Below are positions 1-64,000 of a stretch of 64,000 nucleotides of DNA, piece by piece. Location: assembly GCA_023634235.1 (NCBI GenBank), contig JAMKCF010000008.1, forward strand, positions 5,763,676 through 5,827,675, in the 5' to 3' direction. The stretch comes from Pisaster brevispinus (Eukaryota; Echinodermata; Asteroidea; Forcipulatida; Asteriidae). Position numbers and translations under genes: made by a program. The notes under the pieces were generated by a model. The model saw only the letters and a list, made by a program, of their open reading frames with translations, was not told the DNA's origin and did no database searches. The first letter of the stretch is position 1; each line of letters begins with the position of its first letter.

Positions 1-967
1 ATAAACAGAAACACCTAAAGATACTTTATAATGCATTGAAATAAAGGAACAACTGTGGTATAATATGAAGACAAAATTGAAATTTACCTTGCCAACTTGT
101 TGGCCACTCTCAAAATCTCATCGCCCTCTCGTTGACAAACCTTTGTGTGTGGACGTGTGTGCGTATGTGCGCTCGCAGATTTAAAGAGAGAACACGTAGA
201 CTGGTCCCCGCTTTGGGCCTCGAAGTTTAACAAGATGTTCAGGCACTGATCTACACTACTAGATCAGTGTGTTCAGGGCCAAATTTCATAGAGCTGGTTA
301 ACGGCCGATTTCGTGCTTACTGTGCGATTTCCATTAGCACGAAATTTGCTTACCGTTAAGAAATTGAAGAGGCTTTGCTTGGCTCGGTTTGGTGCCCTCT
401 TGCGATAAACAATAAACATGAATGTTACTCTTATTTTCAAAAGCCTTCTTTTAAAAACCGAAGAGATTTGTATTCATTAATACATTTTAGCTAACCAATA
501 TTTTAGTATTAGAGTCTTAAATTTAGAATATTCAAAATTTGGGTATTCAATGTAACTTTAATATAGTTTTAAAAAGTGTCTAAATAATTATTGATTAACG
601 TAAAACTAATTTGAGTTGATTATTCAGCGGATTATGTGATTGCTCTTGATCATCTGTCTTGTAAATAATAAGTTATGTCATGTAAATAAATGTACATAAC
701 ATCAATCATCAATTCAGAAGTGGTCGAAGTATTTTTGTTCGAATGTCTCTCAGTGTGTGGAAAGAAAAACTACCGAAGGTTATTTGTCCAGTTTTTGATA
801 ACTAAAATTCCAGGATGTGACACAGAGGATAAGGCCTACTTTTATCTCTGGAGTTACTAGTGTTGCCAGACTTTGAAAAAAGAATAATTGCAGATGGGAA
901 CAGTCCTACCAATTGCAGATGGGAACAGTACCCTGACATAGGCACAATTGGGGTGTTATACAACATA
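1..967. other. Unassigned AT-rich DNA
   Basis: No exon or intact element stands out here apart from the MITE fragment at 276-367. Open frames are short and not protein-like. Confidence 0.5.
276..367 (+). mobile_element. GGGCCC-family MITE fragment
   Basis: This opens with a GGGCC-AATTTCATAGAGCTG-type terminus and continues through the family's internal motifs: GGCCGATTTCGTGCTTAC, TGCGATTTCCATT and TTTGCTTACCGTTAAG. The closing terminus is missing. Better copies of the same element are at 3,623-3,817, 24,409-25,015, 28,297-28,903, 33,343-34,525 and 48,846-49,338. Confidence 0.7.
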
Positions 968-1289
968 TATTGACTGTTTTTGCTGGTGCTATGCTTCCTT
1001 GTTCTATGTTACGACTCCCTCGGGTGATCACCAGCGGTCTATTTTCCCTTCGGTTTCGCCTCGGGAAAATAGAACGTGCCAAGCATCAATAGACCCCTTG
1101 GCCGCCATCATTGATGAAACATGCACGCGTGAAAGGCTATCATAAAATGGCTGAGAGTCGCGCGCAGCGCTTACGCACGCACTTTTCCATTGTTTGTCAT
1201 CAAAGATGGCGGCCACTGACGTCATAAGCAATCCATCAATTAGGGCGTGGACGTCGTCGTTTTAACCATAGCACTCGAAGCTGTCAACT
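968..1289. mobile_element. Foldback MITE, copy A, with nested hairpins
   Basis: The left terminus (TTGACTGTTTTTGCTGGTGC, from about 968) is complementary, imperfectly, to the right terminus ending near 1,289 (GTTTTAACCATAGCACTCGA...). Inside are a perfect 10-bp stem (1,039-1,048 with 1,063-1,072) and a second inverted repeat (1,100-1,117 with 1,197-1,214, 17 of 18 matching). A shorter copy of the family lies at 56,965-57,120. The extra length here appears to be the insertion that carries the second inverted repeat. There is no transposase, so it would be non-autonomous. The superfamily is not recognised. Confidence 0.6.
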
Positions 1290-2048
1290 TGTTGGAAAAC
1301 TCTGGGACTAACCATAATGCAAAGCGAAAACAGATAGCCATAGTTTGTAACAATGTTATTTCTATCGATAAGTGTTTGTATCCTATAATTTCTTTGGTTT
1401 TCCTAGTATTGTCCTGTGCCACCCCCTTATTTATTGTAATCATGGAATCTCCGGTATTAACTTTGCACTTTTGGAATGCCCGGTATGCATCGGGTGACAA
1501 CGTAGTGGGCGCTGGCTGCTTAGCAGATTCGTGTTGTGGGAACATTTGGGGTCATTTTATTCCAGCTTCTGTTCAGTTCAGTTCGAGTTATTTTTTGGTT
1601 CTGTTCCTGTAACTTTTCGTGGTCAACTCCCGTAAGTAATTCTTGTCCTTTTCACAGTGTTAAAATGCTAATACTTTCCTTGTGTATAAATACCTTTATT
1701 TGGTAAATTCAGCCAGGAACCGTTTTCTTGATTTTCCTTGTAATTTAATTACCGTTGAGCCAACGCCCTCACTTGGTTTCCTTTATACAGCTCCCAGTTT
1801 CTGGAGTAGTCTGTCGTATGATTAATTTTACTGCTATTCATTATCTTCAGTTTCTAAGTATTATAATGCTAATTAGAATCGTTTATTAGTGTGTAATTTC
1901 TCGTTGCTTTGCACATATTTATTATTGTAATGTCTATATACAGCACCCCCAGAATGCCGCAGTAAACCGCAGATTTATTCCCATGGGTATGGCCGGAGTC
2001 ACGATTTCCCCCCGGCAACAATTGTAAGTTTTTTTATTATATCGTCAG
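1290..2048. other. No gene seen
   Basis: A 121-codon + strand frame covers 1,247-1,612, but its left end lies inside the foldback element and the opposite strand is also open. I see no splice context or domain. The rest is AT-rich and featureless. Confidence 0.45.
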
Positions 2049-2433
2049 CGTTTTCACGAAGTAGCACGCTACGTGCTTAAGGAATTTTTTTTTACATTTT
2101 AATTTTTTTACATTTCTGTTGATAATGCATGAAGACCTACAATTCCATGAAGTTTCAAAGCTCAGACAGCTTTACTTTTTTAATTAAGCTAATGAGTGTT
2201 TTCAACTTTTGCACAATTATTGTGGCATTTTTTGTTTTCACGAAGTAGCACCCAACTTCTGTTTACCATTGTAATGCACACGGCACGCACTCAACCCCCT
2301 AAGTCAAAGTGAGGTAAAAACGTTTTTACGAAGTAGCACGCAACTTGTGTGAGTGCGCGCGCGCTGACCAAGTTTCATGAAGTAACACAAAATGCTGTGT
2401 TGTAGTATAGGCGCGTGCTACTTCGTGAAAACG
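2049..2433. mobile_element. Inverted-repeat element with internal copies of its terminus
   Basis: The 21 bases at 2,049-2,069 are perfectly complementary to 2,413-2,433. The shared core TTTTCACGAAGTAGCACGC recurs as direct internal copies near 2,234-2,251 and 2,321-2,341, and in decayed form at 2,371-2,388. No target-site duplication is obvious. It may be a small foldback element or a cluster of inverted binding-site-like repeats. Confidence 0.55.
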
Positions 2434-2973
2434 CAAAAAGACATATTTCGCACTTTTTTGATTTTATTGCTTACAATAAGCTCTGTGCACTAGCGAATAA
2501 ATGGCCCCTAAACATGTAAACAAGCATATTGTTATGCACATTGTGCTTGGTGTACGGAGAACTCTCAAATCAACTGTTTTCTTTTTGCGTATTGTTTTTG
2601 TGTTGTTTGGCAAGGGCAGATGGTGCTGCGTGCACGCTCATACCACGCATAGGCGTACGCGCAGAAAATGTATCAATTTAAGGTAGCTGGTGCGCACGCG
2701 AGATGAACATAATGCAAAGCATAAAGCTGAACACCAATCAAAGTATTTCTATTTATGGTGCTTTTAATATTCAAAGCTCGTGGTTTGGTTCTTGAAACTT
2801 TGCCTAAATAGTTTAGTATGTGTAAGAGATTAGGTGCCATGCAAAGTTAAGCAGCCTAACGAGTGGCCCTTGAACATGAGTAGAACATTTCTCAAAATAA
2901 CAGTGACAGAATACTAACACAAATTCTGATAGTTTGTACCCTTTTTTTGTTGAAAGTATTTATTAATGGGAAC

Positions 2974-3134
2974 AACAGTGTGCGGAGCCGGTCTTCACTG
3001 CGTGGTAATGACCGGGTTGGTGGCTGGCCGCTGTTAATGGGCCTTGGCTTCGGCTCGTTCCATTAACAGCGGCCAGCCACCAACCAAGGTCATCGAATGC
3101 AGTGAATTAGACCAGCCCTGATCCACACACTGTT
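2974..3134. mobile_element. Long hairpin (foldback) element
   Basis: The stem core is a perfect 25-bp inverted repeat (3,016-3,040 with 3,060-3,084) around a 19-base loop. Pairing resumes outward in blocks (ATGACC with GGTCAT, CACTGC with GCAGTG) and finishes with AACAGTGTG at 2,974 paired to CACACTGTT ending at 3,134. It looks like a complete foldback MITE. I see no clear target duplication. Confidence 0.7.
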
Positions 3135-4684
3135 ATTTGCTAAATATTGTAGTTGGTTTCATGTGTCAGAATACTTTTAATTGGTTAAACAGGTTTTTTT
3201 CTCCATCTTCAAGTACTTAAGTAAAACTCTCTGAAATCGTCTGCCAACCCCACTTACTGACTCCACCCCATGCAGGTCTAAGTCCAAGACAACCAGGTAA
3301 AAGAACTCTGCACACATCTTATTTGATTAAATAATTAAATCAAGTAATTCATTTGCATACCCCTCATGCTGATCATCCCATTAATTGTTGCGCTAATTTA
3401 TCATCTTTGAGAGAGCCATTTACATTCCTATTTCAAAACACCGTTTTCAGTGAAATTACAATTTATTTGTAACTTTTCAGTATGATGTTTCTTCACGATG
3501 TCCATTGAGCAACAACTGTTGGAATATGGCGCCATATAAATGGTACAATATTGATTAAATGATGATGTGTTAAATTATTAATAACATTGTAAGTGAGCCA
3601 CTTTATGTGTCTAAATTGCCCTGGGCCCAATTTCATGGAGCTATAATTCAGCATCAAAATTAACCAAGCTAATAAGTATGCTCAGCAGAATAAGGCTTCC
3701 AGCCCACATACCATGTCACATGTACCATTTGTGACTGGTTTCCTACTATTGGTGCTTAGCAGAAAATTTGTAAGCAACAATTTCTGCTAAATAAAGCAGC
3801 TCTATGAAACTGGGCCCTGTTATTGATTGACCTGTGTCCCTTTGTGTTTGTAAACTTAAATATTTTGTGTCAACTTATGCCATTAATGATTATGTAAAGG
3901 GTGAAAGAAGGGGGATTGCTTTGTGTTGTCATTGCAAACTGATTGAGTGGAAATAAATTGAATTGAATTTAACTTAAGTCTACATGAAACCTTTATTTTT
4001 CGGGTTTGCCAAGGTTTCCTGCAATCCCCTGGTCATTTAAAAAAAAGTTTTACCGACCACATCAATCAACTAATGCTGGACAAAGTATTTTGAAAGGCAT
4101 CTGTACCATAACAAACTTTACATCAACCTAATTCACCTGACTTCATCACTCATGAATCCTGGTTGCACTATTTTGGGAGAGAGATTCCTCGTGTGTTAGT
4201 GTGCAGTGCATTTTGACTCCCAGAATGGCACACCATGTAGAGATGGTAGCAGCATGTGATGTCATTGCAAGGGGAGATTATGCTGAAGAATAGATTATTA
4301 CCATGATAAATAAAGCTCTACTAAAAGGCACTAACTTTCTTCTCTCATACTCTGAATACAGGGCTTCATAGAAAGAGGCACAACGTGCTACCTTTTGTTT
4401 AATATTTTATGTTTTTCCATCTGATTGGTTTAAACTGCTTTCAGCTGCTTTACTTTCCTGGCTTAAACTCCAATCAGAAGCCAGTTGGCTCTGGTTTATT
4501 ATCAGTACATGGTTGAACTGTACTCTAGTTGTTGGAGGGTTTTGAACCAGTCAGAACCAGTTCCTCAGACTTTCATCAATGACAGCAAATACTGAAATAC
4601 AAAGAAATAAATCAACTAAAAAATTAGTTTTCTGCAGAAAGGGAAAACTGGTAGTCAGCTGTTTTCTTATCCTGAAAATCAGGT
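3135..4684. other. AT-rich DNA without recognised genes
   Basis: Apart from the MITE at 3,623-3,817 I find nothing supportable. A 21-base AG...GT interval near 3,274-3,296 has splice-like borders but is too short to call an exon. Confidence 0.4.
3623..3817. mobile_element. GGGCCC-family MITE, full length
   Basis: The left end GGGCCCAATTTCATGGAGCT and right end AGCTCTATGAAACTGGGCCC form terminal inverted repeats about 20 bp long. The interior has the family's CTTAGCAGAAAATTTG and TTTCTGCTAA motifs. Length is about 195 bp with no coding capacity. Confidence 0.8.
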
Positions 4685-4774
4685 GGAAAATTGGTTGGTA
4701 ATCCTGTTTTTATCAAGGAAGAAATTTCATGCTAAGCAAATTTTTGTGCTTAGCAGCTCTATGAAATTGGGCCC
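4685..4774. mobile_element. GGGCCC-family MITE, right half
   Basis: Decayed interior motifs lead into an intact right terminus (CAGCTCTATGAAATTGGGCC). The foldback element at 4,776 follows directly, so the two elements abut or one inserted at the edge of the other. Confidence 0.6.
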
Positions 4775-4775
4775 A

Positions 4776-4916
4776 GGGGCCTTTCTCAAACCTCGGCTTG
4801 GGCTCCGGCTCCGTGCCGCGCCGGCTCCGTGTGATACAAATACACGCTGCATCAACAATTTATAACGAAGCCCAAGCCGGAGACGGAGCCCAAAGCCGAG
4901 GTTTGAGAAAGGCCCC
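4776..4916. mobile_element. Foldback element with about 37-bp arms
   Basis: The left arm starts GGGGCCTTTCTCAAACCTCG and the right arm ends with its complement (CGAGGTTTGAGAAAGGCCCC). The arms also share CTTGGGCTCCG-type sequence. The intervening 60 or so bases are unpaired. A decayed relative is at 15,826-15,960. Confidence 0.75.
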
Positions 4917-4924
4917 AGGAGAGC

Positions 4925-5050
4925 ATGCGCGCTCGAGAAAAAACAAAATGGCCGGTGTCGAAAGGTCTTTGTCACCTTTTCTTCAAACAAATTAATTGTT
5001 TATTACGCTCCAAGGACACAACTACAACTATCTACCTCAAAAGCGTATTG
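4925..5050 (+). CDS. Weak first-exon candidate
   Basis: An ATG at 4,925 opens a 42-codon frame (starting MRAREKTKWPVSKG) that runs to a good splice donor, GTATTG|gtgagt, at 5,050/5,051 in phase 0. Just upstream is GCATGCGCGC, which resembles an NRF1-type promoter motif. A second ATG in better context (AAAATGGCC, 4,949) gives only 15 codons. No domain is recognised and the 5' part abuts a foldback element, so this could be chance. Confidence 0.2.
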
Positions 5051-6321
5051 GTGAGTTATTGTCGTTGTGATTATGATTATGATAATAAGGTATGGTATGA
5101 ATGTTTTCCACCGAAAGAATTTAATGAAACGACGGGAGTGGGAATTTGGAATTCGGTAATCATATTCATATGGTAATATTTAAAGTTACCAACCATTTGG
5201 GTATGTTGATGTACTGATGTAGGCCATGGGCCAAAATCTGTAGCAGGCCCAGAAATTGAAGTTCGTCTTAACTTTCTAGTTGCAACTTGCATTTCAGTCA
5301 ACTTTATTAGTTCGATGGTGCTGATTCCAAATCTGACTGTTCCCATGGGCTCAGAATTGCACGTTAAGCCTATGCAGACTATTTTTGCTCATTTTTGTGT
5401 ATAATTTTTGTGTATAATTTTTTGTATAACAGTATTTTGTGTATAATTTCTACATTTTCCAGTCAAATGCTTTCAAATTTGATAAAAATAGCTTTAGGGT
5501 GCTGGTACATAGAATAGATCATTACTCAGTCCTCAAAATTGATCCCGGTGGTGCTAAACCAAGTTTGTGTAATATAACACCTTTTGGGGGGTAATTTTTT
5601 TTAAAGTTTGTATTTTTTCAGCCTTTTTACCTCAAGATCTTGGCCATATACGATTGGTTTTGATAATTTAAAAATATTATAAAATACATATGTAAAACAA
5701 ATTGCACAAGCAAAATTGCAGCTAGTCATTAATTATGCAAATATGCATGCGAAAGAGTTTATGCTGAACTGAAGCAAATAAGGGCAATATAACCAAGTGA
5801 CTACAGAGATAGTTTTACATTATTGTTATGTCTGGTTTCTTAAAACAATGCATTTGTAGCCCAGGGGTTAACTTGCTACAATGTTTACAATTTAAAAGCA
5901 ATACAATATATGTACTGCTCATGATTTAAAGCCTTAAAGGCATACGCTTTTGTTCGATTCAAGCTAGGTGCACATGTCGTGAGTGACTTTTAACTATAAC
6001 AATGTTATGTGGGAACAATTATAAAGGACCAGATTATTACAGATGCACCATTACAATTTGAGATGCCAGAATTGTTTAATAGACTTTGAAAACTAAAATA
6101 AGTGGAACAAAACCTAGATGGCTGTGATCATTCCATTGCCTTCATCTTCATCTTCTTCTGCATCATCAGTAAAATCTGTGAGTGAGATTTACAATCATGT
6201 CATGTAAAAGTTTGCTTCACAAATTAACTAATTTCAAAGTTTATTATTTGTTTTTCTGTGGCTGGACAAATTCTGTTTTCTTCCCTTTGATCCATTTTGT
6301 TTACCTTTTATTTGGCTACAG
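5051..6321. other. Intergenic or intronic DNA
   Basis: Short direct repeats of a TTTTTGTGTATAAT-type unit lie at about 5,390-5,450. Otherwise there is nothing to annotate. Confidence 0.4.
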
Positions 6322-6427
6322 ATTGCAGCATTCTCCAGACAGCTACAGGTTGTATGTTCAGTCAAGAGAGCAGATATTCCCTGCATGTACCTCTCACCAA
6401 CCACTTTGTCAATGTATCCTTTGTAAG
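6322..6427 (+). CDS. Candidate internal exon, unknown product
   Basis: A pyrimidine-rich acceptor (TTTTATTTGGCTACAG|A) and a donor (GTAAG|gtaact) bound 106 nt. One frame is open from border to border, entering with two bases and leaving in phase 2, and reads CSILQTATGCMFSQESRYSL followed by HVPLTNHFVNVSFV. Another frame is also open but stops just before the donor. No family is recognised. It could belong to the same + strand gene as the exons at 14.4-15.7 kb, though the phase needs at least one exon between them. Confidence 0.3.
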
Positions 6428-7263
6428 GTAACTATGAAGGTGATAATGTAAAATTGTAATTCTCATAGGGGTAAAAACTAAATAAGTTTTTGGTGTGACA
6501 CAGTGAATTCTTTTTACAAGAGGTTTTATTGGAAACCAATCATTAAAACCAAAAGAAAAAAGGGTTGATACAGAGGGCGGCTGTAAAGAGAACACACGAA
6601 AATAACAAAAATAAGTTATCTTCAAAAGTAAAAGAACTCCTCTTAAAGTGAGTTGTAAGACTTCTTGAGTAAGGAAAAACAATTGCTATTCAGTCCTCAG
6701 AATATCACTTTAAAACTAACAATTACCAGATCCGGTCTGCCACTTTAAGCAAACAAAGTTAAGGACACTATTAATAAACCTCAAATCTCAGTCAGCTGCA
6801 ACATACACTAGAAAATAAAGAAACACTTGCCCAACTCTACTGCTCTAAATGAACTAGTCTAGAGGCATAAACAATAAAACTAAACTTCCCTGCTCACTTC
6901 ACAGTATAGTGAGTCAAGCAGTGATGATATTAATTAAGATAACAGAACTGGTAGTTTCAAGGATCTCAGTGGGGGGCTAGTGAATGGCACATGCACTACA
7001 GCAGTGTACCCACTGCCAATGATGCCTGGGGCAAACTCTACTCTGGCCTGACCATAGGACATAAAGGAACATAGGAAAGAGATATGAACACTCAGGAGCC
7101 TAAAAAGCAAAAAATAATATGGACTTCCTCTTCAGTAAAATGTAAAGTAAGTTATAATAAAACTAAAGCTACTTCTTTAATAATAGAACTAAGCAAGAGC
7201 TCTTTTCCTTCCTCCATGGCAAGGTAAATTAATTCAAACACATTTCTAACTACTCCAACTGAT
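6428..7263. other. No confident feature
   Basis: A 42-codon - strand frame (6,934-7,062) reads like protein (MSYGQARVEFAPGIIGSGYT...), but an overlapping frame is open too and there is no supporting splice or domain evidence. Confidence 0.35.
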
Positions 7264-7714
7264 ACCAGACTGAAGCTTGCCACGTATTGGGCCAGATTTT
7301 CCATTCGCGTATTCAGGAATATTATAATCCATGCAGTAAAAGGTGGTGAAATTTCTGTCTCACCTTTCTTTGTCTATTTTGAATGAATATTTTAATAATC
7401 TTGCTTTATCAGTGTAATTTTTTTTCAAAATTCTTCACAAACATATCAATGACCAAACCTGAAGATAGAATTAGTTTATTTGGCTGCATAATTAGTGAGT
7501 AATTAGCCGCCAAAATTAAGACCTCATCATCAAGACCATAATACACAACTGCTAAAACACTTGCACTCACCCAAAAGTAAATGTACCCTTCGTGTTGCAT
7601 AAAAGTTTAAACTTTGTTCCATTATCCGACAGACCATACCTCTGGGCACACTTAATTTTGGAGGTGGCTTATTCGGCTCACTGATAAATACCTAATTAGC
7701 CGCTACAATACACA
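7264..7714 (+). repeat. Left arm of a long inverted repeat
   Basis: This arm is complementary to 10,781-11,261, with diverged but continuous similarity. The outer edge is ACCAGACTGAAGC on the left and GCTTCAGTCTGGT on the right; the inner edge is CCGCTACAATACACA and TGTGTATTGTAGCGG. The arms enclose about 3.07 kb with no transposase-like frame. A second, decayed copy of the sub-segment TAAATGTACCCTTC...ACCATACC follows at about 7,770-7,850. This may be a large foldback element or two insertions of one repeat in opposite orientation. Confidence 0.7.
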
Positions 7715-9263
7715 TAATTTTTCGATCATACATTATAACGATTACTTGTACACAAAATACTTACTATTATGACTGCACTCACTGTAAAGTAAATGTACCC
7801 TTCATGCTTCATGTTCCCTAATCCAATAGACCATACCACTCTATTGGGCAATACAGTTCACTTTATTTCCAATCCATACACAAAATAAAGACAGATATAT
7901 GTAATGAGTAGTGATTACAGGCAAACAATCAGTAAAATATATTTAAACAATACAAAGCAAGAGGAAAAGCAAGGAAATGAACCCTTCCTATTCTGTAAAA
8001 TACGAAATGTTTCGGAACGTTAAAAGTAAATTTTAAAAAATACAAAAACATAGCATCCCTTTCCTTTGCATTGTGCAGTACTTTGGCTTTGGTTTATACA
8101 ATTTACCCTGTTTTAACAAACTGGACATGAATATGCGATTAAGACAAATTAACCTTGAGGTTTGTAAGTTTTTGTAAAGTGAATAAGTAAATAAATATAA
8201 TATAGAACTAAAACAACTGTAATTAAGAAGACACTCTTCTTCTTCTTTTCTTAGTACTCATTGTTAAAATCAAATCAAGAGGTACTTTGGTGTTGAACAA
8301 GTTGTTGACATTTTATGGGCCACTCTGACTCATCACCCAGGAGGCTGCGTTTTTGTAGTCGTTTATGCAGGGCCTATATCTGAAGCATGCATGTAACGTC
8401 TTTATCAGTCGGGTTTTTTGGTTCAAATTTCGTCTGGATATTGACCATGCAAATTCACTTCAATCAATTCAGGTTTTTTTCCCCCATCATCAATAAGGGA
8501 CACAAATAAAGTAAGCAATTGATAAACATGGTGCAAAAGCAAATAACAAGGAAAGAGGGAAACAAAGAAGTTACGAGGAAGAAATTAGAAGTCCAGGGGC
8601 TTATGAGACTCATAAAACACTCTCTTACCCACGCTCATTGTACCAAAAAGTTTCGTAAACTCAAAACCTGTCAAGTGTCAACGTCATTTCGCTTATAATT
8701 GTACTGTCGGCCGGTGCGCAAAAGGAAAAATCGTATGGTATAATGGTGACACCATGATGATGTCACAAACAAATAAAAGACTGGCACGATCTACAATATT
8801 TATCAAAGTCATTAACAGAAACCCCACTTTCATGGCATGTTTGGTTGAGTTATTACATACTTTATGAGAACAAATTTGGATGTCACGTGACAGCTAAAAC
8901 GTCATGGTGACATCATTACATTTTTGAACATCTTCAGAATGTTGCATATGTATTGGTGCTAACTTATTTGAGTTTGCATGTATAGTCAAACTACTTTAGA
9001 CAAAAAGAGATGGAAAAAAATCTCTGCACAGTTTTTCACTCATCCAAGATCTTTCTTAAGATGTACAAATCCATTTTGTGGTTCAGGGGTTAATGTTAAA
9101 CTTTGATCGATGGTAATTCAATCCTGCCTGTACTTGACTGACATCATTTGTCTTCAGGCTTAAACCGGAAGTTGAAGTGAAAGTTGGTAGAAAACGTAAG
9201 TGGGCATGGTTTCGGCACATGTGAGGACTTTTTTTCACAGCCTTCTTAATATACCAATGACAA
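7715..9263. other. Spacer of the inverted repeat, left part
   Basis: AT-rich, with no coding signal. It contains a partial tandem copy of part of the left arm (7,770-7,850) and simple TTCTTC sequence at about 8,235. Confidence 0.45.
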
Positions 9264-9535
9264 CAGGGGCGGATCCAGGATTTTCCAAACGGGGGGGCGT
9301 GAAAATTTACCAAGCAACAAAATGGTGAAAAAAAGTGTACGAGGTATGGAATATGAGTAGCTTTAAAAAAAACCAGGTAAGGCCTATGTCTTTAATTTGG
9401 TCTCTCCCTTATTTTTCCCCTCGAATTTTTTTTTTCCCGTTTTTTTTTTTTTTTTTTCGTTTTTTTTTTTTTTTTTTTTTCAAGCAAAAGGGGGGGGGGC
9501 GTGCGCCTCCGACGCCCCCCCTGTATCCGCCCCTG
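9264..9535. mobile_element. hAT-like MITE with 5-bp target duplication
   Basis: The ends are CAGGGGCGGATCCAGG (9,264) and, in complement, CAGGGGCGGATACAGG (ending at 9,535), 15 of 16 matching. The bases immediately outside are GACAA on both sides (9,259-9,263 and 9,536-9,540), a perfect 5-bp target-site duplication. CAGGGG-type termini are known for hAT elements, and hAT5 groups make 5-bp duplications. The interior is low-complexity T and G runs, so the element is non-autonomous. Confidence 0.8.
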
Positions 9536-10780
9536 GACAAAGCTATCAATATTGACAGCACCTAACGGTGACAAGCGTAAAATTGTGATTTTCAAATTCA
9601 AAATTTTGTAAATAAAATTGTATCAAAAACAGTGTAATCTCAATTCAAACATACTTAAAACCTCAGGGGGAAAAAAACATGGTTTAAAAAGTTGTGACAG
9701 GAAGTTTGCCCACTGTTTGTGTTGTGATGGTTTTTTTTACTTTCCTATTTAAAGTGTATAAGAATTTTGTTTCTAATTACTGCAATTTGAAAGTAAGAAA
9801 ACTCAAGTAAATAACTGACCATGCATGGTGCGGGCAATATGTAAGCTGAAAACAATCGTTTAGTTCTGGGTCGACGATTCAAGATCTTTTCAACAGCTAC
9901 ATTGTGATGTATATTCTAAGGTTTTCCACATCATGAGACTGTAAAATTTGCTTAGAGCTGCAATGTTGTTCAGCGAATAGACAGCAAAACACCCCCGCAG
10001 CTTCCGAAATCAGTTTGCTGTATGCATGATGATTGTTTAACTGCAAATTTGTGTTGGCTCTCAAAACATTAAGCATGTGGTTCCAGAAACGATTCATACT
10101 TCCATTCTGAAAAAAAAAACCAAAGAATGCTTGTCCATGGGTTGCCATCTTCTGCCGAATATCCCGACTTTTACACAGTGAATCAAAGCAAGTTTGCTTT
10201 TTGTTATTGTTGCCAAAAAAATAAAAAGTAAAGTGCCTGTTTTCTAAAAAGGGAAAAACATAACTTCACAAAACTTGCCAGTCTGGAAGCATGTTTTTGA
10301 CACTGACTTAAATGTTTGGGTTGATTGTTGTCCATTGAGTATCTTTTTGGTATCGTGACATTGTACAGCTCCAAATTGTATTCTTTGAACTTCCTCATTA
10401 CCTACTTCACACAACTGGGTGATATAAAAATCGACCAATGACTCACTCAACCAGCCACAGTGGTAGTTTCCGTTTTTTGGGGGTTTTTTTCAAACGTTTT
10501 TAACATTGCTGGTTTCGGATTACAGCAAATCATGGCCAATTGGTGGAATGAAAGAAAATCTTTAAATTTATCATCACACAAAGCAACGCAAGGTTTTTCT
10601 CATCAGAAGAGGCCTTAAGCAGGCGGACAAGTTCCTGTTTTTCCTTGTTTACTTTGAAATAACTCTGTGTTGTCTAGTGTAGTGTTGTGTGGACTAGTAT
10701 TTGCAGTAATTGACTCCATTTTCTCATTAAAAAAATAAATACCCCTTTTCGGAAACATATTTGGTGAAACGCAAATCTCT
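9536..10780. other. Spacer of the inverted repeat, right part
   Basis: There is no coding signal. Frames are short on both strands and interrupted by homopolymers. Confidence 0.4.
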
Positions 10781-11261
10781 TGTGTATTGTAGCGGCTAAT
10801 AAGGTATTAATTAGTGAACCGAATTAGCCACTTCCAAAACTAAGTGTGCCCAGAGGTATGGTCTATCGGATTATGGAACCTAATTTCAACTTTTATGTAA
10901 CACGAAGGGTAAATTTACTTTTTGGTGAGTGCAAGTGTTTTAGCAGTTGCGTAATATGGTCTTGATGATGAGGTCTTTATTGTGGCAGCTAACTATTCAC
11001 TAATTATGCAGCCAAATAAACTAATTCTATCTTCAGGTATGGTCATTGATATGTATTTGTGAAGAATTTTGAAAAAAATTCTAATACTGATAAAGCAAGA
11101 TTATTAAAAAATTCATTCAAATTAGAAAGGAGAGCGAGACAGAAATTTCACTGCCTTTTAATTTTCACCGCCGATTCCAATTTTCCTGAAAACGCAGCTG
11201 GCCGGTCCTTGAATATGCGGATGGGAAATCTGGCCCAACACGCGGCTAGCTTCAGTCTGGT
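10781..11261 (-). repeat. Right arm of the long inverted repeat
   Basis: This is the inverted partner of 7,264-7,714. An 83-codon frame (11,059-11,310) runs across it, but its counterpart in the left arm is broken, so it is unlikely to be coding. Confidence 0.7.
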
Positions 11262-11969
11262 CTTCAATCAACATAGAGAGCAAGGCTTCAATGTAATAAT
11301 TACAAGTTGATTGTTTCAACTATAATATAAAATAGAGGCATCCTAAGAAGGAACAGTTTGGACACAACACTGGCTTAATTAGTGCTTCCAAACCAAACCC
11401 AAAACAACAGAAAATCACAAAGAAAGTATATTAAGATGGTACTACTATAAAAATAAATATAAAAACAACAAACATCCAATACAATCACTGATCAGTAATG
11501 TCATCCGCACCACTGATGAGTCAATAATTCCTTTAGATTTATAAGAAAATACTCTGGATTATGAATAAGAAAGAAGAATTTGGTACTCACTCTATAGGTG
11601 GTGAAATATAGAACCAATCAATGAAGAACCATCAGACTCGCTAAACTCAGTGCGCTAAAACTCCAGCTGTAAAACAATAATCTCTCTGACTCGAGCATGT
11701 CCATCTCACAGAGGGGTGAGTGGAAGAATGGTAAAAATGACCCTCAGCAGTAATTAGGTGCTGGACACCTCCAAGTCCAGTGCACATGGTTGTTGCTAGG
11801 CAACAGCAGCACTTAACGGGGCTGCACTAAAAGGTGCCTGGTCACATTAGTTTTTGTCCTATGCTGATAGATAGTTTCTCAGGGGAGGGCGAAAACCAAA
11901 AGTTCTTTCTGATAATGTAAGCCACTTGTGCAAAGCCAATTAGGAAAACTTTGGTCTTTGAGGACTTTT
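11262..11969. other. No gene seen
   Basis: This stretch holds no recognisable exon or element. A GTTGTTGCTAGGCAACAGC inverted motif lies near 11,790. Confidence 0.4.
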
Positions 11970-12420
11970 TTTAAAGGTAGGGTCATAAATTGGTTTTTGT
12001 CAACGTAATGGCCAGTTGTAGCCTTTCTCTATGGTTATAGGCAAACTTGTCAAAGTACAGTAAAAGTCACCTGTAAAAGTTTCAGCTGAATATAGTGTCT
12101 ACTTGTTGACTGAAAGCAGCAAAACACTTATGAAGGAGGTCAAATCCATCCACATTTAGCAAGGTAACACAGGTAACACCCCCATCTCTGGCCACAGCGC
12201 TCACAAATGGACACCATGGAATTTTGAATCTCCATATAACTCACATTGTTGAGGTGAGTTTTGGAGATTCAAACTGTTTGACATACTTTTGTTGATTTCT
12301 AATCAACGGGGCATTTCAGAGGAAATAGTTTTGCAGGTTGCGTTTACTACCATTACTATCTTTATAGCAAGGAGGCTTTCTTATAAAAAACACACAATGT
12401 TTTCAGGGTCATTACCATAC
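11970..12420 (+). mobile_element. Hairpin MITE family H, copy 1
   Basis: This shares ordered blocks with 18,227-18,619: TTAAAGGTAGGGT at the left end, AGCTGAATA, GCATCTCT-GCC-CAGC, and TTGATTTCTAATCAA-GGGGC. The centre is a strong hairpin (12,224-12,235 with 12,262-12,273, plus AACTCAC with GTGAGTT). The hairpin arms here differ in sequence from those of copy 2, yet pairing is kept in both. The right end is decayed. Confidence 0.6.
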
Positions 12421-12877
12421 TATCACCCTAACTTTAAATTAATAGTGAAGACTCGTCTCCATCTTCATCTTCTTCTACCAGCCCTGGTTCAATTCCCAGC
12501 TAAGGTTATATCATCGCCTCAGGACTATGAGGTCATTTGTATGGTTTTCATAAAAATGGTTTTGCTTATTTCGGAGCTCCTGGTAAATGGAGTTTATTGA
12601 TTTAAAAGAGTGGGCTCCAAAGCAATTGTTTGAGATATAGAAACAATCATTTTCTAAGGCAAATATTTATTTGTGGATTTTTCAGTCCAACACCCTTTTG
12701 ATCATTATGGATAGTGAAAATGCAATGAATGGCCTTATAGATCTGAGCCGATGATATGAGAGTAGAGTTGGCGTTGGTCCTCTCCTAAGCCATGAGGGTT
12801 TTTTCCGGGCCCACGGGTTTTCCTCCCTCCAGAAAAATTACACTTTTGATCGCAGGAAGTGCTCCATGGTCATATAA

Positions 12878-13846
12878 TTGGGTCCATGTGACTTGCTGCC
12901 AAGGATGTCCTTATGCGTGTGGCTGAAACGCGTTTTAGAGGGGTCTTTCACATTCAGCTTCTCAGCTGCAAGTAAAAAATTATTAGCCTCCAAAGTTATT
13001 TTCTTACTAGAATTCTTAGATAAATCGACAAAGTCCAGTAATGTTGATATTGGACCAGTAACCTCACAACCTCAAAGCCAAGTTATGTCATCAACTCACT
13101 GTCCTTCCAAAAGCGAATTTATGTCATCAACTCACTGTCATTCCCAAAGCCAATTTATTTCATCAACTTACTGTCATTCCAAAAGCCAATTCGTGTCATC
13201 AACTCACTGTCATTCCCAAAGCCAATTTATGTTATCAACTCACTGTCATCCCCAAAGCCAATTTGTATCATCAACTCACTGTCATTACCACAGCCAATTT
13301 ATGTTATCAACTCACTGTCATCCCCAAAGCCAATTTGTATCATCAACTCACTGTCATTACCACAGCCAATTTATGTCATCAACTCACTGTCATTCCCAAA
13401 GCCAATTTATGTCATCAACTCACTGTCATTCTCAAAGCCAATGTGTGTCATCAACTCACTGTCATTCTCAAAGCCAATTTATGTCATCAACTCACTGTCA
13501 TTCTCAAAGCCAATGTGTGTCATCAACTCACTGTCATTCTCAAAGCCAATTTATGTCATCAACTCACTGTCATTCCCAAAGCCAATTTATGTCATCAACT
13601 CACTGTCATTCTCAAAGCCAATGTGTGTCATCAACTCACTGTCATTCTCAAAGCCAATTTATGTCATCAACTCACTGTCATTCTCAAAGCCAATGTGTGT
13701 CATCAACTCACTGTCATTCTCAAAGCCAATTTATGTCATCAACTCACTGTCATTCCCAAAGCCAATGTATGTCATCAACTCGCTGTCATTCTCAAAGCCA
13801 ATTTGTGTCATCAACTCACAAACACAGATTTTATAGTTGTAACTGA
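12878..13846 (+). CDS. 322-codon frame over a 36-bp minisatellite (doubtful CDS)
   Basis: The ATG at 12,878 opens a frame of about 66 residues of non-repetitive sequence followed by about 20 copies of a 12-residue unit (consensus SSTHCHSQSQFM), ending VSSTHKHRFYSCN. Because the DNA unit is 36 bp, a multiple of three, all three + frames stay open across the array, so length alone is not evidence of coding. No signal peptide or known domain is clear. The candidate gene exons downstream at 14,403-15,736 are on the same strand. Without transcript support I treat this as a minisatellite that happens to be open. Confidence 0.2.
   Translation: MGPCDLLPRMSLCVWLKRVLEGSFTFSFSAASKKLLASKVIFLLEFLDKSTKSSNVDIGPVTSQPQSQVMSSTHCPSKSEFMSSTHCHSQSQFISSTYCHSKSQFVSSTHCHSQSQFMLSTHCHPQSQFVSSTHCHYHSQFMLSTHCHPQSQFVSSTHCHYHSQFMSSTHCHSQSQFMSSTHCHSQSQCVSSTHCHSQSQFMSSTHCHSQSQCVSSTHCHSQSQFMSSTHCHSQSQFMSSTHCHSQSQCVSSTHCHSQSQFMSSTHCHSQSQCVSSTHCHSQSQFMSSTHCHSQSQCMSSTRCHSQSQFVSSTHKHRFYSCN
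13075..13818 (+). repeat. 36-bp minisatellite, about 20 copies
   Basis: The unit is TCATCAACTCACTGTCATTC plus TCAAAGCCAATTTATG. In the second half, two variants alternate (AATTTATG and AATGTGTG), giving a 72-bp higher-order period. The first units are more diverged, with TTACCACAGCC and ATCCCCAAAGCC types. The array is homogenised in the middle. Confidence 0.95.
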
Positions 13847-13929
13847 ATCGTTTGCAGTAGCCACTGCCAATTACAAGATTCAAACTGGCCTCCTTTCAGC
13901 AGACCGCTGATTGATTTAGTGTTTCAGAT

Positions 13930-14050
13930 GTATAAAATGCCGGGAGTAGGTTCGAATCCCACCCGAGTAGCCTGTGGGTTTTTCCTGCAGGACTCACAAA
14001 GCACTGAGTATACAGTGCTTATCACACATCAGTGTGAGGGTTTCACCAAC
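13930..14050 (+). mobile_element. tRNA-derived SINE, 3' part
   Basis: A B-box-like block (AGGTTCGAATCCCACCCGAG at about 13,950) is followed by TTTTTCCTGCAGGA and a CAGTGCTTATCACAC tail. No convincing A box is seen upstream, so the 5' end is truncated or decayed. Confidence 0.55.
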
Positions 14051-14104
14051 AAAATGTTCTCAAATATAGAGACATCCCCTTAAGGCTATCCCTCTGCTGC
14101 CACT

Positions 14105-14290
14105 TCCCAGGTTATATTATCGTAAAACTGGCTATACTACAGTCACAGGTTGCATGGCTATACTGACTGGCACCCCTAAACAAAGATATTGACAAAATAG
14201 GAAGACCATCAGCTTAGGGCATAACAGCTCAGTTTGAAGAGCACCGTCACGTTAACTGCAGGTTCAAGTCCCGCTCAAATCAATTTTTCT
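14105..14290 (+). mobile_element. tRNA-like SINE with 5' extension, copy 1
   Basis: A leader (AACAAAGATATTGACAAAAT, about 14,180) precedes an A-box-like GCTCAGTTTGAAGAGC, then TCACGTTAACT and a B box (AGGTTCAAGTCC, about 14,262). The same blocks in the same order occur inverted at 19,082-19,262, and the leader alone at 17,690-17,745. The body does not fold as a functional tRNA. Confidence 0.6.
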
Positions 14291-14402
14291 GTTGTTCCCA
14301 AAATTAAATACAGGTACAAGGGGGAACAGTATAAATCATTTCAACAACAGTTGAAAAACCCCTTAAATCTAATATTATCAAGTTTCACATTTTACCCTAA
14401 AG

Positions 14403-15736
14403 AGGACAGGAAGTCTGAGGGTATAGGGAACCGGTAAGTCTTACTTGGCCATCCTAATGCTCAACATTACTTTAAACTCAGCTAGCTGAAAAGTACTTGA
14501 CTACGACACTGAAATACACCATACAACCAACCTTTGATGATTTCATCAAATCAGGCAGTCAAGTTCTAACTGAAATAACACAAAAGGAGTTCATGCTTTT
14601 ACTTGTCGAGTAAAAGCTTTTGAAGTTTTGCAACAAGAGTCAAGGATGGAGGACTGAAACACAAGTCCTGTCCTATATTTTACCTTAAAAGTAGGGTTTA
14701 AATTGTATTTAAAATACAAGCATCAAATTAATCTGCTTTCTACAAACTTAGATATATATCTTGCGAGATCATTTGTATGAACTTGATTTAAAAAAAAAAT
14801 TGTTGTCTATATTTTTTCATTCCACCACATCATCAGCGATTTAGCTCAGCCCTGAAGAGTTCCTGAAACACTTTCCATCCAGTACAGAGGATCTATGCCC
14901 ATGGCTGTAGGAGCAGCAAAAAGGCCCAGTGGGTCGACTGCATCTAGGCATGTTTGCTCTTCGGATCTGGACTGGGATCAACTCAAGAAGGCAACATTTC
15001 AGGAGGCCCAGAATGTCACCAACTCCCCCGGAATCCTGTAAGTGCAAAGTCTGCCATAGAAAGACCAGCTATTTACAGGGTTTGCACTTATCTTTTTCAA
15101 TATCAGCAGAACAGGGTTTGAAGTGGCCGTCCAGCCTTGTGATATTAGGCAAATTTCTCATTTAAAAAAAAGAACAAATAAATGCATATTGAAGAAGTCC
15201 ATTGTGTAGTTCACGAGATATGACTTTCCAAACTTTTGAACTTCAAAGTAATTGGATTCAATCTGTTTTGGCCTCATCATGACGTCATTGTTCTTGTTGT
15301 GATTTATTATTATTCCTGGTGAATTTAAAGCTAAGTTTTGTTTCAACGGGGCAAAAACACCAAAATCATTTTGCAAAAAAACAGCCATGCAACTTTAAAT
15401 TTGAATAAATTTATGTAAATGATATGACTTCTAATGATATGATTCAGGATAACAAGCATGCTCACATGTGAATAGCTAGTCATTCTGACCTTGGCAAATA
15501 TGATATCCCTTTGGATAAGTTTCTGCAAAAAGATGGTGAAAGAAACCCAGAAGGTGTTCAACTCCCGAAACATCCCAAGACGAAAAATAACAGTGAGGAT
15601 TTAAACTTCTATACTTAAACTCTTGTATCTTGTTTAAAATAGATTCAGGGAGGCAGAGACAAGTTTACAATGCAGGAATGAGGAACAAGGTCAGACGGAC
15701 GGTGGAACCAAACTCAAGGACAAAGCCAAAGTTTAG
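14403..15736 (+). CDS. Spliced host-gene candidate, C-terminal exons
   Basis: Three exons fit one reading frame. Exon a is 14,403-14,433 (CTAAAG|AGGA ... AACCG|gtaagt). Exon b is about 14,858-15,037 (donor CCT|gtaagt). Exon c begins at 15,643 (AAAATAG|ATTC) and reaches a TAG stop at 15,734-15,736. Exon a ends in phase 2, which matches an acceptor at 14,857/14,858. Exon b ends in phase 2, which matches exon c exactly. Exon b reads through SIQYRGSMPMAVGAAKRPSG and SSDLDWDQLKKATFQEAQNV. Exon c reads FREAETSLQCRNEEQGQTDG then a lysine-rich end. A tighter acceptor for exon b exists at 14,882, but it breaks the match to exon a. The product is polar and probably disordered; no family is recognised. 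Upstream exons were not found with confidence. Confidence 0.5.
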
Positions 15737-15825
15737 ATCGATTTAGAGTAAGTTTTTTCTTCAGATAAATTTTTCAATTTAAAGTTTAAAAAAATGTCAA
15801 GTCTGTAATGATGCCAGGCTCATGG

Positions 15826-15960
15826 CATCTTTGGCCCATTTCAAAACCATGGCTTGGGCTAGCTCCGGCTCGGGCCTCGCCAGTTATTTTTTACATGAGC
15901 AATTTCAATCAGGCTTAAAACAGGCTGGGAAGCTCAAACCCAAGCCATGTCCTTGAGTTT
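15826..15960. mobile_element. Decayed foldback element
   Basis: The blocks AACCATGGCTTGGGCTAGCT and CAAACCCAAGCCATGTCCTT face each other about 90 bases apart and resemble the arms of 4,776-4,916. It sits between the gene-candidate exons at 15,736 and 15,962. Confidence 0.5.
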
Positions 15961-15961
15961 G

Positions 15962-16037
15962 AATGCATACGAGTAGTGATGTTGAGATCACTTCAGATAC
16001 TGAGTCATCAACAACATCGCTGAATCCAGTTAGCAAA
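15962..16037 (+). CDS. Exon-like stretch, unknown product
   Basis: From the ATG at 15,962 the frame reads MHTSSDVEITSDTESSTTSL NPVSK up to a donor-like AAA|gtaaag at 16,037/16,038. The Ser/Thr/Asp-rich composition is protein-like. There is a stop directly upstream, so this is either a start exon or begins at a cryptic acceptor such as ACGAG|T. It could be an alternative exon of the gene at 14.4-15.7 kb, whose terminal exon also has a donor-like AGA|gtaagt at 15,747, after its stop. Confidence 0.25.
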
Positions 16038-17689
16038 GTAAAGTTATTATACAGGATTGGTTTTAATTTCAGTGAGAATGCTTACTGATTATGAAGTTCA
16101 TACTAGAACCATTTTTCCCCTTTTTTTTCTGTCAAATATTTCCCTATAAAATGAAGTGTTATTCGAAGAAAAAAAAACAACAACATTAATAAATAAATTA
16201 ATTAATTAAATAAATAAATAAACTATTTTTTCCTGACTCGCACAACGGATTAAGCCCAAATTTTCACAGGTTTGTTATTTATTATTTTTATATGGTTGTA
16301 TGAGGTTGATCACACACAATGTCTTCACTGTCTACGACTATTTTGACAGCTCTACCAATCTTGTTTAATACATCTAAAGAGAGCAGTCTACAGCTCTGAA
16401 CTGAGTAAACATTTGACGGATAGATCTGGATGTTTATGACTTGCACTGGGATGAGACTACTCCCCCTCTTGATCTCTGATCTCTATTCTGAATCAAGTCA
16501 TCAGTCCACCAACTGACCGTTGGTGGCGGGCTCTCCCGGAGTCATTCATATTCTGGATGAAGGAGAAACACCATATTATATTTTTGCCCGTCTTGTTGTA
16601 TTCTCAGGTTACCAATTTCTCTTTTAATAATTTATAATCTTACCTCATTTATTCATAGACACAAATCCTTTTCTGTTACTTATTTTATTTATTTTTTTAA
16701 TAGATAATGAAATCTATCCATCCAAAATTATAAGAGATATAAACAGATAATAAAGACCCCGCAGGTCACACAAGACCACTTTTGTGAATCATGCGCCAAA
16801 CATAAAATTAGCTAGCGTCTTACCAGCAGACCTTCGTTGCTAATGAAATTAGCCTCTCCTCTGAAATTAGGCTAGGTACATTCACACGTGCGTACATACT
16901 CTATTGGTTGGCAAACGCCAAAGAGTTGTGCACTAGGCATATGTGCACGCCACCATCAACCCCATACAAAAGGTGAGGCGTGCTGTGCCCACATTTTGCC
17001 CACTCGTAGTGTTAGTGCACACGCGTGATGTGCAATTTTCATATTTCTGAAACTAATCTTACAGGCAACGTTATAAATCTCCTTTGAACAGCATGCAGGT
17101 CAACTGTACAGTATGTGTTTTACTGTCATCAAATCAAAAAGAAATTTATACATTTTTTGTGTGAAAAACCTCTCCTGGTGAGCTGTTGTATAGACCTTAA
17201 GCGTAGGTCGCCTTTTGAGTAGGGCGCCCTTGGCTAGAGGTCAAAAGAAGGTAGCTCATTGGCTGATCCTGTGCCCCATGCGTACAAAGCTGCGCACTTT
17301 CCTTTGTTTCATCATAGTTGTACCTCTAAGATGGTGTCTTGATGACGTCAATGCGTAAAGTCTTATTTATTATGAAGGCTCATCTTTTTAAATCTGCTTT
17401 TAACTAATGACATTGTACTCTTTTGTTATTTTGCAAATGTGCTCTCTATATAGACCTTTATATGTAGTTGTTACGTTAATTTCCCTATAATATCTAGCAT
17501 TTTAAATGTTGATAGCTGTATTATTTGTTTTTATTGTTCTGTAGAAATCAACATAAGTATTTATCTACCTTTTCCTGGTTTCATTGGTACGGGTTGCCCA
17601 TAAATGTGTTGAAAATAACATTCAGGTGGTTTTTTTTTTACTCAATATGGCAACAATTTGTAACAATTTATGTTTTCATCACCCTCCTA
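16038..17689. other. No gene seen
   Basis: Contents are an (AATA/ATTA)n stretch at about 16,185-16,222, a CCACCAAC/GTTGGTGG hairpin near 16,515 and a CRE-like TGACGTCA at about 17,343. No exon is supported. Confidence 0.4.
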
Positions 17690-17745
17690 CTCTTGTTCGG
17701 GGTGCCTATCAGAAGCAACCTGTAACTACCGTATAACCAAGTATC
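17690..17745 (-). mobile_element. Leader fragment of the tRNA-like SINE
   Basis: TTGTTCGGGGTGCCTATCAG and ACCTGTAACTACC match the leader of the SINE at 19,190-19,262 and, in complement, 14,105-14,190. The tRNA-like body is absent. Confidence 0.5.
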
Positions 17746-17802
17746 GCACCCAATTTTACAAATAACCTGGGGCAACAGTCAAAACACTGGAACGTTATGA
17801 AA

Positions 17803-17888
17803 TTTTGGCTGGTAACCAGTTTCTGCTAAGCAATATTTTTCTGTGCTTAGCAAATTTGTGTGCTCTCATGCTTTATGAAATTGGGCCC
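17803..17888. mobile_element. GGGCCC-family MITE, right half
   Basis: The sequence TTTGGCTGGTAACCAGTTTC leads through GCTAAGCAA motifs to ATGAAATTGGGCCC. The left half is missing. Confidence 0.7.
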
Positions 17889-17981
17889 TGGGAAGCAACA
17901 GGAGAGGGATCACCTTCTGGGAATGCGACTATTTAAAAAAAAAAATTTTGCAAGTGCAGTGGTAAATGTTCCAAGATAGTG

Positions 17982-18009
17982 AATACCAACGTACCGATAC
18001 GTTGGTATT
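17982..18009. repeat. Perfect 12-bp stem, 4-base loop hairpin
   Basis: AATACCAACGTA pairs perfectly with TACGTTGGTATT around CCGA. It is isolated from any gene I can call, so its role is unknown. Confidence 0.8.
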
Positions 18010-18226
18010 GCCTTTAGCTGGCACATGAGTGTGAAAAATACGTTTTGCTTAATCAGAGAAGCTGTTTTAAAACAGTTTTGTTTAGCCATTATTATTAAAA
18101 GAAGTCTTTACGCAAAATTTTGAAGGACTAAATATATATTTCCTGGGAAGTGAACCTAAATTAAATCAACTTATATATTTTCATTTTGTACTTGTATGAG
18201 TGTTGTTTTCTTTATTTTCCTTTGAA

Positions 18227-18619
18227 CTTTAAAGGTAGGGTAATCATTCGTTTTTTGTAAACGTGATGCTTAATTATAGGCAAAATTATAAAGAAAGATA
18301 CAATGTCACGTGTGAAAATTTTAGCTGAATAGAATGTTCTACTTGCAGAGAAAACAGCTTTTTTGGTGACAGCGGGTACCAACCGCATCTCTAGCCGCAG
18401 CATTCCGGACACCAACCTTCAGAAATCTGAGAAGCGGTTCATGCATGAACCGTTTCTCAAATGTTTGTTATTGATTTCTAATCAATGGGGCATTTCAGAT
18501 TATATTACCCACATGATGCTTATTACCATGTCCATCTTTATAACAAGTAGGTTTTTGGATAGAACTTGAAAAAGTTTTTTTGTGATGATTACCAAAACGA
18601 TGGCCCTACCTATCAAAGG
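18227..18619 (+). mobile_element. Hairpin MITE family H, copy 2
   Basis: Terminal repeats are CTTTAAAGGTAGGGT on the left and, in complement, CTTTGATAGGTAGGGCC on the right. The centre is a hairpin (18,429-18,458) built on a perfect 16-bp palindrome, GGTTCATGCATGAACC, flanked by pairing GAGAA and TTCTC. The interior aligns with 11,970-12,420. It is non-coding. Confidence 0.7.
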
Positions 18620-19081
18620 AAGTGATTTACACGTATGTTTATGCTGGAAATTATCTTATAAAACTAGTGTTAGATAACTCATGGAGGAAGGAATTTCCTT
18701 CCTCTACGGATAACTGAATGTATCTAATGAGAGTACTTTCAAGAAATAACATTACATGGAAAATCATTTTTAAAATGTTGAGAGCATTTTTGTATTTGCT
18801 GATATTTTATGTTTGTAAAAAAGATATAGGCCTTATCAAAATCTTACAAGTAAGATTTGATTTCAGTTTTGCAGGTTTTCCATAAAATAAACTACACTAA
18901 CAAAAAAGCACAAAATATGTGTAACAAAAAATTAAAATGTGCAGTAATTTCAGTTCTACATTTGGTTTCACATGCACTCTGTATTAAAGAAATAATGTTT
19001 CTGTCAAAGAAACGCTATTATTTTAGGTCAATACTGTTAATGTAAATTGTAAAACAAAAAAAAGTTAATCTGGGGTTGAAC

Positions 19082-19262
19082 AAAGAAGAGTTGACTGGAG
19101 AGGGATTTGAACCAATAACCTCCGGATTAACGTGCCGGCGCTCCACCAACTGAGCTATCTTGCCATATGCTTGCGGTCTGCCTATTTTGTCAATATCTTT
19201 GTTCGGGATGCCAGTCAGAAGCCATTCAACCTGTAACTGCCACGTAGCCAGGTATAATCACG
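19082..19262 (-). mobile_element. tRNA-like SINE with 5' extension, copy 2
   Basis: On the - strand a leader precedes an A box (TAGCTCAGTTGGTGGAGC), a GCACGTTAA loop-like block and a B box (GGTTCAAATCC). The acceptor and T stems do not pair as in a working tRNA, and the residue before the GTT triplet is C rather than T, so it is not called as tRNA-Asn. Same family as 14,105-14,290. Confidence 0.65.
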
Positions 19263-19973
19263 TATGCTCTCAACATAAATTTATTCTGTATTTTGACAAA
19301 ACCAACTTGAGGGTAAATAATTATTACAATCTTCTTTCTTTTCGAAACAACACGTGTGTGTTCATACAATTAACACATTTATAATGATTATATGAAAATA
19401 AAGATAAATTTTGGCAACTCAAATATATATACTCTATTTTTTATAGCAAAAAATTGATACTGCTGGACTGACATAAGAGTAAGACCCTTATGTTTTTGTG
19501 GGGTTTGTTTTTCTTTTTAATTTTTAAAATGTTTTCAATCAATCAATAAGGAAATTGAGTTCATATGGGAGATAGACAAATTGTATTTGTAAAAAAATCC
19601 CAATCTTTTTAAATACCCTTCTCCTGTGCTTTTCAGAAAGATTCACGAAAAGCCCTGTTACGTCATCACTCGCATGTTACGTCATTTTGTGGGAGCTCCG
19701 TTTTGTACAACCGAGTTTTCATGCTCCTTCGCTGCGCTCATACGCATGAAAAACAGTTTCACTTTAGAGACTGACTGGGGAAATGAGGGAGAGAATAGAA
19801 ACATAATAATTTTGAATTCATTATTAAAAATTTATTTAATTTACAGCATGGGATTTGGGTAAGCACGTAGATGCTGATTGAATTACGACAAAGTATATTG
19901 GGTGATAGGAAATCAGAGGTATTTGGAAAATAATTAGCAAACTCAACTTTTATAAATAACTATGTACATGTAC

Positions 19974-20453
19974 CTCGAAAAAGCAGACGATCAGCAGGAC
20001 TAGCTGGTGATTTGAACATGCCATCTTGGAGACCGAAAGTCTGCGACGTCTTTCGATTGTCTATTTCTTTGAGAGCGTCTTCTTCTGCAGATTTAACCTT
20101 CTGCTGCTCGGAAGACTAGATGCTCAAAAAAACTCTTCTCGAGGTGGGAAACTGTCGCATCCAGCCTACTGTTGTCGGCGATGCGAATTTTTGTTTTTAT
20201 TTCTGCGATGAGCTCCTCTGCCTCTTGGATTCCTTCTATTGCTCAATCAGTCATTGTTCTTTTTTTAGTAATGCCACCTTCATTTTGTCCAACGTTTCCC
20301 AGTTTGTTGAACTCTTTCGACTCGAGTTTGTTGTTAAGTTCTTCAAAGAAGAATCTCCGTTGGATATTAGGAAAAAAGTAAACTTTTCGTCGAAATAATC
20401 CTTGAATTTGCTGAATATGTCGGATCAAGATTGTGTCCTTCTTGTTGCGACAT
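19974..20453 (-). pseudogene. Decayed coding sequence, coiled-coil-like, unknown product
   Basis: From an ATG at 20,453 (complement) the frame reads MSQQEGHNLDPTYSANSRII and then breaks. Protein-like stretches continue in shifted frames: SSTNWETLDKMKVALLKKEQ, then IEGIQEAEELIAEIKTKIRI and DATVSHLEKSFFEHLVF, then EQQKVKSAEEDALKEIDNRK and GLQDGMFKSPASPADRLLF. These run to a donor-like CGAG|gtac at 19,974/19,973. At least two or three frameshifts separate the blocks, so the sequence is a pseudogene, a processed relic, or a real exon in poor sequence. The middle is rich in Glu, Lys and Leu, as in coiled coils. I do not recognise the family. Confidence 0.45.
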
Positions 20454-20519
20454 AGCAAGATTTTTATATATTTTTTGTTGAAATTAGCAGACAGTTGCGA
20501 AAGGCGTTCACTAAGCGTG

Positions 20520-20625
20520 TGCCGAGACCTGAAGTGACATGCTTGAGTAGATGTACCCTTAAATACTAGCTAATAAAACAATGGACTGAGAATGTCATGT
20601 GACATGAAGGGGCGGGAATGCATTG
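20520..20625 (-). promoter_or_regulatory. Promoter-like stretch upstream of the decayed coding sequence
   Basis: On the - strand this contains a GC box (CCGCCCC), an E-box-like GTCACATGAC and an AT-rich block (TTTTATTAGC...TATTTAAG), 70-170 bases upstream of the ATG at 20,453. The placement is suggestive only. Confidence 0.3.
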
Positions 20626-22622
20626 AACTCTACAGTGCGTAAAACGTTTACGAAGTTGTTACCGCTAGGTTGAAAAGTGATTGGAATGTGGATGGAATGC
20701 GAGAACACCCCCCCCCCCCCCCCAGTCAACCAAACAAACCTAAATGGTGTAACATGGGTATAACCATAGAGCAAACAAAGGAACATCCAACAAATAAAGT
20801 CAAAGAGTTGTCATTTTGACGCACGCCGTCAACAACAGAAGTGCATGCGTAGCTAGTTTTTCACAAAACTTGAGGTTTGGGCCTATTGTTTTCTTCAACA
20901 TTTACGAAAATTCAGAAGTGTAATTTTTTTTCTTCTAAACTACAGTAAAATTATAAAGAAACACATCATAAACAAACAGCATTCCCGTCATCAAGTTTTC
21001 GTTCAAGTAGCTGTTTAACATGAAGCAGGCATCACTGCTGTCATTTCGTTTGGTTGACCATAGAGAAAAGGGTTCTTTCAGTTTTGGGGTCAAAAATGCA
21101 TGATCCGTATCGTTTACCTTACATGACGCCTCCGGTTAATTACTTAAAATGTGTATAATGTTTGACCCTACATACATGTACATGAAGCCTCTATTTTCGG
21201 GCTCTAGAAAAATGAGTCGCTTGTTGCACAGTCCACTTTCAAATACATGGCTGTTGAGTGTTGGGAGGATGAAAACAAAATTAAATTGACTTTTGTGATA
21301 TAATGTGGTTTAGTTTTTGCTTCTTAATAGGGTCTGTATTTTCATATTTCTCAAAATAATAGAAACTTTTTTTCTTTTTTTTTAATCGATAAAGACGAAT
21401 TGTCTGACCCTTTGGTTTTATTTTTGTGTACTTTGTTTCCTTTACAATATTTGTTTTGATGTATTTTATCAAACAGGCTGTTTCTCCAATACAGGTCATT
21501 TTCAGATTATGACATAATGTATTTTTCAAAAGGGTCATAACTTTAGAACCAAACATGAACCAAACAGTGTATAAGAGATGTCAAAATGAAGCTTGTTTTA
21601 ATGTTCTTTTCAGCCATGTATAAAACTCAAAAAGTTAATTTTCCCCCATGTGACTCGTTTTCACAGAGCCCGTCATTTGTGAATACTTGGCCTTTCAGTT
21701 TACTGAGCCTAGCCTCATGTATTATCAGAAGATGGGGACATAGAACATTGCCTCATATACTTGTAGTTTCACAGTGACATAAAATTAATGTCCATGCTTG
21801 ACCCTTCACAAATTTGTATGAAGCCTCATGTATGCTTGTAGATTCACAGTGATTATGGAAGCAGCAAATGTTTTTAAAAACATTTTAATGAAGGAGGCTT
21901 TAAGTGAATCCACCTCTGGTACACGCGGTTTTCAATCAGCCCCTCCTGAACTAGAGGGTGCTGTCAGCGTTTACTACTACAACCAATTATAACATTTTTG
22001 GCTATCCCCCATTCACTTGTTTGACTCCGGCCAGGCAGTGGAATTCCACTTCCCTAGAAAACAATGCCAGACGCGTGCAGCGTGAAGCATGCCCCACAGA
22101 AAAGGACAGCCACGGCCAGGGGAGAAGTCGATTAGGACACAATCATAACCCTTAAAGTTGTGTGACAACATTTAAATGCGTATTTGATTAAGCCATATCC
22201 AATAAAGTGGCACAAATTTGTTTCAGATCCAAACATAATATTTGTCGGTTATAGAAAACTCAAAAAGTGGGGAAAACGCGTTCGAGATCGCAGTTTGCCC
22301 CCAATGCCCCCAACCTGATTTTTGTATCTTCTTATAATTGTATATGGTCAAGATTCCACGTACAAGCGGATGTATGTAGGTTCAAGCATGGAGGTAGGAT
22401 TAGCATGTTAATTCATATTGTGCAATTTCGTAACCTTAACATCGAGGCCATTTTAGTCTTCATATTTTCTTCTGATAGTTTGATTTACGACAGCATGAAT
22501 ATATGTGAAAATCAAGTTGGTTGTTGTTTTTAGTGTAAATAACTATTATTTCTTGTTATAATTATTTTCTCTTCCAAAAAGTAACATGCATAGCCCCTTT
22601 AATAGTTTTGGTTTGTTTATGA
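20626..22622. repeat. Dispersed repeats; C-tract; no intact gene
   Basis: A C homopolymer of about 17 lies at 20,707. Blocks of a dispersed repeat recur: TATGCTTGACCCTACA-like with GAAGCCTCATGTATGCTTG (21,158; 21,790-21,860) and ATGAAGCAGGCATC (21,020). The same blocks occur at 58,140-58,240, 59,047, 61,034-61,092, 61,383 and 61,525. From about 22,450 the sequence aligns, inverted, with 57,960-58,150. Confidence 0.5.
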
Positions 22623-22705
22623 AGTGCGCCCTCTCTAGACCATATTATTACAGTTTACATGGAGGGAGTTTCGATTCCAGTTTCGTTTCCCTAATTTCTA
22701 CCTAG

Positions 22706-22791
22706 AAATGTCCCCTTTGACACAAGCTATAACGCTGTGCGGATTATCTGGGTGTTCATCAAAGGCAGGAGAATCACTGGATATTATAAAG
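22706..22791 (+). CDS. 86-nt exon-like cassette, copy 1
   Basis: Borders are TTCTACCTAG|AAATG and TATAAAG|gtac. One frame is open throughout, reading NVPFDTSYNAVRIIWVFIKG and RRITGYYK. The same cassette, with both splice borders, is at 26,594-26,679 (duplication) and inverted at 57,747-57,832, where the frame stays open despite seven substitutions. A second frame is open here but stopped at 57.8 kb. A partial repeat of its 3' end lies at 22,975-23,010. Whether host gene or element, the product is unknown. Confidence 0.35.
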
Positions 22792-24408
22792 GTACATTTG
22801 GCAGATGTGTCGGGTTTCTATTTTTGTAACCATGCCGGTAGAGGTTAACGTTAGATTATCAATCGTGTCATGCAATTAATGTAAACATACCGTTGATCCG
22901 CGGCCGTAGGCCGTGTTTGGTCTTACTAAAAAATGCTAGTGTTTGGTCTTACTACTGAAAGTACTGTTAATCAAAGGCAGGAGACTCACTGGATATTATA
23001 AAGGTACGTTTTAAATTGATAGGCAGATTTGTCGGGTTTTCGTTAGGTTCAGATGTTAACGTTAGTTCAGACATGGAGGTAGGTTCAGATTAACTCGACT
23101 CAATCTTGTCATGATGTAAACATACCGCTGACTTGATCCATAGGCCCCTAGGGCCCTATCTGTTGTGTATGACGTGTTTGGTCTTACTAGCCACCGGTGA
23201 TCAAGAAGTTGGTTTCTTGTTTGACGTTCGGTATTCGGCAATCGAATGTCAAACAAAGTACCAGTTACTGTTTTAAAATATCCAACGTTTATTTGTGCAC
23301 AAACCATAGAACTATCAAACCCATCAAAGGTGTGACTAATCTGTCCTTATAAAAGTTATATTATGTCACACATATGCACCTAGTTTATAATCAAATGTAA
23401 TATAAATGCAATCGGACATTTCACTTAGGCACTAAGGGGTCTCAAAAATGACGGAAAGTCATTACACATGCTAAAATGCATGCTAAAAAGACCTATACCT
23501 TGATAGACAAAAGATGGCCTGTGCTACTTTTGACAGTAGATTCTAGTTGATGTACCAGATACCCTGTATCTTAATTTGTAGCTATACATCTTATCTCCAT
23601 TTGTAGATACAGACCACCTCTAAAAATGCCCAAAACACAAAAGGTCAATTTGAAGGGGCGGGGCTTTATTTTTTAGGGGGTCATATCTCAAAAATTTTAA
23701 GGAGTAGGATTCTAAAATTAAAAAAAATGTGTGTGTGTTCATGGCACCCGTAGGGAACTGTTAAACAAAAAACTAGCAAAATCCGAGACTGTGCCTGCCG
23801 ATATTTTTATAGAATTTTGGGTGATTTGGCACGGAATGCATGACTCATTTACAATTAGAGAGGAGTCATTAAATAAGTGTATTAATAACTACTAACAAAA
23901 ATGACACAGATTGAGCATGAACAATTGGATAAGAAATCAAAAGCAGAATTCCAGTTGATTCTCCTTATTAATAGAGTACAGGGTATTGTTTCTAGCATAG
24001 AGAAAATAATATCTTATCACTGCTCATTATTTCCTTTTCTAACGTGAGAAAGTGCTGGAGAGAACGTTTGAACAGCAAAATAATATCGATATCAGAGGGA
24101 TTTTTGTAGCTTTGAAAAACTTGTTTGCACCTAATTTTCCAAATCTGCCGAAACATCTTGACTATTAAAACACCTTGGACCGGTTTTATTTCATATCCAA
24201 GAATTCTATTTGGGTCACTTAGATGAAAGGATTGTTACCAGAGTGTAATTTCTTATAAGGTATTCTACAAAGACCCAGGCATTTATTGTGTGAATGCAGT
24301 ATATGAACAGGTGTTGGTGAGTTCAACTTTAATGGGCAAAACTGTTATTGTCAGTACCTTTGTTGGCGCTAGTATCATTTACGTAGGTAACGCCTTATAG
24401 CCTGTCCT

Positions 24409-25015
24409 GGGCCCAATTTCAGCACAAAAACTTAGTAAGCACAGAAAAATTCTTGCTTAGCAGAATCAGGTTACCAGCCAACATTCAATAAAGTTCCAAT
24501 GTTTCCACTGGTACCCCGCTCATTTCTTGCTAAAGAAATCTGCTGATCAGAATTTTAAGCACAAAAACTTGCTAAGCACAGAAAACAATTGCTTAGCAGA
24601 AACTGGTTACCAACCAAAATTCCAAAAGTTTTCCCCATTAATTTTCTGCTTAGCATAAAAAATTACCTAGCAGTATTTTCTGCTTAACAGCTTTATAAAA
24701 TAGGGACCAGGGCCCAATTTCATAGCGTTGCTTAACGGTAAGCAAATTTTTGTGCTAACTATAGCATACAAAAATTGCATTATAAGCGTAAGCGTATTTC
24801 ACAGGTACGCAAGAAAATTAGGCAGCATGCATCTTTCGCGTTTCCGTGGATTTCCAATACGTTATTCATTTTCATACAGTAGGCTAAGCACCGAAAGGTA
24901 GGCCCTAAGCATTTATTTATGTCTTTTCGTGTGATTACGGTTAGCAGCGATATGAAATGGAAATCGCAGAGTAAGCACAAAATCGGCCGTTAAGCAGCTC
25001 TTTGAAATTGGGCCC
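24409..25015. mobile_element. Two adjoining GGGCCC-family MITEs
   Basis: Termini occur at 24,409 (GGGCCCAATTTCAG), about 24,708 (CAGGGCCCAATTTCATAGCG) and 25,010-25,015 (GAAATTGGGCCC). The first copy resembles the short type at 33.6-34.5 kb. The second resembles the longer type, with GCATGCATCTTTCGCG and AAATCGCAGAGTAAGC motifs. The pair is duplicated at 28,297-28,903. Confidence 0.75.
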
Positions 25016-25259
25016 TGCAGAATGGGTTAAGAAAACTAATGATGTCATTTGGAAATTTTTCTGGAATGGTCAAAACGACAAAATTAAGAGAGATAGCCTA
25101 ACATTACATGCCCTAAAACAATGGGTTGTACTGGCCTCATTGATATTCAGTGCAGGCTGAACAGCTTGAAAGTTAATTAGTTAGCTCATAATTACCTCAG
25201 CTCTGATTATTAGTATTAATTAATAATCCAGTATTGCAAAACCGCAGGAGACATGAATT

Positions 25260-25850
25260 GATTGTCAATATAACACCTGTAAATAAACATGAATGTTTTT
25301 CTTTTGACCATTGCTAATTCTACCGGCGTTTAAAGACAAGATTTAACCAAGTTTAGCCAGAGTTTGGTGACCAATCATTTTCGAACACAAGTTTACGATT
25401 CATCCCCACGGGTTTAAGTATTTTGCTGTATAATTCTTTATCCTTGTCATTAATAATAGTGCTATTTTTCCAGAGGGGGAGTTCATGAGTTTCGTTAACA
25501 CAGGAGAACACTTTGCTCTATATAGTTAAGTTCAGATTTCTGTAATGAATTAATTCTTTATAATAATCATAAGTACCACGAACGATGGCTCTATAGGTTT
25601 ATCTAAAATGTACCAGCCAAGTTTGTTCTTCCCGCTAGCTTTGCATAAACAGTACTCGAACAAAATGTCTCCATTTCCCAGATTCAGTGGAAACTTTTTG
25701 AAAGCATTGGGTTTTAAAGCTTGCAGCTCGAGCCGAAGATCAACTACTCATAGTGCCTCCCATAGTAACGGGACCGGTAATAGTCCTTTTTTAAATCCAG
25801 TTTGCCATTCCAAAAGAAAAAACACTTAAATCTTCGGGACAATAGATGAT
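25260..25850 (-). pseudogene. Tx1/L1-like LINE, 3' ORF2 remnant
   Basis: On the - strand, broken frames carry C-terminal ORF2-like blocks of L1/Tx1 elements: WNGKLDL, TGPVTMGG, AASFKTQCFQK and GKWRHFVRVLF in order, with stops and frameshifts. It is repeated almost identically at 30,654-31,244. It is too decayed to be functional. Confidence 0.5.
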
Positions 25851-26299
25851 TGATCCCTGGTAGGATAGACTCGCACCAATGAAACTATTAGTGACAACAG
25901 CTTTCCCTCTCAATGTTAAATTTATCATGCTAACCTTTCGGTGCTTATAACTGTATGAAAATGAATAACGTAACAATGGAAATGGCAGCCAAGGTGGCTG
26001 CCTAATTTTCCTGCTTACCTGTGAAATACGCTTACCCTTAAGCAAATTTTTCTTCTATAGTTAGCACTTCTGAGAAGCAAATTTCTTTACTTAGCAAATA
26101 ATGAGCGGGCTACCAGTGGCAACAATGTGAACTTTATGGAATGTTGGCTGGTAACCTGTTTCTGCTAAGCAAGATTTTTCTGTGCTTACTAAGTTTTTGT
26201 GCTTACAGGTTTTATGGAATTGGACACAGGACAGGCTATCAGGCGCTACCTAATTGATACCATAGCGCCAACAAAGGTTTGACAATAACAGTTTTGCCC

Positions 26300-26504
26300 A
26301 TAAAATAAGTGAGGTGTGGCGTTTGGATACAATGAATTTTGTTTACTCTCGGTCCCCAATTGTCCTCTTGGGTAACATGATTACCAAAGATAATACCCAG
26401 ATTTTTCAATTGGATCGTTGCACTAATTAAAATTACAAGGTTTGTCTTGTCTATGTTTCCATTTCCCTAGTCAGACCCCTTTGGTTTTATTCACGTATAG
26501 TTTC
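26300..26504 (-). pseudogene. Tx1/L1-like LINE fragment (post-palm region)
   Basis: This is nearly identical to 31,694-31,898 and similar to 30,240-30,420, where the - strand reads GSKLNVNKTKGIWLGKWK, a block that follows the reverse-transcriptase palm in Tx1-clade LINEs. It is truncated at the duplication junction 26,504/26,511. Confidence 0.55.
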
Positions 26505-26593
26505 ACGTATAGTGCGCCCTCTCTAGACCATATTATTACAGTTTACATGGAGGGAGTTTCGATTCCAGTTTCGTTTCCCTAATTTCTACCTAG

Positions 26594-26679
26594 AAATGTC
26601 CCCTTTGACACAAGCTATAACGCTGTGCGGATTATCTGGGTGTTCATCAAAGGCAGGAGAATCACTGGATATTATAAAG
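26594..26679 (+). CDS. 86-nt exon-like cassette, copy 2
   Basis: Duplicate of 22,706-22,791 within A'. It is identical across the exon-like interval with both splice borders kept; the first difference (GTACATTTG versus GTACGTTTG) is just past the donor. Confidence 0.35.
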
Positions 26680-28296
26680 GTACGTTTGGCAGATGTGTCG
26701 GGTTTCTATTTTTGTAACCATGCCGGTAGAGGTTAACGTTAGATTATCAATCGTGTCATGCAATTAATGTAAACATACCGTTGATCCGCGGCCGTAGGCC
26801 GTGTTTGGTCTTACTAAAAAATGCTAGTGTTTGGTCTTACTACTGAAAGTACTGTTAATCAAAGGCAGGAGACTCACTGGATATTATAAAGGTACGTTTT
26901 AAATTGATAGGCAGATTTGTCGGGTTTTCGTTAGGTTCAGATGTTAACGTTAGTTCAGACATGGAGGTAGGTTCAGATTAACTCGACTCAATCTTGTCAT
27001 GATGTAAACATACCGCTGACTTGATCCATAGGCCCCTAGGGCCCTATCTGTTGTGTATGACGTGTTTGGTCTTACTAGCCACCGGTGATCAAGAAGTTGG
27101 TTTCTTGTTTGACGTTCGGTATTCGGCAATCGAATGTCAAACAAAGTACCAGTTACTGTTTTAAAATATCCAACGTTTATTTGTGCACAAACCATAGAAC
27201 TATCAAACCCATCAAAGGTGTGACTAATCTGTCCTTATAAAAGTTATATTATGTCACACATATGCACCTAGTTTATAATCAAATGTAATATAAATGCAAT
27301 CGGACATTTCACTTAGGCACTAAGGGGTCTCAAAAATGACGGAAAGTCATTACACATGCTAAAATGCATGCTAAAAAGACCTATACCTTGATAGACAAAA
27401 GATGGCCTGTGCTACTTTTGACAGTAGATTCTAGTTGATGTACCAGATACCCTGTATCTTAATTTGTAGCTATACATCTTATCTCCATTTGTAGATACAG
27501 ACCACCTCTAAAAATGCCCAAAACACAAAAGGTCAATTTGAAGGGGCGGGGCTTTATTTTTTAGGGGGTCATATCTCAAAAATTTTAAGGAGTAGGATTC
27601 TAAAATTAAAAAAAATGTGTGTGTGTTCATGGCACCCGTAGGGAACTGTTAAACAAAAAACTAGCAAAATCCGAGACTGTGCCTGCCGATATTTTTAAAG
27701 AATTTTGGGTGATTTGGCACGGAATGCATGACTCATTTACAATTAGAGAGGAGTCATTAAATAAGTGTATTAATAACTACTAACAAAAATGACACAGATT
27801 GAGCATGAACAATTGGATAAGAAATCAAAAGCAGAATTCCAGTTGATTCTCCTTATTAATAGAGTACAGGGTATTGTTTCTAGCATAGAGAAAATAATAT
27901 CTTATCACTGCTCATTATTTCCTTTTCTAACGTGAGAAAGTGCTGGAGAGAACGTTTGAACAGCAAAATAATATCGATATCAGAGGGATTTTTGTAGCTT
28001 TGAAAAACTTGTTTGCACCTAATTTTCCAAATCTGCCGAAACATCTTGACTATTAAAACACCTTGGACCGGTTTTATTTCATATCCAAGAATTCTATTTG
28101 GGTCACTTAGATGAAAGGATTGTTACCAGAGTGTAATTTCTTATAAGGTATTCTACAAAGACCCAGGCATTTATTGTGTGAATGCAGTATATGAACAGGT
28201 GTTGGTGAGTTCAACTTTAATGGGCAAAACTGTTATTGTCAGTACCTTTGTTGGCGCTAGTATCATTTACGTAGGTAACGCCTTATAGCCTGTCCT

Positions 28297-28903
28297 GGGC
28301 CCAATTTCAGCACAAAAACTTAGTAAGCACAGAAAAATTCTTGCTTAGCAGAATCAGGTTACCAGCCAACATTCAATAAAGTTCCAATGTTTCCACTGGT
28401 ACCCCGCTCATTTCTTGCTAAAGAAATCTGCTGATCAGAATTTTAAGCACAAAAACTTGCTAAGCACAGAAAACAATTGCTTAGCAGAAACTGGTTACCA
28501 ACCAAAATTCCAAAAGTTTTCCCCATTAATTTTCTGCTTAGCATAAAAAATTACCTAGCAGTATTTTCTGCTTAACAGCTTTATAAAATAGGGACCAGGG
28601 CCCAATTTCATAGCGTTGCTTAACGGTAAGCAAATTTTTGTGCTAACTATAGCATACAAAAATTGCATTATAAGCGTAAGCGTATTTCACAGGTAAGCAA
28701 GAAAATTAGGCAGCATGCATCTTTCGCGTTTCCGTGGATTTCCAATACGTTATTCATTTTCATACAGTAGGCTAAGCACCGAAAGGTAGGCCCTAAGCAT
28801 TTATTTATGTCTTTTCGTGTGATTACGGTTAGCAGCGATATGAAATGGAAATCGCAGAGTAAGCACAAAATCGGCCGTTAAGCAGCTCTTTGAAATTGGG
28901 CCC
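28297..28903. mobile_element. Two adjoining GGGCCC-family MITEs (duplicate)
   Basis: Counterpart of 24,409-25,015 in A'. It differs at one base seen by eye (AGGTAAGCAAG versus AGGTACGCAAG). Confidence 0.75.
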
Positions 28904-29109
28904 TGCAGAATGGGTTAAGAAAACTAATGATGTCATTTGGAAATTTTTCTGGAATGGTCAAAACGACAAAATTAAGAGAGATAGCCTAACATTACATGCC
29001 CTAAAACAATGGGTTGTACTGGCCTCATTGATATTCAGTGCAGGCTGAACAGCTTGAAAGTTAATTAGTTAGCTCATAATTACCTCAGCTCTGATTATTA
29101 GTATTGGAT

Positions 29110-29345
29110 CAACAAGCTAGTGCTGATAATAACTTTAGGATGGTACATGTACATTTTTACCAACGCTAAAATTCAGACCCAAAGTACTTATTGTTTTTAG
29201 AGAAGTCATTTCTGCCTTTAAGAAGGCTGGCCGCACTCTCAGGTGTAATTTTTCTCGTGTTTTAGAGACAAGAGAAACCGCTATTTTTAGCAACCCCGTT
29301 GCTACTAGTGATGATTCTTGATTTCAAATGTCCTTTGTGTGAAAA
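29110..29345 (+). pseudogene. LINE fragment in opposite orientation
   Basis: The GCCGCACTCTCAGGTG...AGAGAAACCGCTATTTTTA block is the complement of 33,045-33,125. The + strand then reads ILDFKCPLCENEP, resembling the C-terminal zinc-knuckle of L1/Tx1 ORF2 (compare LNCPSCETVPE on the - strand at about 32,600). Short and broken. Confidence 0.45.
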
Positions 29346-29395
29346 TGAACCCCTTTTAATTTTTTGAAACTCACTTTATATTTGTTTAATTATTT

Positions 29396-29637
<242 letters not shown>

Positions 29638-30229
29638 TTTTTTCGGTTCAAGTAGAGTTAAACTCCGTTTATTGCCATCAATCATTCTCTATTTACAACA
29701 AACGGTTATACAAAAACATACGGAAATGTACAAGAACACATGCGAATGTTATACTTTCAAACAAAGATTAAATAAAAGTGAAACAAAAAGGAAAAAGGTT
29801 GAAACAGAACAAAAATCAATAGCAAAATTACTCAGATACCAACAGAAAACTAAGAGATAGAATGAAAAGGTGAAAGTTGAGCTTGTCGTTTTCGAAACAG
29901 CACAAAGCAATTTTGTTTATTGTTTTTCATAAGAATGAATTTTTTCAGTTTTCTTTTGTAAACTTAAAGAATATCAGCGTGACCATTACTACCCTTGGTC
30001 GATACTTCACATCGAATATTCCAAATAATTCTATGCAAATTACCAATCAAAAGCAGAACTGCATCGTCAGTCATGTAAATAAAAAGAATTCTAGCACAAT
30101 CAAAGAGATAGAAATGTGGATTGCCTAAGTACTTCTTAATAACAATTTCGACAAATTAACCAAGCATTATAAAGTCTATCAGACTCTATAAAAAGATGTT
30201 CAATCGTTTCATTAGATTAAGGTGGCTTT

Positions 30230-30485
30230 TGGATCATTTGCCAAGGATACAATGAATTTTGTTTACTCTTGGCCCCCAAGATGTCCTCTGGTGTAACACG
30301 ATTACCAAAGATAATACCCAGATTTTTCAATATTTATCATTGCACCAAATAAAATTACAAGGTTTGTCTTGTCGATGTTTCCATTTCCCTAGCCAGATGC
30401 CTTTGGTTTTATTGACGTTCAGTTTCGACCCATAACCTTTGCAATATGTCGAGGATCAGTGTCATCTGTGATACCAAATTATTTT
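30230..30485 (-). pseudogene. Tx1/L1-like LINE fragment
   Basis: The - strand reads YCKGYGSKLNVNKTKGIWLG then KWKHRQDKPCNFIWCN, the conserved stretch after the YADD box in Tx1-clade reverse transcriptases. It then shifts frame into NLGIIFGNRV-like sequence. Related copies are at 26,300-26,504 and 31,694-31,960. Confidence 0.6.
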
Positions 30486-31693
30486 GTACAATTTATCTTA
30501 AGTAGGGAGAACTCTATGTTTTAATTTGAACCATAAGTCTTTTTCATCGGCTTCCATAAGGGGACACTGACCATTTTTCCCAAGTATTAACATCGGATGT
30601 AGTAGTTTGAATAATAATAATCCAGTATTGCAAAACCGCAGGAGACATGAACTGATTGTCAATAAAACACCTGTAAATAAACATGAATGTTTTTCTTTTG
30701 ACCATTGCTAATTCTACCGGCGTTTAAAGACAAGATTTAACCAAGTTTAGCCAGAGTTTGGTGACCAATCATTTTCGAACACAAGTTTACGATTCATCCC
30801 CACGGGTTTAAGTATTTTGCTGTATAATTCTTTATCCTTGTCATTAATAATAGTGCTATTTTTCCAGAGGGGGAGTTCATGAGTTTCGTTAACACAGGAG
30901 AACACTTTGCTCTATATAGTTAAGTTCAGATTTCTGTAATGAATTAATTCTTTATAATAATCATAAGTACCACGAACGATGGCTCTATAGGTTTATCTAA
31001 AATGTACCAGCCAAGTTTGTTCTTCCCGCTAGCTTTGCATAAACAGTACTCGAACAAAATGTCTCCATTTCCCAGATTCAGTGGAAACTTTTTGAAAGCA
31101 TTGGGTTTTAAAGCTTGCAGCTCGAGCCGAAGATCAACTACTCATAGTGCCTCCCATAGTAACGGGACCGGTAATAGTCCTTTTTTAAATCCAGTTTGCC
31201 ATTCCAAAAGAAAAAACACTTAAATCTTCGGGACAATAGATGATTGATCCCTGGTAGGATAGACTCGCACCAATGAAACTATTAGTGACAACAGCTTTCC
31301 CTCTCAAAGTTAAATTTATCATGCTAACCTTTCGGTGCTTATAACTGTATGAAAATGAATAACGTAACAATGGAAATGGCAGCCAAGGTGGCTGCCTAAT
31401 TTTCCTGCTTACCTGTGAAATACGCTTACCCTTAAGCAAATTTTTCTTCTATAGTTAGCACTTCTGAGAAGCAAATTTCTTTACTTAGCAAATAATGAGC
31501 GGGGTACCAGTGGCAACAATGTGAACTTTATGGAATGTTGGCTGGTAACCTGTTTCTGCTAAGCAAGATTTTTCTGTGCTTACTAAGTTTTTGTGCTTAC
31601 AGGTTTTATGAAATTGGACACAGGACAGGCTATCAGGCGCTACCTAATTGATACTATAGCGCCAACAAAGGTTTGACAATAACAGTTTTGCCC

Positions 31694-32470
31694 ATAAAAT
31701 AAGTGAGGTGTGGCGTTTGGATACAATGAATTTTGTTTACTCTCGGTCCCCAATTGTCCTCTTGTGTAACATGATTACCTAAGATAATACCCAGATTTTT
31801 CAATTGGATCGTTGCACTAATTAAAATTACAAGGTTTGTCTTGTCTATGTTTCCATTTCCCTAGTCAGACCCCTTTGGTTTTATTCACGTATAGTTTCGA
31901 CCCACTACCTTTGCAATGTGTGTCGAGGATCCCAATATATTTTTTTAACTCACTTTCTTTGCCAACAAGAATGTTAGTGTCGTCAGCATGCTGGACTAGT
32001 TTGACACTAGTCTCGCCTTTTTGGGGTCTCAATGCCGCTCACAACCGTATTATTTCTAACGAGACTTTTTAAACCTTCGGCACGTTGCATACATTAGTGG
32101 AGATAATGGACAGCCTTGTCTAATTCCTCTGGTAATCTGTATAGGTGAGCCAATGAAAATGTTCATGATAATTCTACAATTAGCTTCCTTATAGAATAAT
32201 TTAATCCATTCCGTTAAAATGGGGGGCAAATTTATTTTTCTAATAAATCTGAACATATAATCCCAGTTAATTTTGTCGAAGGCCTTTTCTTGATCTGAGC
32301 TAATCACAGCCGCCTCAAGGTTTTCTAAGTTGACATAATCAATCGTGTCTCTAATAACCATAAGATTGTCATGGACTCCACATGACTGTTCTTCTCCGAT
32401 AACTAAGGTATTGACTGGTTTAAGACGGTTGGTGATAGTTTTGCACAAAAACTTGCTGTCAACATTTTCA
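31694..32470 (-). pseudogene. Tx1/L1-like LINE reverse transcriptase, broken
   Basis: The longest open part (32,056-32,448) contains the RT core in order: GEEQSCGVHDN, then SSDQEKAFDKINW (palm motif A, Asp near 32,295), then WIKLFYKEANC and RGIRQGCPLSPLMY (motif B). After a frameshift and stop, the strand continues with QHADDTNILVG at about 31,975-31,993 (catalytic box, normally [YF]ADD, here HADD), then GSGSKLYVNKTKG. It makes a DNA copy of element RNA in intact relatives; this copy is dead by frameshift, stop and the altered box residue. Clade assignment rests on motif resemblance. Confidence 0.85.
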
Positions 32471-32489
32471 AGACTAACGGGACGGGAAT

Positions 32490-33300
32490 TCTATGTGGGT
32501 CACTTAGATGACAAAATTGTTACCAGAGTGTAGTTTCCTATAAGGTGTTCTACAAAGACCTAGGCATTTATTGTGTGGATGCAGTATATGAACAGGTGCC
32601 TGGTCAGATTCTGGTACAGTTTCACACGAAGGACAATTCAAATCAAGAATCATTCCAATTTTGTGCAAAACATCTCTAGTAGGAAGGATCATATGTTTTA
32701 GTTTGAACTAGAAATGTTTATCTTCTGGATCGAGCAGGTTATTACTAAAACCGATTTTCCAGATCAGAGGCCAGTCTTTAAGACCCTTGCATAATGGAAA
32801 ACAAATATTCTGAATTTTGGGGGTGATGAATTTTTTCGAAATCATTCTGCGGTAGTTAGTTTTGGAGTTAGTCTTTATAATTGTAATAACTTCACTATCG
32901 GCACTTTGATCTGGTAAGTAAAGCTAGCCAACTACAAATTGCAGGACCATGTCTTTTTTTTTTAATTAGGCTGAAATCAATATGATCTTTGAGTCTATCT
33001 ACAACTACCAGCATCAATTTATTGGATGGAACATTTTCTGTCCAGTAACGTGTTATCACTAGTAGCAACGGGGTTGTTAAAAATAGCGGTTTCTCTTAAA
33101 AATAACACCTGAGAGTGCGGCAGCCTTCTATAAACAATAAGTAGTTTGGGTCTAATGAATTTTAATCAGAACTGAGGTAATTCCGAGCTAATCAATTAAC
33201 TTTCAAGCTGTTCAGCTTGCACTGATTATCACTGAGGCAAGTACCGCCCGTTGTTTTAGGGCCTGTAGTGGTGTCTCTCTTAATTTTGTCGTTTTGAGCA
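32490..33300 (-). pseudogene. LINE ORF2 C-terminal fragment, misplaced upstream of the RT
   Basis: The - strand frame 32,504-32,692 reads ILPTRDVLHKIGMILDLNCP then a C-x2-C...H...C pattern (SCETVPESDQAPVHILHPHN, KC), typical of the zinc-knuckle after the RT domain. Here it lies 5' of the RT block at 31,694-32,470 on the same strand, so at least two LINE fragments are joined. The 24,200-24,317 and 28,088-28,205 stretches match 32,488-32,605. Sequence up to 33,300 looks like more of the same ORF in decay. Confidence 0.6.
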
Positions 33301-33342
33301 TTCCAGAAAAATTTCCAATTGACGTCATTAATTTTGTCAACC

Positions 33343-34525
33343 CCTAATTTCATAGAGCTGCTTAACGGCCGATTTTGTGCTTACTCTGCGATTTCCATTT
33401 CATAGCGCTGCTAACCGGAAGCACATGAAAAGGAATCATGCGAACCTTCCGGTGCTTACTGTATAAATATGAATAACGTAACAATGGAAATCCACGGTGA
33501 ACGCGCAAGATGGCAGCCTAAGTTTTGCTTGCTTACCCGTAAAATACGCTTACGCTTATGGAAATTTGTCTGGTTTAGTTAGCAAGAAAATTTGCTTACC
33601 GTTAAGCAGCGCTATGAAATTGGGCCCTGTGCCCAATTTCATAGAGCCGTTAAGCAGAAAATTCTGCTTAGCAATTTCTTTACTTAGCAAGAAATGAGCG
33701 GGGCATCAGTCACAACATTGTAAACTTTTTGGAATTTTGGCTGGTAACCAGTTTCTGCTAAGCAATTGTTTTATGTTTTTAGCAAGTTTTTGTGCTTACA
33801 GGTTTTATGAAATTGAGCTCTGTGCTCAATTTCATAAAGCCGTTAAGCAGAAAAGTATGCCTAGCAAATTTCTTTACTTAGCAAGAAATGAGCGGGGCAC
33901 CAATCACATTTTGGCTGGTAACCAGTTCCTGCTAAGCAACTGTTTTCTGTGCTTAGCAATTTTTTTGAGCTAACAGGTTTTGTAAAAATTGGGCCCCGGG
34001 CCTAATTTCAGTAAAGTCTGCTTAGCAAATTTCTTTACTTAGCAAGAATGTTGGCTGGTCACCTGTTTCTGCTTAGTAATTGTTTTCTGCGTTTAACAAG
34101 TTTTTGTGCTTACAGGGTTTTATGAAATTTGGCCCTGTGCCCAATTTCATAACGCCGTTAAGCAGAAAAGTCTGCTTAGCAAATGTCTTTACTTAGCAAG
34201 AAATGAGCGGGGTACAAGTGGCAAAAGTCTGAACTTTATTAAATTTTGGCTGGTAACTAGTTTCTGCTTAGAAATTGTTTACTGCTTAGCAAATTTTTGT
34301 GCTAACAGGTTTTGTGAAATTGGGCCCAATTGGGCCCAATTTCATAGAGCCGTTAAGCAGTAAAGTCTGCTAGCAAATGTCTTTACTTAGCAAGAAATGA
34401 GAGGGGTACCAGTGCCAACAATGTGAACTTTATTGAATTTTGGCTGGTAACCTGTTTCTGCTAAGCAATTGTTTTCTGCGCTTAGCAAATTTTTGTGCTT
34501 ACAGGGTTTTATGAAATTGGGCCCT
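33343..34525 (+). repeat. Tandem array of GGGCCC-family MITEs
   Basis: About six consecutive copies, each near 190 bp except the first (longer type). Boundaries carry GAAATTGGGCCC or close variants near 33,622, 33,822, 33,992, 34,130, 34,326 and 34,522. Copies share GCTTAGCAAATTTCTTTACT, AGCAAGAAATGAGCGGGG and TTTGGCTGGTAACCAGTTTC. The pattern is a DNA element turning into a satellite. Short + strand frames inside are by-products. Confidence 0.85.
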
Positions 34526-35076
34526 ATGCAAAATTATGTGATGTATACCATTATCTACGTCTTCTACTTTTTTCCTATTTTGTTTCCGGCAGAAGGGTGT
34601 ATGTCACCCCAATACTTTATTTACAGTATTATTGACAGTATGGGCGTACAACAATGAGATCATTAAAATTAATAAAATTCTCACACACACAAAATCATGT
34701 TTCTGTTTGTCGCATTTCTTAAAAGAGAAAGAGAGATTATTACTATTTATACGGCAAATAATATGACAATCTGGAAATATTTCCGGGAGGTAGCTCAATA
34801 AGAGAATCAGGCCAAGTTGCACGTACTTCTTGGCAAACGAATGAAAATGATCGCTATTTTAAAAATGTTTTCTGTTTGCACTAATTTTGTTTGGCCATAT
34901 GGGTATATCGAGACATACATTAGTTTGCTAGCTCAACATTAAAGAAAAGACCTACGTTAATGTTATGGCATTTAAGTAAAAGTATATCAAGGACATACCG
35001 TTGTGTCAGACAATATTATTTAGGTCTATAGACCTTTCCATTGTTGATAATAAACAAACTGCGCTGGTTGGCATGG
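34526..35076. other. No feature seen
   Basis: This is unique-looking AT-rich DNA between the MITE array and the left edge of the palindrome. Confidence 0.4.
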
Positions 35077-35568
35077 ACGTCTTTTCTCAGTGATCTGTCC
35101 AAAGAAAGTCATTAAAAAACGGGATACATACAAAAATCTGACTGCTACATTTTCACTTTCGGATAAACAAGATTTTATTTTAGTTATAATCAGTGAAAAG
35201 TGGGGGGGGGGCAGACTTGGCATTTCCCTTATCTAAAATGACTTTCTTTGGAGTAATCGTTGAGTGAATACTGAACTGATCGATTTTAAAAGCTTTTGGA
35301 TCCCAATACTTTGTGGGGGGGGGGGGGGCACGTGTTTTTAGATCCAAATACTTGATCTTGGCTTGTGCTTTTACTATTTTTGTTCATGACTTTTCAATCG
35401 CTTTTTAACATTTATCAGCAGCTGTTTTTGTGTGATCGAGCAATTCCAGTCTGTCCCAACATCTGAGAAAGCTAACTCTACCATCGAGGGTCTCGGAGTG
35501 AAGTTGAACGAAAAACAGAATCACACTACTCTGAGGAGCTCACCTGTTAGTGATGAAGAAAGCTGTGA

Positions 35569-36666
35569 GATGAGGTAGAAGTTGATCAAGAGTGGAGACA
35601 CCTCAGAATAGAACCAGTTGATGGAGAGACATCCCCAGCGGTGACATCCCCAGAGGTGGATGACGGCAAGGTGTGCACCATATTTTACAGGTAAAAATCA
35701 ATACCTACTTTTGTCTCTTTTGAGAACCATATATTTTCTATTTTTAATACTTTTGATCAAAAGTGAACATGCTTTAACTTCTCTTTAAAAAAAAAGGTTT
35801 TTTTAATACAAATTATTTTAACATGTTTTTCTAATATCGTCAACAGTTTTCTAACTAAACTCAGTATTTCAAGTTTAATTTTATTAAGAATTAATTAAGA
35901 TACAGTTTTACTTCCTTGACGATGAGAAGCGAACAAGCTTATAGGTTTGTTTTGTTTTGTTGTTGTTGTTTTTGTTTTTGTTTGTTGGTGTGTTCGTTTG
36001 TTTGTTTGTTGTTGATGGTGGTGGGGGTTTTGTTTTGTTTTGTTTGTTCTTCTTTTTTGAGGGGGGAGGGGCGTGGACAGCGGCGTAGCCATGACTTTTT
36101 CAGTATGTGGGGGAGCGCATTACTTGTGGGGGCCCAAGGGGGATAGGCTTGTCAGTGGTGGGTCATGCTTTTATATTGGAAGGGGGACGCTGCAGGGGGC
36201 CACCATCCTCTTATGTTCGTGGCATTTTGTGGCTGCGGTAGCGATACCGATAACGGCATCCCCCTTTTCTTTTTCCTATTAATTTTTGTGAGCACTATTC
36301 CGATTTTTTTGTGTGGGGTGGCACCTTGGGGTGAGGCCACTGCAAATTTGTGGGGGGGGGGGGGGGAACAGCCCAGCCCCCCTGGTTAGGGGGTGAGGTT
36401 ACAGAATGACAACCCATTATAATGATGTTTGTTAAGACAATAATCAGTTTGCTGTTCCATTTTCACAATCAAAACTTGATAATGAATAACTAATGAATAT
36501 TATTTATTCTTGTTTGTACAGGAGGCAGAAGTCCAGATTGGGCTCATGTGAGCTTTTGGAATATACAAGAAAGGAATGCCGCTCTGCAGGCATCTATAAA
36601 ATGCAACAAGCCTTGCCAGACATTCTGCACCAGACTCTTCCAAGGATACATACTTGTGCTCTGTAG
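35569..36666 (+). CDS. Outer unit, left arm: two phase-matched exons
   Basis: Exon 1 (35,569-35,690) reads DEVEVDQEWRHLRIEPVDGE then TSPAVTSPEVDDGKVCTIFY and ends TTTACAG|gtaaaa in phase 2. Exon 2 (36,522-36,666) follows TTTGTACAG, fits that phase, and reads RQKSRLGSCELLEYTRKECR then SAGIYKMQQALPDILHQTLP and a short tail to TAG. Upstream, another frame (35,440-35,575) reads IEQFQSVPTSEKANSTIEGL then GVKLNEKQNHTTLRSSPVSD; a one-base shift would join it. The right arm keeps the same exons inverted. The intron holds a hAT-like MITE. The product is unknown; no domain is recognised. Confidence 0.4.
36078..36390 (-). mobile_element. hAT-like MITE, left-arm copy
   Basis: It starts CAGCGGCGTAGCCATGACTT and shares CTGCAGGGGGCCACCATCCT and GCACTTGGGGTGAGGCC-type sequence with the inverted right-arm copy at 55,149-55,440. 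Its right terminus is eroded. It occupies the homologous intron in both arms, so it inserted before the arms separated. Confidence 0.7.
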
Positions 36667-36789
36667 AACTTTGGGTGCTTGGGATTACAACTCTTAGAGC
36701 GTAACACCATGAAGGATTTATATCAAGACAATAAGTCTGGCTTCCATTTGATATTGGAAATGCGGATATAAAGGATTCAAAATGTGAGG

Positions 36790-37700
36790 TTTATATAATA
36801 TTAAAGATGTTATTAATTAATAATAAATAAATAAATAAATAAATTAACTAGTAAGTTGGTTGTTGGTATATTAGCTAATTAGGTAAATAATTAAATTGTT
36901 TATTATTCATTGGACTAATTGTTTGTTTGCTCGTTTGTTTTTTGTTGGTTTGTTTCTTTGTTGATATTTTATTTATTTATATATTTACTTGTTTAAATTT
37001 GTATTTGTTTACTTATTTATTATTTATTATAATGTTTTAAGAAAATATATTTATATTTATATTTTGTTACTTTTGTATTTATTATTTATTTATTTAATTG
37101 TTTGTTTGCTCGTTTGTTGGGGTGTTTGTTTGTTTGTTTATATTTTATTTATTAATATTTTATTTATTTACTTATTGATTTTTTATTTTTATTTTTTTAT
37201 TTATTTATTGATTTGTTTTACTCTTTTTATTTATATATTTATTTATTTATAAATTAATTTGTTTAAATTTTTTATTTTTTTAATTATACATAAATATTTA
37301 TATTTTTGTTATATTACTTTTTGTTTATTGATTCTATTTATTTATTTATATAATTACGTATTCATTTATTTATTATTTATTTAATTGCTTGTTTGCTCAT
37401 TTGTTTGTGGGGTTTTTGTTTATTTGTTTGTTTGTTTATATTTTATTTATTTATTTTTTATTTATTTACTTATTGATTGATTTTTGTTATTTTTATTTCA
37501 ATAATTATTTGTTTATTTTTTACTCTTTTTGTTTATGTCTTTATTTACACATTTATTTGTTAAAATTTTTGTTTATTTATTATTTATTATATTTTTAATT
37601 ATATATATTTATATTTGTGTTATTTATATATTTTGTTTATTTATTGATTCTATTTATTTATTTATATATTTACATATTTCTTGATATACATTTGTTTATT
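36790..37700 (+). repeat. T-rich low-complexity block (ATTT/GTTTG)
   Basis: About 900 bp of imperfect TTTATTTATT and TTTGTTTG runs. The right-arm counterpart (54,300-54,600) is only about 300 bp. Long hydrophobic frames here are composition artefacts. Confidence 0.9.
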
Positions 37701-38139
37701 TAAATTGAAGAAGAAAACAATGCAAACACTGAAAAAACACTGTGAAATTTATTATACAAATTTATGTTAATTTTCTAACAGATGTTTGCAAATAAAACTT
37801 CTGATTTATTTGGAAACATCAATTGATATTTCAATTGTAGAAGAAAACAATACAAATGCTTTGAAATAATTTCCTAAAAATGTATGTTATTTTGATTATT
37901 TTTATGAACAATGTTTTAAATAAAGAGATACATTTTCAACATCTAAACTTTCCAGATTTGTTCGTGTTAATTTATTATCTGTCAAACTTGGAAATGTATA
38001 TTTTGTTAAAAACTTCAAATACGAGACACAACAAAATTTAAAATATTAAATTTTTCTTAGTGGAAATTAATCCCATATTATACAGGGGGAAACTTTTTTT
38101 CAGTGGTGGTAGTTTTTATATAACTAATTTCTGTTGCCA

Positions 38140-38205
38140 GAGGGCGCCCTTTACAGACAACAGAGGGCGCCCTTTATAGTCAACAGAGGGCGCCATTTCT
38201 ACTAT
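38140..38205 (+). repeat. Three AGGGCGCC repeats beside the SINE
   Basis: Three spaced copies of CAGAGGGCGCC with palindromic GGGCGCCC cores. The right arm has the inverted equivalents at about 53,790-53,845. Confidence 0.8.
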
Positions 38206-38288
38206 ATATTTTACATGTATCAACGTGTGTTTGTATATACAACACGTGGTTCTAATATTCATCATGGTTAAAAATTATTGGTTTGGTG

Positions 38289-38374
38289 TGGACGCCGATG
38301 GCCTAGCGGACAAGGTCACGCACGGGAAGAGCAAGATCGGAAGACCTGCTTGGGTTCGAATCCCGGCAAGTCAC
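38289..38374 (+). mobile_element. tRNA-derived SINE head, left arm
   Basis: It carries an A box (GATGGCCTAGCGG) and a B box (GGGTTCGAATCCCGGC) 86 bases end to end, resembling class II (Leu/Ser-type) tRNAs. The T stem pairs (TTGGG with CCCGG). It sits at the same inverted position in the right arm, so it is part of the duplicated unit. Called a SINE head, not a functional tRNA, because the acceptor stem does not close. Confidence 0.6.
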
Positions 38375-38549
38375 AAGGTGAGTGGTATTATATGATGTAA
38401 CTAACATGCACTAACTAACACACACTATTAGGCACCACGCACGATGCACAAGGAGGGACAGGCCAGGACGGAGGAAGGAGAGGGGAGGTGGACAGGGGGA
38501 GAGAGAGAAGAGGGGTGGACAATTTTTTTATATTTTCGTAGGGAAAAAA

Positions 38550-38760
38550 AAAAAAAAAAAAAAAAAAGCATGAAAAACCGAAAATTAACGGTCTTTCATT
38601 TTTTTTAATTCGGCTGAAACGGACGCTCGTTAATTATTTTTGATTAAAAAAAAAAAAAAATGTATGAAAAATTGAAAAATTTACGGTCTTTCAATTTTTT
38701 AAAATGGGCTGAAACGCACGCTCGTTAATTATTTTGCATTTTCAATTTTTTTTTTTTTTT
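38550..38760 (-). repeat. Short tandem duplication with A/T runs
   Basis: Two copies of a roughly 115-bp unit (TACGGTCTTTCA...GGCTGAAACGCACGCTCGTTAA) separated by poly-A runs. The same pair is inverted at 53,225-53,420. Confidence 0.8.
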
Positions 38761-38919
38761 AATCACATTTTGTTTGCAAAATTTCCATAAACTTTTCATT
38801 TTGGGGGAATATAAAAGGTTTCCGCCACCCTTTCATGCTTAAAACGATGCTTTAATTACTCTACTACATTAATTACGCATTCTGGTCACACACAAAACTT
38901 TTTAAATTGTTACACAATA

Positions 38920-39504
38920 TTAATCTGCATTTTTGTAAGGCTTTAATTCTTTAAACACCTTATAAAGATGCTTAACTTTATGTCCATACTTTTCCACCAT
39001 TGATTGCACACAAAGTTTAAATTCCTTCTGGTTTAAGGGCCTAAGACATTCTACATTACATTTACAAAAACAACATTTTAGTTTCAACTAAAAAAAGTAA
39101 CATTTTCGATGTTTAAAGGGCACATTTAAATTTGCAAATAATTGATCCCATGATTTACAGAAAATTACAACTTGATTCTGGAAAGGAAAAACTTTAATCA
39201 AATTTTACAACTTTAGTCCAGCGATAGACTTGACTGTATGGTAACACACTAACGCTTTAAAATATCTTATCTTTAATTAACTCTATGGATTTTTAGTTCA
39301 CAAGGCAATAATAGTCTGTTACTATGTTCATGTGTTACTGTGAGTCTGTGTTGTTCATTGGAGCCAGGGCACCAGACAAAAATGGCTACTGACTGATTTA
39401 TTAAAGTTTTAAGAGCATCCGTTTTTTTAAAGTGTAGAATTTGCATAGTGGACAGCAAACATGTTTCTTTACTTTACCCATCATACCACCAAGCAAACGT
39501 GTGC
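38920..39504 (-). CDS. Inner unit, left arm: last two exon-like blocks
   Basis: Block 1 (39,504 to about 39,273) follows an acceptor (CTTGTAG|GCACACG) and encodes CCPLCKFYTL, then, after a frameshift, KTLINQSVAIFVWCPGSNEQ and VTHEHSNRLLL. Block 2 (39,087-38,920) follows TTTTTTTAG and reads LKLKCCFCKCNVECLRPLNQ, KEFKLCVQSMVEKYGHKVKH and LYKVFKELKPYKNAD before TAA, with no break in 55 codons. The right arm keeps both. C-x2-C pairs (CPLC, CFCKC) suggest a small zinc-binding protein; that is inference. Confidence 0.45.
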
Positions 39505-40113
39505 CTACAAGTAAAAAAAACTTTACGGCTAGGTCAACACTAATAACTATACATCTAACGAACAAGGACATCATACATGTAGCTGATCTAGTTGAGTCTA
39601 GATGTTGCAGGTTGTTGTTTCAGTGATCAGTTTCGAAGAGACGTTAATGATTACAGATGACACACGGTCCCTTTAGATATGATACATTTGCATAACGGAG
39701 AACAAATTTGTTTCTTACTTTATCTTACACTTCATAGCACTCTAAAACCTCATCAAACTTGCATCTACAAGTACCAATAATAATGGCTAGGTCAACACAA
39801 AACATCTACACAAACGAACGAGGACATTATATAGATGATCTAATTGAGTTTGTTTTGATAATAATGTTGTAACAGCTTGTTGGTTCAAAAAATTAAGGAC
39901 CGTGATCAGTTCTGATTATACAGATGATACACAGTCCCTTTAGATATGACACACTTTTAATTTTGATCGAATCTAGTTGAAAGTACATAAATGCAATAAA
40001 ACAGCAGCAGTTATAACAACGTATACACTAAAGGTCTGTTTACATTATACAAGACATTGTCAGAATACTTTTTCCCACTTTTGTAGTCGTTAAAAATCTT
40101 CTTGGCATACATA

Positions 40114-40842
40114 CAGTCGACTCTCGTTAATACGAGGTCCGCCGGACTGGCCCGTTTTCTTATGGCACTATTTACATGTACATGTACACACAGGTTGTCA
40201 TAGTGCATGCACTACACACGTGTCTAGGCTAGAACGGGGCGGTTTGCTTCCTAGTACAGTTCTTACGAGCATCCTGTTCACAAAAATATCAATGATAAAT
40301 GCATTTTTATTGACTATGATCATAGAAATTTAATATTTTGTATAACTCAAGATAAAAATCATAGCAAAGTCATGTCAAACTTGACGTTCATGTGACCATG
40401 ATGTGACAGATTCGATACTGCGTAGCTCCTATGCTGAACGTTGTTTTCGCTGGTAGCCGTCAGCGTGTAAGCGAAGTAGCATATCAAGCATAAGTTACCA
40501 GCGAAAAGTTTCTGGTTTTCGGATCGGACAGAACCGTGTAGACGGTCCGATCCGATAAATAGTTTGGCATCAAGAATGTTATTTCCAAACCTTGACTGAA
40601 CAGTAAGCTTTTATGGAACAATTATTTTCAGATCTCGCTACAAAAGTATGAAAAACAATACATTTTGTCATCTGAGTAGCTGCAAAAATACCTCGTATTA
40701 TCTGTGTTCTCGTTACGACCGTGCTCGTATCTTCCGCTTTTTAAGACATTGAAACACGCATGGGAAAGTTCGGGACGGGTGAAATACCTCGTATTAACCG
40801 GCGTCTCGTATCTTACGAGCTCGTATTAACGAGATTCGACTG
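40114..40842. mobile_element. pogo/Tigger-like non-autonomous element
   Basis: Termini are CAGTCGACTCTCGTTAATAC and, in complement, CAGTCGAATCTCGTTAATAC. Flanks are TA on both sides. The right palindrome arm at about 52,100 has the uninterrupted site (CATACATATACTATATGC), matching removal of the element plus one TA with one mismatch. The interior holds hairpins (GGATCGGAC with GTCCGATCC) but no transposase frame. Confidence 0.85.
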
Positions 40843-40983
40843 TATACTGTATGCTTAATTACAGTCGTTGGTGCATGTGGTTTTAAAGAATCACATGAGG
40901 ACTAGTAGTGAGGGCGATGATGTCCTGTAAATTTGGTTTAAACAGGCCCTTTTACAATGTGTATTATTAACGTACAAGCCTAC

Positions 40984-41155
40984 CTCAATATTCCAGAATT
41001 CTATAAGTTACAAATTTGAGATCGCTTGATGCAGAGAGATGACGACATAATTGAATTCATGTTTAAGACGAGAGCCAAGTGTTCTCTTTAGCTGAGCTTG
41101 TTGTGTATCTCTCGTTAGAACTGGGGTGTTTAATTGTCAGATCATCTTGAATGTA
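40984..41155 (-). other. Amplified exon-like module, left copy 1
   Basis: Between an acceptor-like TTTTATTGCAG and a donor-like TTGAG|gta, this aligns with 42,885-43,057, 45,366-45,543 and the single right-arm copy 51,904-52,087. Frames resemble MRDAQTQLKRSLGVHLNHEF, but each copy has its own frameshifts, so coding is uncertain. Confidence 0.4.
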
Positions 41156-41386
41156 CTGCAATAAAAACCCAAAGAAGATGTATGCATCAACTTACTAAAG
41201 CCAAGGATCAACAACTTTTTATAGAATTCTTTTAGCTGTAATGAATCTTTAAAACCAAATTAGGCATGTTCTGTTTTCAGCAACTCTATCAACAACCTTC
41301 AACTCTAAGTGCAAGAGCGAAAGACAGGGTAGGGGTGCTGATAAGGAAGAAGACAGATATACACTGATAGGATCCAGAGAGAAAAG

Positions 41387-42865
41387 CTATATGTCAAAAT
41401 GGCAGAAACCTGAGATACAGTTTGGATGAATGGGGGAGATGTATATTGGTGTAATTGGATTGACAAAGTACATGGTACTATAAAAGGAGTAACATGTTGA
41501 GGGATGATCCATAGATACATCAACGTGGGCTGAATATTTGGGATTGACACAGAATGACACTAGAAGGGGTAACATTCTATGGGAGGATCCAGCATGATAG
41601 AAAAGTGGGGTGCAAATGGAATTGATACAGTCAGGCACTAGAAGGGGTAACTTGTTGGGGGAGGATCCAGAGTGACAGAAAGGTGGGATGCAATTGGAAT
41701 TGATACAGTCAGGCACTAGAAGGGGTAACATTCTATGGGAGGATCCAGAGTGATAGAAAAGTGGGGTGCAAATGGAATTGATACAGTCAGGCACTAGAAG
41801 GGGTAACTTGTTGGGGGAGGATCCAGAGTGACAGAAAGGTGGGATGCAATTGGAATTGATACAGTCAGGCACTAGAAGGGGTAACATTCTATGGGAGGAT
41901 CCAGAGTGATAGAAAAGTGGGGTGCAAATGGAATTGATACAGTCAGGCACTAGAAGGGGTAACTTGTTGGGGGAGGATCCAGAGTGACAGAAAGGTGGGA
42001 TGCAATTGGAATTGATACAGTCAGCCACTAGAAGGGGTAACATTCAATGGGAGGATCCAGAGTGATAGAAAAGTGGGGTGCAAATGGAATTGATACAGTC
42101 AGGCACTAGAAGGGGTAACTTGTTGGGGGAGGATCCAGAGTGACAGAAAGGTGGGATGCAATTGGAATTGATACAGTCAGGCACTAGAAGGGGTAACATT
42201 CTATGGGAGGATCCAGAGTGATAGAAAAGTGGGGTGCAAATGGAACTGATACAGTCAGGCACTAGAAGGGGTAACTTGTTGGGGGAGGATCCAGAGTGAC
42301 AGAAAGGTGGGATGCAATTGGAATTGATACAGTCAGGCACTAGAAGGGGTAACATTCTATGGGAGGATCCAGAGTGATAGAAAAGTGGGGTGCAAATGGA
42401 ATTGATACAGTCAGGCACTAGAAGGGGTAACTTGTTGGGGGAGGATCCAGAGTGACAGAAAGGTGGGATGCAATTGGAATTGATACAGTCAGGCACTAAA
42501 AGGGGTAACATTCTATGGGAGGATCCAGAGTGATAGAAAAGTGGGGTGCAAATGGAATTGATACAGTCAGGCACTAGAAAGGGTAACTTGTTGGGGGAGG
42601 ATCCAGAGTAACAGAAAGATGGGATGCAATTGGAATTGATACAGTCAGGCACTAGAAGGGGTACCATTTTATGGGAGGATCCAGAGTGATAGAAAAGTGG
42701 GGTGCAAATGGAATTGATACAGTCAGGCACTAGAAAGGGTAACTTGTTGGGGGAGGATCCAGAGTAACAGAAAGATGGGATGCAATTGGAATTGATACAG
42801 TCAGGCACTAGAAGGGGTACCATTTTATGGGAGGATCCAGAGTGATAGAAAAGTGGCCGGTGCAA
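41387..42865 (-). CDS. 26-residue-repeat open frames (doubtful CDS)
   Basis: Two abutting - strand frames (218 and 273 codons, separated by one stop near 42,044) encode repeats of HSGSSHRMLPLLVPDCINSN alternating with HSGSSPNKLPLLVPDCINSI plus CTPLFY or CIPPFC. The DNA unit is 78 bp, a multiple of three, so openness is partly forced. They lie on the sense strand of the inner unit, downstream of its WSLC exon, so the array could be intron or a repeat-coding exon. Confidence 0.2.
41555..42857 (+). repeat. 78-bp minisatellite, 156-bp dimer type
   Basis: About 16 monomers, each with GGATCCAGAGTGA, AATTGATACAGTCAGGCACT and AGAAGGGGTAAC. Two variants (TTGTTGGGGGAG and ATTCTATGGGAG ends) alternate strictly, giving a 156-bp higher-order repeat with very little divergence. 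Confidence 0.95.
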
Positions 42866-42884
42866 TTGGAATTAACAATTTTAC

Positions 42885-43057
42885 CTCAATATTCCAGAAT
42901 TCTTTAAGATACAGATTTGAGGTTTCTTGATGCAGAGAGATGATGACGTAGAACTTTGAATTCATGGTTAAGATGGAAGCCAAGTGGTCTCTTCAGCTGA
43001 GTTTGTGCATCTCTCATTTGAAAGGATGTGATTAATTGTCAGATAATCTTGAATGTA
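42885..43057 (-). other. Amplified exon-like module, left copy 2
   Basis: Same borders and content as 40,984-41,155, followed by the intron-like block (TATGCATACAATTACTCC...TTTCAGAAA) and then minisatellite. Confidence 0.4.
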
Positions 43058-43194
43058 CTGCAATAAAAACCCAAAGAAGATGTATGCATACAATTACTCC
43101 TGCTAAGGATCAACAACTTTTATAACAGTCTTTGGGCTGTGATGAATCTTCAAAACCACATCCGGCATGTTCTGTTTTCAGAAATTGTATCTAC

Positions 43195-45300
43195 AGTATG
43201 GCACTAGAAGGGGTAAAATGTTGGGGGAGGATCCAGAGGGACAGCAAAGTGGGATGCAATTGGAATTTATACAGTAGGGCAATAGGAGGGGTAACATATT
43301 GGGGGAGGATCAGAGTGGCAGTAAAATGGAGCAATTGGAATTGATACAGTCAGCCACTAGAAGGGGTAACATTTTATGGGAGGATCCAGAGTGAAAGAAA
43401 AGTGGGGTGCAATTGCAATTCATACAGTAAGGAATAGAAGGGGTAACATGTTGGGGAGGATCAGAGTGGCAGTAAAGTGGGATGCAATTGGAATTGATAC
43501 AGTCAGGCACTAGAAGGGGTAACATTTTATGGGAGGATCCAGAGACACAGAAAAGTAGGATGCATGTTTGGGATTGAAACAGTATGGAACTGAAGGGGTA
43601 ACATTTTATGGGAGGATCCAGAGTGGAAGAAAAGTGGGTTGCATGTTTGGGATTGAAATAGAATGGCCAATAGAAGGGGTGAAATGTTGGAGGTGGATCA
43701 GAGTGTCAGAAAAGTGGGATGCAATTGCAATTCATACAGTCAGCCAATAGAAGGGGTAACATTTTATGGGAGGATCCTAAGTGACAGAAAAGTGAGGTGC
43801 AATTGCAATTCGTAAAGAAAGGCAATAGAAGGGGTAACATGTTGGGAGAGAATCCAGAGTGACGTCAGCAAAGTGGGGTGCAATTGCAAATCATACAGTA
43901 AGGCAATAGAAGGGGTAACATTTTATGGGAGGATCCAGAGTGATAGAAAAGTGGGATGCATGTTTGGGATTAAAACAGAATGGCACTAGAAGGGGTAACA
44001 TTTTATGGGAGGATCCAGAGTGATAGAAAAGTGGGATGCAATTGGAATTGATACAGTCAGGCACTAGAAGGGGTAACATTTTATGGGAGGATCCAAAGTG
44101 ACACAAAAGTGGGGTGCAATTGGAATTGCTACAGTCAGGCACTAGAAGGAATAACATTTTATGGGAGGATCCAGAGTGACACAAAAGTGGGGTGCAATTG
44201 GAATTGATACAGTCAGGCACTAGAAGGGGTAACATTTTATGGGAGGATCCAGAGTGATAGAAAAGTGGGATGCAAATGGAATTGATACAGTCATGCACTA
44301 GAAGGGGTAACATTTTATGGGAGGATCCAAAGTGACACAAAAGTGGGGTGCATTTGGAATTGTTACAGTCAGGCACTAGAAGGGGTAACATTTTATGGGA
44401 GGATCCAGAGTGATAGAAAAGTGGGATGCAAATGGAATTGATACAGTCAGGCACTAGAAGGGGTAACATTTTATGGGAGGATCCAAAGTGACACAAAAGT
44501 GGGGTGCAATTGGAATTGTTACAGTCAGGCACTAGAAGGAATAACATTTTATGGGAGGATCCAGAGTGACACAAAAGTGGGGTGCAATTGGAATTGATAC
44601 AGTCAGGCACTAGAAGGGGTAACATTTTATGAGAGGATCCAGTGTGATAGAAAAGTGGGATGCAATTGGAATTGATACAGTCAGGCACTATAAGGAATAA
44701 CATTTTATGTGAGGATCCAGAGTGACACAAAAGTGGGGTGCAATTGGAATTGATACATTCAGGCACTAGAAGGGGTAACATTTTATGGGAGGATCCAGAG
44801 TGATAGAAAAGTGGGATGCAATTGAAGTTGTTACAGTCAGGCACTAGAAGGGGTAACATTTTATGGGAGGATCCAGAGTGACAGAAAAGTGGGATGCATG
44901 TTTGGGATTAAAATGGTATGGCAATAGAAAGGGTAACATGATGGGGAGGATCCAGAGTGACAGCAAAGTGGGGTGGAATTGGAATTGATCTACAGTAAAG
45001 CAATAGAAGGGGTAACATTTTAGGAGAAAATCAGAGGGACAGGAAAGTGGGATGCAATTGGAATTGTTACAGTAATGCAATAGAAGGGACATTTTATGGG
45101 GGGGATCCAGAGTGACAGAAAAGTGGGATGCATTTTTGTGATTGAAACAGTATGGCACTAGAAAGGGTAACATTTTATGGGAGAATCTAGAGTGATAGAA
45201 AAGTGGGATGCAATTGGAATCGATACAGTCAGGCAATAGAAGGGGTAACATGTTGGGAGGGGATCCAGAGTGACAGAAAAGTGGGGTGCACGATTGGGAT
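43195..45300 (+). repeat. 78-bp minisatellite, diverged array
   Basis: About 27 monomers of the same unit with more variation (TGCATGTTTGGGATTGAAAC, GACACAAAAGTGGGG, GACAGCAAAGTGGGG types). The - strand stays open for 322 codons at 43,891-44,859 and 135 codons at 44,844-45,251. Confidence 0.95.
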
Positions 45301-45365
45301 TGATCCTATAAACTTTGTGTTAACAGGCCCTTTTTCAATGTTTATTATTAACATAAAAATTTTAC

Positions 45366-45543
45366 CTCAATATTCTAGAATTCTTTAAGATACAGATTTG
45401 AGGTTGCTTGATGCAGAGAGATGATGACGTAATGTAGAACTTTGAATTCATGGTTAAGATGGACGCCAAGTGATCTCTTCAGCTGCGTTTGTGCATCTCT
45501 CATTAGAACTGAGGCATTTAATTGTCAGATCATCTTGAATGTA
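45366..45543 (-). other. Amplified exon-like module, left copy 3
   Basis: Third left-arm copy of the module. The frame reads MRDAQTQLKRSLGVHLNHEF then VLHYVIISLHQATSN, closest to the right-arm copy. Confidence 0.4.
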
Positions 45544-45679
45544 CTGCAATAAAAACCCAAAGAAGATGTATGCATACAATTACTCTAGCCAAGGATCAAC
45601 AATTTTTATAACAGTCGTTGGGCCGTGATGAATCTTCAAAACCACATCATGCGTGTACTGCTTTCAGAAACTTTATCTA

Positions 45680-46337
45680 CAGTATGGCACTAGAAGGGGT
45701 AACATGTTGGGGGAGGATCAGAGTGACAGAAAAGTGGGATAAATGTTTGGGATTCATACAGTATGGCACAATAAGGGGTTGGGGGAAGACCCAGAGTGAC
45801 AACAAAGCTGGATGCAAAATGGGCAACAATTTCTTATAACAGTCTTTGGGCTGTAATGAATCTTCACAACCACATCAGGCACATGTCCTGCTTTCTGCAA
45901 CTTTATCTACAACTTCAACCTAAAAAACTATAAGTGCAAGAACGGGAGACCGGGTAGGGGTGCTGATTGGTAGGAAGACGGATACTGATATGATCCAGAG
46001 GGAAAAGACAACATGTCAAGATGGCAGATTTATGAGATACAGTTTGGATGAATGGGGGAGATATATATTGGTGTAAAGTGAATTGACAAAGTATGACAAT
46101 ATAAAAGGAGTAACATGTTGAGGGATGATCCTTAGATACATCAAAGTGAGGTGAATGGTTGGGATTGACACAGAATGACACTTGAAGGGGTACGATGGTG
46201 GGGGAGGATCCAGAGTGGCAGCAAAGTGGGGATGGGTGTTTGGGATCAAGGATGGTAGAAATGGGGGTTAGGGAGCAGATCCCGGGAAGTAAAAATAAGG
46301 GGTACATGTACATGTGTATGTATGGGGTGGAGAGCAA
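45680..46337 (+). repeat. Degenerate minisatellite monomers and partial module
   Basis: Single monomers at 45,685-45,830 and 46,080-46,260 flank a partial module (45,835-45,910). A 140-codon - strand frame (45,915-46,337) resembles the + strand frame in the right arm at 51,332-51,784 (both include HPKHPSPFCCHSGSSP-like residues). Confidence 0.7.
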
Positions 46338-46431
46338 GGTACATTGAGAGGATGTTCAGTTTGAATTTGTTTTTAAAGTGTTACAGTACATGTTGTAGAT
46401 TAATATAGATCTTTTGTTTATCTCACCAGAA

Positions 46432-46525
46432 CTTCAAAAGAATGAGTGAAGTTTAAGCTGATGATCTTCATTTGTGGAATCACTTTGTAGGAACTTTGTA
46501 CACAAGGACCAAGAATATTCTGTGA
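46432..46525 (-). pseudogene. Inner unit exon (WSLC), left arm, frameshifted
   Basis: Splice borders match the right-arm exon 51,201-51,292 (TTTTTTCACAG| and GTTCTG|gtgag). The frame reads YSWSLCTKFLQSDSTNEDHQ but is shifted and stops before the donor. Confidence 0.4.
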
Positions 46526-46910
46526 AAAAAGGTTTACAGAAAGGAAAGATTTGAGCAAAATGAAAATCTCAATGCAGGCAGTAATAATTAAGCATTGAAT
46601 GCACAGGTGGCCTCACACTGGGTTCTTAACCCAATTTAATACAACCGTCTAATTCAATGAAAACCTGCATACAGTGAGAACGACTTTAAGTTTTTTAACA
46701 CCAAAAATGGAAGTTTCCTTATAATGATTTATCAATCAGATCTTTAAGAGGCTTGGTCTAATTTCCAGCTAATCTGACCCTAAATAGCTATTTTTATACA
46801 TTTGAGAAAGTTATGAGCAGTCGTTTAATGTATTGCACGAAAAAAACCTGCAAATAATAAGTGGTAGTAAATTAAAACCTAGAAATTAGTTGAGATCCCG
46901 ACATTGTTTC

Positions 46911-47150
46911 GCGATGGGCCAAAAAGTGCGCGACACTCAACGGTTGTGCCTCCGCACGCGCACTATTAGATTACATTCAGTACCGGTATGTATTGATTGC
47001 ATTACGAGTAAATTAAGCTTGCGCGCCACGTGTATGTTTTTACACTTCTTACCGTGTTTATATCACACGTTTAATCATGGCCATGTGATCAGCTCTCGAC
47101 CAATCAGAATGGATAAACTGTCTCGGGTATTTATGAATATGAGTTTAAAG
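46911..47150. other. Left-arm-specific insertion of about 240 bp
   Basis: The right arm runs directly from CCCGACATTGT to ATCATGATTTAATG where the left arm has these extra bases. No terminal repeats are obvious. It includes CpG-rich sequence (GTGCGCGACACTCAACGG, TTGCGCGCCACGTG) unlike its surroundings. Confidence 0.55.
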
Positions 47151-47648
47151 CCATGATTTGCTTTCTTGTTTCAACCTAGTTCGTCAGGTTGCTTTTGCTT
47201 TTTTGTTTGTCTCATATAGTTTCTTTAATTTCCTTTGAATGGTGTTCATTTGAAATTCAAATAATTACTTGTACTTGTAGGGCCTTTATTTGTAATGAAA
47301 ATAAATGTTGAGTTGAGTTGAAGTTTAATTGGTTTACTAGATTTGTTTACTGCCAGGCACAATAGCAAAAGTTTAGTGTTTTTTGTAATGTTTAGCCTAA
47401 TGCCATAAATCCATTGTTTCACAGGAATTCCCCTAGATTAGACAGTATCCATCACTCTCACCAGCTAATGGCATAACGGATAGCGGTTATTTAAATCATG
47501 TGAATGATGAGTGTGTGTGGCCAGAATGTCTTGTGTGCCATTTGGCATTTCATTCCGTAGCGATGGGCTTGTGATGGTTGAACTTGTTTTGTAACTGGTC
47601 AAAAACACTGACTGAGTTTGCACAGGGTTAGGACTAAACCAGTCAGGA

Positions 47649-47922
47649 CTACAGTTCAATTGTTGTAGTTGTACACACAATATACATAAAATCATCACTG
47701 TCACTCTGTGTTAGCAGTATCACCTCGCTCGATCTATAATCTGGACTGTCTACGACTCGAGGGACTGTGTGTGAGTTTGTTTGTGGCACAACAAGCAGCC
47801 AGAGACATTGAACTATTTTAAAGAAACTAGTGACAATATGACCTGTGTGCAGGACTGCGTCACAAATAGCAACGACAAGTGACATGTCTACCTCCCTCAG
47901 ATGCTCTGTCTGTCTCTCTCCG
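47649..47922 (-). CDS. Inner unit exon-like block, left arm
   Basis: It follows an acceptor (GGTTACACAG|CGGAGAG) shared with the right arm. The frame reads SGERQTEHLREVDMSLVVAI then CDAVLHTGHIVTSFFKIVQC and runs to the stop near 47,649. The right arm has AVLHTSFIITSFFENS in the equivalent place. Entered from exon 1, however, a different frame would be read unless a donor at GGAG|gtagac (47,891) is used, so which part is coding is unclear. Confidence 0.3.
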
Positions 47923-48158
47923 CTGTGTAACCAAAACACTACTTTGACGTGAGTACGGACTACATGTTGTTAATTTAATAGTATACAGTCATTCAGTCAG
48001 AACAAAAATTAACTTGCTGCCAAATGTTGTCCTTTTTTAGAAAATCTAAACACATAGATCATTGATGATACACGTCAAATGACCTATCAACTATTTCCTT
48101 AGATTACAGTGTAAAAAAACCTTAAAATTTGAATCCGTACTTACTCAGATCGAGTTTA

Positions 48159-48200
48159 CATTTCAATTTGAAGACACACTACATACACGTCGTATGCAGA
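48159..48200 (-). other. Inner unit first exon, left arm, start codon followed by stop
   Basis: The ATG at 48,161-48,159 (complement) is followed directly by TAA. The downstream donor sequence GTAAGTACGG and about 100 bases of upstream sequence match the right arm (49,656). The left copy therefore looks inactive as a start. Confidence 0.45.
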
Positions 48201-48310
48201 CGACAGCTCAATGTTTATTATTGTGCAATGCGTTCTGTGACGCATGTGCAGCAAATGATGCAAAGTGAGAGGGCGCTCGTCTTGAACCGGCTCTTTTCAG
48301 AGCCAACACT

Positions 48311-49538
48311 AGGAAGAGATTTTGCGCATGGTTGTACCCGCAAGGTTACTACAGTTACTTCTTATTTTCCACACCATGCAAAGCTTCATATATGACCGAT
48401 GAACTGTCTTATTATTTTATTTTGTTGTATAGTTTTAATTTTCTTTTTGAAAAGTTGCCTATTATTAAGATACCCAAGTTATTGCCCTCACCATGTCCGT
48501 TTTTTATTTACTTTACCCCCCCCCCAAAAGGGAACAAACCAAGAAACAAACACAAAAATACACATACAAAAAACCAACCAAACCCGCACTTTTTTGAAGG
48601 TTTAAAGAGTGTGCATTAACACTCGTAAGGGTAAAGAGATAAAATAAAATGTCACATTGCATGCACATAATGGTTAATGGTGGTAAACTCAGAGGAGCCC
48701 TTTGAATAAAATCCTGCTTTAATGCAATAGTTTTTAGAGAAATGAATAAAACAATTGGTTTTGATCTTGCAAGTAAAAACCTCAATGTTTGAAAACAATG
48801 AACACAAGGTTTTTCCCACAACTTTCTCGTGATTAAATAATGTCAGGCCCAATTTCATGGGCTGTGCTTATGCCGAACTTTGCGCTTACGATCATTATTC
48901 TCTGCTAGCGCCGAATTTCTGAGCTAGCTGTGTACGTAAGCGAAGAATGCCGACTAGTAACGTTGAGTACACACGCGCACAAGCCAAAATTCCCTGCTTA
49001 TGACATGAAATATGCTTGACGTAAGCTCAGAATTCCCTGCTTCCGTAAGCGCCGCTGCCCAATTTCATAGAGCTGCCGGCTACTTTTGTGCTTACAAGTT
49101 ACTGCTGTGCAATTTCCATTTCATAGCGCTGCTGTGACCGTAAGTACACGCAAAAGGGAGTGCTAAATTCCGTTGCAATTAAAATGCGTGACGTACCAAT
49201 GCAATACATGGTGATCGCGCAAGCTGACTGCGTAACGTTTCTTGCTAACCTGTGAAGTAGGACGCTCAAGCGGCAATTTTTTCTGCTATTAGCACGAAAA
49301 TTTGCTTACCGTTAACCAGCGCTATGAAATTGGACCCCGACCGACTTGGAAGGAAAAAATAGTCTGGTGCCATTGTGAAACAATATTAATTTTAAGTCTG
49401 AAATTACAGTGAGGGCATTTGCAAAGAGCAATGGCCTCCCTTTGGTTAAAAACAGTTACTGGAATACTGGTTTTGAAAAAAGAGAGATTGCAACCTTTAT
49501 AAAAATAATGTTTTTAACACAAGACAGTATATTGTTTC
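48311..49538. promoter_or_regulatory. Palindrome centre, possible bidirectional promoter
   Basis: This roughly 1.2-kb spacer separates the two divergent first exons (ATGs 1,495 bases apart). Immediately outside it, both arms share about 120 bases upstream of the ATG, including GAGCTGTCGTCTGC and a GGGCGCCCTCWCTTTG-like block. A GGGCCC-family MITE fills 48,846-49,338. No TATA box is convincing. Confidence 0.35.
48846..49338. mobile_element. GGGCCC-family MITE pair at the palindrome centre
   Basis: It begins GGCCCAATTTCATGGGCTG and ends AGCGCTATGAAATTGGACCC, with an internal terminus at about 49,057 (CCCAATTTCATAGAGCTG). It is absent from the arms and present only once. Confidence 0.7.
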
Positions 49539-49655
49539 AAGAGAGGGCGCCCTCACTTTGCCCCATTTAATTTGCTGCGTAGCGTCCGGGGCCGTAGAGT
49601 GATTTAATAACATTGAGCTGTCGTCTGCTTACACGACGTGTGTCTTCAAGTTGAA

Positions 49656-49676
49656 ATGTTTTCATCCGAAACTCTG
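49656..49676 (+). CDS. Inner unit first coding exon, right arm
   Basis: ATG at 49,656 begins MFSSETL and reaches a strong donor CTCTG|gtaagtacg at 49,676/49,677. The next shared acceptor is CACACAG|CGGAGAG at 49,852/49,853. In the right arm that following exon meets a stop (GTC TGA) after a 16-base insertion relative to the left arm, so the first exons may be partly untranslated. Confidence 0.35.
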
Positions 49677-50277
49677 GTAAGTACGGGTTTTATGTTGAGT
49701 TTTTACATTGTTATGTATGGCAATGGTTTATAGATCATTTGCGACGTGTATCTATGTGTTAACATTGTCTAAAAGGGACAGCTTTTGGGGCAGCAAGTTT
49801 TGTTTTTACTGTCCCGCCGGGCCCCCGCCATCCCTCCCGTCTCCACACACAGCGGAGAGTGACGGACAGAGCGTCTGGTGACGTTGACAGAGTCTGAGGG
49901 AGGTAGACATCTTACATACGTAGTAGTACGAAGTCGTTGCTGTTTGTGGTGTCTACCATGTTTACTGCAGTCCTGCACACTAGCTTTATTATCACAAGTT
50001 TCTTTGAAAATAGTTTAATGTCTCTGCTCTGCTTGTTGTGCCACAAACTAAACAAACTCACAGAGTCACAGTCCCTCAAGTCGTAGTGTAGACAATCCAC
50101 AGATATCGATCAAGCAACGTGACACTTGTGCTGAAAGTAACAGTAATGATTGTGTGTATTAAAATTGTGTTTACAACTACAACAATCAAACTCTAGCCCT
50201 GACTAGTTTAGTCCCGACTCTCTGCAAACTCAGTCAGTGTTTTTGACCAGTTCCACAACAACTTAAACAACCTAGCC

Positions 50278-50371
50278 CACCTTGTTGGGCTGCTATGGCT
50301 CTATGATAGTAATGACGACTATGAATGATAAGACCAATGTTAAAAGAGAGCAATAACAGCCCAACAAGGTG
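50278..50371. mobile_element. Small MITE with perfect 15-bp terminal repeats
   Basis: CACCTTGTTGGGCTG at 50,278-50,292 is the exact complement of 50,357-50,371. It is absent from the left arm (about 47,590), so it inserted after the arms formed. No target duplication is evident. Confidence 0.75.
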
Positions 50372-51200
50372 TGCTAACAACAACCGTATCGCAACAAGCC
50401 CATCGCTACGAAATGAAATGGTGCACAATGCAAGACATTCTGACCATACCGAGTCATATTTCACCTGATTTAAATAGTTGCTATCCATTATGCCGTCAGC
50501 TGATGAGAGTGATGGATACTTTCTAGGAGAATTCGTGTGAAACAATGGATTTAGGGCAAGGCATTTAACAATTAAACATTACAAAAAGCAACTTACCAAT
50601 TTTGATATTGTACCTGGCAGTGGCAGCAACCAAACTTGCTAAACCAACTCAACATCTATTGCAAATATACAAGTTAGTATAGAAAATTCAAACGAACAAA
50701 GATGTATTAACGAAAGAAAGGATTATTATGCCTATATGAGACAAACAAACAAAGCAAATGGGACCTTGTGAACTAGGTTGTAACAAGACATTAAATCATG
50801 ATACAATGTCGGGGTCCCAACAATTAATTTTTAAATTTCTATTTACTACCACTTATCATTTGCAGATTGTTTTCATGCAGTACCTTAAATGACGGCTCAT
50901 AACTTTCTCAAATGTATAAAATAGCTATTTAAAATATGAATATAAATTTTGGGGTCAGATTAGCCAAAGATTTGATGCAGTATCTTTATGATCTGATTTG
51001 TTAATAAATCATTGAGCTTGGAAACTTAAATTTGTGCACGCTGTATGAAATTTTGTATTGAATTAGATTGTTGTATATAGATTAGAAGAACCCAGTGAAG
51101 CCACAGGTGCACACTCAATGCTGAATAATTACTGCAACAGCCTGCATTAAAATTTCCATTTTGCTAACTTTTTTGTTTTTATATACATTTTTTTCCACAG

Positions 51201-51292
51201 AATATTCTGGTCCTTGTGCAGAAAGTTCCTGCAAGGTGATTCGAAGAATAAGGAATCATCAGCTGAAACTTCATCATTCTTTGGAAGTTCTG
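51201..51292 (+). CDS. Inner unit exon (WSLC), right arm, intact
   Basis: The acceptor TTTTTTTCCACAG| and donor AGTTCTG|gtgagt bound 92 nt. The open frame reads IFWSLCRKFLQGDSKNKESS and AETSSFFGSSG. Both splice sites and most residues are shared with the left arm (46,432-46,525), where the frame is broken. The product is unknown. Confidence 0.45.
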
Positions 51293-51331
51293 GTGAGTTA
51301 ATTAAAATATCTTTAAAATGCAACACTATTT

Positions 51332-51784
51332 TTGATCAAAACTGAACATCCCTCTTTGCTCTTATTTACCTTGCAGCCCACCCCACATCCCCTTATTGCT
51401 ACCATCCTTCATCCCAAACACCCATCCCCATTTTGCTGCCACTCTGGATCCTCCCCCAACATGTTACCCATTTGCATCCCATTTTGGTCCCATACTTTAA
51501 AACATACCACATACCTGCAGGAAACAATACTGAGTGCTTTGAGACGCCCAGCGGGTGTGATAAAGCCCTTTATTATTATTATTGTATTATTACCCCACTT
51601 TGCTGTCTCGCTGGATCATCCCCCAACATGTTACCCATTCGCATCCCATTTTGTTGTCACTCCGGGTCCTCCCCCAACCCCTTCTTGTGCCATACTGTAT
51701 GAATCCCAAACATTCATCCCACTTTGTTGTTACATTGGATCCTCCCCCAACATGTTACACCTTCTAGTGTCAAACAGTAAATAA
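51332..51784 (+). CDS. 150-codon frame over right-arm minisatellite (doubtful CDS)
   Basis: This frame runs through about five diverged 78-bp monomers (CCHSGSSPNMLP-type residues) and an inserted simple-repeat/SINE piece (TTATTATTATTATTG). It is on the sense strand of the inner unit, 40 bases beyond the WSLC exon donor. Its left-arm relatives are open in the same relative frame. Intron or repeat-coding exon cannot be decided from sequence. Confidence 0.2.
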   Translation: MIKTEHPSLLLFTLQPTPHPLIATILHPKHPSPFCCHSGSSPNMLPICIPFWSHTLKHTTYLQETILSALRRPAGVIKPFIIIIVLLPHFAVSLDHPPTCYPFASHFVVTPGPPPTPSCAILYESQTFIPLCCYIGSSPNMLHLLVSNSK

Positions 51785-51903
51785 AGTTTCTGAAAGCAGG
51801 ACATGCCTGTGGTTGTGAAGATTCATCACAGCCCAAAGACTGTTATAACAAGTTGTTGATGGCTGGAGTTTATGCATATATCTTCTTTGGGTTTATGTTG
51901 CAG

Positions 51904-52087
51904 TACATGTACATTCAAGATATTCGAGATAATCTGCCAATTAAACGCCTCAGTGCTCATGAGAGATGCACAAGCTCGGCTGAAGAGAACACTTGGCGTC
52001 CGTCTTAACCACAACTTAAACTACGTCATCTTTTCTCTGCATCAAGCAACCTCAAATCTGTAACTTATAGAATTCTGGGATATTGAG
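51904..52087 (+). other. Exon-like module, single right-arm copy
   Basis: Borders are TTTATGTTGCAG|TACATG and GATATTGAG|gtaggc. The frame includes LMRDAQARLKRTLGVRLNHN then LNYVIFSLHQATSNL. It is the template-like counterpart of three amplified left-arm copies. Confidence 0.4.
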
Positions 52088-52480
52088 GTAGGCTTGCATA
52101 TAGTATATGTATGCCAAGAAGATTTTTAACCAGTACAAAAGTGAAAAAGTATTCTGACAATGTCTTGTATAATGTAAACGGACCTTTACTTTATACATTG
52201 TTATTACTGCTGCTGTTTTATTGCATTTAGATACTTTCAACTACATGCAGATTTGAGAAAAATGCAAACAAAACTGGTGTTAATAGTGTGTCATATCTAA
52301 AGGGACTGTGCATCATCTGTTCGCATAAAATGTATCTTCGACACAGATCACTAAAACAACAAGCTGCTACAGCATCTTATATTTTCAGAACAAACTCTGT
52401 TAGATCAGCTATAATGTCCTTGTTCGTTAGATGTATACTTATTAGCGTTGACCTAGCCTTAAAGAATGTTTTACTTTTAG

Positions 52481-53059
52481 GCACACGTTTGCTTAGTGCT
52501 ATGATGGGTAAAGTAAAGAAACAAGTTTGGTGTCCACTATGCGAATTCTACACTTTAAAAAACGGACGTTTTCCTCATATCCTTAAAACTTTAATAAATC
52601 AGTCAGTAGCCATTTTTGTCTGGTGCCCTGGCTCTAATGAACAACACAGTCTCACAGTGACACATGAACATAGTAACAGACTATTATTGCCTCATGAACT
52701 AAAAATCCATAGAGTTAAAGATAAGATATTTTGAAGTGTTAGTGTGTTACCATACAGTGAAAGCTATCGCTGGACTAAAGTTGTAAAATTTGATTAAAGT
52801 TTTTCCTTTCCAGAACTAAGTTGTAATTTTCTGTAAATCATGGGATCAATTATTTGCAAATTTTAATGTGCCTTTTAGACATCGTAAATGTTACTTTTTT
52901 TAGTTGAAACTAAAATGTTGTTTTTGTAAATGTAATGTAGAACGTCTTAGGCCCTTAAACCAGAAGGAATTTAAACTCTTTGTGCAATCAATGGTGAAAA
53001 AGTATGGACATAAAGTTAAGCATCTTTATAAGGTGTTTAAAGAAATGTTAAAACCTTAA
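52481..53059 (+). CDS. Inner unit, right arm: terminal exons
   Basis: Exon-like block 1 starts after TTACTTTTAG (52,481) and reads TRLLSAMMGKVKKQVWCPLC, EFYTLKNGRFPHILKTLINQ and SVAIFVWCPGSNEQHSLTVT to a stop at 52,732-52,734. Block 2 (52,904-53,059) follows TTACTTTTTTTAG and reads LKLKCCFCKCNVERLRPLNQ, KEFKLFVQSMVKKYGHKVKH and LYKVFKEMLKP then TAA, 51 codons. Both are kept in the left arm (38,920-39,504), block 2 without interruption. How block 1 splices to block 2 is unclear (a donor-like ATGG|gtaaag lies at about 52,507). C-x2-C motifs and basic residues suggest a small zinc-binding, nucleic-acid-type protein (inference). Confidence 0.45.
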
Positions 53060-53607
53060 AAATGCAGATTAATATTGTGTAACAATTTAAAAAGCTGTGT
53101 GTGTGACCAGAATGCGTAATTTATGTAGTAGAGTAATTTAAGTATCGTTTTAAGCATGAAAGGGTGGCTGAAACCTTTTATATTCCCCCAAAATTGAAAG
53201 TTTATGGTAATTTTGCACAAAAAATTGTGATTTTTTTTTGAAAATGCAAAATAATTAACGTGCGTGCGTTTCAGCCCATTTAATAAAATTGAAAGACCGT
53301 AAATTTTTCATTTTTTCATTTCATTTTTTTTTTTTTTTTAAATCAAAAATAATTAACGAGCGTGCGTTTCAGCCGATTAAAAAAAAATGAAAGACCGTTA
53401 ATTTTCGGTTTTTCATTTTTTTTTTTTTTTTTCCCCCCTACGAAAATTTAAAAAAAATTGTCCACCCCTCTACTCTCTCTCTCCCCCATTCCACCTCCCC
53501 TCACCTTCCTCCGTCCAGGTCTGTCCCTCCTTGCATCGTGCGTTGTGCTTGTTAGTGCGTGTTAGTTAGTGCATGTTAGTTACATCATTATAATACCACT
53601 CACCTTG

Positions 53608-53693
53608 CGACTTGCCGGGATTCGAACCCAAGCAGGTCTCCCATCTTGCTCTCTCCGTGCGCGAACCTGTCCGCTAGGCCATCGGCGCTCCAC
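53608..53693 (-). mobile_element. tRNA-derived SINE head, right arm
   Basis: Inverted counterpart of 38,289-38,374: A box GATGGCCTAGCGG and B box GGGTTCGAATCCCGGC on the - strand. Followed outward by GGGCGCC repeats at 53,790-53,845. Confidence 0.6.
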
Positions 53694-54299
53694 AGCTAAC
53701 CAATAATTTTTAACCTTGATAAATATTAGAACCACGTGTTGTATATTATAAACACACGTTGATACATGTAAAATATATATAGTATAAATGGCGCCCTCTG
53801 TTGACAATGCAGGGCGCCCTCTGTTGTTTTTAAAGGGCGCCCTCTTTGACAAAAATTGGTTATTTAAAACTCCCACCACTGAAAAAAAAGATGTTTCCCC
53901 TTTATAATATGGAGATTTGTTTGAGTTAAATAAATTAAATATTTTATAGATGTTGTCTCTTCGCCATTTGAATTTTTTTAAAGCAGTCTGATTTTGTGCT
54001 CTTCAAGTTTGACAGAAAATAAATGAACACAAACCAATCTGGAAAGTTTAGTTGTTAAAAGTGTCTCTCTTTATTTGAAACATCGCTCATAAAAATATTA
54101 AAATAATAAACAATATATATAATTACTTCAAAGCATTTGTATTGTTTCTTCTACAATTTAAATATAAAAAGATTCAAAGGAATATTGGTATAAACATTTT
54201 CCAACAGATTATTCCAAATAAATCAGAAATTTTATTTTCAAACATCTGGTAGAAATTACCATACAATTGTATAATTAATTTCAAAGTGTTTGCATTGTT

Positions 54300-54610
54300 T
54301 TTTCTTTTATTTGAATCAATAAATACAATTTTAAAATATTAAAATTTAAAAGGATAGAAATAATTCTATAAATAAATTACAAATTAAAAATTAATTAATA
54401 ATAATAAATAAATATATAAATAAATAAAGAGTTTGAAAATTTTAAAAATTAATAAAAAATAAGTTGATGAATACAATATAAACAAACAAATAAACAAACA
54501 AACAAATTTAAAAAAATTGTACTTTATTTATTAGTTAACTAATTTACCAACCGACTAACTAACTAATTAATTAATTAATTAGTTAACTAATCAATAACGT
54601 CTTATTTCCT
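54300..54610 (-). repeat. A-rich low-complexity block
   Basis: AATAAATA and AACAAACA runs, the short counterpart of the T-rich expansion at 36,790-37,700. Confidence 0.85.
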
Positions 54611-54931
54611 TATTCGAATCCTTTGTACCTGCATATCCAATATCAAACGGAAGCCAGACTTATTGTCTTGATATAAATCCTTCATGGTGTAACGCTCTAA
54701 GAGTTGTAATCCCAAGCACCCAAAGTTCTACAGAGCACAAGTATGTATCCTTGGAAGAGTCTGGTGCAGAATGTCAGGTGTTCCATCCAGGTTATCATCA
54801 GGTGTTCCATCTTCCATCTGGGTTATCATCAACATGACTGCTACATTGTTCATGGTATATATTCTGCAGAGGATCTGCTTTTCAAGAGCATTAAATACTG
54901 CAGCATATCAGTTATGCAAGGCTTGTTGTAG

Positions 54932-55661
54932 TTAATAGATGGCTGCAAAGCGGCAATCCTTTCTTGTTGTAGAGATTCCAAAGCTCTCTGTGAGACCAAT
55001 CTGGACTTTCCTGTACAAACAAGAATAAATAATATTAGTTAATTCATTCATTATTCAGTAAAGATTGTGAAAAAGGAACAGCAAACTGATTATTGTCTAC
55101 AAGTCACAAATAACATTAGAATGGGTTGTCAATCTGTAACCTCACGGCCAGTGGCGTAGCCAGGTGGGTGGGTGGGGGGCACGTGCCTCCCAAAAAAATT
55201 GCAGTGGCCTCACCCCCAGGTGCCCCTCACAAAAAAAAAATTGCAATAGTGCTCACAAATATGAAAAGGAAAAAGAAAAGGGGGGAAAATGCATATAATC
55301 TAATATAGTGAATGATCGCGATCAGGATTGCTACCGCGGCCACAAAATGGCATAAGAGGATGGTGGCCCCTGCAGCGTCCCCCTTCAAAAGTCCGCCTCC
55401 CCCCCCCCCCAACACTGAAAAAGTCCTGGCTACACCGCTGTCTACAAAAACTCTTTGTTTAAAATAATTAAGCACGTTCACATTTTGATCAAAAGTATTA
55501 AAGAGGGAAAATATGTGGTTCTGAAAAGAGAAAAAAGATAGTATTGATTTTTACCTGTAAATCATGGCGCACACCTTGTTGTCCTTCACCTCTGGGGATG
55601 TCTCTCCATCAACTGGTTCTATTCTGAGGTGTCTCCACTCTTGATCAACTTCTGCCTCATC
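54932..55661 (-). pseudogene. Outer unit, right arm: two exons, truncated
   Basis: Exon 1 (55,661-55,555) reads DEAEVDQEWRHLRIEPVDGE then TSPEVKDNKVCAMIY and ends TTTACAG|gtaaaa in phase 2. Exon 2 starts at 55,010 after TTTGTACAG and reads RKVQIGLTESFGISTTRKDC RFAAIY before TAA at 54,932-54,934, where the left arm has a Lys codon and continues. In another frame exon 2 reads SQRALESLQQERIAALQPSI. The right copy therefore looks truncated relative to the left. Confidence 0.4.
55149..55440 (+). mobile_element. hAT-like MITE, right-arm copy
   Basis: The left end CAGTGGCGTAGCCAGG and the right end (complement CAGCGGTGTAGCCAGG) match at 14 of 16 positions. Length is 292 bp. The flanking 8-mers do not match, so the target duplication has decayed. 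It lies in the outer-unit intron. Confidence 0.75.
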
Positions 55662-56134
55662 TCACAGCTTCATCACTAACAGGTGAGCTCCTCAAAGTAG
55701 TATGACTCTGTTTTTCCTTCAACTTCACTCCGAGACCCTCAAAAGTAGAGTTAGCTTTCTCAGATGTTGGGACAGACTGGACTTGCTCGGAATTCAATCA
55801 CACATAAGCAACTGCTGGGAAAAAGGGATAGAAAAGTCATGAACAAAAATAATAAAAGCACAAGCCAAGATCAAGTATTGTGATTATTGTGATGAAAAAA
55901 TAAAGCTTTTAAAAATGATCAGTTCAGTATTCACTCAACAATTACTCCAAAGAAAGTGACTTTAAATATAGAAGGGAAGATGCCAAGTCTGCCCCCTCCC
56001 CCCCCCCCAATTTTTTCACTCCTTATAACTAAAATAAAATCTTGTTTACTGAAAGTGGAAATGCAGCAGTCAGAATTTTGTATCTACCCCATTTCTTAAA
56101 TGAATTTCTTTGGACAGACCACTGAGAAAAGACT

Positions 56135-56964
56135 TAGTCTGATCTTTGATTCAAACTGTCAATGTTGGTAAGCAAGCATGGCCATGCTGGAAGGGTGGGG
56201 GCCTGTAAACCCACAATGATGTACAGGGCTTGAATTGTGGGTAAAAATCCACAAGACCACAGGGCTTGAAGCCCACAATGTTTACCGGACCAGAATTGTT
56301 TTTGCAAGACCAGAATCAAAATTAAGAAAAAACTTTCTGACCCAGTTTTACATGCATTTAAGTTCATTGTTTTTATTTAAACAAGCCCTAAGACATATAA
56401 GAGAAGACTGATTTAATTTGTTTTTATGGGTGTTAAGAGTACATTTCATTAAGTCAACACTCAATAGAATTGAAAGGTATTTTATCAGACTCAAAGTCAA
56501 CATTTGAACATATTATTTTGTGTTCAAGATGTGACACAGTGAGGTATTATTCTTCATTAATGTTGTTATTAAAAAACAAGACCGCCGGACTTCCAGCGTC
56601 CAGTCAAACGTTTACTAGCCTGACACCAAAACTACTGGCCTCGGGCCTGTGGTCCAGTGTAAAATTCAAGCCCTGATGTAGGCCCTTCATGTCAATAATG
56701 ATAAATCTAAAGATAACAACTGACTCATCCATCAAACCATAAAACACATTCTACTGTAGAAGCCAATAACTTCTGTGTCACTTTCAATCTATAGTATTAT
56801 AGCACCCCTTACGAAAATTCTGCCTTTTGATTGTGATGCGCCATACTTGAAGCAAACAATGTACTATTCCTGTAGCAACCAATGTACTATACCCAGAGCA
56901 ATAGCAGCTATGTGGTACATAGACACCTAGAAACAATATATATATGGGGAGTTATAAAACAAAT
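56135..56964. other. No feature seen
   Basis: This has no similarity to the DNA outside the left arm. GGGCTTGAA/CCACAAGACC motifs repeat locally at 56,220-56,290. Confidence 0.4.
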
Positions 56965-57120
56965 ATTGACTGCTTTTACTCGTGCTATGGTTAAAACTAT
57001 GACTCCCTCGGTGATCCCGGAAGCGGTCTATTTTATTGAGGCTTTGCCTCTGGAAAATAAAACGTGCCAAGGATCACCTTGAGACTCCTAGTTTTAACCA
57101 CAACTCTAGAAGCATTCACT
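56965..57120. mobile_element. Foldback MITE, copy B
   Basis: The left end TTGACTGCTTTTACTCGTGC faces an imperfect complement ending near 57,118 (GTTTTAACCACAACTCTAGA). The inner GAGGC/GCCTC hairpin replaces the longer stem of copy A (968-1,289). Confidence 0.6.
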
Positions 57121-57589
57121 ATTTGTGTAAGAACACTAGTGGTGGTTACTGCATTGTACATGTAGTTAGTCACTCTCAGTCACTCACTCTTAACTGGCCT
57201 ACGGTATGGGGCGACAGACAGTTAAGTTGTCCATACTATTGATAGAGCCAAGGGAAAGGGATGAGTGGTCTTGAGTCTAATGTGAGTTTGTTTGTGGTGT
57301 CTTACAAATTAAAATAAGATCAATAGTCTGGTTTCTGAAGTTGTTCATAATGGAGTCAGTACCTCAATGTCAGTACTACACTAGCTGTGGAGGGATCAGA
57401 CAGAGTCTCAGACAGGGTACACGTGAATGTGCTACGAATGATGCAAGTACGTTGAACATTTTAATACACTAGCTCATAGCACAGATGAAAGAAACATGCT
57501 ACAGTGCAGGCATCGTCAGTTGGGGGGGGGGGGCAGGCATACAGACTAAAAACATCATGACATAATCTACAACCTACAAAATACAAGTA

Positions 57590-58250
57590 CGGTACGGATC
57601 AACGGTATGTTTACATTGGCATGATTGAGTTTTAAATCTACACTAACGTCAACATGTCCACCTTTAAATAATACCTCCACAGCTAGTCCATGGTTACACA
57701 AACAGAAAACCCGACACATCTGCCTATATATCAATCTAAAACGTACCTTTATAATATCCAGTGATTCTCCTGCCTTTTATGAACACCCAGATAATCCGTT
57801 CAGCGTCATAATTTGTGTCAAAGGGGACATTTCTAGGTAGAAATTAGGGAATGAAATCGAAATCGGAGCTCCCTTCGTGTAAACTGTATTAATATGACCT
57901 AGAGAGGGCGCACTTTATAAACAAACCAAAAAATTAACGGGGCTATGCAAGCTACTCTTGAATAATATTATAAACTCCATAATGATTAAAGAAATAATTA
58001 TTCAAACTAAATACAATTGGAAACTATTATTGATTGCCAAATATATTCATGATGTCGTAAATCAAACTATGAGAGGAAAGGAAAGCCAAAATGAAACCTC
58101 GTTTCAGTTACAAAATTGCATTGTGGAATCTTTACTACATGTGTATGCTTGACCCGACATACATTATGAAGCCTCATGAATGCTTGGGAATCTTAATGAC
58201 TCAATGTGTATAGAAGCCTCATGTATGCTTTTGAAATCATAGCGGCTTTT
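57590..58250 (-). repeat. Inverted copy of the 22.45-23.14 kb cassette
   Basis: Complement similarity extends from the ACGGTATGTTTACAT block (57,603) through the exon-like segment and GAGGGCGCACTTTAT to the TCATGATGTCGTAAATCAAA block (58,047) and the GCTTGACCCGACATACA repeat (58,147). It is more diverged than the tandem copies. Confidence 0.75.
57747..57832 (-). CDS. 86-nt exon-like cassette, copy 3
   Basis: The - strand frame reads NVPFDTNYDAERIIWVFIKG and RRITGYYK between TTCTACCTAG| and TATAAAG|gtacg. Length is unchanged from copy 1, there is no stop in this frame, and both splice borders are kept. The alternative frame open in copies 1 and 2 is stopped here, which favours this frame if any is coding. 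Confidence 0.35.
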
Positions 58251-59293
58251 AAATCATAGCGCTTTATTCGTGATGTACTCATTTTTAAATAGCTGGAGTC
58301 CTCATGTGAGTGGGGGAAATACAAACCTCTATCCCCCTGTTGAAATTGTGTAAACTGCTGCCATTGCCCAAGCTTCCGGGGCAAAAATTTTCAACATCTA
58401 AAATTAAAACACCCAATAACATCATTCTGAGAAAATTGAGTCTGTGCGTTTTTATACGGGGATTTTTTGGTTCATTTCTGACTTCCAATGATTAAAAAAA
58501 AAGGCGCCGAATTAGACAATTTGACTGACAAAAGTTCCTCCTTAAGACCACTACGTTTGAAATCATGTGACTTCATATTTCAAATTTTGCTCTGAAACAC
58601 TCAAACATCCCCCATCTCCAGACCCATTTTTCTCAGATTGAAATGTCATCGGATGTTTTGAATGTTGACAAATGTTGCCCGGAATGTTATCGACTACAAT
58701 GGCAATTTTACACAATATTATTTTCACGTGAAGTTAGACACTTGTACTCATATGAGGACTCTATCGATTGGAAAAAAAGTGCATCACAAAAAGTGACCAT
58801 TCACACTAATGAAGCGCCACAATATAAAAATTACCCCCCCCCCCAATTTTTTTTTTTAAAACAGGGTAAAGTTTAATGGCATCAATAGTTCCTGTTCCTA
58901 CCGCATTGTTTTAGCCTTTAACAAGTTGCGCCATAAAAAGAGATTTAAAAAAAAGGTGATAAAACAGCTGTACTTAATACTTCTTGATTCTTTCAAATTT
59001 TGACCAAATTTTGTCAAGTTCGACTAAAGGGTTTTTATGCTTTAAAATGAAGCAGGTATCATGTACATGTAGGTTACTACTGTGTGAATCTAAGTCAAGG
59101 GTTAGTTTCAGTTTCAAGGCTCTGATACCCTAAGAATTTGTTAAATTTCAAAGATTTTCACGGAGAGAGATGTTTGACGGATTGACAGGAGTATCATACA
59201 AATAATTGCCGCGACTGAACCCCGACATTCTGAAATAAGTAAGAAATCCTGACCCTCGAGTAAAAACATCTGTTGAACAAGGCCCGCGAGAGT
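58251..59293. other. No gene seen
   Basis: Short frames on both strands with no domain or splice support. Poly-C and poly-T runs lie near 58,835. Confidence 0.4.
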
Positions 59294-59460
59294 GGGGGTG
59301 CTGTGGGTCCTGCAGTACCCCCAACTTTTTGGATGGGGGTGCTGGAATACTAAAGCACCCAGTGCTGGAGGACTCGAGCCCGGTCTCGAGTCCATTTTTT
59401 TGTTGGACTTGGACTCGGTTGGTCGGACTCGAACTCGGACAACAGCACTGAAAGCACCCC
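59294..59460. mobile_element. Probable MITE with GGGGGTGCT ends
   Basis: It starts GGGGGTGCTG and ends CAGCACTGAAAGCACCCC, partly complementary. The interior has GGACTCG-type simple repeats (GACTTGGACTCGG, GGACTCGAACTCGG). Confidence 0.4.
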
Positions 59461-59881
59461 TTCTTTTAGTAAATATTATTCATGAACGAAAATCTTGAAA
59501 GTTAACATTCTATAAGATACGTGTAACATGTATTATTATAAGTAGAAAAGAGTGTGCTCAGACGGCCAGCATTATCATACTGTGATATGCCCTGTGTGTG
59601 TGAGCCTGGTCGGCCGGCTGGCCGGCCCTGACTGTGTGTACATATTCTCCTTAAAATACATTTATATATATGTTTACACAAAGGCATGAGAAAACCGCCT
59701 CTTTTGAAAAATAGGACTATATAACACCGACAATCCCTGCCACCCCTGGTGGGTGCAATTTTAGGTGATTTTTATTTTTGTTACATTACTTGTTTCCACA
59801 CCAAAAACATTTTGGTGGAATGGCTAAAATTAAATTAAAATCAGGAAACTTATAAAAATGAAGAAACCCTGCTCAACATCC

Positions 59882-59963
59882 TATCGCTTTGGGCGGCTGG
59901 GCGGCTGGGCGGCTGGGCGGCTGGCTAAAAGGCCACTGGACCGCCCAGTCGCTCAAAGCGATA
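59882..59963. repeat. GC-rich hairpin with (GGGCGGCT)4
   Basis: The 23 bases at 59,882-59,904 pair with 59,941-59,963 at 21 positions. The left arm runs into four tandem copies of GGGCGGCT. It stands out sharply from the AT-rich surroundings. Confidence 0.8.
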
Positions 59964-61739
59964 CACTGTAATTTGCGTCGGGAAACTCTCACCAGCTTGT
60001 GCTTGTAGAAAAAAAACGTGACATCAAAATAAAACTAAATAATCATTGGTACGTGTTGGTCGTCAATGGCAATCATATAGATCATTATTAATTTCCCCCT
60101 TCACAGTTGACTGGTAAAATGTTAATAACGATGAATTTATTTAGCTTTAATGTAATTTTCGTTCATCACCATGGTAAAAAACGTATGGTTAAGCAATTGA
60201 TCAGTGAGCATTTGATGCACGTTAAATGTACGTAAACAACTAGCCTTTGAAATATTTTTCAATTTGAACCACGATTCTATTAGTTTACCTACTTTACTGA
60301 AAGAATCTCGAAAACTAAATATATTTTCTCTTCACCCAGCTTCGCCTTGTGAAAATAAGTCATTTTGGGGTGATCATTTTGAAAAATTACACTAATAACA
60401 ATCCCCCCCCCCCCCCCCCCCCCCTAAGGAGAGAGATTCATGTGCCAAATCGTGTCTCTGATTGCACGACAGAGCATTTAGGAACTTAGAGCGGGCCCGG
60501 AACATACGCCATACTGGCTTTGCGCTCTGCTCACGCCAATTGTCTTTGAAAAAACCAGCACCCCTTTGCAAAAGTTCGTTCTCTAATCCAAACTCTAGGA
60601 CATCTATCAATATAAATATGTATATTATACATGTATGTATATTTATTTAATTGTTAAATAATTATATAGGGTATATAGTTAGATAATTGTATAACTATAT
60701 AAGGCAGTTTATAGTTTTGTCAAAGACAAGTATCCTCACTTACTGTAACCTAACACTATGCATCATAAAATAGCAAACCCGTAAAAACTGGGGCTCAATT
60801 AGTGGTCATCGAAGTTGCAAGAAAACAATGAAAAAACAAAAAACAAAAACGTGTTACCTGAAGCCTTTCTCAGATTCAAACTTGGGGGTGAAAAAAATTG
60901 GCTCCGATAATTACGTTACTTCGAAGGTCATTTCTAACAATCTTTTATAATATCAACAGCGCTCTAGTTATCTTTACTAAGTAAGTTTTTATGGTAATTA
61001 ATATTTAATTATATAATTATATTATTAAACACGTGTATGCTTGACCCTACACATATGAAGCATCGTGTATGCTTGTGGAATCATAGTGACTTAAGATAAG
61101 GAAGGTGACTATACACCATTTGAGATACACCACGACGAGATAGCCTCACAAATATCAAAATACCCCAAATAATACAAATAAATAGCCAGGGTAACGTTAC
61201 ACAAGAAGGTTCAGTAGTTTCTATAATGCATCTTTTTAGAGCTTAAAATCGTACCTTAAAAAGTAACCCATGTTTCGTAAAACTGCTGGGCTTAATTAAC
61301 CCTTATGATTTTTTCAATTGTTGGCAAAATTTTCCATCTCATGCGTTAAAACTGAGGTCTCATAAGAGGGTTTGAAATGGAGCAGGCATCCCCACTAATG
61401 ACATGTTGTATGTCTTGACCATAAGCACCAGTAGTACCTACTGCATCATTTTAGTGCATGAATTTCATAGAAATGATTTTTATCAATTGCTTAGCCCAAT
61501 TTTCAAGTTCAATTTTCTGCTTAAAAATGAAGCAGGAATCTTCACTGATGCAAGTTTGTATGACTTGATCTATTGCATCTTTCATATTTTTTCATTACTG
61601 TTGAGGATTTTCCCTCAAGATTAATGATATGTTTGCTCCAAAATTATTAATGTTTTGCAAAATAGAGCAAATATGCAGGGTCAAGTTACATAAAAAAGGC
61701 ATCAGTATCAGCTAGTTTTCCTTGGTTTTGAGCATAAAA
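59964..61739. other. Dispersed repeat blocks and a C-tract; no gene
   Basis: A C run of about 22 lies at 60,402. The GTATGCTTGACCCTACACA repeat occurs at 61,034 and ATGGAGCAGGCATC / ATGAAGCAGGAATC at 61,379 and 61,525, matching blocks at 21.0-21.9 kb and 58.1-58.2 kb. Confidence 0.45.
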
Positions 61740-62455
61740 TAAAACCTTTCAGAAAATTACTGGATTTACCCCTATGATTTATTCTTCTTCTTTTTTGGCC
61801 TAATTGATACACGTTCGATTTTATGCTTGAAAATGATGGACTTACCCCTTATGATTGTTTCAATTTTTGCCTATTTTTCAACTCTCAATATTTTCCAAAA
61901 TGTAGCTTATATCCAGTAGACTACTGAATCATATGACAGCATAAAATCGCAACTTAAAAATTAGCCCAAATTTGACAAAAATTCTGGACCTTAAGGATGA
62001 TTGTCCCTTGTAATTTTATCTGCTTTTAGCCTATATTTGACAAAAATGCATGCTTACCCCATATGATTTTATTTGAATTTAAGCCCATTTTTTACCAAAA
62101 TGCAAGGCTTACACCTTCTACCCGGATTTTATAAAGTTTCAGCCCAATTTTGAGAAAAATGCAAGGCTTACCCCTTTAGCCCATTTTTCACAAAAAATGC
62201 AAAGCTTACCCCTTGTGATTTTATTTGATTTTAGCCTTTTTCTTTGACAGAAATGCAAGGCTTCCCAATTGTGACTTTATCCATAATTAGCCCAATTTTG
62301 AGATAAATGCAAGGCTAACCCATCTTGATTTTATCCAATTTCAACCAGTTTTTTTGAGAAAAATGCAAGGCTTACCCCTTGAGATTTTAGCCGAGCTTAG
62401 CCCATTTTTGACAAAAATGCAAGACTTACCCCTTGTTATTTTATTTTATTTTTGG
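61740..62455 (+). repeat. Diverged tandem repeat, unit about 60-65 bp
   Basis: About eight to ten irregular units containing TTTTGACAAAAATGCAAGGC, TTACCCCTTGTGATTTTAT and TTAGCCCA. Divergence increases to the left. Confidence 0.85.
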
Positions 62456-62735
62456 TGGTAAAAATATGAGATACATGTAGCTATTTTTATTTAGTCAACT
62501 ACACATAACTACGCAATAAACTTAAACCAAGGATCTACTTGGGTGTTATTCAATACTCCACTGGTTTTTATTGTAAAAGGAATTTGTATGTACATTGTCT
62601 TGACATTTCAAGGTGACTTCACTTTTATCACATTGTAGGACATTACTAACAATAGCGGAAAAATAAAAGTTGGAGGCCCATCTTCCTTCAATGCTTGACA
62701 AGGTATTTGATGATGTTTCACATTACATTATCAAT

Positions 62736-62756
62736 GGGGGGGGGGGGGGGGGGGGT
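62736..62756 (+). repeat. Poly-G tract, about 20
   Basis: A homopolymer run; its length is likely unreliable in the assembly. Confidence 0.9.
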
Positions 62757-62839
62757 CATGTACAATTTGGTTCAAGTTCTTTCTGAAGCCCCTGATTTGA
62801 TGACAGATGATCGTCCGATCTTGAGCTTTTTTTTGGACT

Positions 62840-63230
62840 GCAACAGTTCCTTCATCTAGTCAAACTTCCTCAGCATCCTGGACCCTAAAGCACTGTTTAA
62901 CCTTGTCAGTTCTTCTATGAAATCTTCATTGAATCCATCTTCCTTGTAATGGGAGTTATGGGTCATTTCTAGATCATTTTACTCCTTCTTAAGCTCTCAA
63001 GTTGATGTTCCATCACCTCATGAGGTAAGACACTGTACATGTAGCCTTATCAGTCCTGGCATGAGATCTCCAAGTCATGGAAGGGAGTTTGCTTTAATCA
63101 TGGGGAATTCGTCCTCCTTCCTTGAGGTTCTTGGCTTGATGTTTCCTCAGCTCATCATCTAGGATGCTTTACATGTATCCTCCTCCTCATCAGTCCCTCC
63201 ATGTTATCTCCACTTCATCTGTGCGATATC
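62840..63230 (-). repeat. Diverged tandem units with protein-like stretches
   Basis: On the - strand GGACTGATAAGGCTACATGT and GGACTGATGAGGAGG...TACATGT start two units of about 160-190 bp. Each contains GATGAGCTGAGGAAACATCA or a relative. Short frames read DDELRKHQAKNLKEGGRIPH and, at 62,966-62,856, MTHNSHYKEDGFNEDFIEEL TRLNSALGSRMLRKFD then TAG. It could be a decayed internally repeated gene. No family is recognised. Confidence 0.35.
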
Positions 63231-64000
63231 TGTAGAAATTAAACAAAGCCTTTCAGTGAAATCTAAGTGTTAACATCTTACTTTCTGTCTGGCCTAATTC
63301 ACTTGATTGCAGGAGGAAAGCCTTTTCACTATTTGTCCATTTCACTCTATCCTGAATTGTCTGTTGCCAAGCAACGCCCCTATATGTTCTAAGTTCAACC
63401 CTCAATCTTCTGTTTTGTCTCCCTCTTTTCATTTTCAGTTTCTTGTTCAGAGTCCAATTGGTTGTTTTGCATGCCCACCTGTTTCCATACCCCCTTGCTA
63501 GATGATTTCTTTGTTTTAATGATAATAATAATATCCTGCACTCTTGATTTCTTTCTTAGATCTTTGTTTGTCTCCCTGTCCTTCTTTGTTGCTACTATAC
63601 TTATAAAAAAATAAAAATTCAATTCAATTTACTTATGATTCTTATGAAAAAAGTTGAACTCTACTTTTAATTCTTATCAAAAGGTGCAAATAGGAGACAA
63701 ACATAAAGTGAATTATCTGACAAAATGTAGAGTTATAGCTGTGGATGGCATTGTTTTAATTATGTAGTTATAATATTAACAAATATGGATGTGTGTTAAT
63801 CACATGTGTGTTAATTTCAAGTCAAATCAAATCAAATAAAAACAAACCCTGCATTTGTGTTAACTTAAACACAAAAGAATGATGTCAAGAGGGCAGTGCA
63901 TGATGAGGTATAGGTACTTTCTTCAACATACCTTTGTGTACACCAAGTTTCCTCTAAGGGCGTGGTCTGGCCGGATTGAAACATCTCCCAACCAGCTTGG
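63231..64000. other. No gene seen
   Basis: AT-rich, with AATTCAATTCAATTT-type and AATCAAATCAAAT short repeats near 63,615 and 63,823 that resemble element tails. Confidence 0.4.

What the first reader, a model, noticed from the sequence alone, without database searches (positions are those of the whole stretch)
35077..56134. A 21-kb imperfect palindrome whose arms carry the same ordered exons, SINE, MITE and minisatellite
More than ten landmarks appear in both arms in mirrored order around a centre of about 1.2 kb. Each arm combines exon-like blocks with conserved splice sites, a tRNA-derived SINE head, a hAT-like MITE and a 78-bp minisatellite. Drosophila FB and sea urchin TU foldback elements also have long inverted arms with tandem repeats, but I know of none this long with spliced exons in both arms. 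It could be a giant foldback element, or an inverted duplication of an unknown gene family locus.
Basis: partly seen in the sequence, partly recalled or inferred. Interest (0 to 1): 0.85.

Follow-up and report, generated by a model that had tools for sequence, protein, structure and literature searches.

The report
Head-to-head pair of repeated gene-like units
The 21-kb "palindrome" is real, but it looks like two copies of a long unit that is repeated many times in this genome, placed head to head around a shared 1.4-kb centre, rather than a giant jumping foldback element.

Summary
The inverted duplication is real: inverted L covers 6,148 of 6,529 R bases, 0 in 20 of 20 shuffles. Searching the whole genome (549.7 Mb) changes the interpretation. 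Each arm is a copy of a dispersed unit at least about 21 kb long; three block queries gave 172-188 candidate places each, 40 scored. Ten other copies read over 20 kb are single. The finding's outer edges are not ends of the unit and no target-site duplication was seen at the edges tried, so it does not pass as a foldback transposon. But the head-to-head layout recurs: two more pairs with inner edges 1.2-1.4 kb apart, a third with a truncated left arm, centres related, three more inferred from positions, no tail-to-tail pair in the lists. Arms group by side across loci, so pairs were copied as pairs. Splice-bounded segments run outward from the inner edges; 42 of 42 exon-3 copies have stops in every frame. 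Best reading: a divergent pair of noncoding or 5'-leader transcription units in a large unnamed family, probably sharing a central promoter (untested).

The parts
35079..48220 (-). Left arm: inner ~13 kb of a long repeated unit reading outward (minus strand)
   Evidence: Inverted alignment to R; colinear with other genomic copies
22421..35078 (-). Outward continuation of the left unit beyond the finding's edge; about 1.6 kb missing at 35,079 relative to copy C5
   Evidence: Colinear chains with C22 and C5; mirrored block 22,421-22,834
49605..56223 (+). Right arm: shorter copy of the unit reading outward; matches other copies to 56,223, 90 bp beyond the finding's edge
   Evidence: 8 of 10 copies match R up to 56,223
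57689..58173 (+). Further piece of the unit in the right copy, after a deletion relative to C22 and C3c
   Evidence: Colinear and same orientation in C22 and C3c, not found in C5; inverted in L at 22,421-22,834
48221..49604 (.). Centre between the two inner edges; candidate shared promoter region (CpG o/e 0.55-1.11 in 500-bp bins, window 0.55)
   Evidence: related centres at C8:3.94, C4:13.12, C8:4.90 Mb
49605..49676 (+). Exon-1-like segment, right copy; donor GTAAGTACGG follows at 49,677 (5' end inferred)
   Evidence: GT donor in 22 of 22 aligned inner edges from 19 loci
48145..48220 (-). Exon-1-like segment, left copy, with donor GTAAGTACGG (5' end inferred)
51201..51292 (+). Exon-2-like block (right)
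   Evidence: Found in 10 of 21 sources; both splice dinucleotides in 9 of those 10, C3c lost both; the region is missing from 5 of 10 singles
51904..52087 (+). Exon-3-like block (right); three copies in the left arm
   Evidence: AG acceptor in 48 of 48 aligned copies from 15 of 21 sources; stops in all three frames in 42 of 42 pattern-matched copies
40975..45828 (-). Left arm: three exon-3 copies and the 78-bp minisatellite array (41,484-45,304)
52500..53450 (+). Highly similar block with a 117-aa residual ORF (mirrors about 38,554-39,500)
   Evidence: R to singles 5.4% different over 52,500-53,400, against 14.2% in the inner part
40113..40843 (.). Insertion in the left copy with terminal inverted repeats ACAGTCGAxTCTCGTTAATACGAG
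   Evidence: Absent from 6 of 6 other copies compared (L003-L008); ends
50273..50391 (.). About 120-bp self-complementary insertion in the right copy, absent from L and from the 9 singles that cover it; the C8:3.94 copy aligns through it
   Evidence: weak mir-1791 match below gathering score

Best explanation
The feature is a head-to-head (divergent) pair of members of a large repeated family. Each member is a unit of at least about 21 kb that begins with a conserved exon-1-like segment and splice donor and continues outward through further splice-bounded, noncoding exon-like blocks. Shown: the inverted duplication, the family, recurrence of the pair with a related centre, and arms grouping by side across loci. 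Inferred: an old inverted duplication of one unit (fold-back or template switching) made the pair; the centre acts as a two-way promoter; transcripts are spliced and are noncoding or long 5' leaders; later whole-pair copying spread some pairs, while single members were amplified separately, partly as same-orientation series. Whether the pair arose once or more than once is not settled. In the window the left copy expanded its exon-3/minisatellite array and the right copy lost sequence, giving unequal arms.
For: R arm 6,148/6,529 bases covered by inverted L, 0 in 20 shuffles. Three block queries: 172, 188 and 175 candidate places, 40 scored in each. Ten copies read over 20 kb show no inverted match above 120 bits; 9 of 10 match R from 49,609, 8 of 10 up to 56,223. 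C4:13.12 and C8:4.90 Mb have inverted inner edges about 1.36 and 1.22 kb apart, window 1.38 kb; at C8:3.94 Mb the left inner edge is missing but the centre and an inverted piece of the middle block are there. Centres align in the same orientation (C4 vs C8:4.90 83%; window vs C8:3.94 71-75%; window vs C4 short pieces of 72-83%). Positions: 6 close opposite-strand neighbours, all divergent, none convergent, plus C8:4.90. Tree: win_R with C8:3.94_R and C4_R with C8:4.90_R, each 100%. Exon-1 donor GT 22/22, exon 2 9/10, exon 3 acceptor 48/48, stops in all frames 42/42.
Against: No RNA data were available: transcription, splicing and promoter activity are untested. Exon-like segments are not clearly better conserved than their surroundings. 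Exon 2 was found in 10 of 21 sources only, and its region is missing from 5 of the 10 singles (C22, C3b, C9, C40, C13). C4-type left and right arms join at 86%, which would fit a second, independent pair formation. Only 40 of 172-188 candidates were scored in each query, so the share of paired units is unknown; three of the seven pairs rest on positions alone. The unit's outer end was not reached, so a coding gene further out cannot be excluded.
Confidence: 0.6

Rival explanations
1. A giant foldback transposon: the two arms are its terminal inverted repeats and the 1.4-kb centre its middle domain; it moves as one piece.
For: Long inverted arms with tandem repeats, no Pfam match in the centre's ORFs looked at, and further head-to-head copies with related centres.
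Against: 10 of 10 copies read over 20 kb are single; the outer edges are internal to a longer unit; no shared word of 4 bp or more in the 20-bp flanks.
Confidence: 0.05
2. A large non-autonomous dispersed transposon (for example Helitron-like, carrying captured host exons); the palindrome is two insertions in opposite orientation.
For: Many dispersed copies with a common inner edge; no convincing coding signature.
Against: The centres of four pairs are related and co-oriented, which independent insertions would not give. Same-orientation series on C5, C30 and C39, 116-528 kb between scored copies, look more like segmental duplication. Helitron termini were not tested.
Confidence: 0.2
3. Leader part of a large protein-coding gene family whose coding exons lie further outward; the palindrome is a divergent gene pair of ordinary kind.
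For: Splice signals in noncoding exons fit 5' leader exons; the unit is longer than the region seen.
Against: No Pfam match above its curated cut-off on the left unit's sense strand over window 1-29,600 or in the R arm. The left unit's sense strand at 29,601-48,220 was not scanned frame by frame, and L could be truncated.
Confidence: 0.2
4. Assembly artefact (inverted haplotig or chimera).
For: None found beyond a 99.9% local duplication nearby.
Against: Arms differ by about 20% and group with different loci in the trees.
Confidence: 0.03

Closest known systems
Foldback transposons (Drosophila FB, Tetris, sea urchin TU)
   Same: Long inverted arms with internal tandem repeats around a middle domain (Tetris: passages of PMC4079207; FB and TU details recalled)
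   Different: Arms are not terminal repeats of a discrete element; the copies read over 20 kb are single; no TSD seen; the unit continues outside
Inverted segmental duplications formed by fold-back or template switching
   Same: Two copies head to head with a short centre (PMC3907307 seen only as a search listing)
   Different: Here the pair is old (about 20% divergence) and related pairs exist at other loci
Divergent gene pairs with a bidirectional promoter
   Same: First-exon-like segments back to back, reading outward, CpG-richer centre
   Different: Both members belong to one repeated family and no coding sequence was found; transcription not shown

Membership tests
Foldback transposon | Inverted arms end at the element's outer termini | tested here: not met
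   L continues to at least 22,421, R resumes at 57,689; other copies extend further
Foldback transposon | Target-site duplication flanking the arms | tested here: not met
   No shared word of 4 bp or more between the 20-bp flanks, with either right-hand edge (56,133 or 56,223)
Foldback transposon | Dispersed copies share the palindromic form | tested here: inconclusive
   10 of 10 copies read over 20 kb single; 4 pairs at sequence level including the window, 3 by position
Foldback transposon | Tandem repeats inside the arms | tested here: met
   78-bp array in L, few units in R
Inverted segmental duplication | Two homologous copies over 1 kb in inverted orientation, above chance | tested here: met
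Inverted segmental duplication | Identity of at least 90% (usual catalogue cut-off, recalled) | tested here: not met
   77.4% over 6,002 columns; an old duplication
Divergent gene pair with bidirectional promoter | Outward-facing first exons with donors in both arms | tested here: met
   GT donor in both arms and in 22 of 22 aligned inner edges; that they are exons is inferred
Divergent gene pair with bidirectional promoter | Transcription of both sides from the centre | not testable with these tools
   No RNA data
Helitron-like element | Characteristic termini and insertion between A and T | not tested

The most novel reading that the evidence does not exclude
A large family of long, spliced noncoding transcription units whose founding form is a divergent pair driven from one shared centre. 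Because the arms are complementary, read-through or antisense transcripts of a pair could form very long double-stranded RNA and feed a small-RNA pathway, which might explain why pairs are kept and copied as pairs.
Probability: 0.1. Interest if true: 0.7.

Novelty: new member of a known kind. Interest (0 to 1): 0.38.

Why it matters
A multi-copy family with a recurring head-to-head pair offers replicates for asking whether such pairs keep a working shared promoter, and how inverted pairs are copied as blocks. As a structure it is an ordinary kind of event (an old inverted duplication within a repeat family); what is unusual is the size of the family, the length of the unit and the recurrence of the pair.

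Tried and rejected
Arm-to-arm gene conversion as the cause of the patchy identity: mostly not needed, because in most 100-bp bins L-to-R identity is close to that of the single copies to R (exceptions such as the bin at 49,801). It is not excluded: in the tree of the highly similar block L and R are sisters at 73%, and over 53,400-53,900 and 55,790-56,223 L is nearer to R (8.0%, 9.8%) than the singles are on average (10.6%, 11.6%). The 92-96% block is similar across all 12 copies: R-S 5.4%, S-S 5.1%, against 14.2% and 5.1% in the inner part. Constraint that ended when the family expanded, or family-wide conversion of that block, remain open.

Coding origin: a codon-position scan over 12 copies gave no convincing frame; the residual ORFs in the block show changes at all codon positions, with a third-position lean in the second (8, 12, 18) that I count as weak. 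The one protein hit (P0001, 106 aa, 84% identity over 64% of the query, E 1.7e-49, on a 1.3-kb contig) is the same ORF; the DNA of the block is 90.7-93.3% like R in the ten singles. Pfam scans of R on both strands, of the right flank on both strands, of two plus frames of 22,000-36,000, and of the minus strand of 1-29,600 gave no match above its curated cut-off (weak sub-threshold matches); of nine typed ORFs one gave a match above cut-off, a reverse transcriptase at 32,056-32,490. The L arm was not scanned in all frames. PDB: 0 hits for 52,201-53,100 in one frame. Rfam: nothing at gathering score inside the arms; two sub-threshold matches in R. Paper searches listed no report of this family; five searches cannot show that none exists. 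PMC13431229 (passages) had nothing to use.

Not done: the genome search with the centre (48,221-49,604) and with one outward piece did not complete, so the number of pairs and the unit's length stay open.
Full report
1. Observation. A self-comparison of the window shows a long inverted duplication with arms L 35,079-48,220 and R 49,605-56,133 and a 1.38-kb centre. The best colinear chain has 9 blocks, 6,002 columns, 77.4% identity. Inverted L covers 6,148 of 6,529 bases of R; 20 of 20 dinucleotide shuffles of R gave none, and five 6.5-kb segments of the left part of the window gave 0, 89, 68, 0 and 211 bases. L is longer mainly because of an expanded array of 78-bp units carrying exon-3 copies, 41,484-45,304, plus a 0.73-kb insertion with inverted ends at 40,113-40,843 that 6 of 6 other copies compared lack.

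2. Edges. The reported edges are not boundaries of the unit. Compared with copies on C22 and C5, L is colinear far past 35,079, to about 22,536 (the end of the C22 sequence held), with about 1.6 kb missing at 35,079 relative to C5. R matches other copies to 56,223 (8 of 10) and again at 57,689-58,173 in C3c (57,688-57,959 in C22; not found in C5), and this block is mirrored in L at 22,421-22,834. No target-site duplication was seen at the edges tried.

3. The family. The window lies at G000:C8:5,763,676-5,827,675 in a 549.7-Mb assembly of 512 contigs. Three non-overlapping queries from the inner, middle and outer parts of the arm gave 188, 172 and 175 candidate places, of which 40 were scored in each. 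Ten copies (C22, five on C3, C9, C40, C5, C13), read over 20 kb, are colinear and show no inverted stretch of R above 120 bits (nine of them include at least 3.4 kb upstream of the inner edge, C3e does not show the inner edge). On C5, C30, C39 and C56 the scored copies lie in one orientation (on C27 three of four), 116-528 kb apart on C5, C30 and C39 by the inner-edge query.

4. Recurring pairs. Of the 12 loci, which carry up to 1.5 kb of flank, four show the paired form: the window; C4:13.12 Mb and C8:4.90 Mb, with inverted inner edges about 1.36 and 1.22 kb apart; and C8:3.94 Mb, where the centre is homologous down to window 48,256 and an inverted piece of the middle block follows, so the left inner edge is missing. 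Five show no inverted partner in the flank (C3 three times, C23, C2). Three have too little upstream sequence to tell (C21:10.68 and two on C39). The centres align in the same orientation: C4 with C8:4.90 at 83%, the window with C8:3.94 at 71-75%, the window with C4 in short pieces. Merging the positions of the three queries gives six close opposite-strand neighbours (window, C4, C8:3.94, C21:9.81, C25:5.31, C36:0.53 Mb), all divergent, none convergent; C8:4.90 is the seventh pair. C21, C25 and C36 rest on positions only.

5. History. Trees of inner edges group the window's right arm with that of C8:3.94 (100%), the right arms of C4 and C8:4.90 (100%), and the left arms of C4 and C8:4.90 with C2 (100%), while the window's left arm goes with the singles (100%) (one search gives the same groups on the shorter piece). 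So pairs were copied as pairs, and the inner parts of the arms have not homogenised. C4-type left and right arms join with 86% support, which leaves open a second origin; shared parts of the centre favour one origin. The window's L arm is uneven: 14.0% from singles in the inner part but 6-7% from 52,500-equivalent outward. Some exchange between L and R further out is not excluded (see Tried and rejected).

6. Anatomy. Reading outward: an exon-1-like segment with donor (GT in 22 of 22 aligned inner edges from 19 loci); exon 2 (found in 10 of 21 sources; both splice dinucleotides in 9 of these 10, C3c lost both; the region is missing from 5 of the 10 singles); exon 3, multiplied in many copies (acceptor AG in 48 of 48 aligned copies from 15 of 21 sources; 42 copies found by an AG..GT pattern in 12 sources, 129 or 166-184 bases long, all with stops in all three frames). 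These exon-3 copies are therefore not internal coding exons. The centre is CpG-richer than the window average, 0.55-1.11 in 500-bp bins against 0.55, though a stretch at 46.5-47.0 kb is as rich. No Pfam match above cut-off, PDB or Rfam match names the unit in the parts scanned. On the inward strand, a block at about 55,558-55,819 (mirrored at about 35,437-35,690) also has splice-like ends and a broken reading frame, perhaps remains of another gene.

7. Mechanism. Most likely an inverted duplication of one unit produced a divergent pair with a shared promoter region, copied later as a pair and, separately, as singles. Shown: structure, family, recurrence, grouping. Inferred: transcription, splicing, promoter sharing, and the fold-back or template-switch origin.

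8. Known systems. The foldback transposon test fails on outer ends and target-site duplication. As an inverted segmental duplication it is ordinary in kind but old, and unusual in being a recurring pair inside a large family.

Noticed in passing
22623-25217 and 26511-29105; 25208-26504 and 30600-31898: A very recent local tandem duplication of about 3.9 kb (99.9% and 99.0% identity), the second copy split by a ~1.5-kb insertion holding a TATT repeat. Could be real or a haplotype assembly duplication.
   Followed up: no
32056-32490 (minus): Fragment of a reverse transcriptase (Pfam RVT_1, E 1.7e-17), by recall LINE-type.
   Followed up: no
19092-19164 (minus) and 14140-14297: tRNA-like Rfam match (33.6 bits) inside a repeat found inverted at 14,140-14,297; probably a tRNA-derived SINE.
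   Followed up: no
13073-13819: 36-bp minisatellite, 20.8 copies, open in three forward frames.
   Followed up: no
52500-53400 and the mirrored block near 38554-39500: Block in which R, L and single copies are all about 5-6% apart although R is 14% from singles in the inner part; constraint that ended, or family-wide conversion.
   Followed up: partly
55558-55819 (minus) and about 35437-35690 (plus): Exon-like block on the inward strand with conserved acceptor and donor in both arms and a broken reading frame; about half of its changes fall in every third base.
   Followed up: partly
50273-50391: About 120-bp self-complementary insertion in the right copy, weakly like mir-1791 below gathering score.
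   Followed up: no
G000 C5, C39, C30, C27, C56: Series of the unit, mostly in one orientation and with near-equal scores, suggesting large recent segmental arrays.
   Followed up: no
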